Below are positions 1 to 44,968 of a DNA stretch of 44,968 nucleotides, in pieces. The notes under the pieces were generated by a model. The model did not search any database. It was given only the letters and a program-made list of their open reading frames with translations, and was not told the origin of the DNA. Made by a program: the position numbers and the translations under genes. The first letter of the stretch is position 1. Every line of letters begins with the position of its first letter. Source of the DNA: Rubrivivax sp. (GTDB lineage Bacteria; Pseudomonadota; Gammaproteobacteria; Burkholderiales; Burkholderiaceae_C); contig JAIXZR010000312.1 of the NCBI GenBank assembly GCA_027489455.1, forward strand, positions 1-44,968. The letters run 5' to 3'.

Positions 1-705
1 CAGCGCGTGGCCGTGGGCCGGGCGATCGTGAAGAAGCCCGAGGTCTTTCTGTTCGACGAGCCGCTGTCCAACCTGGACGCCAAGCTGCGCGCCAGCATGC
101 GCGTGCGCCTGACCGATCTGCACCGCACCCTGCGCGAAGCCGGGCAGCCGGCCACCGTGGTCTATGTGACGCACGACCAGGTCGAGGCCATGACCATGGG
201 CGAACGCATCTGCGTGCTGAAGGACGGCGTCATCCAGCAGGTCGACACGCCCACGGCGCTGTACGACAAGCCGGCCAACGCCTTCGTCGCCAGCTTCATT
301 GGCAGCCCCGAAATGAACATCCAGCCCGCAGCCTTGCAACGCCAGGGTGACGTGCTGGGCCTGGCCCTGGGCGGCACCTGGCTGCCGCTGCCGGCCGAGA
401 AGGCTGCCGCACTGGCCAGCCACACGGGGGACGTGAAGCTGGGCCTGCGCCCCGAACACATCGGCCTGGCGCCACGCGCCGCCGGCCAGACCACGCCGGC
501 CACGGGTGCCCTGCGTTCGCTGGAACACATGGGCAACGAAGTCTTCGTGCACTTCGATCTGGGCGGCGTGCCGCTGACGGCACGCGTGCCTGCGGATGAA
601 CTCCACGGCCTGCAAGCCTTGCCCCGTGGCGCCGCGCACCCGGTGCATGTGCAAATGGCGGCCTGCCATGTCTTCGACGCCGCCAGCGGCCTGCGCTTGT
701 GCTGA
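1..705 (+). CDS. ABC sugar transporter ATP-binding protein (MalK/UgpC type), 5' end missing
   Basis: This is the C-terminal 234 residues of the nucleotide-binding subunit of a carbohydrate importer. The window opens inside the ABC signature (QRVAVGRA). Walker B and D-loop (VFLFDEPLSNLD) and the H-loop (VTHDQVEAMTM) follow. The remaining ~130 residues are the OB-fold TOBE/regulatory domain of the CUT1 (MalK/UgpC/MsmK) subfamily, with the typical LGLRPEHI stretch. The Walker A lies outside the window. The next gene encodes a solute-binding protein and then pectin-degrading enzymes, so the likely cargo is oligogalacturonides, as for TogA of Dickeya. That substrate is inferred from context only. 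The stop lies just before the next start, which suggests one transcript. Confidence 0.93.
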   Translation, partial: QRVAVGRAIVKKPEVFLFDEPLSNLDAKLRASMRVRLTDLHRTLREAGQPATVVYVTHDQVEAMTMGERICVLKDGVIQQVDTPTALYDKPANAFVASFIGSPEMNIQPAALQRQGDVLGLALGGTWLPLPAEKAAALASHTGDVKLGLRPEHIGLAPRAAGQTTPATGALRSLEHMGNEVFVHFDLGGVPLTARVPADELHGLQALPRGAAHPVHVQMAACHVFDAASGLRLC

Positions 706-734
706 AGTCGCTTGCTCTGAAGCGGCCCGGGCTG

Positions 735-2042
735 ATGACGCGCCGCCAGGGCCTGGTGGTTGCGGCGGCAGCGATGGCTGCACCCTTCGTGCAGGCCCAG
801 GCGCAGCAGGTGTTGCGCTTTGCCTGGTGGGGCGGCGCCGCGCGCCACGGCGCCACGCTCAAGGCCATCGCTGCGTTTCAGGCGCAGAACCCGGGCGTGC
901 GCATCAAGGCCGAATATATGGGCTTCGGCGGCTACCTGGAACGGCTGACGGCCCAGATCGCCGGTGGCTCCGAGCCCGACGTGATGCAGATCAACTGGGC
1001 CTGGATGGCCATGTTCAGCAAGCGCGGCAACGGCTTCACCGATCTGCAGCCCTACGCGCCGCTGTTGGCGCTGGACCAGTTCAGTGCCGACGACATCGCC
1101 ATGGGCCGGGTGATGGGCAAGCTCAACGCGCTGCCGGTGTCCTACACCGCGCGCGTGCTGCTGTGGAACACGGCCACGTTCCAGAGGGCTGGCCTCTCGC
1201 TGCCGCGCACGTGGGAAGAGCTCTTCGCCGCCGGCGCCGTCTTCAAGAACAAGCTGGGCGACCGCTACTACCCGCTGGACGGCGAGCTCTACGACATGAT
1301 GCTGCTGGCCCAGGCCTGGGTGCACCAGAAGCATGGCACGCCCTACCTGGACCCCACGCCCCTGGCTCCGGGCCAGGCCCCGCGCGTGGCGATGAGCCTG
1401 GAGGCCGCGCGCGACTGGGTGGCCACCTACCGCCGCCTGGTGGACGGCCACACCGCCACCAGCCTGCCGCTGCGCGCCAGCCTGGGCGGGGCCGAGAAGC
1501 CCACCGAACAGCAGCAGGACTGGGTGCTGGGCCACTGGGCCGGCAACTACACCTGGGACAGCGTGATCGGCCTGCGCGCCGGCAACCTCAAGCCGCCTCA
1601 GGCGCTGGCACTCGGCGAGTTCCCCACGCTGCCGGGCGCGAAGAACAGCGGCCTGTTCGGCCGCCCCACGCTGATGTACGCCGTGGGCCGCAACAGCAAG
1701 CAGCCCGAGGTGGCGGCGCGCTTCATCAACTACCTGCTCACCAGCCCCGAGGCAGCGCTGATCCTGGGCCGCACCCGCGGCGCGCCATCGGCCCGCACGC
1801 CGCTGAAGGTGCTGATCGACGGGAACCTGCTGCCCCCGCTGGAACTGCAGGCGCACCGGCAGATCCAGGCGCTGAAAGCCGCCGGCCGCATCGACCTGCC
1901 CGCGCCGCTGTTCGAACACGCGCGCCTGCACAAGTTCATGCGCGAGGTCTTCGAGACCGTGGCCTATGGCAAGAGCAACGACACAGACGCCGCGCGCCGC
2001 CTGGTCGAGGAGGGCGGCTCGCTGCTGCGCCGTATTCGCTGA
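735..2042 (+). CDS. Extracellular solute-binding protein of a carbohydrate ABC importer (oligogalacturonide candidate)
   Basis: A family 1 extracellular solute-binding protein of 435 residues. The chosen ATG begins MTRRQGLVVAAAA, an export signal with an RR pair and a hydrophobic core ending PFVQAQA. It could be Tat or Sec. A GTG at 699 would overlap the ATPase gene by 7 bases and prefix 12 residues without improving the signal. The mature protein shows the family pattern: WWGG near the N-terminus, a long amphipathic helix before NPGVRIKAEY, and SEPDVMQINW. It would deliver sugar oligomers from the periplasm to the permeases encoded upstream of the window. Placement directly before oligogalacturonate lyase argues for oligogalacturonides (TogB-like role), but binding specificity cannot be read from the sequence. 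Confidence 0.9.
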   Translation: MTRRQGLVVAAAAMAAPFVQAQAQQVLRFAWWGGAARHGATLKAIAAFQAQNPGVRIKAEYMGFGGYLERLTAQIAGGSEPDVMQINWAWMAMFSKRGNGFTDLQPYAPLLALDQFSADDIAMGRVMGKLNALPVSYTARVLLWNTATFQRAGLSLPRTWEELFAAGAVFKNKLGDRYYPLDGELYDMMLLAQAWVHQKHGTPYLDPTPLAPGQAPRVAMSLEAARDWVATYRRLVDGHTATSLPLRASLGGAEKPTEQQQDWVLGHWAGNYTWDSVIGLRAGNLKPPQALALGEFPTLPGAKNSGLFGRPTLMYAVGRNSKQPEVAARFINYLLTSPEAALILGRTRGAPSARTPLKVLIDGNLLPPLELQAHRQIQALKAAGRIDLPAPLFEHARLHKFMREVFETVAYGKSNDTDAARRLVEEGGSLLRRIR

Positions 2043-2079
2043 TGGGAAGAATGATGATGATGAAACACCAGGGGCATCG

Positions 2080-3255
2080 ATGAGCAAAGGTACGCAGCGG
2101 CAGTTCAGCTTCCAGATCAGGTCCGACGCCGACACCGGCGCGCGCGTCACCCGCCTGACGCCGCCCGACGTCACCTGCCACCGCAATTACTTCTACCAAA
2201 AGTGCTTCAGCAACGACGGCACGAAGCTCGTCTTCGCCGGTGAATTCGGCCCCCAGCCCAGCCCGCACTGGAACTACCTGCTGCTGGACCTGCAGACCCA
2301 GGTGGCCATGCAGCTGACCGACCAGCGCGGCGAGAACACCTTCGGCGGCTTCCTGAGCCCTGACGACGAGTACCTGTACTTCGTGCGCGCCGAACGCCAG
2401 TTGATCCGCCTGCACCTCGCCGACCTGCGCGAAGAAGTCGTCTACACCGTGCCCGAGGGCTGGGTGGGCTACGGCACCTGGGTGGCCAACAGCGCCTGCA
2501 CCAAGCTCGTGGGCATCGAGATCGCGGCCGAGGACTGGTTCCCCTTGAGCGACTGGCGCAAGTTCGACGAGATGTTCCACAAGCAGCCGCGCTGCCAGCT
2601 CTTCAGCGTGGCGCTGACCGGCCCGCAGGCAGGCCAGCGCACGCCCATCCTGGAACAGAAGGGCTGGCTCGGCCACCCGCAATACCGCCCCGGCGACGAC
2701 CACACGGTGGCCTACTGCCACGAAGGCCCGCACGACCTGGTGGACGCACGCATGTGGTTCATCAACGAAGACGGCACGAACCGCCGCTGCGGCAAGGCCC
2801 ATGCGCCCGGAGAAAGCTGCACGCACGAATTCTGGGTGCCCGATGGCTCGAAGATGATCTACGTCAGCTACTTCAAGGACAGGCCGCAGGAACGCTGGAT
2901 CCGCGCGCTGGACCCGGTGACGCTGGCCGACGCGCCGCTGATGACGATGCCGGCCTGCTCCCACCTGATGAGTAACGCTGATGGCAGCCTGATCGTGGGT
3001 GACGGCTGCGGCCAGGCCGATGCGTCCGACAGCGGCGCGGCCAACACCATGAAGCAGGGCGACCCGTACCTGCATCTCTTCGACGTGAAGGCCGGCACGC
3101 ACCGGCCCATCGCGCGGCATGACAGCAGCTGGGGCGTCTACAAGGGCAGCCGGCAGGTGACGCACCCGCACCCCAGCTTCACGCCAGACGGCCGGCAGGT
3201 GCTGTACAGCGCCGATGGCGAAGGCGAGCCGGCGCTGTTTCTGGCGGCGCTGTGA
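2080..3255 (+). CDS. ogl: Oligogalacturonate lyase (PL22)
   Basis: A 391-residue cytoplasmic enzyme, close to the usual ~388 residues of the family, that cleaves unsaturated digalacturonate to 5-keto-4-deoxyuronate. It has the beta-propeller character of polysaccharide lyase family 22. The residues known in the Yersinia enzyme have plausible counterparts: H249 in THEFW as the catalytic His, H295 in CSHLM, and Q359, H362 and H364 in RQVTHPHP as metal ligands. There is no signal peptide, consistent with action on imported dimers. The ATG at 2080 is preferred over in-frame upstream starts because upstream residues are low-complexity and the N-terminus then matches the family. The stop overlaps the next start (TGATG), indicating translational coupling. 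Confidence 0.95.
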   Translation: MSKGTQRQFSFQIRSDADTGARVTRLTPPDVTCHRNYFYQKCFSNDGTKLVFAGEFGPQPSPHWNYLLLDLQTQVAMQLTDQRGENTFGGFLSPDDEYLYFVRAERQLIRLHLADLREEVVYTVPEGWVGYGTWVANSACTKLVGIEIAAEDWFPLSDWRKFDEMFHKQPRCQLFSVALTGPQAGQRTPILEQKGWLGHPQYRPGDDHTVAYCHEGPHDLVDARMWFINEDGTNRRCGKAHAPGESCTHEFWVPDGSKMIYVSYFKDRPQERWIRALDPVTLADAPLMTMPACSHLMSNADGSLIVGDGCGQADASDSGAANTMKQGDPYLHLFDVKAGTHRPIARHDSSWGVYKGSRQVTHPHPSFTPDGRQVLYSADGEGEPALFLAAL

Positions 3256-5642
3256 TGCGGTGGCGCTGGGCGGGCCTGGCCGCGATGCTGCTGCTGGCCG
3301 GTTGCAGCACGCCCGAGCCACTGGCCGTGCCCCACACGCCCGAGCGCCCGCAGCTGAGCGCCGCGCAAGCCGCCACGCAGACGGTTGGCGACTACCTGGC
3401 CCAGGGACCAGCGCCCTGGCAGCCTGCAGCCTTGCCAGATGCCCCAGCCTTGCAGGCCCTCAAGCCGGATTTCGTCGTTGCGGCTGACGGCAGCGGCACG
3501 CACCGCAGCGTGCAGGCGGCGCTGGACGCGCTGCCCGCCCGGGCCGCCGATGGGCCCGCCGGCCGCCGCCACGCCATCTTCGTCAAGCCCGGCGTGTACC
3601 GCGAGATCGTCTGCGTGCGCGGCAAGGTGCCCTTCCTGCTGTACGGCAGCGCGGCCGATGCCGGCGCCACCGTCATCGTGGAAGGCCGCTACAACGCCCT
3701 GCCCAAGCGCCCGGGCATCGACCCGGCCAACCCCTGCGACCCGGCACTGGCGGCTACCAGCTACGGCACCTCGGGCAGCGCCAGCGTGGCGCTGTACGGC
3801 GACGACATCCAGGTGGCCTTTCTGACCATCGCCAACGATGCCATGGACGGCGTGAAGGACGGCATCGGCTACCCGGCAGGCGCCGGCGAAAGCGGTGGCG
3901 CCCAGGCCGTGGCACTGATGACCCAGGGCGACCGCATCCAGCTGCACCGCGTGCGCCTGCTGGGCCACCAGGACACGCTGATGGTGCGCGCGCCCACGCC
4001 CACCGCCGCAGCGCGCGTGCACGTGACCGACAGCCTCATCACGGGCGATGTCGACTTCATCTTCGGCGACGCCACGCTGGTGGTCGAACGCAGCACGATC
4101 CGCAGCCGCGCCGGGCGCCGTGTGCCCGGCAACGGCGGCCATGTGCTGGCGCCCAGCACGGCCGCGGCCGTGCGGCTGGGCTTCCTGGTCGTGAACAGCC
4201 GCTTCGAGGGCGAAGCCGGGCTGGCGCCGGGCAGCATCTCACTGGGCCGCGCCTGGGATTTCGCCGTGCCGCGCGGGGCCTGGCAGCCCGGCGTCTCGCC
4301 CAACGGCCAGGCCCTGGTGCGTGACAGCGCCCTGGGCGCGCACCTGGGCCCCTGGTCGGCCAGCACATCGCGCCGGCCCTTCAGCGCCAGCGGCCCGCAG
4401 GCCAACCGCATGGCCGAATTCCGCAACACGCCGCTGGTGGAACGCCAGGCCCTGGGCCGGGAAGTGCTGGCCGCAGGCGACGGCTGGGCCGCGGCCGAAG
4501 GCGGCACGCGCGGCGGTGCCGATGCCCGGCCCGAACACGTGCGCGAAGTGCGCAACCGGGCGGAACTTGCCGCCGCCCTGGCGCTGGGCGACGTGCCCAA
4601 GATCATCCACGTGCGCGGCCGCATCGACCTGAGCACGGATGACGCCGGCCGCCCCCTGGGCTTTGCCGACTACCGTGACCCGGCGTACGACGAAGCCGCC
4701 TTCGACACCGCCTACGCCCCGGCCACCTGGGGCCGCCGCAAGCCCGAAGGCGCGCAGGAAGAAGCCCGTCGCCGGTCCGCCCGCAACCAGGCTGATCGCG
4801 TGGTGCTGCGCGTGCCTTCCAACACCACGCTGCTGGGCTTGGGCAGCGACGCGCACATCGTGAACGGCATGCTGCTGCTGGACGGCGTGCGCCAGGTCAT
4901 CGTGCGCCACATCCGCTTCAGCGACGCCTTCGACCACTTCCCCGCCTGGGACCCGAACGACAACGCCAGCGGCGAATGGAACAGCGACTACGACACGCTG
5001 AGCCTGCGCCGCAGCACGCACGTGTGGGTGGACCACTGCAGCTTCGACGACGGCGCGCGCATCGACACCACTGCCGCGACGCGCCTGGGCCGCAAGGTGC
5101 AGCACCACGACGGCTTGCTGGACATCACGCAGCAGAGCGACCTCGTAACCGTCAGCTGGAACCACTTCCGCGACCACGACAAGACCAGCCTGGTGGGCAG
5201 TGGCGACGGTGTGGCCGCCGATGCCGGCCGCTTGCGCGTGAGTTACCACCACAACCTCTGGGAGAACACCATGTCGCGCCAGCCGCGCGTGCGCTACGGG
5301 CAGGTGCACGTCTACAACAACCTCTACCTGGGTCGCCGCGGCGGGCCCTACCCGTACGACTACGCCATCGGCCTGGGCCACCAGTCGCGCGTGTTCAGCG
5401 AAAACAACGTCTGGGACATCGCCGGCGGCGTGCCCGTGAAGCGCTGGAATGGCGACGCCTTCTTCGACCGTGGCTCCATCGTCAACGGCCGCCCCGTCGA
5501 TCTGCTGGGCGCCGTGCGCGCAGCCAACCCCGGCGTGGCTATCCGCGGCGACGTGGGCTGGGTGCCCGTGCACACCACCGGGCTGGAGCCTGCCGCTGCG
5601 GTGGCCGCGCGCGTGCGCGCCGGTGCGGGTGCCGGGCGATGA
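3255..5642 (+). CDS. Bifunctional lipoprotein: pectin methylesterase (CE8) fused to pectate lyase (PL1)
   Basis: A 795-residue two-enzyme fusion that would demethylate pectin and then cleave the resulting polygalacturonate. The N-terminus is a lipoprotein signal ending in LLLAGC, so it should be membrane-anchored. Residues ~70-400 are a pectinesterase: GSGTHRSVQAALDALP, GHQDTL with Q239/D240, GDVDFIFG with D267, and LGRAW with R332, matching the Gln-Asp-Asp-Arg set of the Dickeya esterase. Residues ~440-780 are a family 1 pectate lyase: VWVDHCSF with Ca-binding D593, and SRQPRVRYG (675-680) with the catalytic Arg. Both active sites look intact. The ATG at 3255 overlaps the ogl stop; a GTG at 3252 is the alternative. 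It overlaps udh by 4 bases. Single pectin enzymes are common; the fused lipoprotein is less so. Confidence 0.93.
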   Translation: MRWRWAGLAAMLLLAGCSTPEPLAVPHTPERPQLSAAQAATQTVGDYLAQGPAPWQPAALPDAPALQALKPDFVVAADGSGTHRSVQAALDALPARAADGPAGRRHAIFVKPGVYREIVCVRGKVPFLLYGSAADAGATVIVEGRYNALPKRPGIDPANPCDPALAATSYGTSGSASVALYGDDIQVAFLTIANDAMDGVKDGIGYPAGAGESGGAQAVALMTQGDRIQLHRVRLLGHQDTLMVRAPTPTAAARVHVTDSLITGDVDFIFGDATLVVERSTIRSRAGRRVPGNGGHVLAPSTAAAVRLGFLVVNSRFEGEAGLAPGSISLGRAWDFAVPRGAWQPGVSPNGQALVRDSALGAHLGPWSASTSRRPFSASGPQANRMAEFRNTPLVERQALGREVLAAGDGWAAAEGGTRGGADARPEHVREVRNRAELAAALALGDVPKIIHVRGRIDLSTDDAGRPLGFADYRDPAYDEAAFDTAYAPATWGRRKPEGAQEEARRRSARNQADRVVLRVPSNTTLLGLGSDAHIVNGMLLLDGVRQVIVRHIRFSDAFDHFPAWDPNDNASGEWNSDYDTLSLRRSTHVWVDHCSFDDGARIDTTAATRLGRKVQHHDGLLDITQQSDLVTVSWNHFRDHDKTSLVGSGDGVAADAGRLRVSYHHNLWENTMSRQPRVRYGQVHVYNNLYLGRRGGPYPYDYAIGLGHQSRVFSENNVWDIAGGVPVKRWNGDAFFDRGSIVNGRPVDLLGAVRAANPGVAIRGDVGWVPVHTTGLEPAAAVAARVRAGAGAGR

Positions 5643-6454
5643 CCCTGCCAAGCGCCGGCCCGGCCCTGGGCCGCGTGCTGCTCACAGGCGCTGCAGGCAC
5701 CCTGGGCCGCGGTTTGCGCAGCGGCCTGGCGCCCGCCTGCCGCGTACTGCGTGTCAGCGACATCAGCGCGTTAGGCCCTGCCGCGCCGAACGAAGAGCTA
5801 CAGCCCTGCGCGCTGGAAGACCGCGCCGGCATGCAGGCCCTGCTGCAGGGCGTGGATGCGGTGGTGCACTTCGGCGGCGTGCCCACCGAAGCGCCCTTCG
5901 ATGCCCTCCTGCCGGCCAACATCGCGGGCGTCTTCCACCTCTTCGAAGCCGCCCGCTTGCAGGGCGTGCGCCGCGTGGTGCTGGCCAGTTCCAACCACGC
6001 CATCGGCGCCTACCCGCAGAGCCAGACCCTGGGCGCCGATGCCCTGCCGCGGCCCGACACCCTGTACGGTGCCACCAAGGTCTGGGCCGAGACCCTGGCG
6101 CAGCTGTACTGGTGCCGCCACGGCATCGAAAGCGTCTGCCTGCGCATCGGCAGCGCCGTGCCCGTGCCTGTGAACCGCCGCATGCTGGCCACCTGGATCA
6201 GCCCGGGCGACCTGCTGCGCCTGGTGCTGGCGGCGCTGACGGCGCCTGCCGTGGGCCACCGCATCGTCTACGGCGCCAGCGCCAGCACCCAGCCGATCTG
6301 GGACATGGCACCGGGTGCGGCCATCGGCTATGTGCCGCAAGACAGCAGTGAGCCCTGGCGCGCGGCCATCGAAGCTGCCGACCCGGCAGACCCCGCAGAC
6401 CCGCTCCTGCGCTGGCACGGTGGCGACTACATGACGCTGGGCCCTTTCGGCTGA
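5639..6454 (+). CDS. udh: Uronate dehydrogenase (NAD-dependent SDR/epimerase family)
   Basis: A 271-residue extended short-chain dehydrogenase close to the ~265 residues of known uronate dehydrogenases. They oxidise D-galacturonate or D-glucuronate to the aldarolactone. Visible are the NAD-binding TGAAGTLG (16-23), VVHFGG, the catalytic Ser region (SSNHAIGAYP) and Y143-x3-K147 in LYGATK. The sequence after the Tyr-Lys pair (W-E, CLRIGS, W-S-P-D region) follows the Udh pattern rather than that of sugar-nucleotide epimerases. It starts inside the stop of the pectinase gene (ATGA), so it is the last enzyme of this pectin operon and feeds galacturonate into the oxidative galactarate route. Confidence 0.9.
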   Translation: MTLPSAGPALGRVLLTGAAGTLGRGLRSGLAPACRVLRVSDISALGPAAPNEELQPCALEDRAGMQALLQGVDAVVHFGGVPTEAPFDALLPANIAGVFHLFEAARLQGVRRVVLASSNHAIGAYPQSQTLGADALPRPDTLYGATKVWAETLAQLYWCRHGIESVCLRIGSAVPVPVNRRMLATWISPGDLLRLVLAALTAPAVGHRIVYGASASTQPIWDMAPGAAIGYVPQDSSEPWRAAIEAADPADPADPLLRWHGGDYMTLGPFG

Positions 6455-6473
6455 AGGCGCAGGTGCGGTAGCG

Positions 6474-6911
6474 GTGTGGTCCCCGCGGCTAAGGGGTTGC
6501 TCCAACGGCCTGGGCTTCTTCAGCCCGGCCGCGCCGGCCGGTGGTGCCTACGTGGTGTCGACGGGCACGTCGGTGGCCAACCTGGCGCTGGGCACGCTGG
6601 TGGGGGCGTCGAGCACGTACAACAGTGGCGGCACGACGCTGGTGTCGCAGTGGAACCTGAACAGCTCGAGCAACTATTTCGGCTTCCGCTTCTTCAATGA
6701 AGCGAGCGGGCAGGTTCATTACGGCTGGGGCCAGTTCTCGCTGGCTGGCACGCCCAACGGCGTGGGGCGCGCACTCGTGGCCTACGCGTATGAGAGCACC
6801 CCGGGCCTGGCCATCGCCGTGGGCGCCGTGCCCGAGCCCGCCACTTACGGCCTGATGGCCCTGGGCATGGCCGGCGTGCTGCTGGCCGCCCGCCGCCGCA
6901 AGGCCGGCTGA
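6474..6911 (+). pseudogene. 5'-truncated PEP-CTERM protein gene
   Basis: The reading frame ends with a PEP-CTERM exosortase sorting tag: VPEPATYG, a hydrophobic helix and a final ARRRK cluster. Its last ~110 residues resemble the intact protein at 9095-9727 (QWNLNSSSNYFGFRFFNE versus LWNLNSTNNYVGLRFLNE; YAYESTP versus YAFESTP). The copy has no signal peptide and no ribosome site. The first ~70 residues of the intact relative are missing, and the frame simply begins 20 bases after udh. I read it as a decayed or partly deleted paralogue. A GTG at 6474 could still start a 145-residue product, but that product could not be exported for sorting. Confidence 0.7.
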
Positions 6912-6940
6912 GCACCCCGCCAGGCTGCCCGCAGCACCGG

Positions 6941-6971
6941 CCCCCGCAGCAGCGCTGTCGGGGGCTTTTTT
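6941..6971 (+). terminator. Rho-independent terminator after the PEP-CTERM remnant
   Basis: A G+C-rich hairpin (CCCCG-CAGC paired with GCTG-CGGGG, one bulged T) is followed directly by a run of six T at 6966-6971. It would end transcription from the pectin operon and the truncated PEP-CTERM gene. Confidence 0.8.
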
Positions 6972-7181
6972 GTGGGCGCCCGGCGTTCAGCGTGGGGCGA
7001 CGGGCTCTTCTGGCCGAAGCCGCCGCGGCGTCCCCTGCGCAGAGGACGCAGGCCCCCGTTCAGGGGAGCGGGGCTCCACCGACCAGCGGACGTGGCGCGC
7101 TGTCGGTCCCATCGCCAGGGGATGCCCCGGCCAGCGGGGCCCGCGAGCATGAAAGCGCCTTTTCATCCACCGGAGCCCACC

Positions 7182-8867
7182 ATGCCCACCCTGCCTGCTT
7201 CCCTGTCCCGCAGCCTGCTCACCGAGCGCCTGACGCTCAGCCCCGCCATCGCCCTGTTCCCGCGCTGCCGCCCGCGCATCCTGGTCGTCACCGACGGCGG
7301 GCTGGGCTTCGGTACCGGGGGCTTCGGCCTCTCGCGCTTCATCGAGGCCATCACCACCGACCCCAGCGTCACGCTGCGGCCCACGCTCACGCTGGCGCAC
7401 CGCGGCGCGCACGCTTCGCCGGTCAACATCGGCGGCGTCTCCTACATCGTGCGCAACAACCTGGATTTCTCGGCGCTGAACCCGGCGCTGACAGTGGCCA
7501 ACTACGACCAGGTCTGGATGTTCGGCATCAACGCCGGCGCCGGCATCAGCGATGCCGAAGTGGCCACGCTGGCGCGCTTCATGAACGCCGGCGGCGGCGT
7601 GTTTTCCACCGGAGACCACGCCACCCTGGGCGCGGCCATGGGCGCGCGGCTGCCGCGCATCCGCCACATGCGCGACTGGTCCAGCGTGCCCATGGGCAGT
7701 GAAGCGCTGCCCGGTGCTCTGCGGCGCATCGATACCGTCGTCAACCCCGGCGCCAACGGCGTGCACGAGTTCAGCGACCAGGGCGACGACATTCCGCAGC
7801 GCATCTTCCCCAACTACGCCGTCAGCGGCGCGGGCGGGGCGGCGGGCTGGACGGCCACCGTGCACCCGCTGCTGCTGCTGTCGGGCGCCGCGGTCTCGCG
7901 CGCCAGCGGCGACCCCACGCTGTTTGCCAACGACATGGACGTGCTGCCGGACCACCCGCACGAAAGCGAGTGCTTCGCCGTCACCAGCGTGGCCACGCTG
8001 AACGGCAACTACACCGAGGCCGGGCAGAACTTTGCCGAGTTCCCGCCTGCATCGGCCGGCGGCGCGCGTTTTGGCGCCGAGATCGTGGCCTTCGGTGTCT
8101 CGGGTGGGCGCAGCGTGCTCAACAACGTCTGGAAGCCGCCGGTGACGCCGCGCATGTTCGGCGTGATCTCGGCCTACGACGGGCACCGTGCCGCGCCTCT
8201 GGCCGGCCAGGTGGCACGGCCGGGCCGCATCACCTGCGATTCGACCTGGCACCACTTCGTCAACGTCAACCTCAACGGCCTGGGCACGGGCGCAGGCGCG
8301 GCCTTCACGCCGGGCCCGCAGTTGCTCAAGATCTACCGCTACTACCAGAACATGGTGAGCTGGCTTCAGCCTTCCAACCGGCGCATCTGCCCGCTGGTGG
8401 CCAGCCTGGTGTCGGCCCGCTTCCACCCTGATTTGCTGGAAGACTTGGCGGCCGTGCGCGACCTGAGGGCGGCGGATACGGCGGAGAGCATCGGCCTGGG
8501 CCTGGCCGAGCTGATCGATGCCGAGCAGGGCCCGGGCAGCGCCCGCCGCCTGGTGCTGGAAGCGCTCCGGGCCGCGCCGGCCAGTGCCGCACTGGCCGAC
8601 CAGCTGGACGACATGGCGCCGCACTTCACGGCCGACGATATGACGCGCCTGACCGCCACTGCGCTGGGCCGCGTGCTGGGCGAACTGGTGCCCAGCCTGC
8701 CCGGGCTGGAAGACACCGACATGCTCAAGATGCTGGCCGACGAACGCCACGCGAAGCTGGAAGACGACGCAATGAAGGTGCTGGCCCGGGCCGTGACCGA
8801 AGGCGCCAAGCGCCAGCTCGACCGGCTGGAGCGTCGCGGCCGGCTGCTCAAGGCCGTGGCAGGCTGA
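7182..8867 (+). CDS. Conserved-looking hypothetical protein, 561 residues
   Basis: I do not recognise this family. The ATG at 7182 has a GGAG ribosome site six bases upstream (7172-7175). An ATG at 7149 in the same frame lacks one. The N-terminal third looks like an alpha/beta Rossmann-like fold: RILVVTDGG, then a predicted strand YDQVWMFG, then FMNAGGGVFSTGDH. That pattern recalls glutamine-amidotransferase-like or ThuA-like domains, but no nucleophile Cys sits in a GxCxG elbow. The middle has Gly/His/Asp-rich loops (DVLPDHPHESE, STWHHF) that could bind metal. The last ~170 residues are helical and charged. No signal peptide or membrane segment is seen. It stands alone between two PEP-CTERM genes. 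Confidence 0.75.
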   Translation: MPTLPASLSRSLLTERLTLSPAIALFPRCRPRILVVTDGGLGFGTGGFGLSRFIEAITTDPSVTLRPTLTLAHRGAHASPVNIGGVSYIVRNNLDFSALNPALTVANYDQVWMFGINAGAGISDAEVATLARFMNAGGGVFSTGDHATLGAAMGARLPRIRHMRDWSSVPMGSEALPGALRRIDTVVNPGANGVHEFSDQGDDIPQRIFPNYAVSGAGGAAGWTATVHPLLLLSGAAVSRASGDPTLFANDMDVLPDHPHESECFAVTSVATLNGNYTEAGQNFAEFPPASAGGARFGAEIVAFGVSGGRSVLNNVWKPPVTPRMFGVISAYDGHRAAPLAGQVARPGRITCDSTWHHFVNVNLNGLGTGAGAAFTPGPQLLKIYRYYQNMVSWLQPSNRRICPLVASLVSARFHPDLLEDLAAVRDLRAADTAESIGLGLAELIDAEQGPGSARRLVLEALRAAPASAALADQLDDMAPHFTADDMTRLTATALGRVLGELVPSLPGLEDTDMLKMLADERHAKLEDDAMKVLARAVTEGAKRQLDRLERRGRLLKAVAG

Positions 8868-9094
8868 GCCCGGTCGGGCGGGTCGCGATGCTGGCGATCT
8901 CGCGAGCCGGCGGCGGGGGCAGACCCCTCGGGTGTCTGCCCCCAAGCCCCCGCAGACCCCGTGATCCGGGGGTTGTCCCCTCGACCGAGGGATGACAGCG
9001 TCGCAGGGTTGTCAAAGCGCCGCGTCCCAGATGGGACTCATCAAGGCGCCGCCGGCAACCCCCACTGTCTCTACCTAAAGTTTCAGGAGTCGAG

Positions 9095-9727
9095 ATGCAA
9101 ATGTTTACTTCAAGCGCCACTGGCACCTTGCGCCGCACCGCCGTCGCTGCCGCTACTGGCGCTGCGCTGATGATGGCGGCCTCGTCGTCGATGGCTGCGA
9201 TCGTCTGGAGCGGCACGGTGAACCTCACCGTGCCCAACGACTTTGGCGGCCTATATCTGAACCTCGTGTCCGGCCAGTCTGGCACGACGCCATCTGCAGC
9301 TCCGGGCTGGGACATCAACCCCTTTGGTACGGGTGTGATGCAGTTCTTCACCTCTACCACGGCGCCGAACTCGACCACGAACTCCGGCATCACCGGGGTC
9401 GTGGCCCTCAATGCAACCATCGGCCCTGGCTCCACCTTCAGCTCGGGCACCGTGACACCTCTGGCATCACTGTGGAACCTGAACAGCACCAATAACTATG
9501 TGGGCTTGCGCTTCCTGAACGAACCGACCGGGACCACCCACTTCGGCTGGATCCAGATGGGCTTCGGGGCCAACTTGGGGATCCGGAGCATCGTCAGCTA
9601 TGCCTTTGAGTCCACGCCTCTGACGGCCATCCAGGCAGGCGTCATCCCCGAGCCTGGCACCTACGCCCTGATGGGCCTGGGTCTGGCCGGTCTGATGGTG
9701 GCCGCCCGCCGCCGCAAGCAGGCGTGA
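9095..9727 (+). CDS. PEP-CTERM sorting domain protein
   Basis: A 210-residue exported protein with a signal peptide (TLRRTAVAAATGAA ... SSSMA) and a C-terminal exosortase tag (VIPEPGTYALMG, hydrophobic helix, AARRRKQA). Such proteins are exported by Sec, processed at the PEP motif by an exosortase and placed in the envelope or extracellular matrix. The ribosome site AGGAG is at 9085-9089, five bases before the ATG. The body is Ser/Thr/Gly/Asn-rich without a catalytic motif. It is the intact relative of the fragment at 6474-6911. Its natural terminator may have been displaced by the 25.9-kb insertion that begins 36 bases after its stop. Confidence 0.9.
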   Translation: MQMFTSSATGTLRRTAVAAATGAALMMAASSSMAAIVWSGTVNLTVPNDFGGLYLNLVSGQSGTTPSAAPGWDINPFGTGVMQFFTSTTAPNSTTNSGITGVVALNATIGPGSTFSSGTVTPLASLWNLNSTNNYVGLRFLNEPTGTTHFGWIQMGFGANLGIRSIVSYAFESTPLTAIQAGVIPEPGTYALMGLGLAGLMVAARRRKQA

Positions 9728-9733
9728 TCCCAA

Positions 9734-9756
9734 GGGCTGCGCGAAGCGCGCAGCCC
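9734..9756. terminator. Perfect hairpin after the PEP-CTERM gene
   Basis: GGGCTGCGCG-AAG-CGCGCAGCCC forms a ten-pair stem with a three-base loop seven bases after the stop codon. It is terminator-like, but no T run follows because the inserted element starts seven bases later. Confidence 0.6.
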
Positions 9757-9784
9757 GCCCATCGCTACTGAGTAGCTGTTGCCC
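9755..9784. repeat. Left end of inserted element: 8-bp target duplication plus 22-bp terminal inverted repeat
   Basis: CCGCCCAT (9755-9762) is followed by the 22-bp repeat 9763-9784, which starts CGCTACTGAGTAGC and ends TGTTGCCC. The same 22 bases occur inverted at 35622-35643 with no mismatch, and the same eight bases follow them in direct orientation at 35644-35651. The outer 13 bases of the repeat (GCTACT-G-AGTAGC) are themselves a palindrome. Confidence 0.85.
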
Positions 9785-10096
9785 GACCCAATAAAATCAA
9801 CAACTTACCAGCATTCACAGGTCACCTCGTCTTGCGCGCCCGGGCCTCCCCGAGCAGAGCAGCTACCGCCGGGTTTCCCTGCGAGGGTCAAGCCAGAGAA
9901 GGTCAGGTGACTTTGCCAATGGTCACGAAGACAAGCGAGGCAACGCCGCACAGGGGCTAAGACGCTTACCGCATCTTGCCGGGATGTGGCGACATTCCCT
10001 TCCAGGCTAGCCGCTGTGCGTCGGGGTGTCCTTGACGGGTGATGTCATCAGGCAGGTTGATGGGCTCGATCTGAGCTTACGCTCAGAATGCTTGAG
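9785..10096. other. Gene-free left-end region of the element
   Basis: No credible reading frame on either strand. It is likely subterminal transposon DNA. It holds several GGTCA-type words (around 9820, 9900 and 9920) and a hairpin CTGAGC-TTAC-GCTCAG at 10071-10086, just past the stop of the leftward small gene. That hairpin could help end leftward transcription, though it has no T run. Confidence 0.6.
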
Positions 10097-10279
10097 CTAA
10101 CGGCCGAACTTTTCTGCGACTAGACGGACGAGCACAAGGTACACAACAGCGAAGACCATGAACACAGGCCCAGTTGTCCAAATCTCCAGCTGATCATGGA
10201 AGACCGCCATCGGAAACAGCCCGAGCGTGTAAACGTAGATTCTCTTCATTGGGGCGCAATAGTTTTTTGCCTTAGCCAT
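10097..10279 (-). CDS. Small hydrophobic protein downstream of the Rhs pair
   Basis: A 60-residue product with a basic N-terminus and one or two hydrophobic stretches (VYTLGLFPMAV; PVFMVFAVVYLVLVRLV), ending in charged AEKFGR. It is probably an inner-membrane microprotein. The chosen ATG overlaps the end of the upstream gene by eight bases (ATGGCTAA), so it would be the third member of a coupled Rhs operon. A shorter start at 10249 (MKRIYVY) is possible. No family recognised. Its position suggests an accessory or immunity role, but that is inference. Confidence 0.5.
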   Translation of the reverse strand: MAKAKNYCAPMKRIYVYTLGLFPMAVFHDQLEIWTTGPVFMVFAVVYLVLVRLVAEKFGR

Positions 10280-10697
10280 TGGCAGAAAGCCACGAAATGA
10301 GGCCTGGATCTGACTCCAGACGTTGAGCAATCCAGTAGCGACCATCTAGTTTCACTATCGCATACTTAATCGTCGGTGGGGCATTATCACCATCCCCAAT
10401 CAACTTGACCACCTTCAGCGACGAATATTCTACGAGCGATCGATTATCTGCCCGCACAAACCGGTACCCGTGCGCCGCAGATGGCTCAAGCTCGATCGGC
10501 CTAAATCTCCACAGCGCAGCCATTGCAGCAAAGACGAGGCCAGTGCAAAAGAAGAGCATCACCAATAGCATCAACGGAACAGTCATCGACTTTGCCGCGG
10601 CATTTGTGGAACTGGTGACCAGCAAGAAGGCAATATATCCAGACAACACAAAGGCTGATAGAGCGGCAAAGACTGAAAGTGTAAAACCCTTGCTCAT
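10272..10697 (-). CDS. Two-TM small protein translationally coupled to Rhs (candidate immunity protein)
   Basis: A 141-residue product with two predicted membrane helices (LSAFVLSGYIAFLLV and VPLMLLVMLFFCTGLVF) followed by ~75 soluble residues ending in WIAQRLESDPG. Its ATG (10697-10695) overlaps the Rhs stop codon as ATGA, so it is translated only if ribosomes finish Rhs. In known Rhs systems the gene right after the variable C-terminus is the cognate immunity gene. By that rule this is the best candidate, and a membrane location would fit a toxin with a hydrophobic, Gly-rich tail. No sequence family recognised. Confidence 0.7.
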   Translation of the reverse strand: MSKGFTLSVFAALSAFVLSGYIAFLLVTSSTNAAAKSMTVPLMLLVMLFFCTGLVFAAMAALWRFRPIELEPSAAHGYRFVRADNRSLVEYSSLKVVKLIGDGDNAPPTIKYAIVKLDGRYWIAQRLESDPGLISWLSANG

Positions 10698-13600
10698 TTG
10701 ACGCACCCACATGAAGGCGTTGCAGTATTTTGCCCGGCAAAGTTTCCCAACACACTGCCGGTTGCTGACAATGACGCGCCAGGCAGACCGGCCAGCGCTC
10801 TCTGTAAAACCTGACTTACTACGCTCCCAGCGAAGCGAGTTCCGGTAGCCCCAGGCGCAAGTAAGCCGCCGAAAGCTCCGCCGATTGCTGATCCGCCGAT
10901 AGCCCCTAAATTAATCCCTGTAAAGCACGGATCATCAATCGCTTGTGCTTGACCTAGAGTGTTCCCTACCGCTCCGGTAAAGGCTCTTAGTCCAGAGTTC
11001 CAAGCAAGGGCAGATCCTAATGAGCCGGTAGCTCCTGGGGTAATTAGGGGTCCCAAAGCACCTATAAGCGCACCTCCGACGCCTCCAACGACCGCTCCTC
11101 TGAAAACATTGCCGCCAGTTATATAGGCGCCGTATCCTCCAGTTGCGGCACCGATTAAACCTCCTGCGATGGCGCCTGGAACGCCAAAGACTAAACCCTC
11201 TGGATCTGCGTAAATGAATGGGTTCCCGCCTACATAGGCATAAGTGTTGATGCCACCCCCCAGCCCGATGGGGTCTGACTGGGTATAGCGGCCTGTCGTT
11301 GGGTCATACATCCTGTGCCAGTTCTGATGTAGGCCAGATTCGGCGTCATAGTACTGTCCTGGGAACCTGAGATTCACCACAGCGGTTCCAGTCGGCGATT
11401 CCGTTCCAAACGATGGGCCGCCCCATTGCCAAGTTACTTGCCCGGACGCATCGGTTCCGATCCGCGGAGTTCCGAGGTGGTCGGCGTGCAGGTAAAGCGG
11501 CACGGTTGGCCCGCTGCCTGTCGACTGAGCGACCGGTGCCCCGTCGACCCAAGCGTATACCCTCACAGGCGTACCTGCCGTTGTGCTTTCTTCGAGAAGT
11601 AGCCCGTCTGGACCCCAGTGGAACAGCGTCGTCCCGGTCGACGTTGTTTTTGAAGCTCGCAGCGCATCCGCTCGGTAGACGTAGGTTCCAACCGTCGCTC
11701 CGTTCGACGCGGCCTGAACCAACTTCCCAGCCTCGCTGTACACGAAGGACCGTGCTCCGATGGCTGCCGTGTTGCCCACAGCGTCGAGCACGATAGTTCC
11801 CGCATGGCTAGTCGCCATACGGTTGCTGTTGACCAGATAGCCGTAGTTGCCCGAGCCATCGCTCAGGCGATTCCCATTGGCGTCCCAGCCGAACGACTGA
11901 CCCGGCTCGCTGAGCAGGCGATTCAGCGCGTCATATCCCAGGCTTCGGGTAGATCCGCCGTAGCTCATCGTGGCGATGTTGCTCGCGCCGTCATAGGTGT
12001 ACGACCGAGTTTCGATCGAACCGACCGTCCAAACGACCAACCGGCCCGCCGTGTCGTAGGTCCTGCTCTCCACGACGCCGTTGCCGAAGGTCTGGCCTGT
12101 TGGCAGACCGTCTGAACGGTAGGTGCGGCCCGTGACCAGGTTTTGGCCTGCTGAGCTGACGCTGGCGACCTGCCCGTTGGCGTCATAGCTGTAGGTGACT
12201 TGCCGACCAGAGGGCGCGGTGATGGTGACGGGCCGATCAAATGCCGTCCACGTGTAGCCAGTGACGAACACCTGCCCGCCCAGGGCCGTGGAAGCTGTCC
12301 AGGTCTCCGTTGAGACGCGGCCCAGCCCGTCGTACGCAAAGCTTCTGGCACCGCTCGCGTCGGTCACCTGGCACAGCCTGCCAGCTCCGCACGAGTCATA
12401 CGTGTAGGACACGTTCTCAGCGCCAGACGGGTAAGAGATGCTGATGACGCGGCCGATCGCGTCGTAGGCGTAGCCGGTCAGCACTCCGCGTGCATCTGTC
12501 CTGCTGATCAGATTCCCGCCACCGTCGTAGCCGAGACTGACAGTGCCGCGGTCAGGACTGTGCTCCTTGAGCACATTGCCAAGGTCGTCGATCTCGAATC
12601 CAAAAGTCGCACCGTTGGGCGTCACCAGCTGTGCGATCTCCCCACCAGGCGTGAATGCAGCCGTGGTGCTGCCGTTCGCCGCATTGACGGTTTTCCAGAG
12701 CCGATTGAGGGCGTCGAACTCATTCGTCGTGATGTTCCCGCGCCCGTCTTGAACCTGCAGCACGTTGCCCAAAGCATCCGTGATGATGCTGGTCGTTGCG
12801 CCAGCTGCGGTGATGTACGACAGGTAGCTGCGGGCGTTGTAGACCATCGTCACCGCAGAGGCCACGGTTCCCGATGCATCCTTGACTGTCTGCGAGGTCC
12901 GATTGCTGCGAGTGTCGTAGCTGTACACCACCTGGTTGCCAGACTGGTCCGTGACGTTCAGCAGCTGATCGGCGCCATCGTAGACATAGGTCAGAACCTG
13001 GCCGCTCGGCACACTGGCCGTGTGCAGCCGGTTTGCGAGGTCATAGGTGAACCCGGTAGTGCGGCTCGTTCCGCCGCCCGTCTCGGTGATGCTGGCCAGG
13101 TTCCCCCGCGGCGAGTAGGTGTAGATGGTGACGATGCCGTCCGGCGCCGTCTTCTGCGTCAGCCTGCCCGCACCGTCGTAGTTGTCGAAGGTCGCCACGT
13201 GGCCCAGGGAGTTGGTGACCCTGCGCAGCTGACCGCATGCACCACCGCTGGTGCAGTTCCAATACTCCAGGCTCACCGTGTCAATGACATCTGATCTGGG
13301 GCCATCCAGCCCCGCGACCTGACCTGTCGCGTCGTACGTGATCGAGATCACCCGGCTCACTGCCGCACCGGTTGGCGTAAAGCCGGAGACCGTCACGCTC
13401 GTCGGCAAGAGCGGAAACCTGGTGTCGGCGTAGCCGTAGCTGGTGGTCTTTGCCAAGCCAGGTGCCACGCTGGGCTCTGACACCGCCTGTCGGATCGCGA
13501 AGAAGGTGTCTGCGTAGGAGGTAGAGGTCGTGTGGGCGATCGCCGTCCCTGCAGCACGCGTCTGCGCCACCAGGCGATTCGCCGCGTCATAGGCGTAGGT

Positions 13601-15040
13601 TGTTGTCTGTCCTTCCTCGTTCGTGACGCTCGAAACGTTCCCGGCGCCGTCGTAGCTCTTCCCGACCGTTTTGACGTCGGCACTGTTGGTGATCGCGTTG
13701 GTCTTGTTGATACCGAAGAGCCGCTCTCTCACCTTCGTGACCATGCGACCGAACGAGTCAGTGATCGTCGCGATGAACCCATCTGAGCTGAAGGACAGCA
13801 GCTTGGCGCCAGTCCCGCCGGCTCTGGACGTCCCGTTGGCCAGCAGTCGTTCCCGCTCGTAGGTGTACGTCGAGATCCGGGTTCCGGTGCCATCCACAAT
13901 GCCCGTGAGCCCGTGCGGGAAGAACATGGCCTCGTACAGGTACTGACGGTTCGAGCCGTCTGGGTACGCCGCTGACATCAGGTTGGAGGACGCGATGGTG
14001 AAAGTCACCTTCTTTCCAGCGGCATCAGTGACCGACACAGTGTTGCCGGCGTACCCGAAACTCAGTTTGTGTCCGAAGGGCCCTATGACCTGGGTCAGGA
14101 TACCCACTGACTGGTCGACCGTTGTCACCATCCCGCGTGCGTCGCGAACGGCGGTCAGCAGCCCGAACTTGTCGTAGACCTCCACCGTCCCGTTCTGAAG
14201 CGCCAGTTCGTAGCTCGACTCCTTCTCTTCGAGTCGAAGCTTGCTGTCCGTCTCGGCCGACCAAAATCCGATGCTGCCGGTGCCATTGAACTTCTGTTTG
14301 GCGCCGTCCGGTCGCAGGGCGACGATCTGGTTCCCTGTTCGTTCGAGGCGCATCGACCAGTTGTGTACCCAGCCGATACCCAGGTTGGCGAGGTTTCTGG
14401 TCTCGAAGCTGTTGTAGGTCCGCACGAAGCCAGGCACGCCGTTCCCGCCGACGATGTCGACCTCCCGCTGTACCTTGTTCCCGATCGCCGAATTGATCGG
14501 GTTTCCCTCGGCCTCGCTCTTCGAAGATTCACCACCACCCTGTGTCTGAGCCGAGCACGGGTCGTCATCACCGCCTCCGCCGCCACCACCCCCGCCACCA
14601 CAGCCCTTCTGGTTCGCAGAGCTGAAATCGGAGAAGGCACTGTTGACGCAATCATCTGGGCCCGGACCTACGAACTTGGTTCCCGGAGGACAAGCACTGT
14701 TCCTGCTGACGAAGTAGTCGTAGCGAACCGACGTGCCCCAGAAGGAGTAGCACGCCGTGCCAGCTGGCTTCTTCATCTGCACACGCGTCACCCGCGTGAG
14801 ACCGATGCCGTGGGGCTCTGCGTTGTTGTTGCAGGCGCTGTAGTACATGCTGCCATCGGCGCCGCACGTGTACCGAACCGGTTCCGCGTTGCACGCCGCA
14901 GCAGCCTCCGACACGGAGCCGAAGTAACGCTCGCTGGTACTGGTGGCTTGCGAGAAAGACTCCGTCCACCCCATCAACGCCGCGGCGCATAGCGCCACAA
15001 CGCGAAACCACTTCCATCCCACTGCTAAATCCGTTTTCAC
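10694..15040 (-). CDS. Rhs/YD-repeat protein with Sec signal peptide
   Basis: A 1448-residue polymorphic-toxin-type protein. The GTG at 15040 is chosen because AGGAG lies five bases upstream and the product begins with a clear signal peptide (VVALCAAALMGW ... SFSQA). A TTG at 15091 would add 17 unrelated residues. After a Cys-rich segment comes a run of ten Gly next to DDD, then the Rhs entry region (NPINSAIGNKVQREVDI). About 25 YD-type repeats follow, then the Rhs-associated core (YLHADHLGTPR; NWHRMYDPTTGRYTQSDPIG; YADPEGL). The ~130 residues after DPEGL form the variable tail. They are very rich in Gly/Ala with hydrophobic stretches and end TPSCGCVK. No nuclease, deaminase or other known toxin fold was recognised there. 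Sec export differs from the VgrG/PAAR route of many Rhs toxins. Confidence 0.92.
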   Translation of the reverse strand: MKTDLAVGWKWFRVVALCAAALMGWTESFSQATSTSERYFGSVSEAAAACNAEPVRYTCGADGSMYYSACNNNAEPHGIGLTRVTRVQMKKPAGTACYSFWGTSVRYDYFVSRNSACPPGTKFVGPGPDDCVNSAFSDFSSANQKGCGGGGGGGGGGDDDPCSAQTQGGGESSKSEAEGNPINSAIGNKVQREVDIVGGNGVPGFVRTYNSFETRNLANLGIGWVHNWSMRLERTGNQIVALRPDGAKQKFNGTGSIGFWSAETDSKLRLEEKESSYELALQNGTVEVYDKFGLLTAVRDARGMVTTVDQSVGILTQVIGPFGHKLSFGYAGNTVSVTDAAGKKVTFTIASSNLMSAAYPDGSNRQYLYEAMFFPHGLTGIVDGTGTRISTYTYERERLLANGTSRAGGTGAKLLSFSSDGFIATITDSFGRMVTKVRERLFGINKTNAITNSADVKTVGKSYDGAGNVSSVTNEEGQTTTYAYDAANRLVAQTRAAGTAIAHTTSTSYADTFFAIRQAVSEPSVAPGLAKTTSYGYADTRFPLLPTSVTVSGFTPTGAAVSRVISITYDATGQVAGLDGPRSDVIDTVSLEYWNCTSGGACGQLRRVTNSLGHVATFDNYDGAGRLTQKTAPDGIVTIYTYSPRGNLASITETGGGTSRTTGFTYDLANRLHTASVPSGQVLTYVYDGADQLLNVTDQSGNQVVYSYDTRSNRTSQTVKDASGTVASAVTMVYNARSYLSYITAAGATTSIITDALGNVLQVQDGRGNITTNEFDALNRLWKTVNAANGSTTAAFTPGGEIAQLVTPNGATFGFEIDDLGNVLKEHSPDRGTVSLGYDGGGNLISRTDARGVLTGYAYDAIGRVISISYPSGAENVSYTYDSCGAGRLCQVTDASGARSFAYDGLGRVSTETWTASTALGGQVFVTGYTWTAFDRPVTITAPSGRQVTYSYDANGQVASVSSAGQNLVTGRTYRSDGLPTGQTFGNGVVESRTYDTAGRLVVWTVGSIETRSYTYDGASNIATMSYGGSTRSLGYDALNRLLSEPGQSFGWDANGNRLSDGSGNYGYLVNSNRMATSHAGTIVLDAVGNTAAIGARSFVYSEAGKLVQAASNGATVGTYVYRADALRASKTTSTGTTLFHWGPDGLLLEESTTAGTPVRVYAWVDGAPVAQSTGSGPTVPLYLHADHLGTPRIGTDASGQVTWQWGGPSFGTESPTGTAVVNLRFPGQYYDAESGLHQNWHRMYDPTTGRYTQSDPIGLGGGINTYAYVGGNPFIYADPEGLVFGVPGAIAGGLIGAATGGYGAYITGGNVFRGAVVGGVGGALIGALGPLITPGATGSLGSALAWNSGLRAFTGAVGNTLGQAQAIDDPCFTGINLGAIGGSAIGGAFGGLLAPGATGTRFAGSVVSQVLQRALAGLPGASLSATGSVLGNFAGQNTATPSCGCVK

Positions 15041-15367
15041 TTGCTCTCCTGACCGAACTGGACCTCGCCCAGCGCAGCCAAGATTTTTCAAGCATTCGGC
15101 TATAACACAGAGGATTCTTTCGCTTGCATCCAGCCGCGCACGGCCAGTTAGCCGTTACGGCGAAACGACAGCAAGAACGTCAAGTTCAATGAATTTCTTG
15201 AGGCTTCTACTAAGTAGCTTTCTGCTTCGTGAAGAAGCCATCGTGTTATCGCGAGTCTGTCGGACAATCTCGGCCAGCGAGACTTGCTTTCTCAGGTCTC
15301 ACCACCATCACCCCGAACGCCGGCGCTTCTCGAAGGCCTTGGCTTAGATCGAATCAGTCGGATCGAG
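15041..15367. promoter_or_regulatory. Intergenic region between Rhs and the HTH-like gene
   Basis: No gene seen. For Rhs, the minus strand has an extended -10 like TG-T-TATAGC (TATAGC at 15104-15099), about 50 bases before the GTG; no good -35 is visible. The middle (15201-15239) holds a hairpin whose loop resembles the element's terminal repeat. The right part should contain the promoter of the rightward gene at 15368, but I see no convincing hexamers. The stretch is A+T-rich relative to the flanks. Confidence 0.5.
15201..15239. repeat. Internal sequence resembling the terminal inverted repeat, in a hairpin
   Basis: CTACTAAGTAGCTTT at 15207-15221 matches bases 9765-9779 of the left terminal repeat at 13 of 15 positions and in the same orientation, including the palindromic core. 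It is enclosed by GGCTTCT (15202-15208) and AGAAGCC (15233-15239), which can pair. It may be a subterminal transposase site, the scar of an earlier element end, or chance. Confidence 0.45.
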
Positions 15368-15883
15368 ATGAAAGTAAACCTGATTGGAATGATCCTCAAC
15401 AATGTGGGACGTCAGTGGTTCGACGGACTTGTTGTCGATGACGACGGGAGGTCGATGCCAGCAGCTGACTCGCTTCACGCGCTCATCATGGAATATGCCA
15501 AGGTCGTCAATGGCGAAAAATCGGATCTGGTCGTCGCGTCTGCAGAGGTGCTGACGCCACCCTCTACTGCTGAACCCCTTGAAGTCGTCGATGCCAATCC
15601 GCAGACGGAAGATCAAGCTGCCGGCGCTCCCGATAGCCTTCAGTGGGATTGGTTTGCCTTGGTCGAGCAGCTCATGACACAGCTGCAGATTACCCAAGAC
15701 AACCAACTGGCAGAAGTCATTGGTGTTGGACCGAGCCAGATCTCGAACTGGAGAAAGTCTAGAAGCGACCTCGGGCCGGTTACGAAACTCGTGATACTCG
15801 ACAGGCTTCGCTACGAATTTGCAGGTCATGCTCTGCGAGCCCTTGTCCCCGCCTCAAACGTCAAACAGTCCACACAGGTGTAA
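15368..15883 (+). CDS. Putative helix-turn-helix regulator (171 residues)
   Basis: An acidic protein whose C-terminal third looks like a Cro/C1 (XRE-like) helix-turn-helix: QDNQLAEVIGVGPSQISNWR, then a basic turn and VTKLVILDRLRYEF. The first ~110 residues are unlike anything I recognise. The ATG at 15368 is favoured over one at 15284 because the extra 28 residues are Pro/Ser-rich noise. It converges on another small regulator (16046-16324), whose own helix pair (DVAVVLEVARPVICDW) has a similar layout. The two share a bidirectional terminator. Target sites unknown. Confidence 0.65.
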   Translation: MKVNLIGMILNNVGRQWFDGLVVDDDGRSMPAADSLHALIMEYAKVVNGEKSDLVVASAEVLTPPSTAEPLEVVDANPQTEDQAAGAPDSLQWDWFALVEQLMTQLQITQDNQLAEVIGVGPSQISNWRKSRSDLGPVTKLVILDRLRYEFAGHALRALVPASNVKQSTQV

Positions 15884-15982
15884 CCGTCCTGGTACTAGTT
15901 CGCTGTGTCGGGTGCCTTCGCATTCCTTTCAGATGCTCCGGGGTACTGGGGCGAAGGCTGAAGCCCTTGGTCACGGGAAAAG

Positions 15983-16021
15983 AAAAATCCCCGGCTCAAC
16001 AGTCGTTGAACGCGGGGATTT
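15983..16021. terminator. Bidirectional rho-independent terminator
   Basis: AAATCCCCG (15985-15993) pairs with CGGGGATTT (16013-16021), with an inner stem TCAAC/GTTGA and loop AGTC. It ends the rightward gene at 15883. Read leftward it is followed by TTTTTCTTTT, so it is the stronger terminator for the leftward gene ending at 16046. Confidence 0.82.
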
Positions 16022-16045
16022 AGGGGCAAGGGCTTAGCAAGGAGG

Positions 16046-16324
16046 CTAGCGCCGCGTCGCCTTGAGGTCGGCAATGGCTTTTCTGTCCTTTCGAAGCAGC
16101 GCTTCATGTTCTGCCGGATCGACGAACATAGGAGCGAACTCCGCGGTGTGTGGAAAATCGATCAGCTGGAGCAGCCTGAACTTCTTCGGTACGGGCATCG
16201 GTCGCCTTACGCTAGTCCAGTCGCAGATCACTGGGCGTGCGACTTCGAGCACTACCGCGACGTCAAGGTCGTGCGACAGTTGGTACTTGGCCTTAAAGGC
16301 ATCGATGAGTTCTCGGTTGTTCAT
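16046..16324 (-). CDS. Small HTH-like protein, last gene of the leftward cassette
   Basis: A 92-residue product, MNNRELIDAF onward. A good ribosome site (AGGAAAG, three bases before the ATG) favours this start over an upstream one at 16342. Residues ~20-50 resemble a Cro-like helix-turn-helix (LDVAVVLEVARPVICDW) followed by basic RRPMPVPKK. The C-terminus is charged (EALLRKDRKAI). It may be read from the cassette promoter at 20.47 kb or from its own promoter in the 180 bases upstream. Function unknown; a DNA-binding or regulatory role is the best guess. Confidence 0.6.
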   Translation of the reverse strand: MNNRELIDAFKAKYQLSHDLDVAVVLEVARPVICDWTSVRRPMPVPKKFRLLQLIDFPHTAEFAPMFVDPAEHEALLRKDRKAIADLKATRR

Positions 16325-16504
16325 GGTCTTTCCTGCAGGCAACGTCGGCGACGTCTCTTACCTTGCCGGCAGCAATGCCACACAAGAGTCAACAACTCGG
16401 TCTGAGCGCAGTTGGGTTCTCGCGTTCGTCCGAGCGCTCCCTGCACCTGAGACAACGTCCAGCTTGCGCACGACGATCTACACCTTCAACACTCTGTTGT
16501 TCGC

Positions 16505-18589
16505 TCAATCGATCCCGAAGCGCTTGAGCACTGGCTCCCAAGCCGCAGCCGCTTCCGGATTCGCCAGCTTCCATCGCTGAAGCTCGGCGCCCCTGAAAAC
16601 CCAGTTCTTGATGCTGCCCGCACCTGCGCGGGACAAGGGTTCTCTGGGCGCCGCGTCATTCGACAGAAACCGTGCGGGACGTGACGGCGTTTCCGTATAG
16701 GACTTGACGAAGCGTCGGCTACTCTCATCCCACAACAAGTTCGGTACCGCCGGTCGCTTGCCGAAGCCGTGCGCGAGCCCCTCAGCCATTTCAGGGAAAA
16801 GTAGGCTCAGCAAGCGGTCGTACTTGGTCGACCTGAGGTACATGAAGTCCTGGCGCTTCACTGCCGCGATCACGCTGCTCCTCCATGCGTCGAACCATGT
16901 GAAAACACGCGCATCCTCCGGCAGCGTCGGCAGATACGCCTTGACTGCAATGAGGTAGAGCGTCCAGTCGTGCCGATTGCCAGGCTGGGACTGCTGAATC
17001 GCGTTCAAGACTTCGACGGCCGTAGCGAATCCGTATCCGACGCCACGGTTGTTCCGGATAGACAGCAGCCTTGACAAGATTCGGTGGTGACCCAGCAGGT
17101 CTTCGTCTCCGGCCTCGGGAAACCCGCGCTGACTCATGTCCTCGACAGTGATCGCAACGGCCGTTCTGGCTGCCATCACCTCATCGCTGCGCTCAGCTCC
17201 TGCTGGCAACCTGCTGTCCTCGTCCAGCATCTTCTCAACCGCCGCGAGGTACCTGACCGCCAAGTCCCTGATCGGCGTGTCCTTTACACGCTGGTGCCGT
17301 TCCGCGGCGATGCGCTCTGCCTCCAGCTTGAGGTCCCTCTCATCTTCCATCTCTCTTCGAAGTGAAGTTCGAAGTTCATTCAAGCCTGGATAGCACAGCC
17401 AGCGTTTACCCACAACCTGGAGAACTACGAGACGACGAAGCTCCTCGCGGGTGACCCGACCGCCAGTCATCGACAAGTCGATCTCCAGAGCGGCGCATCC
17501 TTGTTCACGGATTCGTGTCTCACGAGCCTCGTCGATCGTATTGGTCACCGTGACTTCGATGACGAGCGGGTCGAACACGCGCCCGTTGTCGGCTCGTGCC
17601 ACGGAGACGACATCCGGAACCAGAGGACGCATGCGCTGCTCAAGGCGCGTGTCGGACAACGACAAGACGCTCTGGGGGACGGACCAGCGTCGATGCAGCG
17701 TAGGATGTCCGTCAGTTTTCAGCTCTTCCAGACCGTCCAAGCCGGGAACGGCGATCTTCTCCGCTGCCTCCAGAATGCGCTTCACTTCGTGGTGTAGCAG
17801 CGTCTCTCGCTTCATCGCTGGGCTGAGGTCGTTGGGCAGCACAAGGTCTTCTGGAAGCCAATCCAGCGCGTCCATGGCCATGCCCTTTGCCTGGCGGGCG
17901 GCATCGGCTCGCAGTTCGGCTTCGTTCCAGTGCGAACGCCAGCAGATGCCCTCCGGCAAGATCTGCAAACGCTTTCGAATCTCGTCTTGGTCCATGCCGG
18001 CAACCGAAGCATCGACATTGATCGTGATCGTTGGCACAAGCGTCGTTTCGCCGTCGTCGTCTGCTTGTTCTGTGATGCCACCGGTAAGCGCCACGCGGAG
18101 CTGCCTCCCGTCGTCCAAGGTCAGCACGGCGAACGTCCGGTCTCTGAAGTCGATGCTGGAAACGCGAACGCGCTGAGGCGGTACCTCGACCCAAGCCTGG
18201 TGCACCGCACCGCTCAGGCCCTCAGCTGAGGCAGAAACGCGGCGGCGGGGGAGCTCGATCACGCCTTCTTCTGCGAGCAGCCTCATCGCAGCTGCGCGAG
18301 CCGCCAGGACCGCGCACTCGTCGCGCTCTGCGCCTTCAGGATGCCGGAAGTGAGGCCTGCGGACCACCTTCTCTTTGGCTGCGTTGACCGCGATCAAGGG
18401 GAGCCTGCAGCTCGGGCACTCGCATCCGCAACGATTGCCCCTGTGGTCCGCGTCTATCTCGCCGATGTAGCGTGGCTCTCCGGTCTCGATGTCGCGCGCC
18501 CAAGCCATGACCAGTTCGCCGAGCGCAGCCTTAGCGCCCTGGGCGGAGTCAGACCTAATCTTGACGGAGGGTGAAGCGATCCGTGCCAT
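16505..18589 (-). CDS. CoiA-like zinc-finger nuclease (694 residues)
   Basis: The N-terminus has the layout of competence protein CoiA and relatives: a zinc cluster C54/C56-C58-x2-C61 followed by the PHFRHP motif (H80, H83) and a Cys at 92. Around residue ~330 lies a restriction-endonuclease-like core (PDVVSVARADNG ... DPLVIEVTVTN ... ALEIDLS), with the Asp and the Glu of a PD-(D/E)xK site but Thr where Lys is usual. That pattern is common in CoiA-like proteins. The remaining ~330 residues are mostly helical and unrecognised. CoiA itself acts in DNA uptake and recombination. Large CoiA-like proteins on islands may act on incoming DNA, which is inference here. The start is uncertain: the ATG at 18589 has no strong ribosome site. 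It follows the 168-residue gene by 14 bases. Confidence 0.72.
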   Translation of the reverse strand: MARIASPSVKIRSDSAQGAKAALGELVMAWARDIETGEPRYIGEIDADHRGNRCGCECPSCRLPLIAVNAAKEKVVRRPHFRHPEGAERDECAVLAARAAAMRLLAEEGVIELPRRRVSASAEGLSGAVHQAWVEVPPQRVRVSSIDFRDRTFAVLTLDDGRQLRVALTGGITEQADDDGETTLVPTITINVDASVAGMDQDEIRKRLQILPEGICWRSHWNEAELRADAARQAKGMAMDALDWLPEDLVLPNDLSPAMKRETLLHHEVKRILEAAEKIAVPGLDGLEELKTDGHPTLHRRWSVPQSVLSLSDTRLEQRMRPLVPDVVSVARADNGRVFDPLVIEVTVTNTIDEARETRIREQGCAALEIDLSMTGGRVTREELRRLVVLQVVGKRWLCYPGLNELRTSLRREMEDERDLKLEAERIAAERHQRVKDTPIRDLAVRYLAAVEKMLDEDSRLPAGAERSDEVMAARTAVAITVEDMSQRGFPEAGDEDLLGHHRILSRLLSIRNNRGVGYGFATAVEVLNAIQQSQPGNRHDWTLYLIAVKAYLPTLPEDARVFTWFDAWRSSVIAAVKRQDFMYLRSTKYDRLLSLLFPEMAEGLAHGFGKRPAVPNLLWDESSRRFVKSYTETPSRPARFLSNDAAPREPLSRAGAGSIKNWVFRGAELQRWKLANPEAAAAWEPVLKRFGID

Positions 18590-18603
18590 GGATGGTCAAT
18601 AGA

Positions 18604-19110
18604 TCAGGCGTGTACCGGAAAAGCTGCCAGGACCTGAGGAAGTCGGCCCTCGACTCGCGCACGCAGGTCCTCATCCTCTTTGCACGTCTGCATAAATGTG
18701 CCGACGGCATGGACCGCGTCGTTGATGAAGGACGCAGTGCCGATGATCACGAGTCGCTCGTCTTGTTCCGGGTCATACGCGTGCTTGCCGCCATCCTGGT
18801 ACGCGAACTTCTTCGAGTCAGGGTACTTGTCGTGGTAGTCGGCTTCGGTTCCGAACGCATGCAGCAGCGCACACCTAGCGCCGTACACATCGATGCCACG
18901 ATACTTGTACGGCTGGTCTTCGTGGCACTGAAGGTACTTGTCGCACCACTCGATGAACTCCGCACGGCCCTGCTTGTCCTTGTCGGCTGGCAGGGATAGG
19001 AATGCCATGGTGTCGATGCAGACGTAGGCCATCGCGACGGCGGCGGCGGTGGCGCCTGCACCCTCGCACTTCTTGATTTCGCCAATCAAGGCACCGATGG
19101 GAGCCCACAT
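18604..19110 (-). CDS. Hypothetical protein with R-x4-H (HEPN-like) motif
   Basis: A 168-residue, mostly helical acidic protein. Residues 75-86 (VYGARCALLHAF) contain R79-x4-H84, the spacing of the RNase motif of HEPN domains, in the expected context of a helix with flanking hydrophobics and a small residue. HEPN ribonucleases are frequent in defence and toxin-antitoxin modules. Overall length and helical content fit one HEPN unit, but I cannot confirm the fold. The start is an ATG at 19110, seven bases after the preceding gene's stop, and the CoiA-like gene follows 14 bases later, so these are one transcript. Confidence 0.65.
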   Translation of the reverse strand: MWAPIGALIGEIKKCEGAGATAAAVAMAYVCIDTMAFLSLPADKDKQGRAEFIEWCDKYLQCHEDQPYKYRGIDVYGARCALLHAFGTEADYHDKYPDSKKFAYQDGGKHAYDPEQDERLVIIGTASFINDAVHAVGTFMQTCKEDEDLRARVEGRLPQVLAAFPVHA

Positions 19111-19117
19111 GTCTCGC

Positions 19118-19525
19118 CTACTGTCCGCGACTGAATAGAGAGTTGTTCGATAGCGCTGGCATTGACGCCCGTGCCGCTTGATGTGGCTGGCCGCCAGGAA
19201 GAGCGGCTGCGGCGCACTTCCCGTATCGCAACAGGCGCTTAGCCCGGCACGAGGCGCTCCGACTTGTTGGAGCGATGCCTAGGGTCAGGCTGCCGTTGGG
19301 CATGCGCACCGCATACGCGGTCTCGTATTCGCCACTGATCGTTCCGCTCTCATCATCGATCTCGGTGCGAAGGCACGTCTTCCATGACGTGGCCTGGTGG
19401 CCGGACAATTTCAGATGGGCTTCCATCTTCTCGCCGATTCTGGAGAACCACCACGCTGCAACCTTCCTAGCGCCATCGTCTCGTAGCAGTTCCCACCCAG
19501 TGATGGTGTTTGGATCGAAACTCAT
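19118..19525 (-). CDS. Hypothetical protein, 135 residues
   Basis: Not recognised. The ATG at 19525 has GGAG eight bases upstream; a GTG at 19534 would sit on top of that site. The first ~90 residues look folded (GWELLRDDGARKVAAWWF; LKLSGHQATSWKTCLRTE; YAVRMPNGSLTLG). The last ~40 residues are basic, Ala/Gln/Arg-rich and may be disordered or a frame-shifted tail. It lies between two other small unknown genes in the leftward cassette, with a 91-base gap upstream and 7 bases downstream. Confidence 0.55.
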   Translation of the reverse strand: MSFDPNTITGWELLRDDGARKVAAWWFSRIGEKMEAHLKLSGHQATSWKTCLRTEIDDESGTISGEYETAYAVRMPNGSLTLGIAPTSRSASCRAKRLLRYGKCAAAALPGGQPHQAARASMPALSNNSLFSRGQ

Positions 19526-19616
19526 GTTGTTCACTCCTCAACGCTAGGTAGTGCCTCTTGTTGTTCAAACCTGATTCTCAGCGCCGCATGCCAATTACGG
19601 GAGCGCCTTTTGATGC

Positions 19617-20015
19617 TCAAGATGCTGCGAGCCGAACGCGCTCAGGAAGGACGAACATCAGTTCTCCACCTACTACGACGACATCTGCTGCCTCGGCAGC
19701 TTCGTCGGCTATCGGCATGCCCCGGGCCGCCGTGAACTTCAGGTAAGGACGTGCGCTGCCGTTTCCGATGAGCTTGTAGCCGCCGGCCGCCACCTTGCGC
19801 GCACGGATCGCCATGTCAGTGCGATCAATGAGCAGCTCGATGCGATCGTGCCCAGGCACCCAGCCTGCGCGCTCAACCAGATCGTCCGAGAATCGGCAGA
19901 CCGTCTGTGGTCGCTGGCGTTCGCTGAACTCGGACTTCACGATCACGCGTGCGGCCTTCATTGAAGCGCGTTTCAGACCAACGCGTGCGAGGTCGTCGAA
20001 AGATTCGAAGGCCAT
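19617..20015 (-). CDS. Hypothetical protein, 132 residues
   Basis: Second gene of the leftward cassette, three bases after the first gene's stop, with a GGGAGA ribosome site. The N-terminus is basic and amphipathic (LARVGLKRASMKAARVIVK). Later strands (HDRIELLIDRTDMAIRA; YLKFTAARGMP; DVVVVGGELMFVLP) suggest a small beta-rich domain. No family recognised. Tight coupling with the ribbon-helix-helix-like gene would suit a toxin-antitoxin or a regulator-partner pair, but no toxin motif is seen. Confidence 0.6.
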   Translation of the reverse strand: MAFESFDDLARVGLKRASMKAARVIVKSEFSERQRPQTVCRFSDDLVERAGWVPGHDRIELLIDRTDMAIRARKVAAGGYKLIGNGSARPYLKFTAARGMPIADEAAEAADVVVVGGELMFVLPERVRLAAS

Positions 20016-20017
20016 GG

Positions 20018-20422
20018 TCAGTCTCCCTTCTTGGGAGGTTCAACGCGAACCAGCCTTCGGCCGTGCTCGGTCTCAGGGCCCAGCTCGAAGCCCAACTCGC
20101 GCAGTCGGCCTTCGTAGTTGAGCGGCCCCAGTCCGACCTGCCTCAGCTTGGCATCGAACTGGTTCAACATCTCATGCAGCGCCTCGGACAAGGCCTCTTG
20201 CTTAGACATGCCGAGAGCATCCAGGCTGACCTCGAACCTGGCTTGCAGCAGAGGGTCGATCCGGAAGCAGATGTTCTTCATCCCGATCGCCTCCGCCTGC
20301 TCGGGATCGCGTTCGAGCAGAAGGTTGCCGAAGCCGCTGCTGGCACGGCCGCTGATGTCGGCCTTGAACATCAGGGCCTTCATCGTCAGAAGCTCGTCGA
20401 ATTCCATGTGGATGTCATTCAT
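20018..20422 (-). CDS. Ribbon-helix-helix-like protein, first gene of the leftward cassette
   Basis: A 134-residue product starting MNDIHMEF; GAGG lies seven bases before this ATG. Residues ~48-88 fit a ribbon-helix-helix DNA-binding fold: a strand KNICFRIDPLL, helix one ARFEVSLDAL, a turn GMSKQ and helix two EALSEALHEML. The rest is charged and ends PPKKGD. Directly upstream lie the cassette promoter and four TGCATG sites, two on each side of it. The usual logic of such proteins makes it the best candidate to bind them and regulate its own operon. That assignment is inference. Confidence 0.68.
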   Translation of the reverse strand: MNDIHMEFDELLTMKALMFKADISGRASSGFGNLLLERDPEQAEAIGMKNICFRIDPLLQARFEVSLDALGMSKQEALSEALHEMLNQFDAKLRQVGLGPLNYEGRLRELGFELGPETEHGRRLVRVEPPKKGD

Positions 20423-20436
20423 GTGTTTGCCTCGCG

Positions 20437-20536
20437 TTTGCATGCATCAGCTCATGGATTGCATGGTAGAGGCCGAGTCGCATGTCGTCAAGCGATTCCG
20501 GGGGATTTGCATGCAGTGCGAGCCAGATTGCATGCA
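20437..20536. promoter_or_regulatory. Four TGCATG(CA) operator-like sites in two 21-bp-spaced pairs
   Basis: TGCATGCA occurs at 20439-20446, 20508-20515 and 20529-20536. A variant TGCATGGT is at 20460-20467. Starts within each pair are 21 bases apart (20439/20460 and 20508/20529), two DNA turns, so proteins would sit on the same face. One pair lies upstream of the -35, the other over the -10 and start site. This suits cooperative repression, possibly with a loop, by the ribbon-helix-helix-like protein encoded next. Confidence 0.72.
20463..20491 (-). promoter_or_regulatory. Promoter of the leftward cassette
   Basis: On the minus strand TTGACG (20491-20486) and TACCAT (20468-20463) are separated by exactly 17 bases, a good sigma-70 promoter. 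Transcription would start near 20456, about 34 bases before the ATG at 20422. The -10 overlaps the second TGCATG site. Confidence 0.72.
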
Positions 20537-20558
20537 TGGTTGCCGCCGGCGCTTAGGA

Positions 20559-20579
20559 TTGATTTCGCAACGAAATCAA
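20559..20579. promoter_or_regulatory. Dyad operator, copy 1 (divergent region)
   Basis: TTGATTTCG-CAA-CGAAATCAA is a perfect 9+3+9 dyad between the leftward cassette and the rightward gene at 20698. The same dyad covers the start codon of the S24 gene at 21690, with TAGG-N-TTGATTTCG shared on its left. It is probably a binding site of that S24 protein, upstream of both divergent units. Confidence 0.75.
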
Positions 20580-20662
20580 GACTGAGGCGCTTCAGCCGAT
20601 AGCAGTGGTAGTCGGGAACGCGTAGCCGTTCGCGGCGCTCCAACCTCCCTCAGTCGGGTTGG

Positions 20663-20691
20663 TTGCCCCTTCCCGTGTCACCTGCTATAAG
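20663..20691 (+). promoter_or_regulatory. Promoter of the rightward series, probably leaderless
   Basis: TTGCCC (20663-20668), a 17-base spacer and TATAAG (20686-20691) with an upstream TG (20683-20684) make an extended sigma-70 promoter. The expected start site, about seven bases on, falls at the A of the ATG at 20698, and no ribosome site precedes that ATG. Confidence 0.6.
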
Positions 20692-20697
20692 GGCACG

Positions 20698-20988
20698 ATG
20701 GCCGAACGACCCATGCATCTTCAGTTGAGCTACGCGTTCTCTCTGAACCCTCGTCGCGAGTCAAGGGGCTCCCAGGACGAGGAAGGCACTCGTCGTGTCG
20801 AGGCGGTCGTGGTGGCTCTCATCCCCGAGTACCACCAGGTTAAGGTCCGCGATGGTGACGGGCACCTGTATGCGCTCACGCGCAAGACACAGGGTGTCGA
20901 TCTGGCCTCACTGCATGAGGGTCAGCGAGTTGTCTGCACTGTGACGCGAAGACTTCCCCGAGTCCTGACAGCCGCCGCCGTTGCCTAG
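20698..20988 (+). CDS. Small hypothetical protein (96 residues)
   Basis: MAERPMHLQL onward. The last ~55 residues (VEAVVVALIPEYHQVKVRDGDGHLYALTRKT ... LHEGQRVVCTV) alternate like a five-strand barrel and recall OB-fold or cold-shock-like small domains, but I cannot assign a family. The start is set by the promoter only six bases upstream, implying a leaderless message. It overlaps the next frame by eight bases. Confidence 0.6.
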   Translation: MAERPMHLQLSYAFSLNPRRESRGSQDEEGTRRVEAVVVALIPEYHQVKVRDGDGHLYALTRKTQGVDLASLHEGQRVVCTVTRRLPRVLTAAAVA

Positions 20989-21613
20989 TACGGTCCTCCC
21001 TCCGTCGACGCAAGCGGGGGGTGTGGTTGCGCCGCTGCGCGAGCCGCTCGTTCCTGTGGCATGGCCTGGCACCTACGTGCCCAACTTCAGCGACTGGCGC
21101 GAGGGCGACATCGTCCTCGTACATCGGTCAGCGGATGCCGCTGGGTTCGCGATTCAGGCGTCGCAGGCCATGAGCTTGAGCGCTGTCACGCGAGCTGGAG
21201 CCATCTGCTCCCACGCGGCGATCTACATCGGCGGAGGCATGGTCGTTGATGCCACGCGTGGCGCCGGAGTCTCCGCTCAGTCGGTCTGGAACTACTGTCA
21301 GCATCGAGCGATTCAAGTTCGGCGCCTCTCCGATCCCACGATTCCCATGGCCGACATCGCTGACATCTCCGTGATGGCCCAGCAGCACATCGGCGAGCCG
21401 TACTCCGTCATCCAGGTCATCATCTCCAAGCTGTTCCCGGGGACGGTCCCCATCCCCGACGCGCTGTACTGCAGCACGCTGGTGGGCTTGGTCGTTACCG
21501 ACGCCACTGGCGTGGACCTCAGCTCCGACCCGGCGCATCAGCCACTGCATCCAGGCACCATGGCTGCCCATCCCGAGCTGACGGACGTGCTGCTGGAATG
21601 GCGTCACCTGTAG
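20981..21613 (+). CDS. Permuted NlpC/P60-like (YiiX/YebB-type) papain-fold protein
   Basis: About 210 residues with the order of circularly permuted NlpC/P60 proteins: GDIVLVHRS near the N-terminus, SHAAIYIGGGMVVDAT with the His, and later YCSTLVGLV with the Cys. A Cys-His pair in this order marks the YiiX/YebB/LRAT-like group, thiol peptidases, amidases or acyl transferases acting on peptides, cell wall or lipid. No signal peptide is visible. There is no ATG: the start is TTG 20981 or a GTG near 21023. The gene lies between two copies of the S24-type dyad, overlapping the previous gene, so it probably belongs to the regulated island cargo. Its substrate is unknown. Confidence 0.72.
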   Translation: MPSTVLPPSTQAGGVVAPLREPLVPVAWPGTYVPNFSDWREGDIVLVHRSADAAGFAIQASQAMSLSAVTRAGAICSHAAIYIGGGMVVDATRGAGVSAQSVWNYCQHRAIQVRRLSDPTIPMADIADISVMAQQHIGEPYSVIQVIISKLFPGTVPIPDALYCSTLVGLVVTDATGVDLSSDPAHQPLHPGTMAAHPELTDVLLEWRHL

Positions 21614-21670
21614 ACACCGCTCGGGCGCAGGGCCAGTTCTTCTATCTTTGATGCACCGTGCGTGCTAGGC

Positions 21671-21690
21671 TTGATTTCGTCACGAAATCA
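21671..21690. promoter_or_regulatory. Dyad operator, copy 2, over the S24 gene start codon
   Basis: TGATTTCG-TCA-CGAAATCA (21672-21690) is the same dyad as at 20559-20579. Its last base is the A of the ATG of the S24 gene. Any -10 for this gene (for example TAGGCT at 21666 with an upstream TG) abuts or overlaps it, so binding should block both transcription and start-codon access. Confidence 0.78.
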
Positions 21691-22280
21691 TGCGTACCGA
21701 GCCCACCAAACCCAGCCACGGGGGCACCCGCCAGGGTGCCGGCCGCAAGGCTGCCTACGGCGAGCCCACCAAGACGGTCCGGGTACCGCAGAGTCTCGTT
21801 CCCGCGGTGGTGGGCTACCTGGATGAGGTCAAGCGCACAGCCCAGGGGCCAAGTCAGACCGGCGGGCTGAAGCCGATCGCTTCGATGCGCGCAGCGACCT
21901 CCGTGCCTGCGCTGGGCCGCCGAGTCCGTGCCGGCAAACCTACTTCCGGCGACGACTACCAAGAGGACGCCGTCGATCTCGGCAACCACCTGGTGCGTGA
22001 TCCAAGCAGCACCTTCGTCATGAAGGTTGCCGGCTGGTCTATGCGCGACGCAGGCATCGCCGACGGGGACGAACTCGTGGTCGACCGTGGAGTGGCAGCC
22101 GAAGACGGGCGCATCGTCATCGCCGACATCGACGGCGAGCTGACCGTCAAGCGCCTGAAGCGCACCGCAACCGGCTGGCTGCTGCAAGCCAGTAACCCCG
22201 ACTTCGCCGATGTCCCGGTTGGCGACAAGAACGATCTGCACATCTGGGGCGTCGTCACGCGCTTGCTGCGCGCGGTCTAG
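21690..22280 (+). CDS. S24 (LexA/UmuD-type) autoproteolytic regulator
   Basis: A 196-residue protein. The C-terminal ~125 residues match UmuD/LexA peptidase: cleavage pair A81-G82 in RVRAGKP, S117 in AGWSM, K154 in LTVKRL, and GDELVVDR between them. All catalytic residues are present, so RecA-stimulated self-cleavage is expected. The N-terminus (GGTRQGAGRKAAYGEPTKTVRVP) is the Gly/Arg-rich segment found on a subset of UmuD-like proteins and is probably DNA- or partner-binding. There is no umuC next to it, unlike polymerase V operons. The operator-like dyad over its start suggests a self-regulating repressor, as in prophages. It heads the seven-gene rightward series. Confidence 0.85.
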   Translation: MRTEPTKPSHGGTRQGAGRKAAYGEPTKTVRVPQSLVPAVVGYLDEVKRTAQGPSQTGGLKPIASMRAATSVPALGRRVRAGKPTSGDDYQEDAVDLGNHLVRDPSSTFVMKVAGWSMRDAGIADGDELVVDRGVAAEDGRIVIADIDGELTVKRLKRTATGWLLQASNPDFADVPVGDKNDLHIWGVVTRLLRAV

Positions 22281-22316
22281 ACGCCTGCACAACATTGAAG
22301 AACCAGGAGCACTCTC

Positions 22317-23063
22317 ATGTCTCAAGCAAGCCGGATCGAATGGACCGAGGCAACTTGGAATCCGACCGTGGGCTGCACCAAGATTTCGCCGGGGTGCAAG
22401 CACTGCTACGCCGAGTCGATGGCAAAGCGGCTCAAGGCCATGGGCACACCCGGCTACGAGAACGGCTTCAAGCTGACAATCCTGCCGGATCGCCTGGCGG
22501 AACCGCTCGCTCGCAAGAAGCCGACGGTTTACTTCGTCAACTCGATGTCTGACCTCTTCCACAAAAGTGTGGACGACAACTACATCGCCCAGGTCTTCGA
22601 CGTGATCCGGCAATGCCCTCAGCACACCTTCCAGGTGCTGACCAAGCGCGCCGATCGGATGGCTACCTTCTTTAAGACGCACGAGGTGCCAACGAACGCA
22701 TGGATGGGCGTTTCCGTAGAGGACCGGAAGTACGGCGTGCCCCGCATCGACGGCCTGCGCAAGGTCGACGCCCGCATTCGTTTCCTCTCAGTGGAGCCGC
22801 TGCTAGAAGATGTCGGCGAACTAGACCTAACCGACATTCACTGGGTGATCGTCGGCGGAGAATCCGGTCCTAAGGCCCGGCCGATGCATCTCGATTGGGT
22901 CGAGAATGTCCGCCAACAGTGTGAGGACCAGGGAGTGCAATTCTTCTTCAAGCAGTGGGGAGGCTGGGGAGCAGACGGCAAACGTCGCTCCAAGAAGGCC
23001 AACGGCCGCTTGCTTGGGGGCAGGACCTGGGACGACATGCCGGCACTTTCCGCCCACGTTTGA
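22317..23063 (+). CDS. Phage Gp37/Gp68 family three-Cys protein (DUF5131)
   Basis: A 248-residue protein of the phage Gp37/Gp68 family. Near the N-terminus it has TVGCTKISPGCKHCYAE with C20-x6-C27-x2-C30, the three-Cys motif that suggests an iron-sulphur, radical-SAM-like site. Later motifs also fit: the MSDLFH segment, FQVLTKRADR, SVEPLLEDVG, GGESGPKARP and FFFKQWGGW. The family is typical of phages and islands and is regularly paired with a TcmP protein, as here, eight bases downstream. The reaction is not established. A nucleic-acid radical-SAM reaction is inference. AGGAG precedes the ATG; the gap from the S24 gene is 36 bases. Confidence 0.88.
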   Translation: MSQASRIEWTEATWNPTVGCTKISPGCKHCYAESMAKRLKAMGTPGYENGFKLTILPDRLAEPLARKKPTVYFVNSMSDLFHKSVDDNYIAQVFDVIRQCPQHTFQVLTKRADRMATFFKTHEVPTNAWMGVSVEDRKYGVPRIDGLRKVDARIRFLSVEPLLEDVGELDLTDIHWVIVGGESGPKARPMHLDWVENVRQQCEDQGVQFFFKQWGGWGADGKRRSKKANGRLLGGRTWDDMPALSAHV

Positions 23064-23071
23064 AGGAACGC

Positions 23072-24346
23072 ATGACGCTGAAACAGTACAACTGGAAAGA
23101 CGGCCCCGACCTCATCCAGCAGCACAGCGTCGCCAAGCACCGCATCCTTCAGGCATACCTCGCCGCCTACTTCCGCACCTTGGTCAGCTCGCCGAACCAG
23201 GATGTTCTGCGGCTGACCCTCGTCGATGGCTTTGCAGGCGGTGGCCTGTACGTCCACAACGACACGCGCGAGACGGTCAAGGGCTCGCCCTTCATCTTCC
23301 TCGAAGCCACGCGCGAAGCCGAGTTCGTGATCAACAAGGACAGGCGCAAGCCCGTTCAACTCCAAGTCGACTACTTTTTCACCGAGGCCGATCACCACGC
23401 CTATACGCACCTCGTCAAGGTGCTCCGTGAGGCTGGCTACGGCGACAAGATCGGCAACGGCCTCTTCATTGAAGAGGCGAGATTCCAGGACAAGGCCGAC
23501 GCGATTATCGCTTTCATCAAGAAGAAGAGCCCGAAGAACGGGCGCTCGATCTTCGCGCTCGACCAGTACGGCTACAAGGAAGTGCCGACGCAACTGCTGC
23601 GCAAGATATTCGACGCGCTGCCGAGCGCCGAGGTTATCCTGACTTTCGGCGTCGACTCATTCATGAACTTCGCCAGCGACGGTGACCAGGTCAAGGACCT
23701 CCTCGACGGCCTGGGCATCCCAGACATATTCGGTGGCCGCTCGGTCGAAGAGATCAAGTCGTCGGACCGTGACTGGCGGCTCTTCCTGCAGAGCACCCTC
23801 TACCGGCGTCTCGTCGAGAACTGCGGTGCCCGACACTTCACTCCCTTCTTCATCCGCAATCGCGGTGGCCACGGCGACTATTGGCTGATCCACATGTCCC
23901 AGCACCATCGTGCACGGGATGTGATGACGGAAGTGCACTGGGCCAACAACAACTACTTCATCCACTACGGCGGCGCCGGGCTCGACATGTTCCAGATGGT
24001 CGGCTACGACCCTGTGCATGACGCGAGCTACCTTCAGCAGTCGCCCTTGGGGTTCGAGTTCGATGATGTCGCGCGGCGGGCAAGCATCGCTGCCTTGAAC
24101 GAACACATCCCAAGGCGGGTGTACGCCGACGATACTGGGATCAGCTTTGGCGAGTTGTTCGCGACCACCTGCAATAGTTCGCCGGCCTCGGCGCAAATCT
24201 ACCGAGATTCGATCGGGCAACTGCTCGCAGAACAGATCATCGAGGTTGTGCCGGCAGACGGTGGCCGGCGACGATCCGCAGCGCAGATCAAGGCGACCGA
24301 CCAGATCATTGCCTCCAACCAACGTACGCTGTTTGCTGCGATCTAG
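23072..24346 (+). CDS. tcmP: Three-Cys-motif partner protein TcmP, copy 1
   Basis: A 424-residue member of the TcmP family, named as the partner of Gp37/Gp68 proteins. It has a methyltransferase-like Rossmann start (LTLVDGFAGGG, D52) and a downstream FALDQYGYKEVP that stands at the place of the DPxG motif in other members. The C-terminal ~120 residues look like a winged-helix region (FGELFATTCNSS; IGQLLAEQIIEVV). AAGGAA precedes the ATG and it follows the Gp37/Gp68 gene by eight bases, a clear pair. The activity is unproven; the fold suggests SAM or nucleotide binding. It differs strongly from copy 2 at 27392. Confidence 0.85.
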   Translation: MTLKQYNWKDGPDLIQQHSVAKHRILQAYLAAYFRTLVSSPNQDVLRLTLVDGFAGGGLYVHNDTRETVKGSPFIFLEATREAEFVINKDRRKPVQLQVDYFFTEADHHAYTHLVKVLREAGYGDKIGNGLFIEEARFQDKADAIIAFIKKKSPKNGRSIFALDQYGYKEVPTQLLRKIFDALPSAEVILTFGVDSFMNFASDGDQVKDLLDGLGIPDIFGGRSVEEIKSSDRDWRLFLQSTLYRRLVENCGARHFTPFFIRNRGGHGDYWLIHMSQHHRARDVMTEVHWANNNYFIHYGGAGLDMFQMVGYDPVHDASYLQQSPLGFEFDDVARRASIAALNEHIPRRVYADDTGISFGELFATTCNSSPASAQIYRDSIGQLLAEQIIEVVPADGGRRRSAAQIKATDQIIASNQRTLFAAI

Positions 24347-24358
24347 AAGTTCAGGAAC

Positions 24359-27310
24359 ATGACGCCACAAGAAGTTATCGACAAGTGGGCAGCGGGTGGT
24401 CCTGCCTACACGCTCAGTGAACGGGCTGGTGCGCAACCGCACTTCATGGACCTCTGCTCCATGCTCGGTGTTTCAACGCCGGGTGACGCTGAGAACTACT
24501 GCTTCGAGCCCTGCATCACCAAGACCGGCTCCGGTCGCGGGTTTGCCGATGTCTGGAAACGTGGCCACTTTGCGTGGGAATACAAGGCGCCTGGCAAGAG
24601 ACTGGACGCCGCACTCAAGCAGTTGATGATGTACGCCCTGCCGCTGGAGAACCCACCCCTTTTGGTGGTCAGTGATCGCCTTCGCGTCGAGATTCATACC
24701 CACTTCACGGGGCACCCGAGCGAGTGCCATGTCATCCGGATCGAAGACCTGGGCCGGCCGGATGCTCAACTCAAGCTGCGATGGCTGTTCAGCGATCCTG
24801 AACGCTTCAAGCCCAGCAAGACCAACCGCGAGATCACCGAGGAAGCTGCGAGCACCTTTGCCGAGACCGCCGATCGGTTGCGTGCAGCGGGCGTGCCGGC
24901 GACCAAGGCGTCCCACTTCCTTAGCCAGTGCCTCTTCTGCTTCTTCGCTGAGGACGTTCACCTGCTGCCCACCCGGCTGTTCGAACGGGTTGTGGGCGTG
25001 CACATGACGCAAGAGAAACTTCGAAACCAGCTCCAGCGGCTGTTCGAAGCCATGCGCGATGGCGGCATGTTCGGCGCGGACGAGGTGCTGCACTTTAACG
25101 GCGGGTTGTTCAAGTTGATCGACATACCCGATTTGACGATGGACGATGTGAAGGCTCTTCAGATCGCGAGCGGCATGGACTGGAGCGCCATTGACCCCAG
25201 CATCTTTGGAACGCTGTTTGAGCGCGGCCTCGACCCTAGCAAGCGCGCACAGCTTGGTGCTCACTACACGGACCCTGAGACGATCTGGCGCATCGTTAAG
25301 CCAGTGGTGCAAGACCCTTTGGAGGCCGAGTGGTCGAAGGTTGCAGCGGCCGTTGCGGAGCAGTTGGCCAAGCGCGACGAATTGCGCGAATCTGCCAAGA
25401 CGATCAAGGACACGAAGAAGTTTGGCCAGGTTCGCACACGGGCCAACGAGCGACAGCGAGAGGCACAGGCCCTCTTCAACGCTTACCTGGAGAAGCTGCG
25501 TCAGTTCAAGATCCTCGACCCTGCTTGCGGTAGTGGAAACTTCCTTTACCTGTCGCTGAAGGCCCTCAAGGACCTCGAACACAAGGTCAACCTCGACGCC
25601 GAGACCTTGGGCCTGGAACGTCAACATGATGTGACTGGACCACACAACGTCCTTGGCATCGAGATTAACGAGTACGCGTCCGAGCTGGCTCGCATCACCG
25701 TGTGGATCGGAGAACTCCAGTGGCGCTCGCAGCACGGCTATGCCTTCAAGACCAACCCAGTTCTGGAGCCCCTGGACTGCATCGAGACCCGTGATGCGCT
25801 GATCGACAAGGACGGAGCCGAGGTTGACTGGCCAGCCGCATCCGTGGTTGTTGGCAACCCGCCGTTCCTCGGCACAAAGAAGATGAGGCGAGAAGTCGGC
25901 AACGACTACACCGACAAGCTGCGTGCCGCGTACGACGGGCGGGTCCTCGGCTTCGCCGATCTGGTCTGCTACTGGTTCGAGAAGGCACGCGCCAAGATCG
26001 TTGCCGGTGAGCTTGGAGCTGCCGGGCTCGTTGCCACTGATAGCCTGCGCGGCGGCAAGAACCGCAAGGTACTCGACAACATTGCCGAGACTGCGACGAT
26101 TTACGAAGCGTGGAGTTCGCTGCCCTGGGTCAACGAAGGCGCGTCGCTGCAGGTCTCGCTGATCGCGTTTGCGAGCAAGACCTTCACCGTTCAGCCGCAC
26201 CTGGACGGCAAGCCGGTGACCAAGATCAACGCCGACCTGACCTCGGGCGAGGACCTGACAACCGCCAAAATACTGCCCGAGAACCAGGGCGCGGCGTTCT
26301 ACACGACTGTCAAGGCAGGAGCGTTCGACATCCCGGGCGATCTGGCTCGCCAGTGGCTGGCGTTGCCGAACCCCAACGGGCGATCCAACGCAGACGTGGT
26401 CAAGCCGTGGGCGAACGGCAAGGGTGTGATTGAACGCCCGAAGGACATGTGGATCATCGACTTCGGCACCAATATGTCCGAAGCGGACGCCAGCCTGTAC
26501 GAGGCCCCGTTCAAGTACGTTGTGGAGAACGTTCGGCCGGAACGAGAGAAGAATTCGAGAGCGTCGTACAAGAAGCACTGGTGGCTGCTCGCGGAGCCGA
26601 TCCCAGCGATGCGTGTTGCTCTGGCTGGATTGCCTCGCTACCTGGCGGTTCTCGGTACCGCCAAACATCGCATCTTCACCTGGATGCACAGCAGCGTGCT
26701 GCCCGACCACGCACTCATCGCCTTCGCTCGTTGCGACGACACGACCTTTGGCATCCTACAGAGTCGGCTGCACGTGCTTTGGTCACTCCGCCTTGGAACT
26801 GCCCTTGACGACCGCCCTCGGTACACACCGACCACCTCGTTCGATACGTTCCCGTTCCCGGATGGCCTCACACCGGCAAGTACAGCCAACAAGCAGGTTG
26901 TGGCAACAACCACTGGTGCACTCATTCCTGCTGGCTTGCCAGCCACAGAGGTCGCCAAGGCCACGGCCATCGCGGACGCCGCCAAGCGGCTGTACGACCT
27001 GCGAGAGGCGTGGCTCAATCCGCCGCAGTGGACCGAGCGCAAGCCAGACATCGTTCCGTTGGGCACGACGGCGTCGCCCTATGCGCTGAGAGTTTCGGCG
27101 CGAACTGGATTCGAAGCAGAGGTCGCAAAGCGCACTCTGACCAAGCTGTACAACGACATGCCGGCGTGGTTGCAATCAGCGCACCAGCAGTTGGACAAGG
27201 CCGTCGCGCAAGCCTACGGCTGGGCCGACTACACGCCCGCAATGACCGACAGCGAGGCCAGAACGAGGCTGCTCAAACTGAACCTGTCGCGTGTGGGGAC
27301 CCCAGCATAG
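24359..27310 (+). CDS. MmeI-type (type IIL) fused restriction-modification enzyme
   Basis: A 983-residue single-chain enzyme. At the N-terminus, D64-x9-E74-Y75-K76 (FADVWKRGHFAWEYK) is the D-x9-ExK nuclease site spacing known for MmeI. A helical spacer follows. The gamma-class adenine methyltransferase domain has DPACGSGNF (387-395) and NPPF (500-503), and the region from ~630 is the likely target-recognition part. MmeI-type proteins cut ~20 bases from an asymmetric site and protect by methylating one strand. Both active sites look intact, so it should be a working restriction system. It follows TcmP by 12 bases and shares the operon, which is unusual company. Recognition sequence cannot be read here. 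Confidence 0.88.
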   Translation: MTPQEVIDKWAAGGPAYTLSERAGAQPHFMDLCSMLGVSTPGDAENYCFEPCITKTGSGRGFADVWKRGHFAWEYKAPGKRLDAALKQLMMYALPLENPPLLVVSDRLRVEIHTHFTGHPSECHVIRIEDLGRPDAQLKLRWLFSDPERFKPSKTNREITEEAASTFAETADRLRAAGVPATKASHFLSQCLFCFFAEDVHLLPTRLFERVVGVHMTQEKLRNQLQRLFEAMRDGGMFGADEVLHFNGGLFKLIDIPDLTMDDVKALQIASGMDWSAIDPSIFGTLFERGLDPSKRAQLGAHYTDPETIWRIVKPVVQDPLEAEWSKVAAAVAEQLAKRDELRESAKTIKDTKKFGQVRTRANERQREAQALFNAYLEKLRQFKILDPACGSGNFLYLSLKALKDLEHKVNLDAETLGLERQHDVTGPHNVLGIEINEYASELARITVWIGELQWRSQHGYAFKTNPVLEPLDCIETRDALIDKDGAEVDWPAASVVVGNPPFLGTKKMRREVGNDYTDKLRAAYDGRVLGFADLVCYWFEKARAKIVAGELGAAGLVATDSLRGGKNRKVLDNIAETATIYEAWSSLPWVNEGASLQVSLIAFASKTFTVQPHLDGKPVTKINADLTSGEDLTTAKILPENQGAAFYTTVKAGAFDIPGDLARQWLALPNPNGRSNADVVKPWANGKGVIERPKDMWIIDFGTNMSEADASLYEAPFKYVVENVRPEREKNSRASYKKHWWLLAEPIPAMRVALAGLPRYLAVLGTAKHRIFTWMHSSVLPDHALIAFARCDDTTFGILQSRLHVLWSLRLGTALDDRPRYTPTTSFDTFPFPDGLTPASTANKQVVATTTGALIPAGLPATEVAKATAIADAAKRLYDLREAWLNPPQWTERKPDIVPLGTTASPYALRVSARTGFEAEVAKRTLTKLYNDMPAWLQSAHQQLDKAVAQAYGWADYTPAMTDSEARTRLLKLNLSRVGTPA

Positions 27311-27391
27311 GCGTAGGCTGGCGAATCAACGAGGCATGGACGGGCTACTTGCGTCCAGGGCAAGGCGTTGAACAGCAGAGGGCATTGACTC

Positions 27392-28606
27392 GTGGCAACA
27401 ACGATCCCGGAAATCTACAGAGAGCGCGAGCCCGCATTCATCAAGCACACGCTTCTCGAAAACTACTTGGAGACCTTGGTTCTCACGATCGGGCTGGCCG
27501 CAAAGGGCGATGCCCATGCCGAGATTTGTTACGTCGATTGCTTTGCCGGACCGTGGGGATCAGATGACGATGACCTGGACGGCACGTCGATCGCCTTGTC
27601 GCTCAAGACGCTTGCCAGTTGCAAAGCCAAACTCGCGTCGCTAGGCGTGAACGCTCGCATGCGGGCGCTGTTCATTGAGAAGGACAAGAAGGCGTTCGGG
27701 CGTCTGTCCGCGTTCTTGAAGCGCGGGACCTTTGCCGAAGTTGAGCGCGAATGCTTCGCAGGAGACTTCGTCGACTTGCGGCAGGAGATCCTAAGGTGGT
27801 GCGGCACCAACGGCTTCACCTTCTTCTTCATCGATCCCAAGGGTTGGACGCCTGTGGTGATTGAAGTGCTGCGGCCTTTGCTGCAACGGCGCAGGTCAGA
27901 GTTCCTGATCAACTTCATCTACGACTTCATCAATCGCACGGCATCCATGTCGGGCTGGGAAGAGGAGATGAAGCAACTGCTGGGACGCTCGGTCGACTTG
28001 ACCGATCTCAGTCCTCCGCAGCGGGAAGATGCGCTGCTCACCGCCTATCGAGACAGCCTCAAGCAGTGCGTCCCTTCAGGGAAGGCGAACTATCGGCCGC
28101 GAACAGCCTATGTTGGGGTACTGCATCCACTGCACGACCGCACGAAGTACCACCTCGTGTACCTCAGCAGCCACCCGCTCGGTATCGTGAAATTCATGAA
28201 TACGTCGGAGAAGGCGGACATCGTGCAAGCACGGGTTCGTGCCGCGAAGCAGTTAGACGCGCAGGCCAAGAAGTCAGGCACCGATGACATGTTTGCAGAC
28301 GCCGCCGAGACTGTGCCAGGCGAGGGGCGCAGTACGCCGGAAGAGGTCGATGATTACTGGCGGATGTACCTCGTCGACGGCGCCAGACGCATCGACACCG
28401 CTGCCTTCGCCGACATACTGGAAGAGACCAACTGGCTTCCGGGCGAGCTCCAGGGGTCCTTGGTGCGCCTCATCAAGGCCGGCCAGTTGGAGAATATGGA
28501 TGACGGCGGGAAGAGGCGCCCGGCCAAACCTCTGCACTTTGAAAAGAACGGCGAGCGCCTGCGCCTCACAGACACAGGACTGCTTGCCGCCGGGCCAGCA
28601 CCATGA
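27392..28606 (+). CDS. tcmP: Three-Cys-motif partner protein TcmP, copy 2
   Basis: A 404-residue TcmP-family protein starting with GTG (AGAGGG nine bases upstream). Motif I is CYVDCFAGPWG (D49), and FFFIDPKGWTP supplies the DPxG motif that copy 1 lacks in exact form. The C-terminal part is a winged-helix-like region with acidic linkers (DDMFADAAETVPGEG). It begins 81 bases after the restriction enzyme, so the operon has one three-Cys protein but two divergent TcmP partners flanking an MmeI-type enzyme. Either both partners serve one Gp37/Gp68 protein or this copy has separated and works with the restriction module. Confidence 0.85.
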   Translation: MATTIPEIYREREPAFIKHTLLENYLETLVLTIGLAAKGDAHAEICYVDCFAGPWGSDDDDLDGTSIALSLKTLASCKAKLASLGVNARMRALFIEKDKKAFGRLSAFLKRGTFAEVERECFAGDFVDLRQEILRWCGTNGFTFFFIDPKGWTPVVIEVLRPLLQRRRSEFLINFIYDFINRTASMSGWEEEMKQLLGRSVDLTDLSPPQREDALLTAYRDSLKQCVPSGKANYRPRTAYVGVLHPLHDRTKYHLVYLSSHPLGIVKFMNTSEKADIVQARVRAAKQLDAQAKKSGTDDMFADAAETVPGEGRSTPEEVDDYWRMYLVDGARRIDTAAFADILEETNWLPGELQGSLVRLIKAGQLENMDDGGKRRPAKPLHFEKNGERLRLTDTGLLAAGPAP

Positions 28607-28702
28607 TGCGCCGTACGATGCTGCATTTGCGGGAACCGCCTAAAGATTTCGTAAGGGCCGCCTGCGATTGGAATCTGCCGCCCGCATCAACCGGATCGAA
28701 TA

Positions 28703-29662
28703 ATGGCTGACGAGTACCACTATCCTCCGGACTTGCTTGAGTTGCTCGTGGAAGCACTGGCAAGGCTGAACAAGAGCAAGAAGGGCGTCGTCACCTTCCT
28801 GCGAGGCGCCGGCGTTGACGAAGCGGACCTGGCTGATGTCGCTGAAATCGTTCGGAAGAGCCCGGCTTCGATCAACAAGTTCGAGATCGCCCGCCAGGCC
28901 CTCGTGAAGGTCAATGCACGTGGCGACAGCGGGCTACGCCCCAGGCGCGAAATCATCAAGCGAGTTGTCGAGTTCGAGGACTACTCCAGCTGCTGGCCTG
29001 AGGACCAGTTGAAGGCACGTGGCCTGGTAGCAGCCGTCCGCGAGGCCGTCAACAAGAAGGACGCGTTCACGCGTATGCATCAAGAGCGCGATGTTGAACG
29101 AGCCGAAGTGGTCGCAAGACAACGCGCTGACCAAGCCGCAGCCGCGGAGAAGCGAGCGAAGATTGAGAGCGTCAACAGTCGCCTGATATCCCTGTTCGGC
29201 ATGGACGACAGGCCGCATGAGCGGGGCAAGCTGCTGGAGGCCGTACTCAACGACCTGTTCAAGGCCTATGGAGTCAACGTCCGGGAGGATTTTCGGCGGA
29301 AAGACCCAGACTCGTCAGTTGTCATTGAACAGATTGATGGCGTCATCGAGTTGGACGGTGCGATTCACCTCGTCGAGATGAAGTGGCTGAATAGCCCCGT
29401 TGGAGTCGGCGAGTTCTTACCTCACTTGTCGCGCCTCTTCCTTCGCGCAAACGCGCATGGCATCTTCATTTCATCGTCCGGCTACACAGAACCTGTTGTC
29501 AAGGAATGCACAACCGCCCTGGCCCAGAAGACGATGATCCTCTGCTCTCTTCAAGAATTCGTGATGCTGCTTCAGAGACAGGGCGACCTGATCGCTTTCC
29601 TCAAGCGCAAGTCGCAGGCCGCCATCGTGGACAAGAACCCATACCTGCAGATTCTTTCGTAG
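28703..29662 (+). CDS. Mrr-like restriction endonuclease with N-terminal helical region
   Basis: A 319-residue protein. Residues 1-165 are helical and charged. Residues ~170-300 form a Mrr-type endonuclease core: RGKLLE (E179), EQIDG (D212) and VEMKW (E225-x-K227), followed by FISSSGYTEPVV, the usual helix-strand after the site. Mrr-type enzymes cut methylated or foreign DNA. Here the enzyme may act alone as a modification-dependent nuclease or be the effector for the ATPase encoded 57 bases downstream. It begins 96 bases after TcmP copy 2, with only a weak GGAT ribosome site. Confidence 0.82.
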   Translation: MADEYHYPPDLLELLVEALARLNKSKKGVVTFLRGAGVDEADLADVAEIVRKSPASINKFEIARQALVKVNARGDSGLRPRREIIKRVVEFEDYSSCWPEDQLKARGLVAAVREAVNKKDAFTRMHQERDVERAEVVARQRADQAAAAEKRAKIESVNSRLISLFGMDDRPHERGKLLEAVLNDLFKAYGVNVREDFRRKDPDSSVVIEQIDGVIELDGAIHLVEMKWLNSPVGVGEFLPHLSRLFLRANAHGIFISSSGYTEPVVKECTTALAQKTMILCSLQEFVMLLQRQGDLIAFLKRKSQAAIVDKNPYLQILS

Positions 29663-29719
29663 ATTCCTACCGCGAAGCGACTCGTCGTACTTTCAAGCGC
29701 CACGCCAACGGAAGCCAAA

Positions 29720-32347
29720 ATGAATAGGCCTTTGGTCGCCAAGAAGACCGTGTTGGAAATGGTCTTGGAATGGTCCGCCGATCGTCCGGCGTGGCAGCGT
29801 GACGCGCTGCGAAGGATCGTCGCCCACGGGCGCCTGTCTGAAGGTGATGTCGCCGAGCTTGTCACGCTCTGCAAGATTGGTCGTGGAGCCCCTGCAGGCG
29901 ACTGCAAGGCCGTTCCGCTGGAACCGCATCATCTCCCTGCAAATCCCGATCAGGCCGAATCGGTAACCCTGCTCTCGGTGTCCGATGTCAAGGGTGCCAA
30001 CAACCTTGCACCAACACAGAACTTGGCCTTCGAGCCCAAAGGGCTAACCGTCATCTACGGTGACAACGGCGCGGGGAAGTCGGGCTACGCGCGGATTCTG
30101 AAGCGTGCATGCCGTGCGCGCCACGCGGGTCGCATTGAAGCGAACGTCTATGACGATCAAGCGCCGAAGTCTGCCAGCGCCACAATCAGTTTCGGGATCG
30201 GTGGCGCAGCGCAGCCGGCTGAGCGTTGGCAGGACAGCCCACAGCCGCATGCTCGGCTGTCTGCGGTCAGCGTCTTCGACAGCGAGTGCGCATCAGTTCA
30301 TCTGCGGGACAAGAACGAGGTGGCGTTCCGTCCGTTCGGCCTTGATGTGCCGGACGAGTTGGCGAATGCCTGTCAAGCCGTCAAGGACGCACTCGCGGCT
30401 GAGCAGAAGGCGCTCGAAAAGGCCCGAAATCCAATCTTCGCAGCGCCTACGTGGAAGGCAACAACCGCCGTCGGCAAGGCACTCGCAGCACTGTCAGCGA
30501 GCACCGACATCAAGGCGATCGAGACCCTCGGAACGCTCCCGGCGGAGGAGGCGTCACGTCTTGATCGATTGCGTGACGACTTGGCAAAGAACCCAGCCAA
30601 GGCTGCTGCCGAACAGGCGCTGAAAGCCGACAACGTCAAGCGCGTCATCGCATCGGTGAGTGCGATTGCCACTGGCAGTTCAGAAGAAGCGCTGGCCGCA
30701 GTCTTCGACGCTGCCGAGGTCAGCCGCGTCAAGCGCGAGGCGGCACGCGTTGCGGCAGCGAGTGCCTTTGGTGGTGAGCCTGTGGAGGGTGTCGGCAGTG
30801 ATGTCTGGCGCACGCTCTGGGAAACTGCCAAGAGCTACTCGACTGGCACGGCCTATCCAGGCCAGCCTTTCCCGCCCACCGCCGATGGCGCGCACTGTGT
30901 TTTGTGCTTGCAGCCACTGGTCCCGGAGGCCTTGTCGCGCATGGCACGCTTCGAAGATTTCGTTCGCCAAGACACTGCTCTGCAGGCGCAGCAGGCGGAA
31001 CTTGCTGCAACCCGTGCTCTGAAGACACTCACGGGTGTGGCGATGCGTACGCGCGAATTGAAGGCAGTGCTTGATGAGCTTGCCATTCAAGATGCACCGC
31101 TGCATCTCATGACCCGTCGGTTCATTGCCAGTGCCCGCTTGCGCCGCCATGTTCAGCTTCAGGCAATCGACAAGTGTGAGCGTGTCGTGCTTCCTCTAGC
31201 GAGCGCATCACCGGTTGCCGGGCTGACCGAACTCGAAGCGACAGTTCGGAAGTATTCGCAGGAGCTGCGGCAGTCGTCGGGCGCTGAAGAAAGGAAGAAG
31301 CTTGAAGGCGAATTGGCCGAACTGTCCGATCGCGCTTTGTTGGCCAGCTTGATGCCTACAGTGCTGGAGGAAATTGAACGGTTGAAGTCCATTCGATTTA
31401 TTTCCACGTGTGCTGCCGATACGACAACCAACTCCATCACCAAGATCGGCAATGACATCGCTGACACCGTCATCACACCGAAGATGCGGGACAGGTTCCA
31501 GGAAGAGATCGTCAGGCTTGCCGCTGAGAAGGTGCGCGTCGAGATTGTCCGGTCAGGGGGAAAGTATGGGTCGCCTCAGTACCAGGTCCGTCTGTTCGCG
31601 AAACCGGATGCCAAGGTCCACGAAATACTGAGCGAGGGAGAACGGACGTGCGTCGCGCTGGCATCGTTCATGACCGAGCTGGCGACTGCCGGGCACCACT
31701 CTGCGCTGGTCTTCGATGACCCGGTTTCATCGCTGGACCATCGCTGGCGACGAAAGGTCGCTGAGCGCCTCGTGGATGAGGCTGCCCAACGGCAGGTAAT
31801 CGTATTCACGCACGATCTCGTGTTCGTCAACGATCTCGTCGACCGCGCAGAGCACCAGAAGATTCCGCTGCGGCTCAACACCGTGAGTAGGGGTCCAACC
31901 GGGGCAGGCCGAGTTGCAGAAGGACTCCCTTGGAAGGCCCAAAGCGTCGAGGATCGGATCGACAAGATGGAGAAGGCCGCGAGGGCAGCGAAAGTCTTGT
32001 ACGACAGCAATCGTGAAGATGAGTATGACGCTGAGGCCGTTCGAATCTACAGCCAACTACGCGCATCCTGGGAGCGCGCATTGGAGGACATCGCCTTCTA
32101 CCGCGTCGTGCAGCGGCACCGAGACTATGTCAACACCAAGGACCTCAAGAAGGTGAGCGCGCTGACGGCCACGGACTGTGATGCGTTTGCCGTCGGCTTC
32201 AAGAGATGCTGCGACATCGTGGACGCCCATGATCCATCTGGTGGGCGCAACGCTGCCTCACCACCGCCAGCCGATGTGCTTCAAGATATCCAAGCCCTCA
32301 AAGACTGGGTTGCGGCGCTACGCACAAGGCAGAAGCAAATAGTCTGA
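29720..32347 (+). CDS. RloC-like ABC/SMC-type ATPase with zinc-hook (AAA_13 class)
   Basis: An 875-residue protein with Walker A GDNGAGKS (114-121), a long coiled-coil interrupted by a zinc-hook-like C393-x2-C396 (CVLCLQPL), ABC signature LSEGER (637-642) and Walker B LVFDDP (663-668) with the SSLDH D-loop and a THD switch. This is the layout of PrrC/RloC and related AAA_13 ATPases, where the last part carries an anticodon nuclease. After ~750 there is R781-x3-E785 (LRASWE) with His candidates at 800 and 837, reminiscent of the Arg-Glu-His set, but the match is short and uncertain. It could instead be an SMC-like sensor for the adjacent Mrr nuclease. A GGAAG site precedes the ATG. It is the last gene of the operon. 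Confidence 0.8.
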   Translation: MNRPLVAKKTVLEMVLEWSADRPAWQRDALRRIVAHGRLSEGDVAELVTLCKIGRGAPAGDCKAVPLEPHHLPANPDQAESVTLLSVSDVKGANNLAPTQNLAFEPKGLTVIYGDNGAGKSGYARILKRACRARHAGRIEANVYDDQAPKSASATISFGIGGAAQPAERWQDSPQPHARLSAVSVFDSECASVHLRDKNEVAFRPFGLDVPDELANACQAVKDALAAEQKALEKARNPIFAAPTWKATTAVGKALAALSASTDIKAIETLGTLPAEEASRLDRLRDDLAKNPAKAAAEQALKADNVKRVIASVSAIATGSSEEALAAVFDAAEVSRVKREAARVAAASAFGGEPVEGVGSDVWRTLWETAKSYSTGTAYPGQPFPPTADGAHCVLCLQPLVPEALSRMARFEDFVRQDTALQAQQAELAATRALKTLTGVAMRTRELKAVLDELAIQDAPLHLMTRRFIASARLRRHVQLQAIDKCERVVLPLASASPVAGLTELEATVRKYSQELRQSSGAEERKKLEGELAELSDRALLASLMPTVLEEIERLKSIRFISTCAADTTTNSITKIGNDIADTVITPKMRDRFQEEIVRLAAEKVRVEIVRSGGKYGSPQYQVRLFAKPDAKVHEILSEGERTCVALASFMTELATAGHHSALVFDDPVSSLDHRWRRKVAERLVDEAAQRQVIVFTHDLVFVNDLVDRAEHQKIPLRLNTVSRGPTGAGRVAEGLPWKAQSVEDRIDKMEKAARAAKVLYDSNREDEYDAEAVRIYSQLRASWERALEDIAFYRVVQRHRDYVNTKDLKKVSALTATDCDAFAVGFKRCCDIVDAHDPSGGRNAASPPPADVLQDIQALKDWVAALRTRQKQIV

Positions 32348-32372
32348 GCTAACGACGGCGGCCTAAATGGAA

Positions 32373-33365
32373 TCAGGCATCGTTTGTTTTGTCAGTTTCG
32401 TTAAGTGCCTTCTTCTTGCGTAAGGCTTTGATGTCGCCCGGATCTCTTCGACTGAAGCCGATTGCCTCGTTGGAAGCCTGATGTCGAATCTCACTATCCG
32501 ATGGCGACCAGTCCCCGCGACGCCGGTAGATTGTTCGTGCCGGTGGCATGTAGACGTAAGTCTCAGCGACATAAAACGGCACTGTGGGATCAAGCTGCTC
32601 AAATTCAGATCCAAGAAATTTCTTGAGAACAAAGTCGAGCAAGGCAGGTTGAATTCGCCGCAACTCCCGAGACTGTTGCGCGTCGTGTAGCTGCGCGCGA
32701 ACTCTCTTGCCAAGTGCTCTGGCTGTATCTATACGGCCCGCGTCTTTGGCTTCCCTGAATAGGAGCAGGAACGTTGCGAGCAGGTCCAGCTTCAGAGGTT
32801 CTTCGTCAAAGGGGTACTCCCAAAGGTGTTCGTTCTCGACAACCCACCAGTCGCGGTGTGGCTGTTCATCCTCAGTAGCGCCGTAGTCGAAGAAGTTGGA
32901 ACTGACATCCTCGTGCATGCTTAGCAGCAGCTCGTTGACCACTGGGACGTGCGTGACAAAACGAGGGTCGAGCGCGATCCAGAGTGGGTGCTCGAAGACT
33001 TGCCTCGTTCTCGGGTAACGATCTCCGATGGTCGCAACGATGCCGGGATGCCCCTTGATGGTCACTGAAGGGGTTGGCTTTCCGAACTTGCCGTAGCGCT
33101 CCCAAAGGCGCTTCCTGCCCTCCCCGTCGTGCTGGAAGTGCTGCTCCAGGAGAGCGGGGGTATCGAACGGCGACTCGTGGGTCACCGACTCATACCAGGC
33201 AATCGTTCGGAACGTATCGATGATCGTTCGTTTCCGTCCGTCGACCTTGTCCGGGCCAGCCTTTGGAAGCTTCATGAGCTGGTAGGGCAACCAGGGGATG
33301 GAGCACGCATCTCGAAAAATGATCCGTCTAGTCGGAACGAGCACGCTGGTTGACGATCCGGTCAC
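32373..33365 (-). CDS. Hypothetical protein, ~330 residues
   Basis: Not recognised. It is transcribed towards the ATPase gene and ends 25 bases from its stop. The start is a GTG at 33365 or another at 33344 (VLVPTRR). Features include Trp/His/Asp-rich loops (QPHRDWWVVENEHLWEYPFDEEP), a helical middle (LLATFLLLFREAKDAGRIDTARALG) and a basic tail (ALRKKKALNETDKTND). No signal peptide or clear catalytic motif. It is divergent from the small wHTH gene at 33387, 21 bases away, so both may share control. Confidence 0.65.
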   Translation of the reverse strand: MTGSSTSVLVPTRRIIFRDACSIPWLPYQLMKLPKAGPDKVDGRKRTIIDTFRTIAWYESVTHESPFDTPALLEQHFQHDGEGRKRLWERYGKFGKPTPSVTIKGHPGIVATIGDRYPRTRQVFEHPLWIALDPRFVTHVPVVNELLLSMHEDVSSNFFDYGATEDEQPHRDWWVVENEHLWEYPFDEEPLKLDLLATFLLLFREAKDAGRIDTARALGKRVRAQLHDAQQSRELRRIQPALLDFVLKKFLGSEFEQLDPTVPFYVAETYVYMPPARTIYRRRGDWSPSDSEIRHQASNEAIGFSRRDPGDIKALRKKKALNETDKTNDA

Positions 33366-33386
33366 AGCATAACTTGTGGAACGACT

Positions 33387-33665
33387 GTGACAAAGAGAGC
33401 GCTCCCACCCGTCGTCGCCAGAACAGCGCCACTAGCGGGTGAGCTTGTCAGCGGTGAGGAGCTGTGGCGGCGCCTGGGATACAGGACTGCCGCGTCGTTC
33501 AGGCAAGCCGCGCACCGAAAGACGGTGCCTATCAAGATCTTCGATCTACCGAATCGGAGAGGCAAGCATGCCTTTAGGTCTGACCTCGACGCATGGGTCG
33601 CCGAACTCGTCGCAAACGCTGGCGCCAAGCCTGCTGGCCGCCAAGCAGAGGGGGGATCTGAATGA
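33387..33665 (+). CDS. Excisionase-like small wHTH protein
   Basis: A 92-residue basic protein with GTG start. LVSGEELWRRLGYRTAASFRQAAHRKTVPIKIFDLP ends in a conserved-looking FRSDLDAWVAEL, the layout of MerR-like winged-helix excisionases and AlpA-type regulators. It sits 245 bases before the transposase, in a stretch of several hairpins, so it may act as an accessory DNA-bending factor for the element or as a regulator of the divergent unknown gene. Both roles are inference. Confidence 0.6.
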   Translation: MTKRALPPVVARTAPLAGELVSGEELWRRLGYRTAASFRQAAHRKTVPIKIFDLPNRRGKHAFRSDLDAWVAELVANAGAKPAGRQAEGGSE

Positions 33666-33710
33666 CCTGAACGCCACCAGTTTCATTCCAGTCCACCCTG
33701 GAAGCACAGA

Positions 33711-33742
33711 CGCCACATGACTCTGGCAGGAGTCATGTGGCG
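33711..33742. repeat. Perfect 13-bp inverted repeat hairpin
   Basis: CGCCACATGACTC (33711-33723), loop TGGCAG, then GAGTCATGTGGCG (33730-33742). It lies 46 bases after the wHTH stop and has no T run, so it is an unlikely classical terminator. It could be a protein-binding dyad or a structured RNA. A second weaker repeat, GTGCGTA/TACGCAC, follows at 33747-33780. Confidence 0.7.
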
Positions 33743-33847
33743 CCAAGTGCGTAGACGGATGTAGAGCCTTCTATACGCACAGTGTCGATCCATTTCGAGC
33801 GGTTGTCAATTCGCCGGGCCCAGGCCTGCGAGGGGGAGTCGTTGCCT

Positions 33848-33896
33848 AAGGGGTGATCGCACGGACCTGTTCATCAGGCCCGCAGGGACCCCTTTT
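33848..33896. repeat. Hairpin just before the transposase start
   Basis: AAGGGGT (33848-33854) pairs with ACCCCTT (33888-33894), with an inner CCTG/CAGG stem, and TT follows. It ends 15 bases before the transposase ATG. Structures here often limit transposase expression from outside transcription; it could also act as a weak terminator. Confidence 0.6.
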
Positions 33897-33910
33897 GCCG
33901 CACGACAACC

Positions 33911-35023
33911 ATGACCTCCACCAGGAGCGAACACAAGAACTTTCTGATGCACGCCAAGTGCCGGGACTTCACCAACTTCGACGTCGCCAACATGAGTGAA
34001 GAGGAGTGCTACTGGCACTTCGTAGAAGCCAGATTCGGAAGCCGGGATACTTTCGCCTGTCCGGGGTGCGGAACCATCGCAACACACTACTACCGATCCA
34101 ATCGGCGCCAGTGGCGATGCAGACACTGCGACAAGGACTTTTCGTGCACGACCGGCACCGCCTTGCAGGACCGCAAGCTTCCGTTCAAGAAGCTGCTGTT
34201 CGGCATCTCCTACTTCGTCAGCGGTGCGAAGGGCATCGCGTCCCTGCACATGAGCCGCGTGCTCGACGTCCAGGTGAAGACCGCCTTTGTCTTCGCGGGC
34301 AAGCTCCGGGAAGCATTGGCGCGATCGGTCGATCAGACGCCGCTGTCAGGGACCGTCGAGTTGGACGGCGGGCACTTCTGCGGCAGACCGAGAAGTGGCC
34401 GAATCAGGAAGAAGCCGTCGACCACGGCAATCGCAGCGCTTGTCAAGGACGCGCTGAACAAGCAGGCAGGCAATGGGATCAGCCCGAAGCCCAGGCCGTC
34501 AATGACTCGCGCGAACATCAAACGACGTAAGAACCGCCGCATCGTCTTTGTGCTCCGGCAGCACAGCGGGACCCATGAGCGCGGTGCCGTCAGGACAATG
34601 ATCTCCGTTCTGACCGCCGAAACCGCTGACCAAGTGATGCCCGTGATCGAGGGTAACGTAGTCAAGGGCTCGAAGATCATGACTGACGAGTGCAACGCAT
34701 ACACACGGCTGAATGCGAACTACGAGCACGAGGTCGTCAACCACCAGATCGAGTACAGCACCATCGACGGCGTCAACGAGAACCAGGCGGAGAGTTACTT
34801 CTCGCGGTTGCGCCGATACGTCGTGGGCATCGCGCACAACACACGTCCCAAGTACCTGCCGGACATAGCATGGGAAATGGCGTGGCGCGAGGACTACAGG
34901 CGGAATCCGGAAGGCGAGAAGACCGCACACGTTCTCAAGTCCATGGCGGCCAACGGCCGTTCGCTCAAGTGGCGCGGCTACTGGCAACGGGCAAAGCTTC
35001 AGACCGTGTCTGCCCCTGCGTAG
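33911..35023 (+). CDS. IS1595-family transposase
   Basis: A 370-residue transposase of the IS1595 (ISXO2-like) family. The N-terminal zinc ribbon has C50-x2-C53 and C70-x2-C73 (CPGCG, CRHC). The catalytic core has D152 in ELDGGHFCG, D259 in MTDECNAYT and the later Asn/Glu motif in NENQAESYFSRLRR. Both Asp are intact and the protein looks full length, so it may be active. It is the only transposase in the 25.9-kb element and lies ~600 bases from the right end, the usual place for the enzyme of a transposon with cargo. The C-terminal 25 bases overlap the convergent gene at 34999-35586. No separate short IS ends were found around it. Confidence 0.92.
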   Translation: MTSTRSEHKNFLMHAKCRDFTNFDVANMSEEECYWHFVEARFGSRDTFACPGCGTIATHYYRSNRRQWRCRHCDKDFSCTTGTALQDRKLPFKKLLFGISYFVSGAKGIASLHMSRVLDVQVKTAFVFAGKLREALARSVDQTPLSGTVELDGGHFCGRPRSGRIRKKPSTTAIAALVKDALNKQAGNGISPKPRPSMTRANIKRRKNRRIVFVLRQHSGTHERGAVRTMISVLTAETADQVMPVIEGNVVKGSKIMTDECNAYTRLNANYEHEVVNHQIEYSTIDGVNENQAESYFSRLRRYVVGIAHNTRPKYLPDIAWEMAWREDYRRNPEGEKTAHVLKSMAANGRSLKWRGYWQRAKLQTVSAPA

Positions 35024-35586
35024 TCTCCAGGGCCACCCACAGCTGCCCAGCGCCCTTCCAAACTCGTTTTCGCAACATGGATGCGCCTGATCGCACCGAC
35101 GACTGCGAGGCGTCGCATGCGACGCCGCACGCGAAGGCGGAAGCTCTGGAACTCAGCATCGGACAGGGCGCAGCCAGACTGCTCGCACAGGCTCAGGGCG
35201 ATCTCGGTGGTAGTGAGCTCGGCGCCCTCGGACTCGCGTAGCGCCCTCAGAACCAGCCGAGTCATCTGGCCGTAGTCCATCGCCCAGCCGTTGTACTGAC
35301 TGCGGATCGGCGAGATGCGCGCCGGATCGACATCTACGTCGTACAGCCGGATCGATGCGTCGATGGCGGCCAGGTCGGCATCCAACGCCTTCAGCCGTCC
35401 GGGCCCATGAAGCTTGGCTGTTTCAAGCCGCCTCTGGCACGAGTTCAGCCGTTTCTGCGAGACGGCGACTTCTGCTTCAATCTGGGCGTAGAGCGCAGGT
35501 AGCCGCTCTTCGAGACGCTGCTTTTCGCCCAACAGACGCGCTCGACGCGTCAGCAACCATTTCAGAGCCGAAGGGATCTTGACCAT
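34999..35586 (-). CDS. Coiled-coil hypothetical protein at the right end of the element
   Basis: A 195-residue basic protein. The first ~80 residues are a likely coiled coil (GEKQRLEERLPALYAQIEAE ... LNSCQRRLETAK). The middle looks like a winged helix (MTRLVLRALRESEGAELTTTEIALSLCEQSG ... FRLRVRRRMRRL). Its ATG at 35586 lies 36 bases inside the right terminal repeat and its 3' end overlaps the transposase gene. It may be a transposition accessory or target-choice protein, by position only. I do not recognise a family. Confidence 0.65.
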   Translation of the reverse strand: MVKIPSALKWLLTRRARLLGEKQRLEERLPALYAQIEAEVAVSQKRLNSCQRRLETAKLHGPGRLKALDADLAAIDASIRLYDVDVDPARISPIRSQYNGWAMDYGQMTRLVLRALRESEGAELTTTEIALSLCEQSGCALSDAEFQSFRLRVRRRMRRLAVVGAIRRIHVAKTSLEGRWAAVGGPGDYAGADTV

Positions 35587-35621
35587 GCACACACTGTATG
35601 CATGGCCAGTTCTTTCACCCA

Positions 35622-35651
35622 GGGCAACAGCTACTCAGTAGCGCCGCCCAT
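35622..35651. repeat. Right end of inserted element: 22-bp terminal inverted repeat plus 8-bp target duplication
   Basis: The 22 bases at 35622-35643 (starting GGGCAACA and ending GCTACTCAGTAGCG) are the exact inverse of 9763-9784. CCGCCCAT (35644-35651) repeats 9755-9762 directly. The chromosomal terminator of glxR begins five bases further on. Confidence 0.85.
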
Positions 35652-35655
35652 CGAA

Positions 35656-35688
35656 AAAGCCCCCGCACGGCAACCGCGCGGGGGCTTT
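35656..35688. terminator. Bidirectional terminator at the end of the gcl-hyi-glxR operon
   Basis: AAAGCCCCCGC (35656-35666) and GCGGGGGCTTT (35678-35688) form a strong stem with A and T runs outside, so it works for the leftward operon ending at 35742. In the empty site it would also have ended the PEP-CTERM unit now 26 kb away. Confidence 0.85.
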
Positions 35689-35741
35689 GTCTTTGTCTTT
35701 GTCTTGGGCTTGCCGGGCCTTCGGTGCGCCCGTGGCGATGC

Positions 35742-36644
35742 TCAGGCCGCGTCGGGCGCCACGGGGTGTGCAGCCAACATCTCCAGCGCCTTCACCAGCG
35801 CGGAATGGTCCATGTCCTTCAGCCCGTTGGCCGCGCAGGCCTGCATCAGCTGCGCGGCCCCCGCCGTCTGTGGCAGCGCCACGCCCAGGGCGCGGGCGCC
35901 GGCCAGGGCCAGGTTCAGGTCCTTCTGGTGCAGCCCGATGCGAAAGCCCGGGTTGAAGGTGCGCTTGATCATGCGTTCGCCATGCACTTCCAGGATGCGG
36001 CTGCTGGCAAAGCCGCCCATCAGCGCCTGGCGCACCTTGGCGGGGTCGGCGCCGGCCTTGCTGGCGAAGACCAGGGCTTCGCCGACGGCGGCGATGTTCA
36101 GCGCCACGATGATCTGGTTGGCCACCTTGGTGGTCTGGCCGTCACCGTTGCCACCCACGTGGGTGATGTTCTTGCCCATCAGCGCGAACAGCGGCTTGAC
36201 GCGTTCGAACGCGGCTTCGGGCCCGCCCACCATGATCGTCAGGCTGGCGGCCTTGGCGCCCACTTCGCCGCCGCTGACGGGCGCGTCCAGGTAGTCGCAG
36301 CCCAGTTCGTTGATGCGGGCGGCGAAGCACTTGGTGTCGATGGGCGAGATGCTGCTCATGTCGACCACGGTCTTGCCGGCCGACAGGCCGGAGGCGATGC
36401 CGGTCTCGCCGAAAAGCACGGCTTCGACGTCCGGCGTGTCGGGCACCATCGTGAAGATGATGTCGGCCTTCTGCGCCACTTCGCGCGCGCTGGCGCAGGC
36501 CACGGCACCGGCTTCCAGCAGGGCGGCGGGCACCTTGCTGCGCGTGGTGACGAAGAGTTCGTGGCCGGCGGCCCGCAGGTGGCCGGCCATGGGCGTGCCC
36601 ATGATGCCCAGGCCGATGAAGCCCAGTTTCAAGCTCGTCGTCAT
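35742..36644 (-). CDS. glxR: 2-hydroxy-3-oxopropionate (tartronate semialdehyde) reductase
   Basis: A 300-residue member of the 3-hydroxyisobutyrate dehydrogenase family that reduces tartronate semialdehyde to D-glycerate with NAD(P)H. It has the dinucleotide motif GFIGLGIMGTPM, the substrate motif DAPVSGGEVGA and the catalytic Lys in GQTTKVANQ. As third gene after gcl and hyi it completes the glyoxylate-to-glycerate route. The reductase could also serve galactarate breakdown (as GarR) from the pectin operon in the same region. It starts 48 bases after hyi. Confidence 0.93.
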   Translation of the reverse strand: MTTSLKLGFIGLGIMGTPMAGHLRAAGHELFVTTRSKVPAALLEAGAVACASAREVAQKADIIFTMVPDTPDVEAVLFGETGIASGLSAGKTVVDMSSISPIDTKCFAARINELGCDYLDAPVSGGEVGAKAASLTIMVGGPEAAFERVKPLFALMGKNITHVGGNGDGQTTKVANQIIVALNIAAVGEALVFASKAGADPAKVRQALMGGFASSRILEVHGERMIKRTFNPGFRIGLHQKDLNLALAGARALGVALPQTAGAAQLMQACAANGLKDMDHSALVKALEMLAAHPVAPDAA

Positions 36645-36691
36645 CGCGGCGTTGTCCTTGGTTGCAGTGTGCGTGTTGTCGGGTGGCCGCG

Positions 36692-37495
36692 TCAGCTTCT
36701 GGCGCGCAGCAGGCGGCGTGCGCCTTCCAGCCAGGCCAGGCCGGCTTCGGTGGTGCCTGCGGGCTTGTACTCACAACCCACGTGGCCGCTGTACCCCAGC
36801 TTGTCCAGCAGGTTGAACAGGAAGGGGTAGTTGATCTCGCCCGTGCCGGGCTCGTTGCGGCCCGGGTTGTCGGCCACCTGGATGTGGCCGATGCGTGCGA
36901 GGTGCCGGCTGAGCGTGCCGCCGAGCTCGCCTTCGCTGCGCTGCGCGTGATAGATGTCGTACTGCAGGAACAGGTTGTCCGCGCCGACCTCGTCCATCAC
37001 CGCCAGCGCCTGTGCGCTGGTGCTGAGCCAGAAGCCCGGCACATCACGGGTGTTGACGGGCTCGATCAGCAGTTTCAGGCCGGCTTCGTGAAGCGCCGCC
37101 GCAGCGAACTTCAGGTTGTCGACGAAGGTCTGGTGCACCACGGCATCGGGCACGCCGGCAGGCGCCTTGCCCGCCAGGCAGTTGAGCTGCTTCACCCCCA
37201 GTGTCGTGGCGTAGTCGATGGCCTTGGCCACGCCGGCGCGGAACTCTTCCACCCGGTCGGGCAGGCAGGCGATGCCGCGTTCGCCGGCGGCCCAGTCGCC
37301 CGCCGGCAAGTTGTGCAGCACCATCGTCAGGCGGTTGGCCACCAGCCGGTCGCGGATCGACAAGGCCGTGGCTTCGTAGGGGAACTGCAGTTCCACGGTC
37401 GAGAAGCCTGCCCGCGCGGCGCGCTCGAAGCGCTCCAGCAGGGGCACCTCGGTGAACAGCATCGACAGGTTGGCGGCAAAACGGGGCATCGTCAT
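36692..37495 (-). CDS. hyi: Hydroxypyruvate isomerase
   Basis: A 267-residue TIM-barrel isomerase (AP-endonuclease-2-like fold) that interconverts hydroxypyruvate and tartronate semialdehyde. Recognisable parts are MPRFAANLSMLFTEVP, VELQFPYE, LLIEPVNTRDVPGF with a metal-binding Glu, FLQYDIYHAQRSEG and GHIQVADNPGRNEPGTGEI, typical of Hyi. The ATG overlaps the gcl stop as TGATG. A second ATG six bases later (37489) is equally usable. It is the middle gene of the operon. Confidence 0.93.
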   Translation of the reverse strand: MTMPRFAANLSMLFTEVPLLERFERAARAGFSTVELQFPYEATALSIRDRLVANRLTMVLHNLPAGDWAAGERGIACLPDRVEEFRAGVAKAIDYATTLGVKQLNCLAGKAPAGVPDAVVHQTFVDNLKFAAAALHEAGLKLLIEPVNTRDVPGFWLSTSAQALAVMDEVGADNLFLQYDIYHAQRSEGELGGTLSRHLARIGHIQVADNPGRNEPGTGEINYPFLFNLLDKLGYSGHVGCEYKPAGTTEAGLAWLEGARRLLRARS

Positions 37496-39285
37496 CACTC
37501 CAGCAGTCCTGCCATTTCCAGGCCCTGGCGGCCTTCGGGGTGGCGGCAGTCGACGTCTTCGAACTCGTTGATCTTGTCGATCTCGGTGCCCATCGAGATG
37601 TTGGTCACCTTTTCCAGGATGCATTCCACCACCACCGGAACACGCAGATCGTGCGCCAGGGCTTTGGCCTGCACCAGGGCGGCTTCGATCTTGTCCGGGT
37701 CGGTCACGCGCAGGGCCTTGCAACCCATGCCTTCCACCACCTTGGCGTGGTCCATGCCGTAGCCCTTGAGCGCCGGGTCTTCCACGTTGATGTTGTCGAA
37801 GGCCAGCTGCACGCAGAAGTCCATGTCGAAACCGCGCTGGCTCTGGCGGATCAGGCCCAGGTAGCTGTTGTTCACCAGTACCACCACCATCGGCAGCTTG
37901 AACTGCGCACCGACGGCCAGCTCTTCGATCAGGAACTGGAAGTCATAGTCGCCGCACAGGCCCACCACGGTCTTGGTGGGGTCGCTGGCCACCACGCCCA
38001 GGGCGGCGGGCAGCGTCCAGCCGAGCGGGCCGGCCTGGCCGCAGTTGATCCACTGGCGCGGCTCGAACACGTGCAGGAACTGCGCGCCGGCGATCTGGCT
38101 CAGGCCGATCGTGGTGACGTACACCGTGTCGCGGCCAAAGGCCTTGTTCATCTCTTCGTAGACGCGCTGCGGCTTGATGGGCACCTGGTCGAAGTGCGTC
38201 TTGCGGTGCATCAGGCGCTTGCGCTCCTGGCAGCGGAAGACCCAGTCGGAACGATCCTTCAAGGCAGCAGCGGCCTTGCGCTCACGCGCCACTTCCACGA
38301 ACAGTTCCAGCGCCACCTTGGCGTCGCTGACGATGCCGAAATCGGGCATGAAGACGCGGCCGATCTGCGTCGGTTCGATGTCCACGTGCACGAAGGTGCG
38401 ACCCTTGGTGTAGGTCTCGACGCTGCCGGTGTGGCGGTTGGCCCAGCGGTTGCCGATGCCCAGCACGAAGTCAGAAGCCAGCATCGTGGCATTGCCGTAG
38501 CGGTGGCTGGTCTGCAGACCCACCATGCCGGCCATGAGCGGGTGGTCGTCGGGGATCGTGCCCCAGCCCATCAGGGTGGGGATCACGGGCACGTTGGTCA
38601 GCTCGGCCAGTTCCACCAGCAGGCTGGCGGCGTCGGCGTTGATCACGCCGCCACCGGCCACGATCAGCGGCTTCTCGGATGCCTGCAGCATGTCCAGCGC
38701 ACGCTCGATCTGCTTGCGCGTGGCCTGCGGCTTGTAGACGGGCAGGGGCTCGTAGGTGTCGATGTCGAATTCGATCTCGGCCATTTGCACGTCGAACGGC
38801 AGGTCGATCAGCACCGGGCCCGGGCGGCCGCTGCGCATCTCGTGGAAGGCCTGCTGGAACACGCGCGGCACCAGGCCGGGTTCGCGCACGGTGACGCTCA
38901 TCTTGGTGACGGGCTTGGCGATGGACTCGATGTCCACGGCCTGGAAGTCTTCCTTGTACAGCCGCGCGCGCGGTGCCTGGCCGGTGATGCACAGGATGGG
39001 AATGCTGTCGGCGCTGGCGCTGTACAGGCCCGTGATCATGTCCGTGCCGGCCGGGCCGCTGGTGCCGATGCACACGCCGATGTTGCCGGCGCGCGCGCGG
39101 GTGTAGCCCTCGGCCATGTGGCTGGCGGCTTCAACGTGGCGGGCCAGGATGTGGCTGATGCTCTGGCGCTCGCGCAGCGCGGCATACAGCGGGTTGATGG
39201 CGGCACCGGGCACGCCGAAGGCCTGCGTGATGCCTTCCTTTTCCATCACCAGCACGGCGGCCATTGCGGCCTTCATCTTTGCCAT
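37495..39285 (-). CDS. gcl: Glyoxylate carboligase
   Basis: A 596-residue thiamine-diphosphate enzyme that joins two glyoxylates to tartronate semialdehyde and CO2. It has the known hallmark of Gcl: at the position of the universal catalytic Glu it carries Val ([14 protein letters not shown]51), as in the Escherichia coli enzyme. The ThDP-binding region is GDYDFQF ... VNNSYLGLI. Length and motifs are complete. It is the first gene of the operon; the ~130 bases upstream contain an inverted repeat that may be an operator. Confidence 0.96.
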
Positions 39286-39372
39286 CGTCGTCTCCAGTCG
39301 GGTTGTGTCCAGGAACTGAAGCGATCTTCGCGGTGACGGCGCGGCCCGGCTAGCCGCTGCAGGAGCATTTGG

Positions 39373-39393
39373 GTCATTCCCTGCAGGAATGAC
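39373..39393. promoter_or_regulatory. Inverted repeat between gcl and the chemoreceptor gene
   Basis: GTCATTCC-CTGCA-GGAATGAC lies 88 bases upstream of the gcl start and 26 bases after the chemoreceptor stop, both genes reading leftward. It could be an operator for gcl (a LysR- or IclR/GntR-type regulator is usual) or a terminator stem without a T run. Confidence 0.5.
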
Positions 39394-39418
39394 TGGCGCT
39401 TGCGCGAGGCGCGGCCGA

Positions 39419-40960
39419 TCAGACCGTGGCTTCGAGCTTGAAGGTCGACACGACGCCCTGCAGGCGCAGGGCCTGCTCCTTCAGGCTTTGCGCCGCGGCA
39501 GCGCTCTGCTCTACTAGCGCGGCATTCTGCTGCGTCATCTGGTCGAGCTGCGCGACCGCGCCGTTGACGGCACCGATGCCGCTGCTCTGTTCGCCGGCCG
39601 AATGGCTGATCTCGGCAATGATCTGCGCCACGCGCTGCACGCTGCTGACGATCTCGTCCATCGCCTGGCCGGCGTCCTGCACCTGGCGCGAGCCGGCTTC
39701 GACGCGTTCGACGCTGTTGCCGATCAGGGTCTTGATCTCGCGTGACGCCGCGGCGCTGCGCTGGGCCAGCGTGCGGACTTCGGCCGCCACCACGGCAAAG
39801 CCGCGGCCCTGTTCGCCGGCCCGCGCGGCTTCCACGGCCGCGTTCAGCGCCAGGATGTTGGTCTGGAAGGCGATGCTGTCGATGGTGCCGATGATGTCGC
39901 CGATCTGCCGGCTGCTGGCCTGGATCGCGCCCATGGTCTGCACGACCTCGCCCACCACCGAGCCGCCGCGCTGCGCGGCCTGCGCCGCTGTATCGGCCAG
40001 GCTGCGGGCCTGCTGGGCCGACGCCGCCGATTGCTGCACCGTGCCGGTGATCTGTTCCATCGAGCTGGCCGTCTGCTGCAGGTTGCTGGCGGTGTGCTCG
40101 GTGCGACTGCTCAGGTCGGCATTGCCGCGGGCAATCTCGTCGCTGGCCGTACCCACGTATTCCACGCCCTGGCGCACCTCCCGCACCACGCCCACCAGCG
40201 AGGTGCGGGCCCGCTCCAGCGCCTTCATCAGGCTGCCGATCTCATCGTCGCGCTGCACGAGCACGGGCGTGCCCAACTGGCCATTGCCGATGCGGTCGGC
40301 GGCCTGGCCGGCCTCGTGCAAGGCCAGGCCCAGGCCGCGGCCGAAGCGCCAGGACAGCCCCACCGCGCAGGCCACGCCCGCCAGCGCCAGCACGGCGACC
40401 AGCCGGTAGAGGTTCTGGAACGCCGTTGCCACCTGGGCTTCCAGCCGGCGCATCTCGGCCTGCTGGCCTTCCACCAGCGCCTGGCCCACGGCCAGGTAGC
40501 GCTCGGTTACAGGCACGAAGCGCGACGACACCAGCGCGCGGGCGCCGGCATCGTCGCCGCCGTCCTTCAGCCGGTTGATCTCGTCGCGCGCGGCCAGCCA
40601 TTCCTTGCGCACCTCACCCACGGCTTCGGCGCGCTGGCGCGCGGCGGGGTCGGTCACCTGGTCCAGAAAGGCTTTCTGCGTGGCGCTGGTGCCGCGCGAG
40701 GTGGCAGCCATCGATTCCTTGAAGAAATCGAACAGCTCCTTGCCCGGCGTGTGCGCCACTGCCAGCGATCTTGCCGAGTTCTGGCGCACGTCGGCCAGCC
40801 ACTGGCTGGCCAGCACGGACAGCTCGCTCTCGCGCTTCATGGCGGCGGTGGTTTCGCGCACCGCTTCGACCTTCAGGGCGGTGATGCCGATGACGGCCAT
40901 AAAGATGGCCACGACGGCGGCGTAGCCCAGGGACAGGCGGGTGCGGAGTGAAAGAGTCAT
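39419..40960 (-). CDS. Methyl-accepting chemotaxis protein
   Basis: A 513-residue chemoreceptor. TM1 is at ~10-30, a periplasmic four-helix-bundle-type domain at ~31-185, TM2 at ~186-204, then a HAMP region ([12 protein letters not shown] ... [12 protein letters not shown]) and the signalling hairpin with [18 protein letters not shown] and [16 protein letters not shown]. The tip sequence that binds CheA/CheW is conserved. There is no NWETF-type CheR tether at the C-terminus. The ligand is unknown. The ATG at 40960 is chosen because residues upstream of it are unlike the family. It is divergent from the LysR gene. Confidence 0.93.
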
Positions 40961-41042
40961 GTGGGGGTCCATGCGTACTGATGCAGTGGCCGCGTTATCG
41001 GCGCGGGGACGGGACGGCTTGAGCAGCAGATACTCCCGGGCC

Positions 41043-41951
41043 ATGGACCGCGTCACCGGCATACAGCTCTTCATCCGCGTCGTCGAAACCGGCAGCTTCA
41101 GCAAGGCCAGCGCCGACATGGGCCTGACCCAGCCCACCGCCACCAAACACGTGGCGGCGCTGGAACGGCGCCTGGGGGCGCGGCTGTTCCACCGCAGCAC
41201 GCGCGGCGCCACCCCCACCGAAGTGGGCGCGGCCTACTACGACAAGTGCAAGCTGATCGCGCGCGAGCTGGAAGAGGCCGACAACCTGGCCGCGCTGATG
41301 CAGCAGCGCCTGCAGGGCAGCCTGCGCATCAGCACCAGCGTGGCCTTCGGCCGCCGCGTGCTCACGCCGCTGGTCCTGAAGTTCATGCAGCTGCACCCGG
41401 GCCTGCAGATCGACCTGAGCTTCGAAGACCGCTACGTGAACCTGGTCGAACAAGGCATCGACCTGGCGGTGCGCATGGGCCGCCTGGCCGACAGCACCCT
41501 GGGCGCGCGCTACCTGGGCCGCAACCCCTGGGTGCTAGTGGGCGCGCCGGCCTATCTGGCCGAGCGCGGCACGCCGCAGGTGCCGGCCGATCTGCGCAGC
41601 CACGCCGCGCTGATCTACAGCAGCGTGCAGGGCGACGAGCGCTGGCAGTTCACCGCCCCTGATGGCCAGGTGCAGCAGGTGCCGGTGGCCGGCCCGCTGC
41701 GCAGCAACAACCTGTCGGCGCTGCTGTCGGCCGCGCGCCAGGGCATGGGCCTGGCCCTGCTGCCCTGGTACGTGGCCCATGAATCGGTGAAGACCGGGGT
41801 GGTGCAGGCCCTGCTGCCGGGCTGGACGCTGCCGGAACAGGAAGTGCACGCAGTATTCCCGTCGCCCCGCCTGGTGCCCACGAAGGTGAGCGGCTTTGCC
41901 ACCTGGCTGCAGGGCCAGCTGGGCGGTGAATGGTGGCTGCGCCGGGTGTAG
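41043..41951 (+). CDS. LysR-family transcriptional regulator
   Basis: A 302-residue regulator with the N-terminal winged helix ([51 protein letters not shown]) and a C-terminal periplasmic-binding-like effector domain ([29 protein letters not shown]). The ATG at 41043 gives the standard length; the upstream in-frame residues overlap the chemoreceptor promoter region and are unlike the family. It resembles the subgroup that senses small aromatic or carboxylate ligands, but the target is unknown. It may regulate the divergent chemoreceptor gene. Confidence 0.9.
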
Positions 41952-41980
41952 CCCGGCCCGCCCGGGGCTAACATGCCCCG

Positions 41981-42856
41981 ATGAGCGAGCATGGTGTGGT
42001 GATGAAGGCGGCGGCCAAGGCAGTGGCAGCGGGGGCATTGGGCCTGGCGGGGCTGCTGGGGGCCTGCGCTAGTGCCCCGTCCGATGCCCTGCCGCCGCTG
42101 ACCCAGCCCCTGTTGCTGCTGGGCGAAGTGCACGACAACGCCATCCAGCACGCCGAACGCCTGCGCGCCTTCGAAGCCCTGCTGGCGCGCGGCGCCCGCC
42201 CGGCGCTGGCCCTGGAACAGCTGGACCGCGAACGGCAGGGCGCCATCGACGCGCTCTTCGCTGCCGGCGCGCGGCCCACGGCCGACGCCGTCATTGCCGC
42301 CGGGGCGCCCAACGGCGGCCAGGGCGGGGGCTGGAACTGGGACTTCTATCGCCCCTTCATCACCGCGGCCCTGAAGGCGGGGCTGCCGATCGTCGCGGCC
42401 AACGTCTCGCGCGAAGACGCGCGCCGCGTGATGCGTGAAGGGCTGGCGCCGCTGGGCTTCGATGCCGCCGTGCCTCCCGAGGTGCTGGCCCGCCACAGCG
42501 CCGACATCGTGGCCAGCCACTGCGGCATGGTCGACGCGGCGATGGCCGGCCGCATGGCCCTGGCCCAGGTGGCGCGCGACCAGTTCATGGCCCAGGTGCT
42601 GGAGCAGCACGCCGCCCGCGGCGTGGTGCTGCTGGCCGGCAATGGCCATGTGCGCACCGACGTGGGCGCGCCGCGCTGGCTGAAGCCCGAAGTGCGCGCC
42701 AAGAGCCAGGCCGTGGGCTGGCTGGAAGCCGGGCAGGAAGGTGAACGCCAGGCCTACGACGCCGTGCGCGTGACGCCTGCGCAACCGCGGCCGGACCCGT
42801 GCGAAGGGATGCGCAAGCAGATCCCGGCGCGGCCGGCGCCGGCCACTGCGCGCTGA
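41981..42856 (+). CDS. ChaN-like lipoprotein
   Basis: A 291-residue lipoprotein (lipobox LLGAC, C29) of the ChaN family, haem-binding envelope proteins linked to iron regulation in some bacteria. Family motifs are LLLGEVHDN near the start, ALEQLDRERQG and the C-terminal GNGHVRTDVGAPRWL. The start may instead be the ATG at 42002 (MKAAAKAV), which gives a more typical signal peptide. It has no operon partner: a short gap separates it from LysR and a convergent gene follows. Confidence 0.85.
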   Translation: MSEHGVVMKAAAKAVAAGALGLAGLLGACASAPSDALPPLTQPLLLLGEVHDNAIQHAERLRAFEALLARGARPALALEQLDRERQGAIDALFAAGARPTADAVIAAGAPNGGQGGGWNWDFYRPFITAALKAGLPIVAANVSREDARRVMREGLAPLGFDAAVPPEVLARHSADIVASHCGMVDAAMAGRMALAQVARDQFMAQVLEQHAARGVVLLAGNGHVRTDVGAPRWLKPEVRAKSQAVGWLEAGQEGERQAYDAVRVTPAQPRPDPCEGMRKQIPARPAPATAR

Positions 42857-42886
42857 AGGGCCACAGGTGCCCGCGGGGCGCCCGGG

Positions 42887-43465
42887 CTACAGCAGGCCGG
42901 TGAGGTCGATGCTGCAGCCGGGCAGGCCCGGCAGGGCCACGACACCGGGCTGCCGGGTGGCGCTGGCTTCGCTGTAAGCCCCGTCCTGCGGCGCCGTGAA
43001 CCGCCGCAGCAGGCCGCCCGACAAGTCCAGCACCCAGACTTCAGGCACGCCATGGCGGGCATACAGCGGCGTCTTGATGCGTACGTCGTAGGGCAGGGTG
43101 GTGTCGGCCACTTCGATGACCAGCAGGCAGTCGGCGCCGGTGGGCAGGGCCCGCGCGTAGAAGTCGTCGCGCGGCTTCAGCAAGGCCAGGTCGGGTTCCG
43201 GTTCGTTCTGTGGGTTCAGCCTGATGGGTAGCTGGGTCGACACAATGGCTTTGTCGGTGACGGCCCACTGCAGCAGGCGCCCCAGCCTCAGGATGGCGGC
43301 GTGGTGTCGGCTGCCCATCGGTGCCATGTCAATGATCTCCCCTTCGATCAGCTCCACTTTCGCGTCCGATGGCAGCAGCCCCACTTCGGCCATGCGGTGG
43401 TAGTCGTCCACGGAGATGCGGCGCCGCATCAGCTGCGCTTCCTCCACGTCTTCCAGAACATCCAT
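42887..43465 (-). CDS. Uma2-family (PD-(D/E)xK-fold) protein
   Basis: A 192-residue Uma2-family protein, a restriction-endonuclease-like fold of unknown function that is common in cyanobacteria and present in some proteobacteria. It shows DDYHRMAEVGLLPSDAKVELIEGEI, EPEPDLALLKP (Asp), LLVIEVADTT (Glu, with Ala in place of Lys as usual in the family) and the DVRIKTPLYARHGVPEVWVLDL signature. The ATG at 43465 has GGGAG seven bases upstream; 43486 is an alternative. A role in DNA metabolism is only inferred from the fold. Confidence 0.88.
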   Translation of the reverse strand: MDVLEDVEEAQLMRRRISVDDYHRMAEVGLLPSDAKVELIEGEIIDMAPMGSRHHAAILRLGRLLQWAVTDKAIVSTQLPIRLNPQNEPEPDLALLKPRDDFYARALPTGADCLLVIEVADTTLPYDVRIKTPLYARHGVPEVWVLDLSGGLLRRFTAPQDGAYSEASATRQPGVVALPGLPGCSIDLTGLL

Positions 43466-43524
43466 GGCAGGCTCCCGGGCAGTCATCCCAGGCAGTTTAC
43501 GACGCACCCGCACAATCCAGCCCC

Positions 43525-44820
43525 GTGATCCCGGCCCCTTCCGTCACCCCTGCCCACGCCGACACCGCCCCTGCGGCCGACCCTGCCCGCACGCGCTTCC
43601 TGCAGTGCCTGGCCGAAGCCGCACAAGCCCCCGCCGGCCCCGCCTGGCAGCGCCTGCTGCTGGCCAAGCCCGTGCCTCAGGGTGGCGCCAACGACCTGCA
43701 GCGCGTGCTGGTGCGCCCGCTGCTGCTGCGTGGCCAGGCCTGCCTGAGCTTCGTCTACAGCCACGCCACCAAGGACGTGACGAAGAACCTGCCGGTGGCC
43801 GAAGGCCTGGCGGAAGTGGCAGCGCTGCTGGGGCCGGCCTTTCGCAATGCCCACCTGCACACTGCCACGGAAGAACTGCAGCTGGTGCTCAGCAGGAAAG
43901 GCCGCGGGCATCTGACCCGCCTTGCCCTGGCCCCGGCAGCACCCTTGGCCGGTGGCGGAGCGCCGACCGCCCACGACCGCGCCAAGCAGCGCTGGCTGAG
44001 CCTGGACCGCCCCTTCCTGGCCGCCCTGGGCGTGGCCACGCCGCAGGGCACGCTGGTGCCAGCCATGGCGCGCAAGTGGAAGCAGATCAACAAGTTCGTC
44101 GAGATCTTCGCGCACGCCATCGAAGCGGCCGGCCTGGCCGCGCAGCCCGGCATCGAGGTGGTGGACTTCGGCGCCGGCCGCGCCTACCTGACCTTTGCCG
44201 TGCACGACTGGCTCACCCACGGCCGCGGCCTGCCCGCGCGCGTGACGGGCGTTGAACTGCGCCCCGACCTGGTGGCCGAAGGCAATGCCAGCATCTCCCG
44301 CCTGGGCCTGCAGGGCCTGCGCCTGCAGCAGGGCGACGTGCGGGACTGGCAGGCCGAACCGATGGACGTGATGATCGCCCTGCACGCCTGCGACACGGCC
44401 ACTGACCACGCCATCCACCTGGGCCTGCAGGCTGGGGCGAAGGTGATCCTGTGCAGCCCCTGCTGCCACAAGCAGCTGCGCCCGCAGCTGCTGGCGCCGC
44501 ACCCGCTGAAGAGCGTGTTCCAGCACGGCATCCACGCCGAACAGCAGGCCGAGATGCTGACCGACAGCCTGCGCGCGCTGCTGCTGGAAAGCCAGGGCTA
44601 CGACACCCAGGTCTTCGAGTTCGTGGCGCTGGAACACACGCGCAAGAACAAGATGATCCTGGCCATCAAGCGGCCGGTACCGCAGCCCGCAGCCGCCGCG
44701 GCGGCGCTGGCGCAGGTGGAAGAGATCAAGCGCTTCTTTGGCGTGCGCGAACAGGCACTGCAGACGCTGCTGAGCCTGGGCCAGGCCACGCCGCAGCCGC
44801 CACCGACAATGCCGGCATGA
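43525..44820 (+). CDS. Class I SAM-dependent methyltransferase (Methyltransf_32-like)
   Basis: A 431-residue protein. The central Rossmann domain has VVDFGAGRAYLTFAVHDWL (motif I), TGVELRPDLV, DVMIALHACDTATD and CSPCCHKQLRPQL, the pattern of the Methyltransf_32 group (related to GSTCD and RRNAD1), possibly RNA-directed. The N-terminal ~150 residues are a separate domain of unknown role. The GTG at 43525 gives the likely N-terminus; in-frame sequence further upstream crosses the Uma2 promoter and looks non-coding. The stop overlaps the RIO-like gene start as ATGA. Confidence 0.82.
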   Translation: MIPAPSVTPAHADTAPAADPARTRFLQCLAEAAQAPAGPAWQRLLLAKPVPQGGANDLQRVLVRPLLLRGQACLSFVYSHATKDVTKNLPVAEGLAEVAALLGPAFRNAHLHTATEELQLVLSRKGRGHLTRLALAPAAPLAGGGAPTAHDRAKQRWLSLDRPFLAALGVATPQGTLVPAMARKWKQINKFVEIFAHAIEAAGLAAQPGIEVVDFGAGRAYLTFAVHDWLTHGRGLPARVTGVELRPDLVAEGNASISRLGLQGLRLQQGDVRDWQAEPMDVMIALHACDTATDHAIHLGLQAGAKVILCSPCCHKQLRPQLLAPHPLKSVFQHGIHAEQQAEMLTDSLRALLLESQGYDTQVFEFVALEHTRKNKMILAIKRPVPQPAAAAAALAQVEEIKRFFGVREQALQTLLSLGQATPQPPPTMPA

Positions 44821-44968
44821 AAACTCCTGCCCGCCTGCAAGTGCTGCTCGACGAAGGCCTGATCGACAGCGTGCTGCGGCAGCTCAAGAGCGGCAAGGAA
44901 GCCGAGGTCTTCGTGGTGCGCAAGGGCGATGAGACACGCGCCGCCAAGGTCTACAAGGCCGCCACGCA
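44817..44968 (+). CDS. RIO1-like serine protein kinase, 3' end beyond window
   Basis: The first 50 residues (MKTPARLQVLLDEGLIDSVL; SGKEAEVFVVRKGDETRAAKVYKAAT) match the start of the bacterial RIO1-like kinase family (PA4780 type), with the Gly-rich loop SGKEAEV and the ATP-binding Lys in AAKVYK. Translation is coupled to the methyltransferase by an ATGA overlap. Confidence 0.85.
   Translation, partial: MKTPARLQVLLDEGLIDSVLRQLKSGKEAEVFVVRKGDETRAAKVYKAAT

Follow-up and report, generated by a model that had tools for sequence, protein, structure and literature searches.

Transposases of the IS1595 family are usually seen in tiny insertion sequences, and an 8-bp target duplication is a feature of the family. 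The insertion sequences of the family were reportedly described by Siguier in 2009, together with passenger-carrying members termed 'tIS', which are counted within it. How defence systems move between bacteria is an open question; prophages, integrative elements and Tn7-like transposons are the vehicles that most studies have implicated. Tn7-like and other transposons are known to carry defence genes. According to the available part of PMC5704250, MTnSag1 and tISCpe8 are passenger-carrying IS1595 members with 25-bp ends, and MTnSag1 forms a circular intermediate; a title cited there attributes a resistance passenger to tISCpe8. The IS1016-type element ISApl4 has 8-bp repeats, and IS1016 elements make duplications of 7–9 bp (PMC12561309, available part). 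A literature search that combined IS1595 with defence system, defence cargo or phage defence found no such report in titles and abstract openings among the matches listed, a coverage that excludes most subscription journals and so is no proof of novelty. The available parts of PMC11092175, PMC12888890, PMC3281130 and PMC6211672 contain nothing on defence cargo of IS1595 elements.

The DNA analysed here (the window, 44,968 bp) is one entire contig of a Rubrivivax MAG (4.47 Mb, 315 contigs, 7.36% contamination). Its segment 9763–35643, spanning 25,881 bp, is very probably one transposon, composed of an IS1595-type transposase, a mobility module that includes proteins A, B and D, and exchangeable cargo, much of which is probably phage defence. 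The following features were assigned:

9755–9762, no strand: left target-site duplication CCGCCCAT; junction undisturbed in two relatives
9763–9784, + strand: left terminal inverted repeat, 22 bp (repeat search)
10272–10712, − strand: small protein beside Rhs, 146 aa; no Pfam match
10694–15091, − strand: Rhs/YD-repeat protein, 1465 aa (domain searches)
15284–15883, + strand: HTH-domain protein, weak (HTH_3, E 3.3e-4, under the Pfam cut-off)
16505–18589, − strand: 694-aa protein; no family support (best match E 0.11), no PADLOC match
18604–20443, − strand: four small ORFs; no Pfam match
20659–20988, + strand: 109-aa ORF; a stretch is 61% identical in the L015 element
20981–21613, + strand: permuted papain-like amidase (Peptidase_C92)
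21690–22280, + strand: S24-peptidase (LexA/UmuD-like) regulator (Pfam)
22317–23063, + strand: DUF5131 protein; 70% identical protein in transposon L040
22955–24346, + strand: TcmP-type partner protein 1 with GMT-wHTH domain (domain, PADLOC and NCBIfam searches); start probably at 23072
24359–27310, + strand: predicted MmeI-like type IIG restriction-methylation enzyme (Pfam, PADLOC, PDB); 92.7% identical protein in L015
27392–28606, + strand: TcmP-type partner protein 2 (PADLOC and NCBIfam searches)
28703–29662, + strand: Mrr_cat-like nuclease candidate (E 7.8e-4, just below the Pfam cut-off); no PADLOC match
29720–32347, + strand: SMC/Rad50-like ATPase, PADLOC candidate PDC-S06 (E 1.8e-203)
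32373–33365, − strand: protein A of the putative mobility module; no Pfam match; start probably at about 33275, judging from homologues
33387–33665, + strand: protein B, 92 aa; homologues upstream of the transposase in several elements
33911–35023, + strand: IS1595-type transposase, 370 aa (PF12762, PF12760; D152/D259/E294, four zinc-ribbon Cys)
34999–35592, − strand: protein D, companion gene convergent with the transposase (profile search); predicted coiled coil and winged helix
35622–35643, − strand: right terminal inverted repeat, 22 bp (repeat search)
35644–35651, no strand: right target-site duplication CCGCCCAT (sequence at the junction)

The two 22-bp inverted repeats match with 0 mismatches and CCGCCCAT adjoins each of them without a gap, exactly as had been predicted. 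With up to 3 mismatches allowed, the 22-bp repeat was matched at just these 2 places in the window (mean in shuffles 0.00, n = 100), and its inner 20 bp at 2 places in the whole 4.47-Mb MAG, which rules out the multicopy host intergenic repeat considered in the original prediction. The left repeat contains GCTA-N5-TAGC. Repeat length alone is weak evidence in DNA this GC-rich, because dinucleotide shuffles of the window (n = 30) gave exact inverted repeats as long as 19 bp, a result that lends something to the view that the region is simply a genomic island whose inverted repeats arose by chance, or that the transposase is an unrelated passenger. However, an abutting 8-bp direct repeat beside inverted repeats of at least 11 bp was found in none of the 30 shuffles and once in the real sequence. 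Together with the mean of 0.00 for the 22-bp match, this excludes a chance repeat, and the island reading is highly improbable, given also the empty sites in same-genus genomes and the family-like ends found in many genomes (below). The interior differs from the chromosome in composition, as anticipated, with a GC content of 60.1% compared with 69.8% outside (70.3% on the left, 69.3% on the right) and the change located at the ends.

The right flank was matched, in many cases partially, in all 60 sampled same-genus genomes (own MAG counted). Among 11 loci fetched from other genomes, the left flank was also matched in two, L127 (genome G333) and L129 (G319); the remaining nine have no left-flank match and are uninformative on the empty site. 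In G333 and G319, the terminator of the facing gene comes directly after a PEP-CTERM gene with its terminator stem, and both the inverted repeat and the cargo are absent from the junction. The empty site that the original prediction had suggested looking for therefore exists in two same-genus genomes, where both flanking genes adjoin without cargo; cargo-less relatives that keep both repeats, the opposite outcome it had envisaged, were not encountered. The duplicated 8 bases themselves are not conserved between the species of the window and these two genomes. Deletion in the relatives was rejected as the source of the difference, as the flanks and terminators are adjacent there with no end remaining. 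The unit would have inserted between the two facing terminators, duplicating CCGCCCAT; the ends, the duplication and the empty site are all observed.

The transposase matches PF12762 (E 2.9e-27) and PF12760 (E 2.1e-9), both above the cut-offs, corresponding to an ISXO2-like DDE domain and an N-terminal zinc ribbon. It looks intact, with D152, D259, E294 and the four zinc-ribbon Cys in place, and is present in single copy in the MAG. The best relatives among the matches listed in a protein search were 82, 72 and 70% identical. The 8-bp duplication CCGCCCAT fits the IS1595 family, as had been proposed together with the family assignment, and relatives also have exact 8-bp duplications. The ends of the window element resemble those around related transposases; for example, CGCTACTGAGTAGCTGTTGCCC is close to CGCTATTATGTAGCTGTTGCAC of Alkalimonas. 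At 25,881 bp with cargo, the element is not of the short form with a transposase alone, but size bars only the label 'insertion sequence' and not membership in the transposase family, because passenger-carrying members are counted in the family.

With IS1595 and tIS elements the window element shares an ISXO2-like DDE transposase with a zinc ribbon, terminal inverted repeats and 8-bp duplications, but it is 26 kb long with about 20 genes, and has the extra common genes A, B and D as well as defence cargo. Tn7-like transposons are likewise large, with defence cargo and further genes beside the transposase; in contrast, the window has one IS1595-type transposase, and Pfam scans of its ORFs gave no TnsB-, TnsC- or TniQ-type match. 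MTnSag1 and tISCpe8 have an IS1595-type transposase, inverted repeats (25 bp) and direct target repeats but, unlike the window element, are mobilizable elements of Streptococcus and Clostridium, and the available text of PMC5704250 on them mentions neither D-like genes nor phage defence cargo. The ends are unlike those given for ISApl4 (GGGGCTGTACTAGA; PMC12561309, available part). Passenger-carrying IS1595 members are thus already known, and what is new is the companion gene D, the defence-rich cargo and the exchange of cargo.

Family searches confirmed both the Rhs locus and the restriction operon announced for the element. The label 'CoiA-like' for 16505–18589 was not borne out, as Pfam gave no support and the best match belonged to another family. 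The operon would comprise the DUF5131 protein, a TcmP-type protein, the type IIG enzyme, the second TcmP-type protein, the Mrr-like nuclease and the SMC-like ATPase. The type IIG enzyme contains MmeI_Mtase, MmeI_hel, MmeI_TRD and MmeI_C domains (fused spacer, methyltransferase and target recognition) and matches the PADLOC type IIG model (E 4.4e-259) and MmeI (5hr4, E 4.9e-41, residues 21–329). It is classed as an MmeI-like type IIG restriction enzyme with predicted cleavage and methylation activities. TcmP scored against the PADLOC candidate PDC-M30A. Judging from these families, the defence cargo should benefit the host.

A scan of genome and viral contigs with a single transposase as query gave no match, whereas an alignment of 39 transposase sequences led to 80 genome loci (of 194 encoding a relative) and 19 viral-contig loci. 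A script searched 106 loci and the window, 107 sequences in all, for inverted ends on either side of the transposase with an exact 8-bp duplication next to them; for L004–L014 the flanks were only ∼1.5 kb, and L004 and L007 fall within loci that L019 and L035 also cover. Family-like ends, chosen by eye from the output with at least 15 of 20 bases matching and the count checked afterwards, were combined with an exact 8-bp duplication in 53 of the 107, window included. Four elements were added: L023 (18,991 bp, GCCAGTAA), L032 (19,258 bp, GCCTGAAT) and L043 (24,831 bp, TTGCACCA) after upstream DNA had been fetched, and L034 (GTTCTCGG) after its left end had been shifted outwards by one base, giving a total of 57. 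This number does not include L018 and L030 (ends paired, duplication not matching), L077 (11.8 kb, exact duplication, ends paired but different in sequence), L015, which was delimited subsequently, and any locus that was truncated, longer than the fetched DNA or without family-like ends; for L017, L019 and L055 no left end with a matching duplication was found. A common form of the end sequence is CG(C/G)(T/C)ATTA(T/G)GTAGC... The window element is therefore one of many related elements, and the original suggestion to look for other copies with different cargo is answered by similar ends and exact 8-bp duplications around related transposases in many genomes. They constitute a little-noticed group of IS1595-type elements with a common uncharacterised companion gene at one end.

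The median length of the 57 delimited elements is 4.6 kb, and the window element is the largest, with three others at 19.0–24.8 kb. Its description as a very large member holds among these, but one relative exceeds it. L015, the closest locus by transposase (69%), has its right repeat on contig C33, and contig C125 of that MAG carries an identical 22-bp repeat, again with TTTCAGGG as the duplication. The element is therefore at least 10,250 + 26,266 = 36,516 bp long, assuming that the two contigs of this one MAG belong together. In Alkalimonas amylolytica, two 9,119-bp copies that are 100% identical (draft assembly) are flanked by duplications GTGGTTGA and AGTATCCC, the copy with AGTATCCC on both sides being split over two contig ends. 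This pair supports transposition of such ends by this type of transposase. In the window, the transposase, whose gene lies 620 bp from the right end, would recognise the 22-bp ends, as suggested by relatives in which such transposases and ends likewise occur together. The 26 kb would have moved as a whole, although no second copy was found among the 315 contigs of the MAG.

Cargo of the related elements was analysed with PADLOC (E ≤1e-8) in 14 siblings, and matches were tied to nine of them: IetAS in L024, PD-Lambda-5_A in L028, PDC-M36A (partial) in L033, type I restriction in L034, type IIG in L040, a methyltransferase in L018 (which has no matching duplication), PDC-M01A/B and PDC-S32 in L043, PDC-S28 in L032 and PifA in L023. 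Proteins run singly from L021 (two), L026 (one) and L031 (one) gave no PADLOC match, and L027 and L035 were covered in the pool only. The cargo pools yielded 94 models in 42 proteins and 242 models in 52, compared with a single model in 52 proteins from the flanks (the first 52 of 94 that had been drawn from 167); these counts are redundant, with many models per protein, and show enrichment only roughly. At that resolution, the cargo appears to be rich in defence genes. A Wadjet reading of the L015 cargo is not put forward, since two Pfam families associated with Wadjet were not found in that genome and the SMC-like protein has no PDB match.

Comparison of the window cargo with the 14 siblings and L015 gave few matches: the type IIG enzyme and the 109-aa ORF in L015, the DUF5131 protein and TcmP1 in L040, and a regulator in L018. 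The type IIG gene is 85.3% identical to that of L015 at the DNA level over 24353–27296, almost exactly the gene, in a backbone that is 69.8% identical from A through the right end. In L040, the DUF5131 protein is 70% and TcmP1 69% identical, with a transposase identity of 38%. An 85% identical gene in a 70% identical backbone points to cargo common to otherwise divergent backbones, that is, to exchange. The same observation, and the median of just 4.6 kb, would fit a small IS1595-type element that inserted first and made the duplication, with the cargo recombined in later and the 26-kb unit never moving whole. We regard this course of events as unlikely: exact duplications are also kept by elements of 19.0, 19.3, 24.8 and at least 36.5 kb, and the identical 9.1-kb copies in a relative show that cargo travels with the ends, although neither observation is decisive for the window element.

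On the reading as one mobile transposon, A, B, D and the transposase would form its mobility module, and the rest would be exchangeable cargo. The original prediction had overlooked D at the right end and the two other shared genes. The D gene lies between the transposase and the right end. In tblastn searches with window D, 21 of 26 other right-end regions were matched (E ≤0.01), and a profile of 40 D proteins matched 55 of the 57 elements (E ≤1e-3) while their cargo differs; 12 of the 57 had served for training, and 43 of the other 45 were matched. The exceptions are L060, where no D was found by profile search, and L050, where the match is weak (E 0.0034). Reversed proteins gave 1 match in 14,013 frames (E 0.0071). 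A D frame abutting an end and pointing inward was present in 45 of 52 elements passing a strict containment filter, including 33 of 40 in the mostly alphaproteobacterial part L041–L111, outside the training set; in L028, L033 and L095 the frame is found by the left end instead. In 299 same-family genomes, a convergent D was located within ∼4 kb at 11 of 12 transposase places (own included), the 12th being cut by a contig end. In 369 genomes of the class, D occurred at E ≤1e-6 in three, namely the MAG of the window and two more in which it neighbours an IS1595-type transposase. Genes next to the transposase are conserved along with it.

D, whose gene starts beside the end, is most likely an end-binding protein that regulates or aids transposition. 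Alternatively, D could be a regulator or frequent passenger near the end with no direct part in transposition, which we consider less likely than not. In its favour, the family search yielded 19 D loci of which 11 have no transposase within 1.5 kb (G067, G100 and G173 have one further off), and L060 and L050 deviate; against it stands the presence of D beside the transposase despite differing cargo, in both the delimited elements and the family sample. Extending D's direct role, we tentatively propose, just short of thinking it probable, that large transposons with defence cargo, driven by IS1595-type transposases, form a widespread and so far unremarked class in Proteobacteria. In this class D, joined in one branch by A and B, would be a transposition factor of its own that allows elements with a single transposase to carry 20–40 kb, and defence genes would be swapped between elements. 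In the present case, entire defence cassettes appear to be carried by an IS-type transposase; intact ends allow elements and their cargo to be delimited automatically, so that candidate defence genes become discoverable, and D offers a direct handle on why such elements reach large size.

Searches with window D gave no match in NCBIfam or PADLOC and none above a cut-off in Pfam. Its model (mean pLDDT 82) contains a long helix (residues 8–83) and a C-terminal winged-helix-like part, for which comparison with the PDB gave only weak winged-helix matches, none at E ≤0.001. Protein A has no match in PADLOC or in structure comparison (model mean pLDDT 69); by profile comparison (96% probability, E 1.7e-9) it recurs within a part of the beta/gamma branch. 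Protein B was found in six elements and in L015, likewise part of the beta/gamma branch.

The end of the transposon (window positions 9763-9784) contains an inverted repeat, GCTA-N5-TAGC, which is conserved in six of the eight ends examined, including that of the window, and which is possibly a dimer site. A relative at locus L077 (positions 3513-15351) has ends of another sequence (GGGTGTTAT...), is bounded by an exact 8-bp duplication and carries frames similar to gene D, the companion of the transposase gene, close to its right end. Gene D itself is doubled, with the two copies adjoining each other, in G036:C38, G067:C125, G100:C145, G100:C140, G217:C1 and G295:C1 (genome:contig); some of these pairs adjoin a transposase gene, and others have none within 1.5 kb.

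Among the delimited elements of loci L041-L111, which are mostly alphaproteobacterial, AATTC or GGAATT is present in 10 of the 43 target duplications, and AATTC occurs in none of the 14 target duplications of beta/gamma elements. The elements may have a target preference. Transposase relatives are also encoded on 19 IMG/VR contigs (L095-L113), and 6 of the 57 delimited elements reside on such contigs.

The closest relative element, in genome G299 (loci L015, L114 and L122), encodes a 1232-aa SMC-like ATPase and spans at least 36.5 kb over contigs C33 and C125, presuming that the two belong together.
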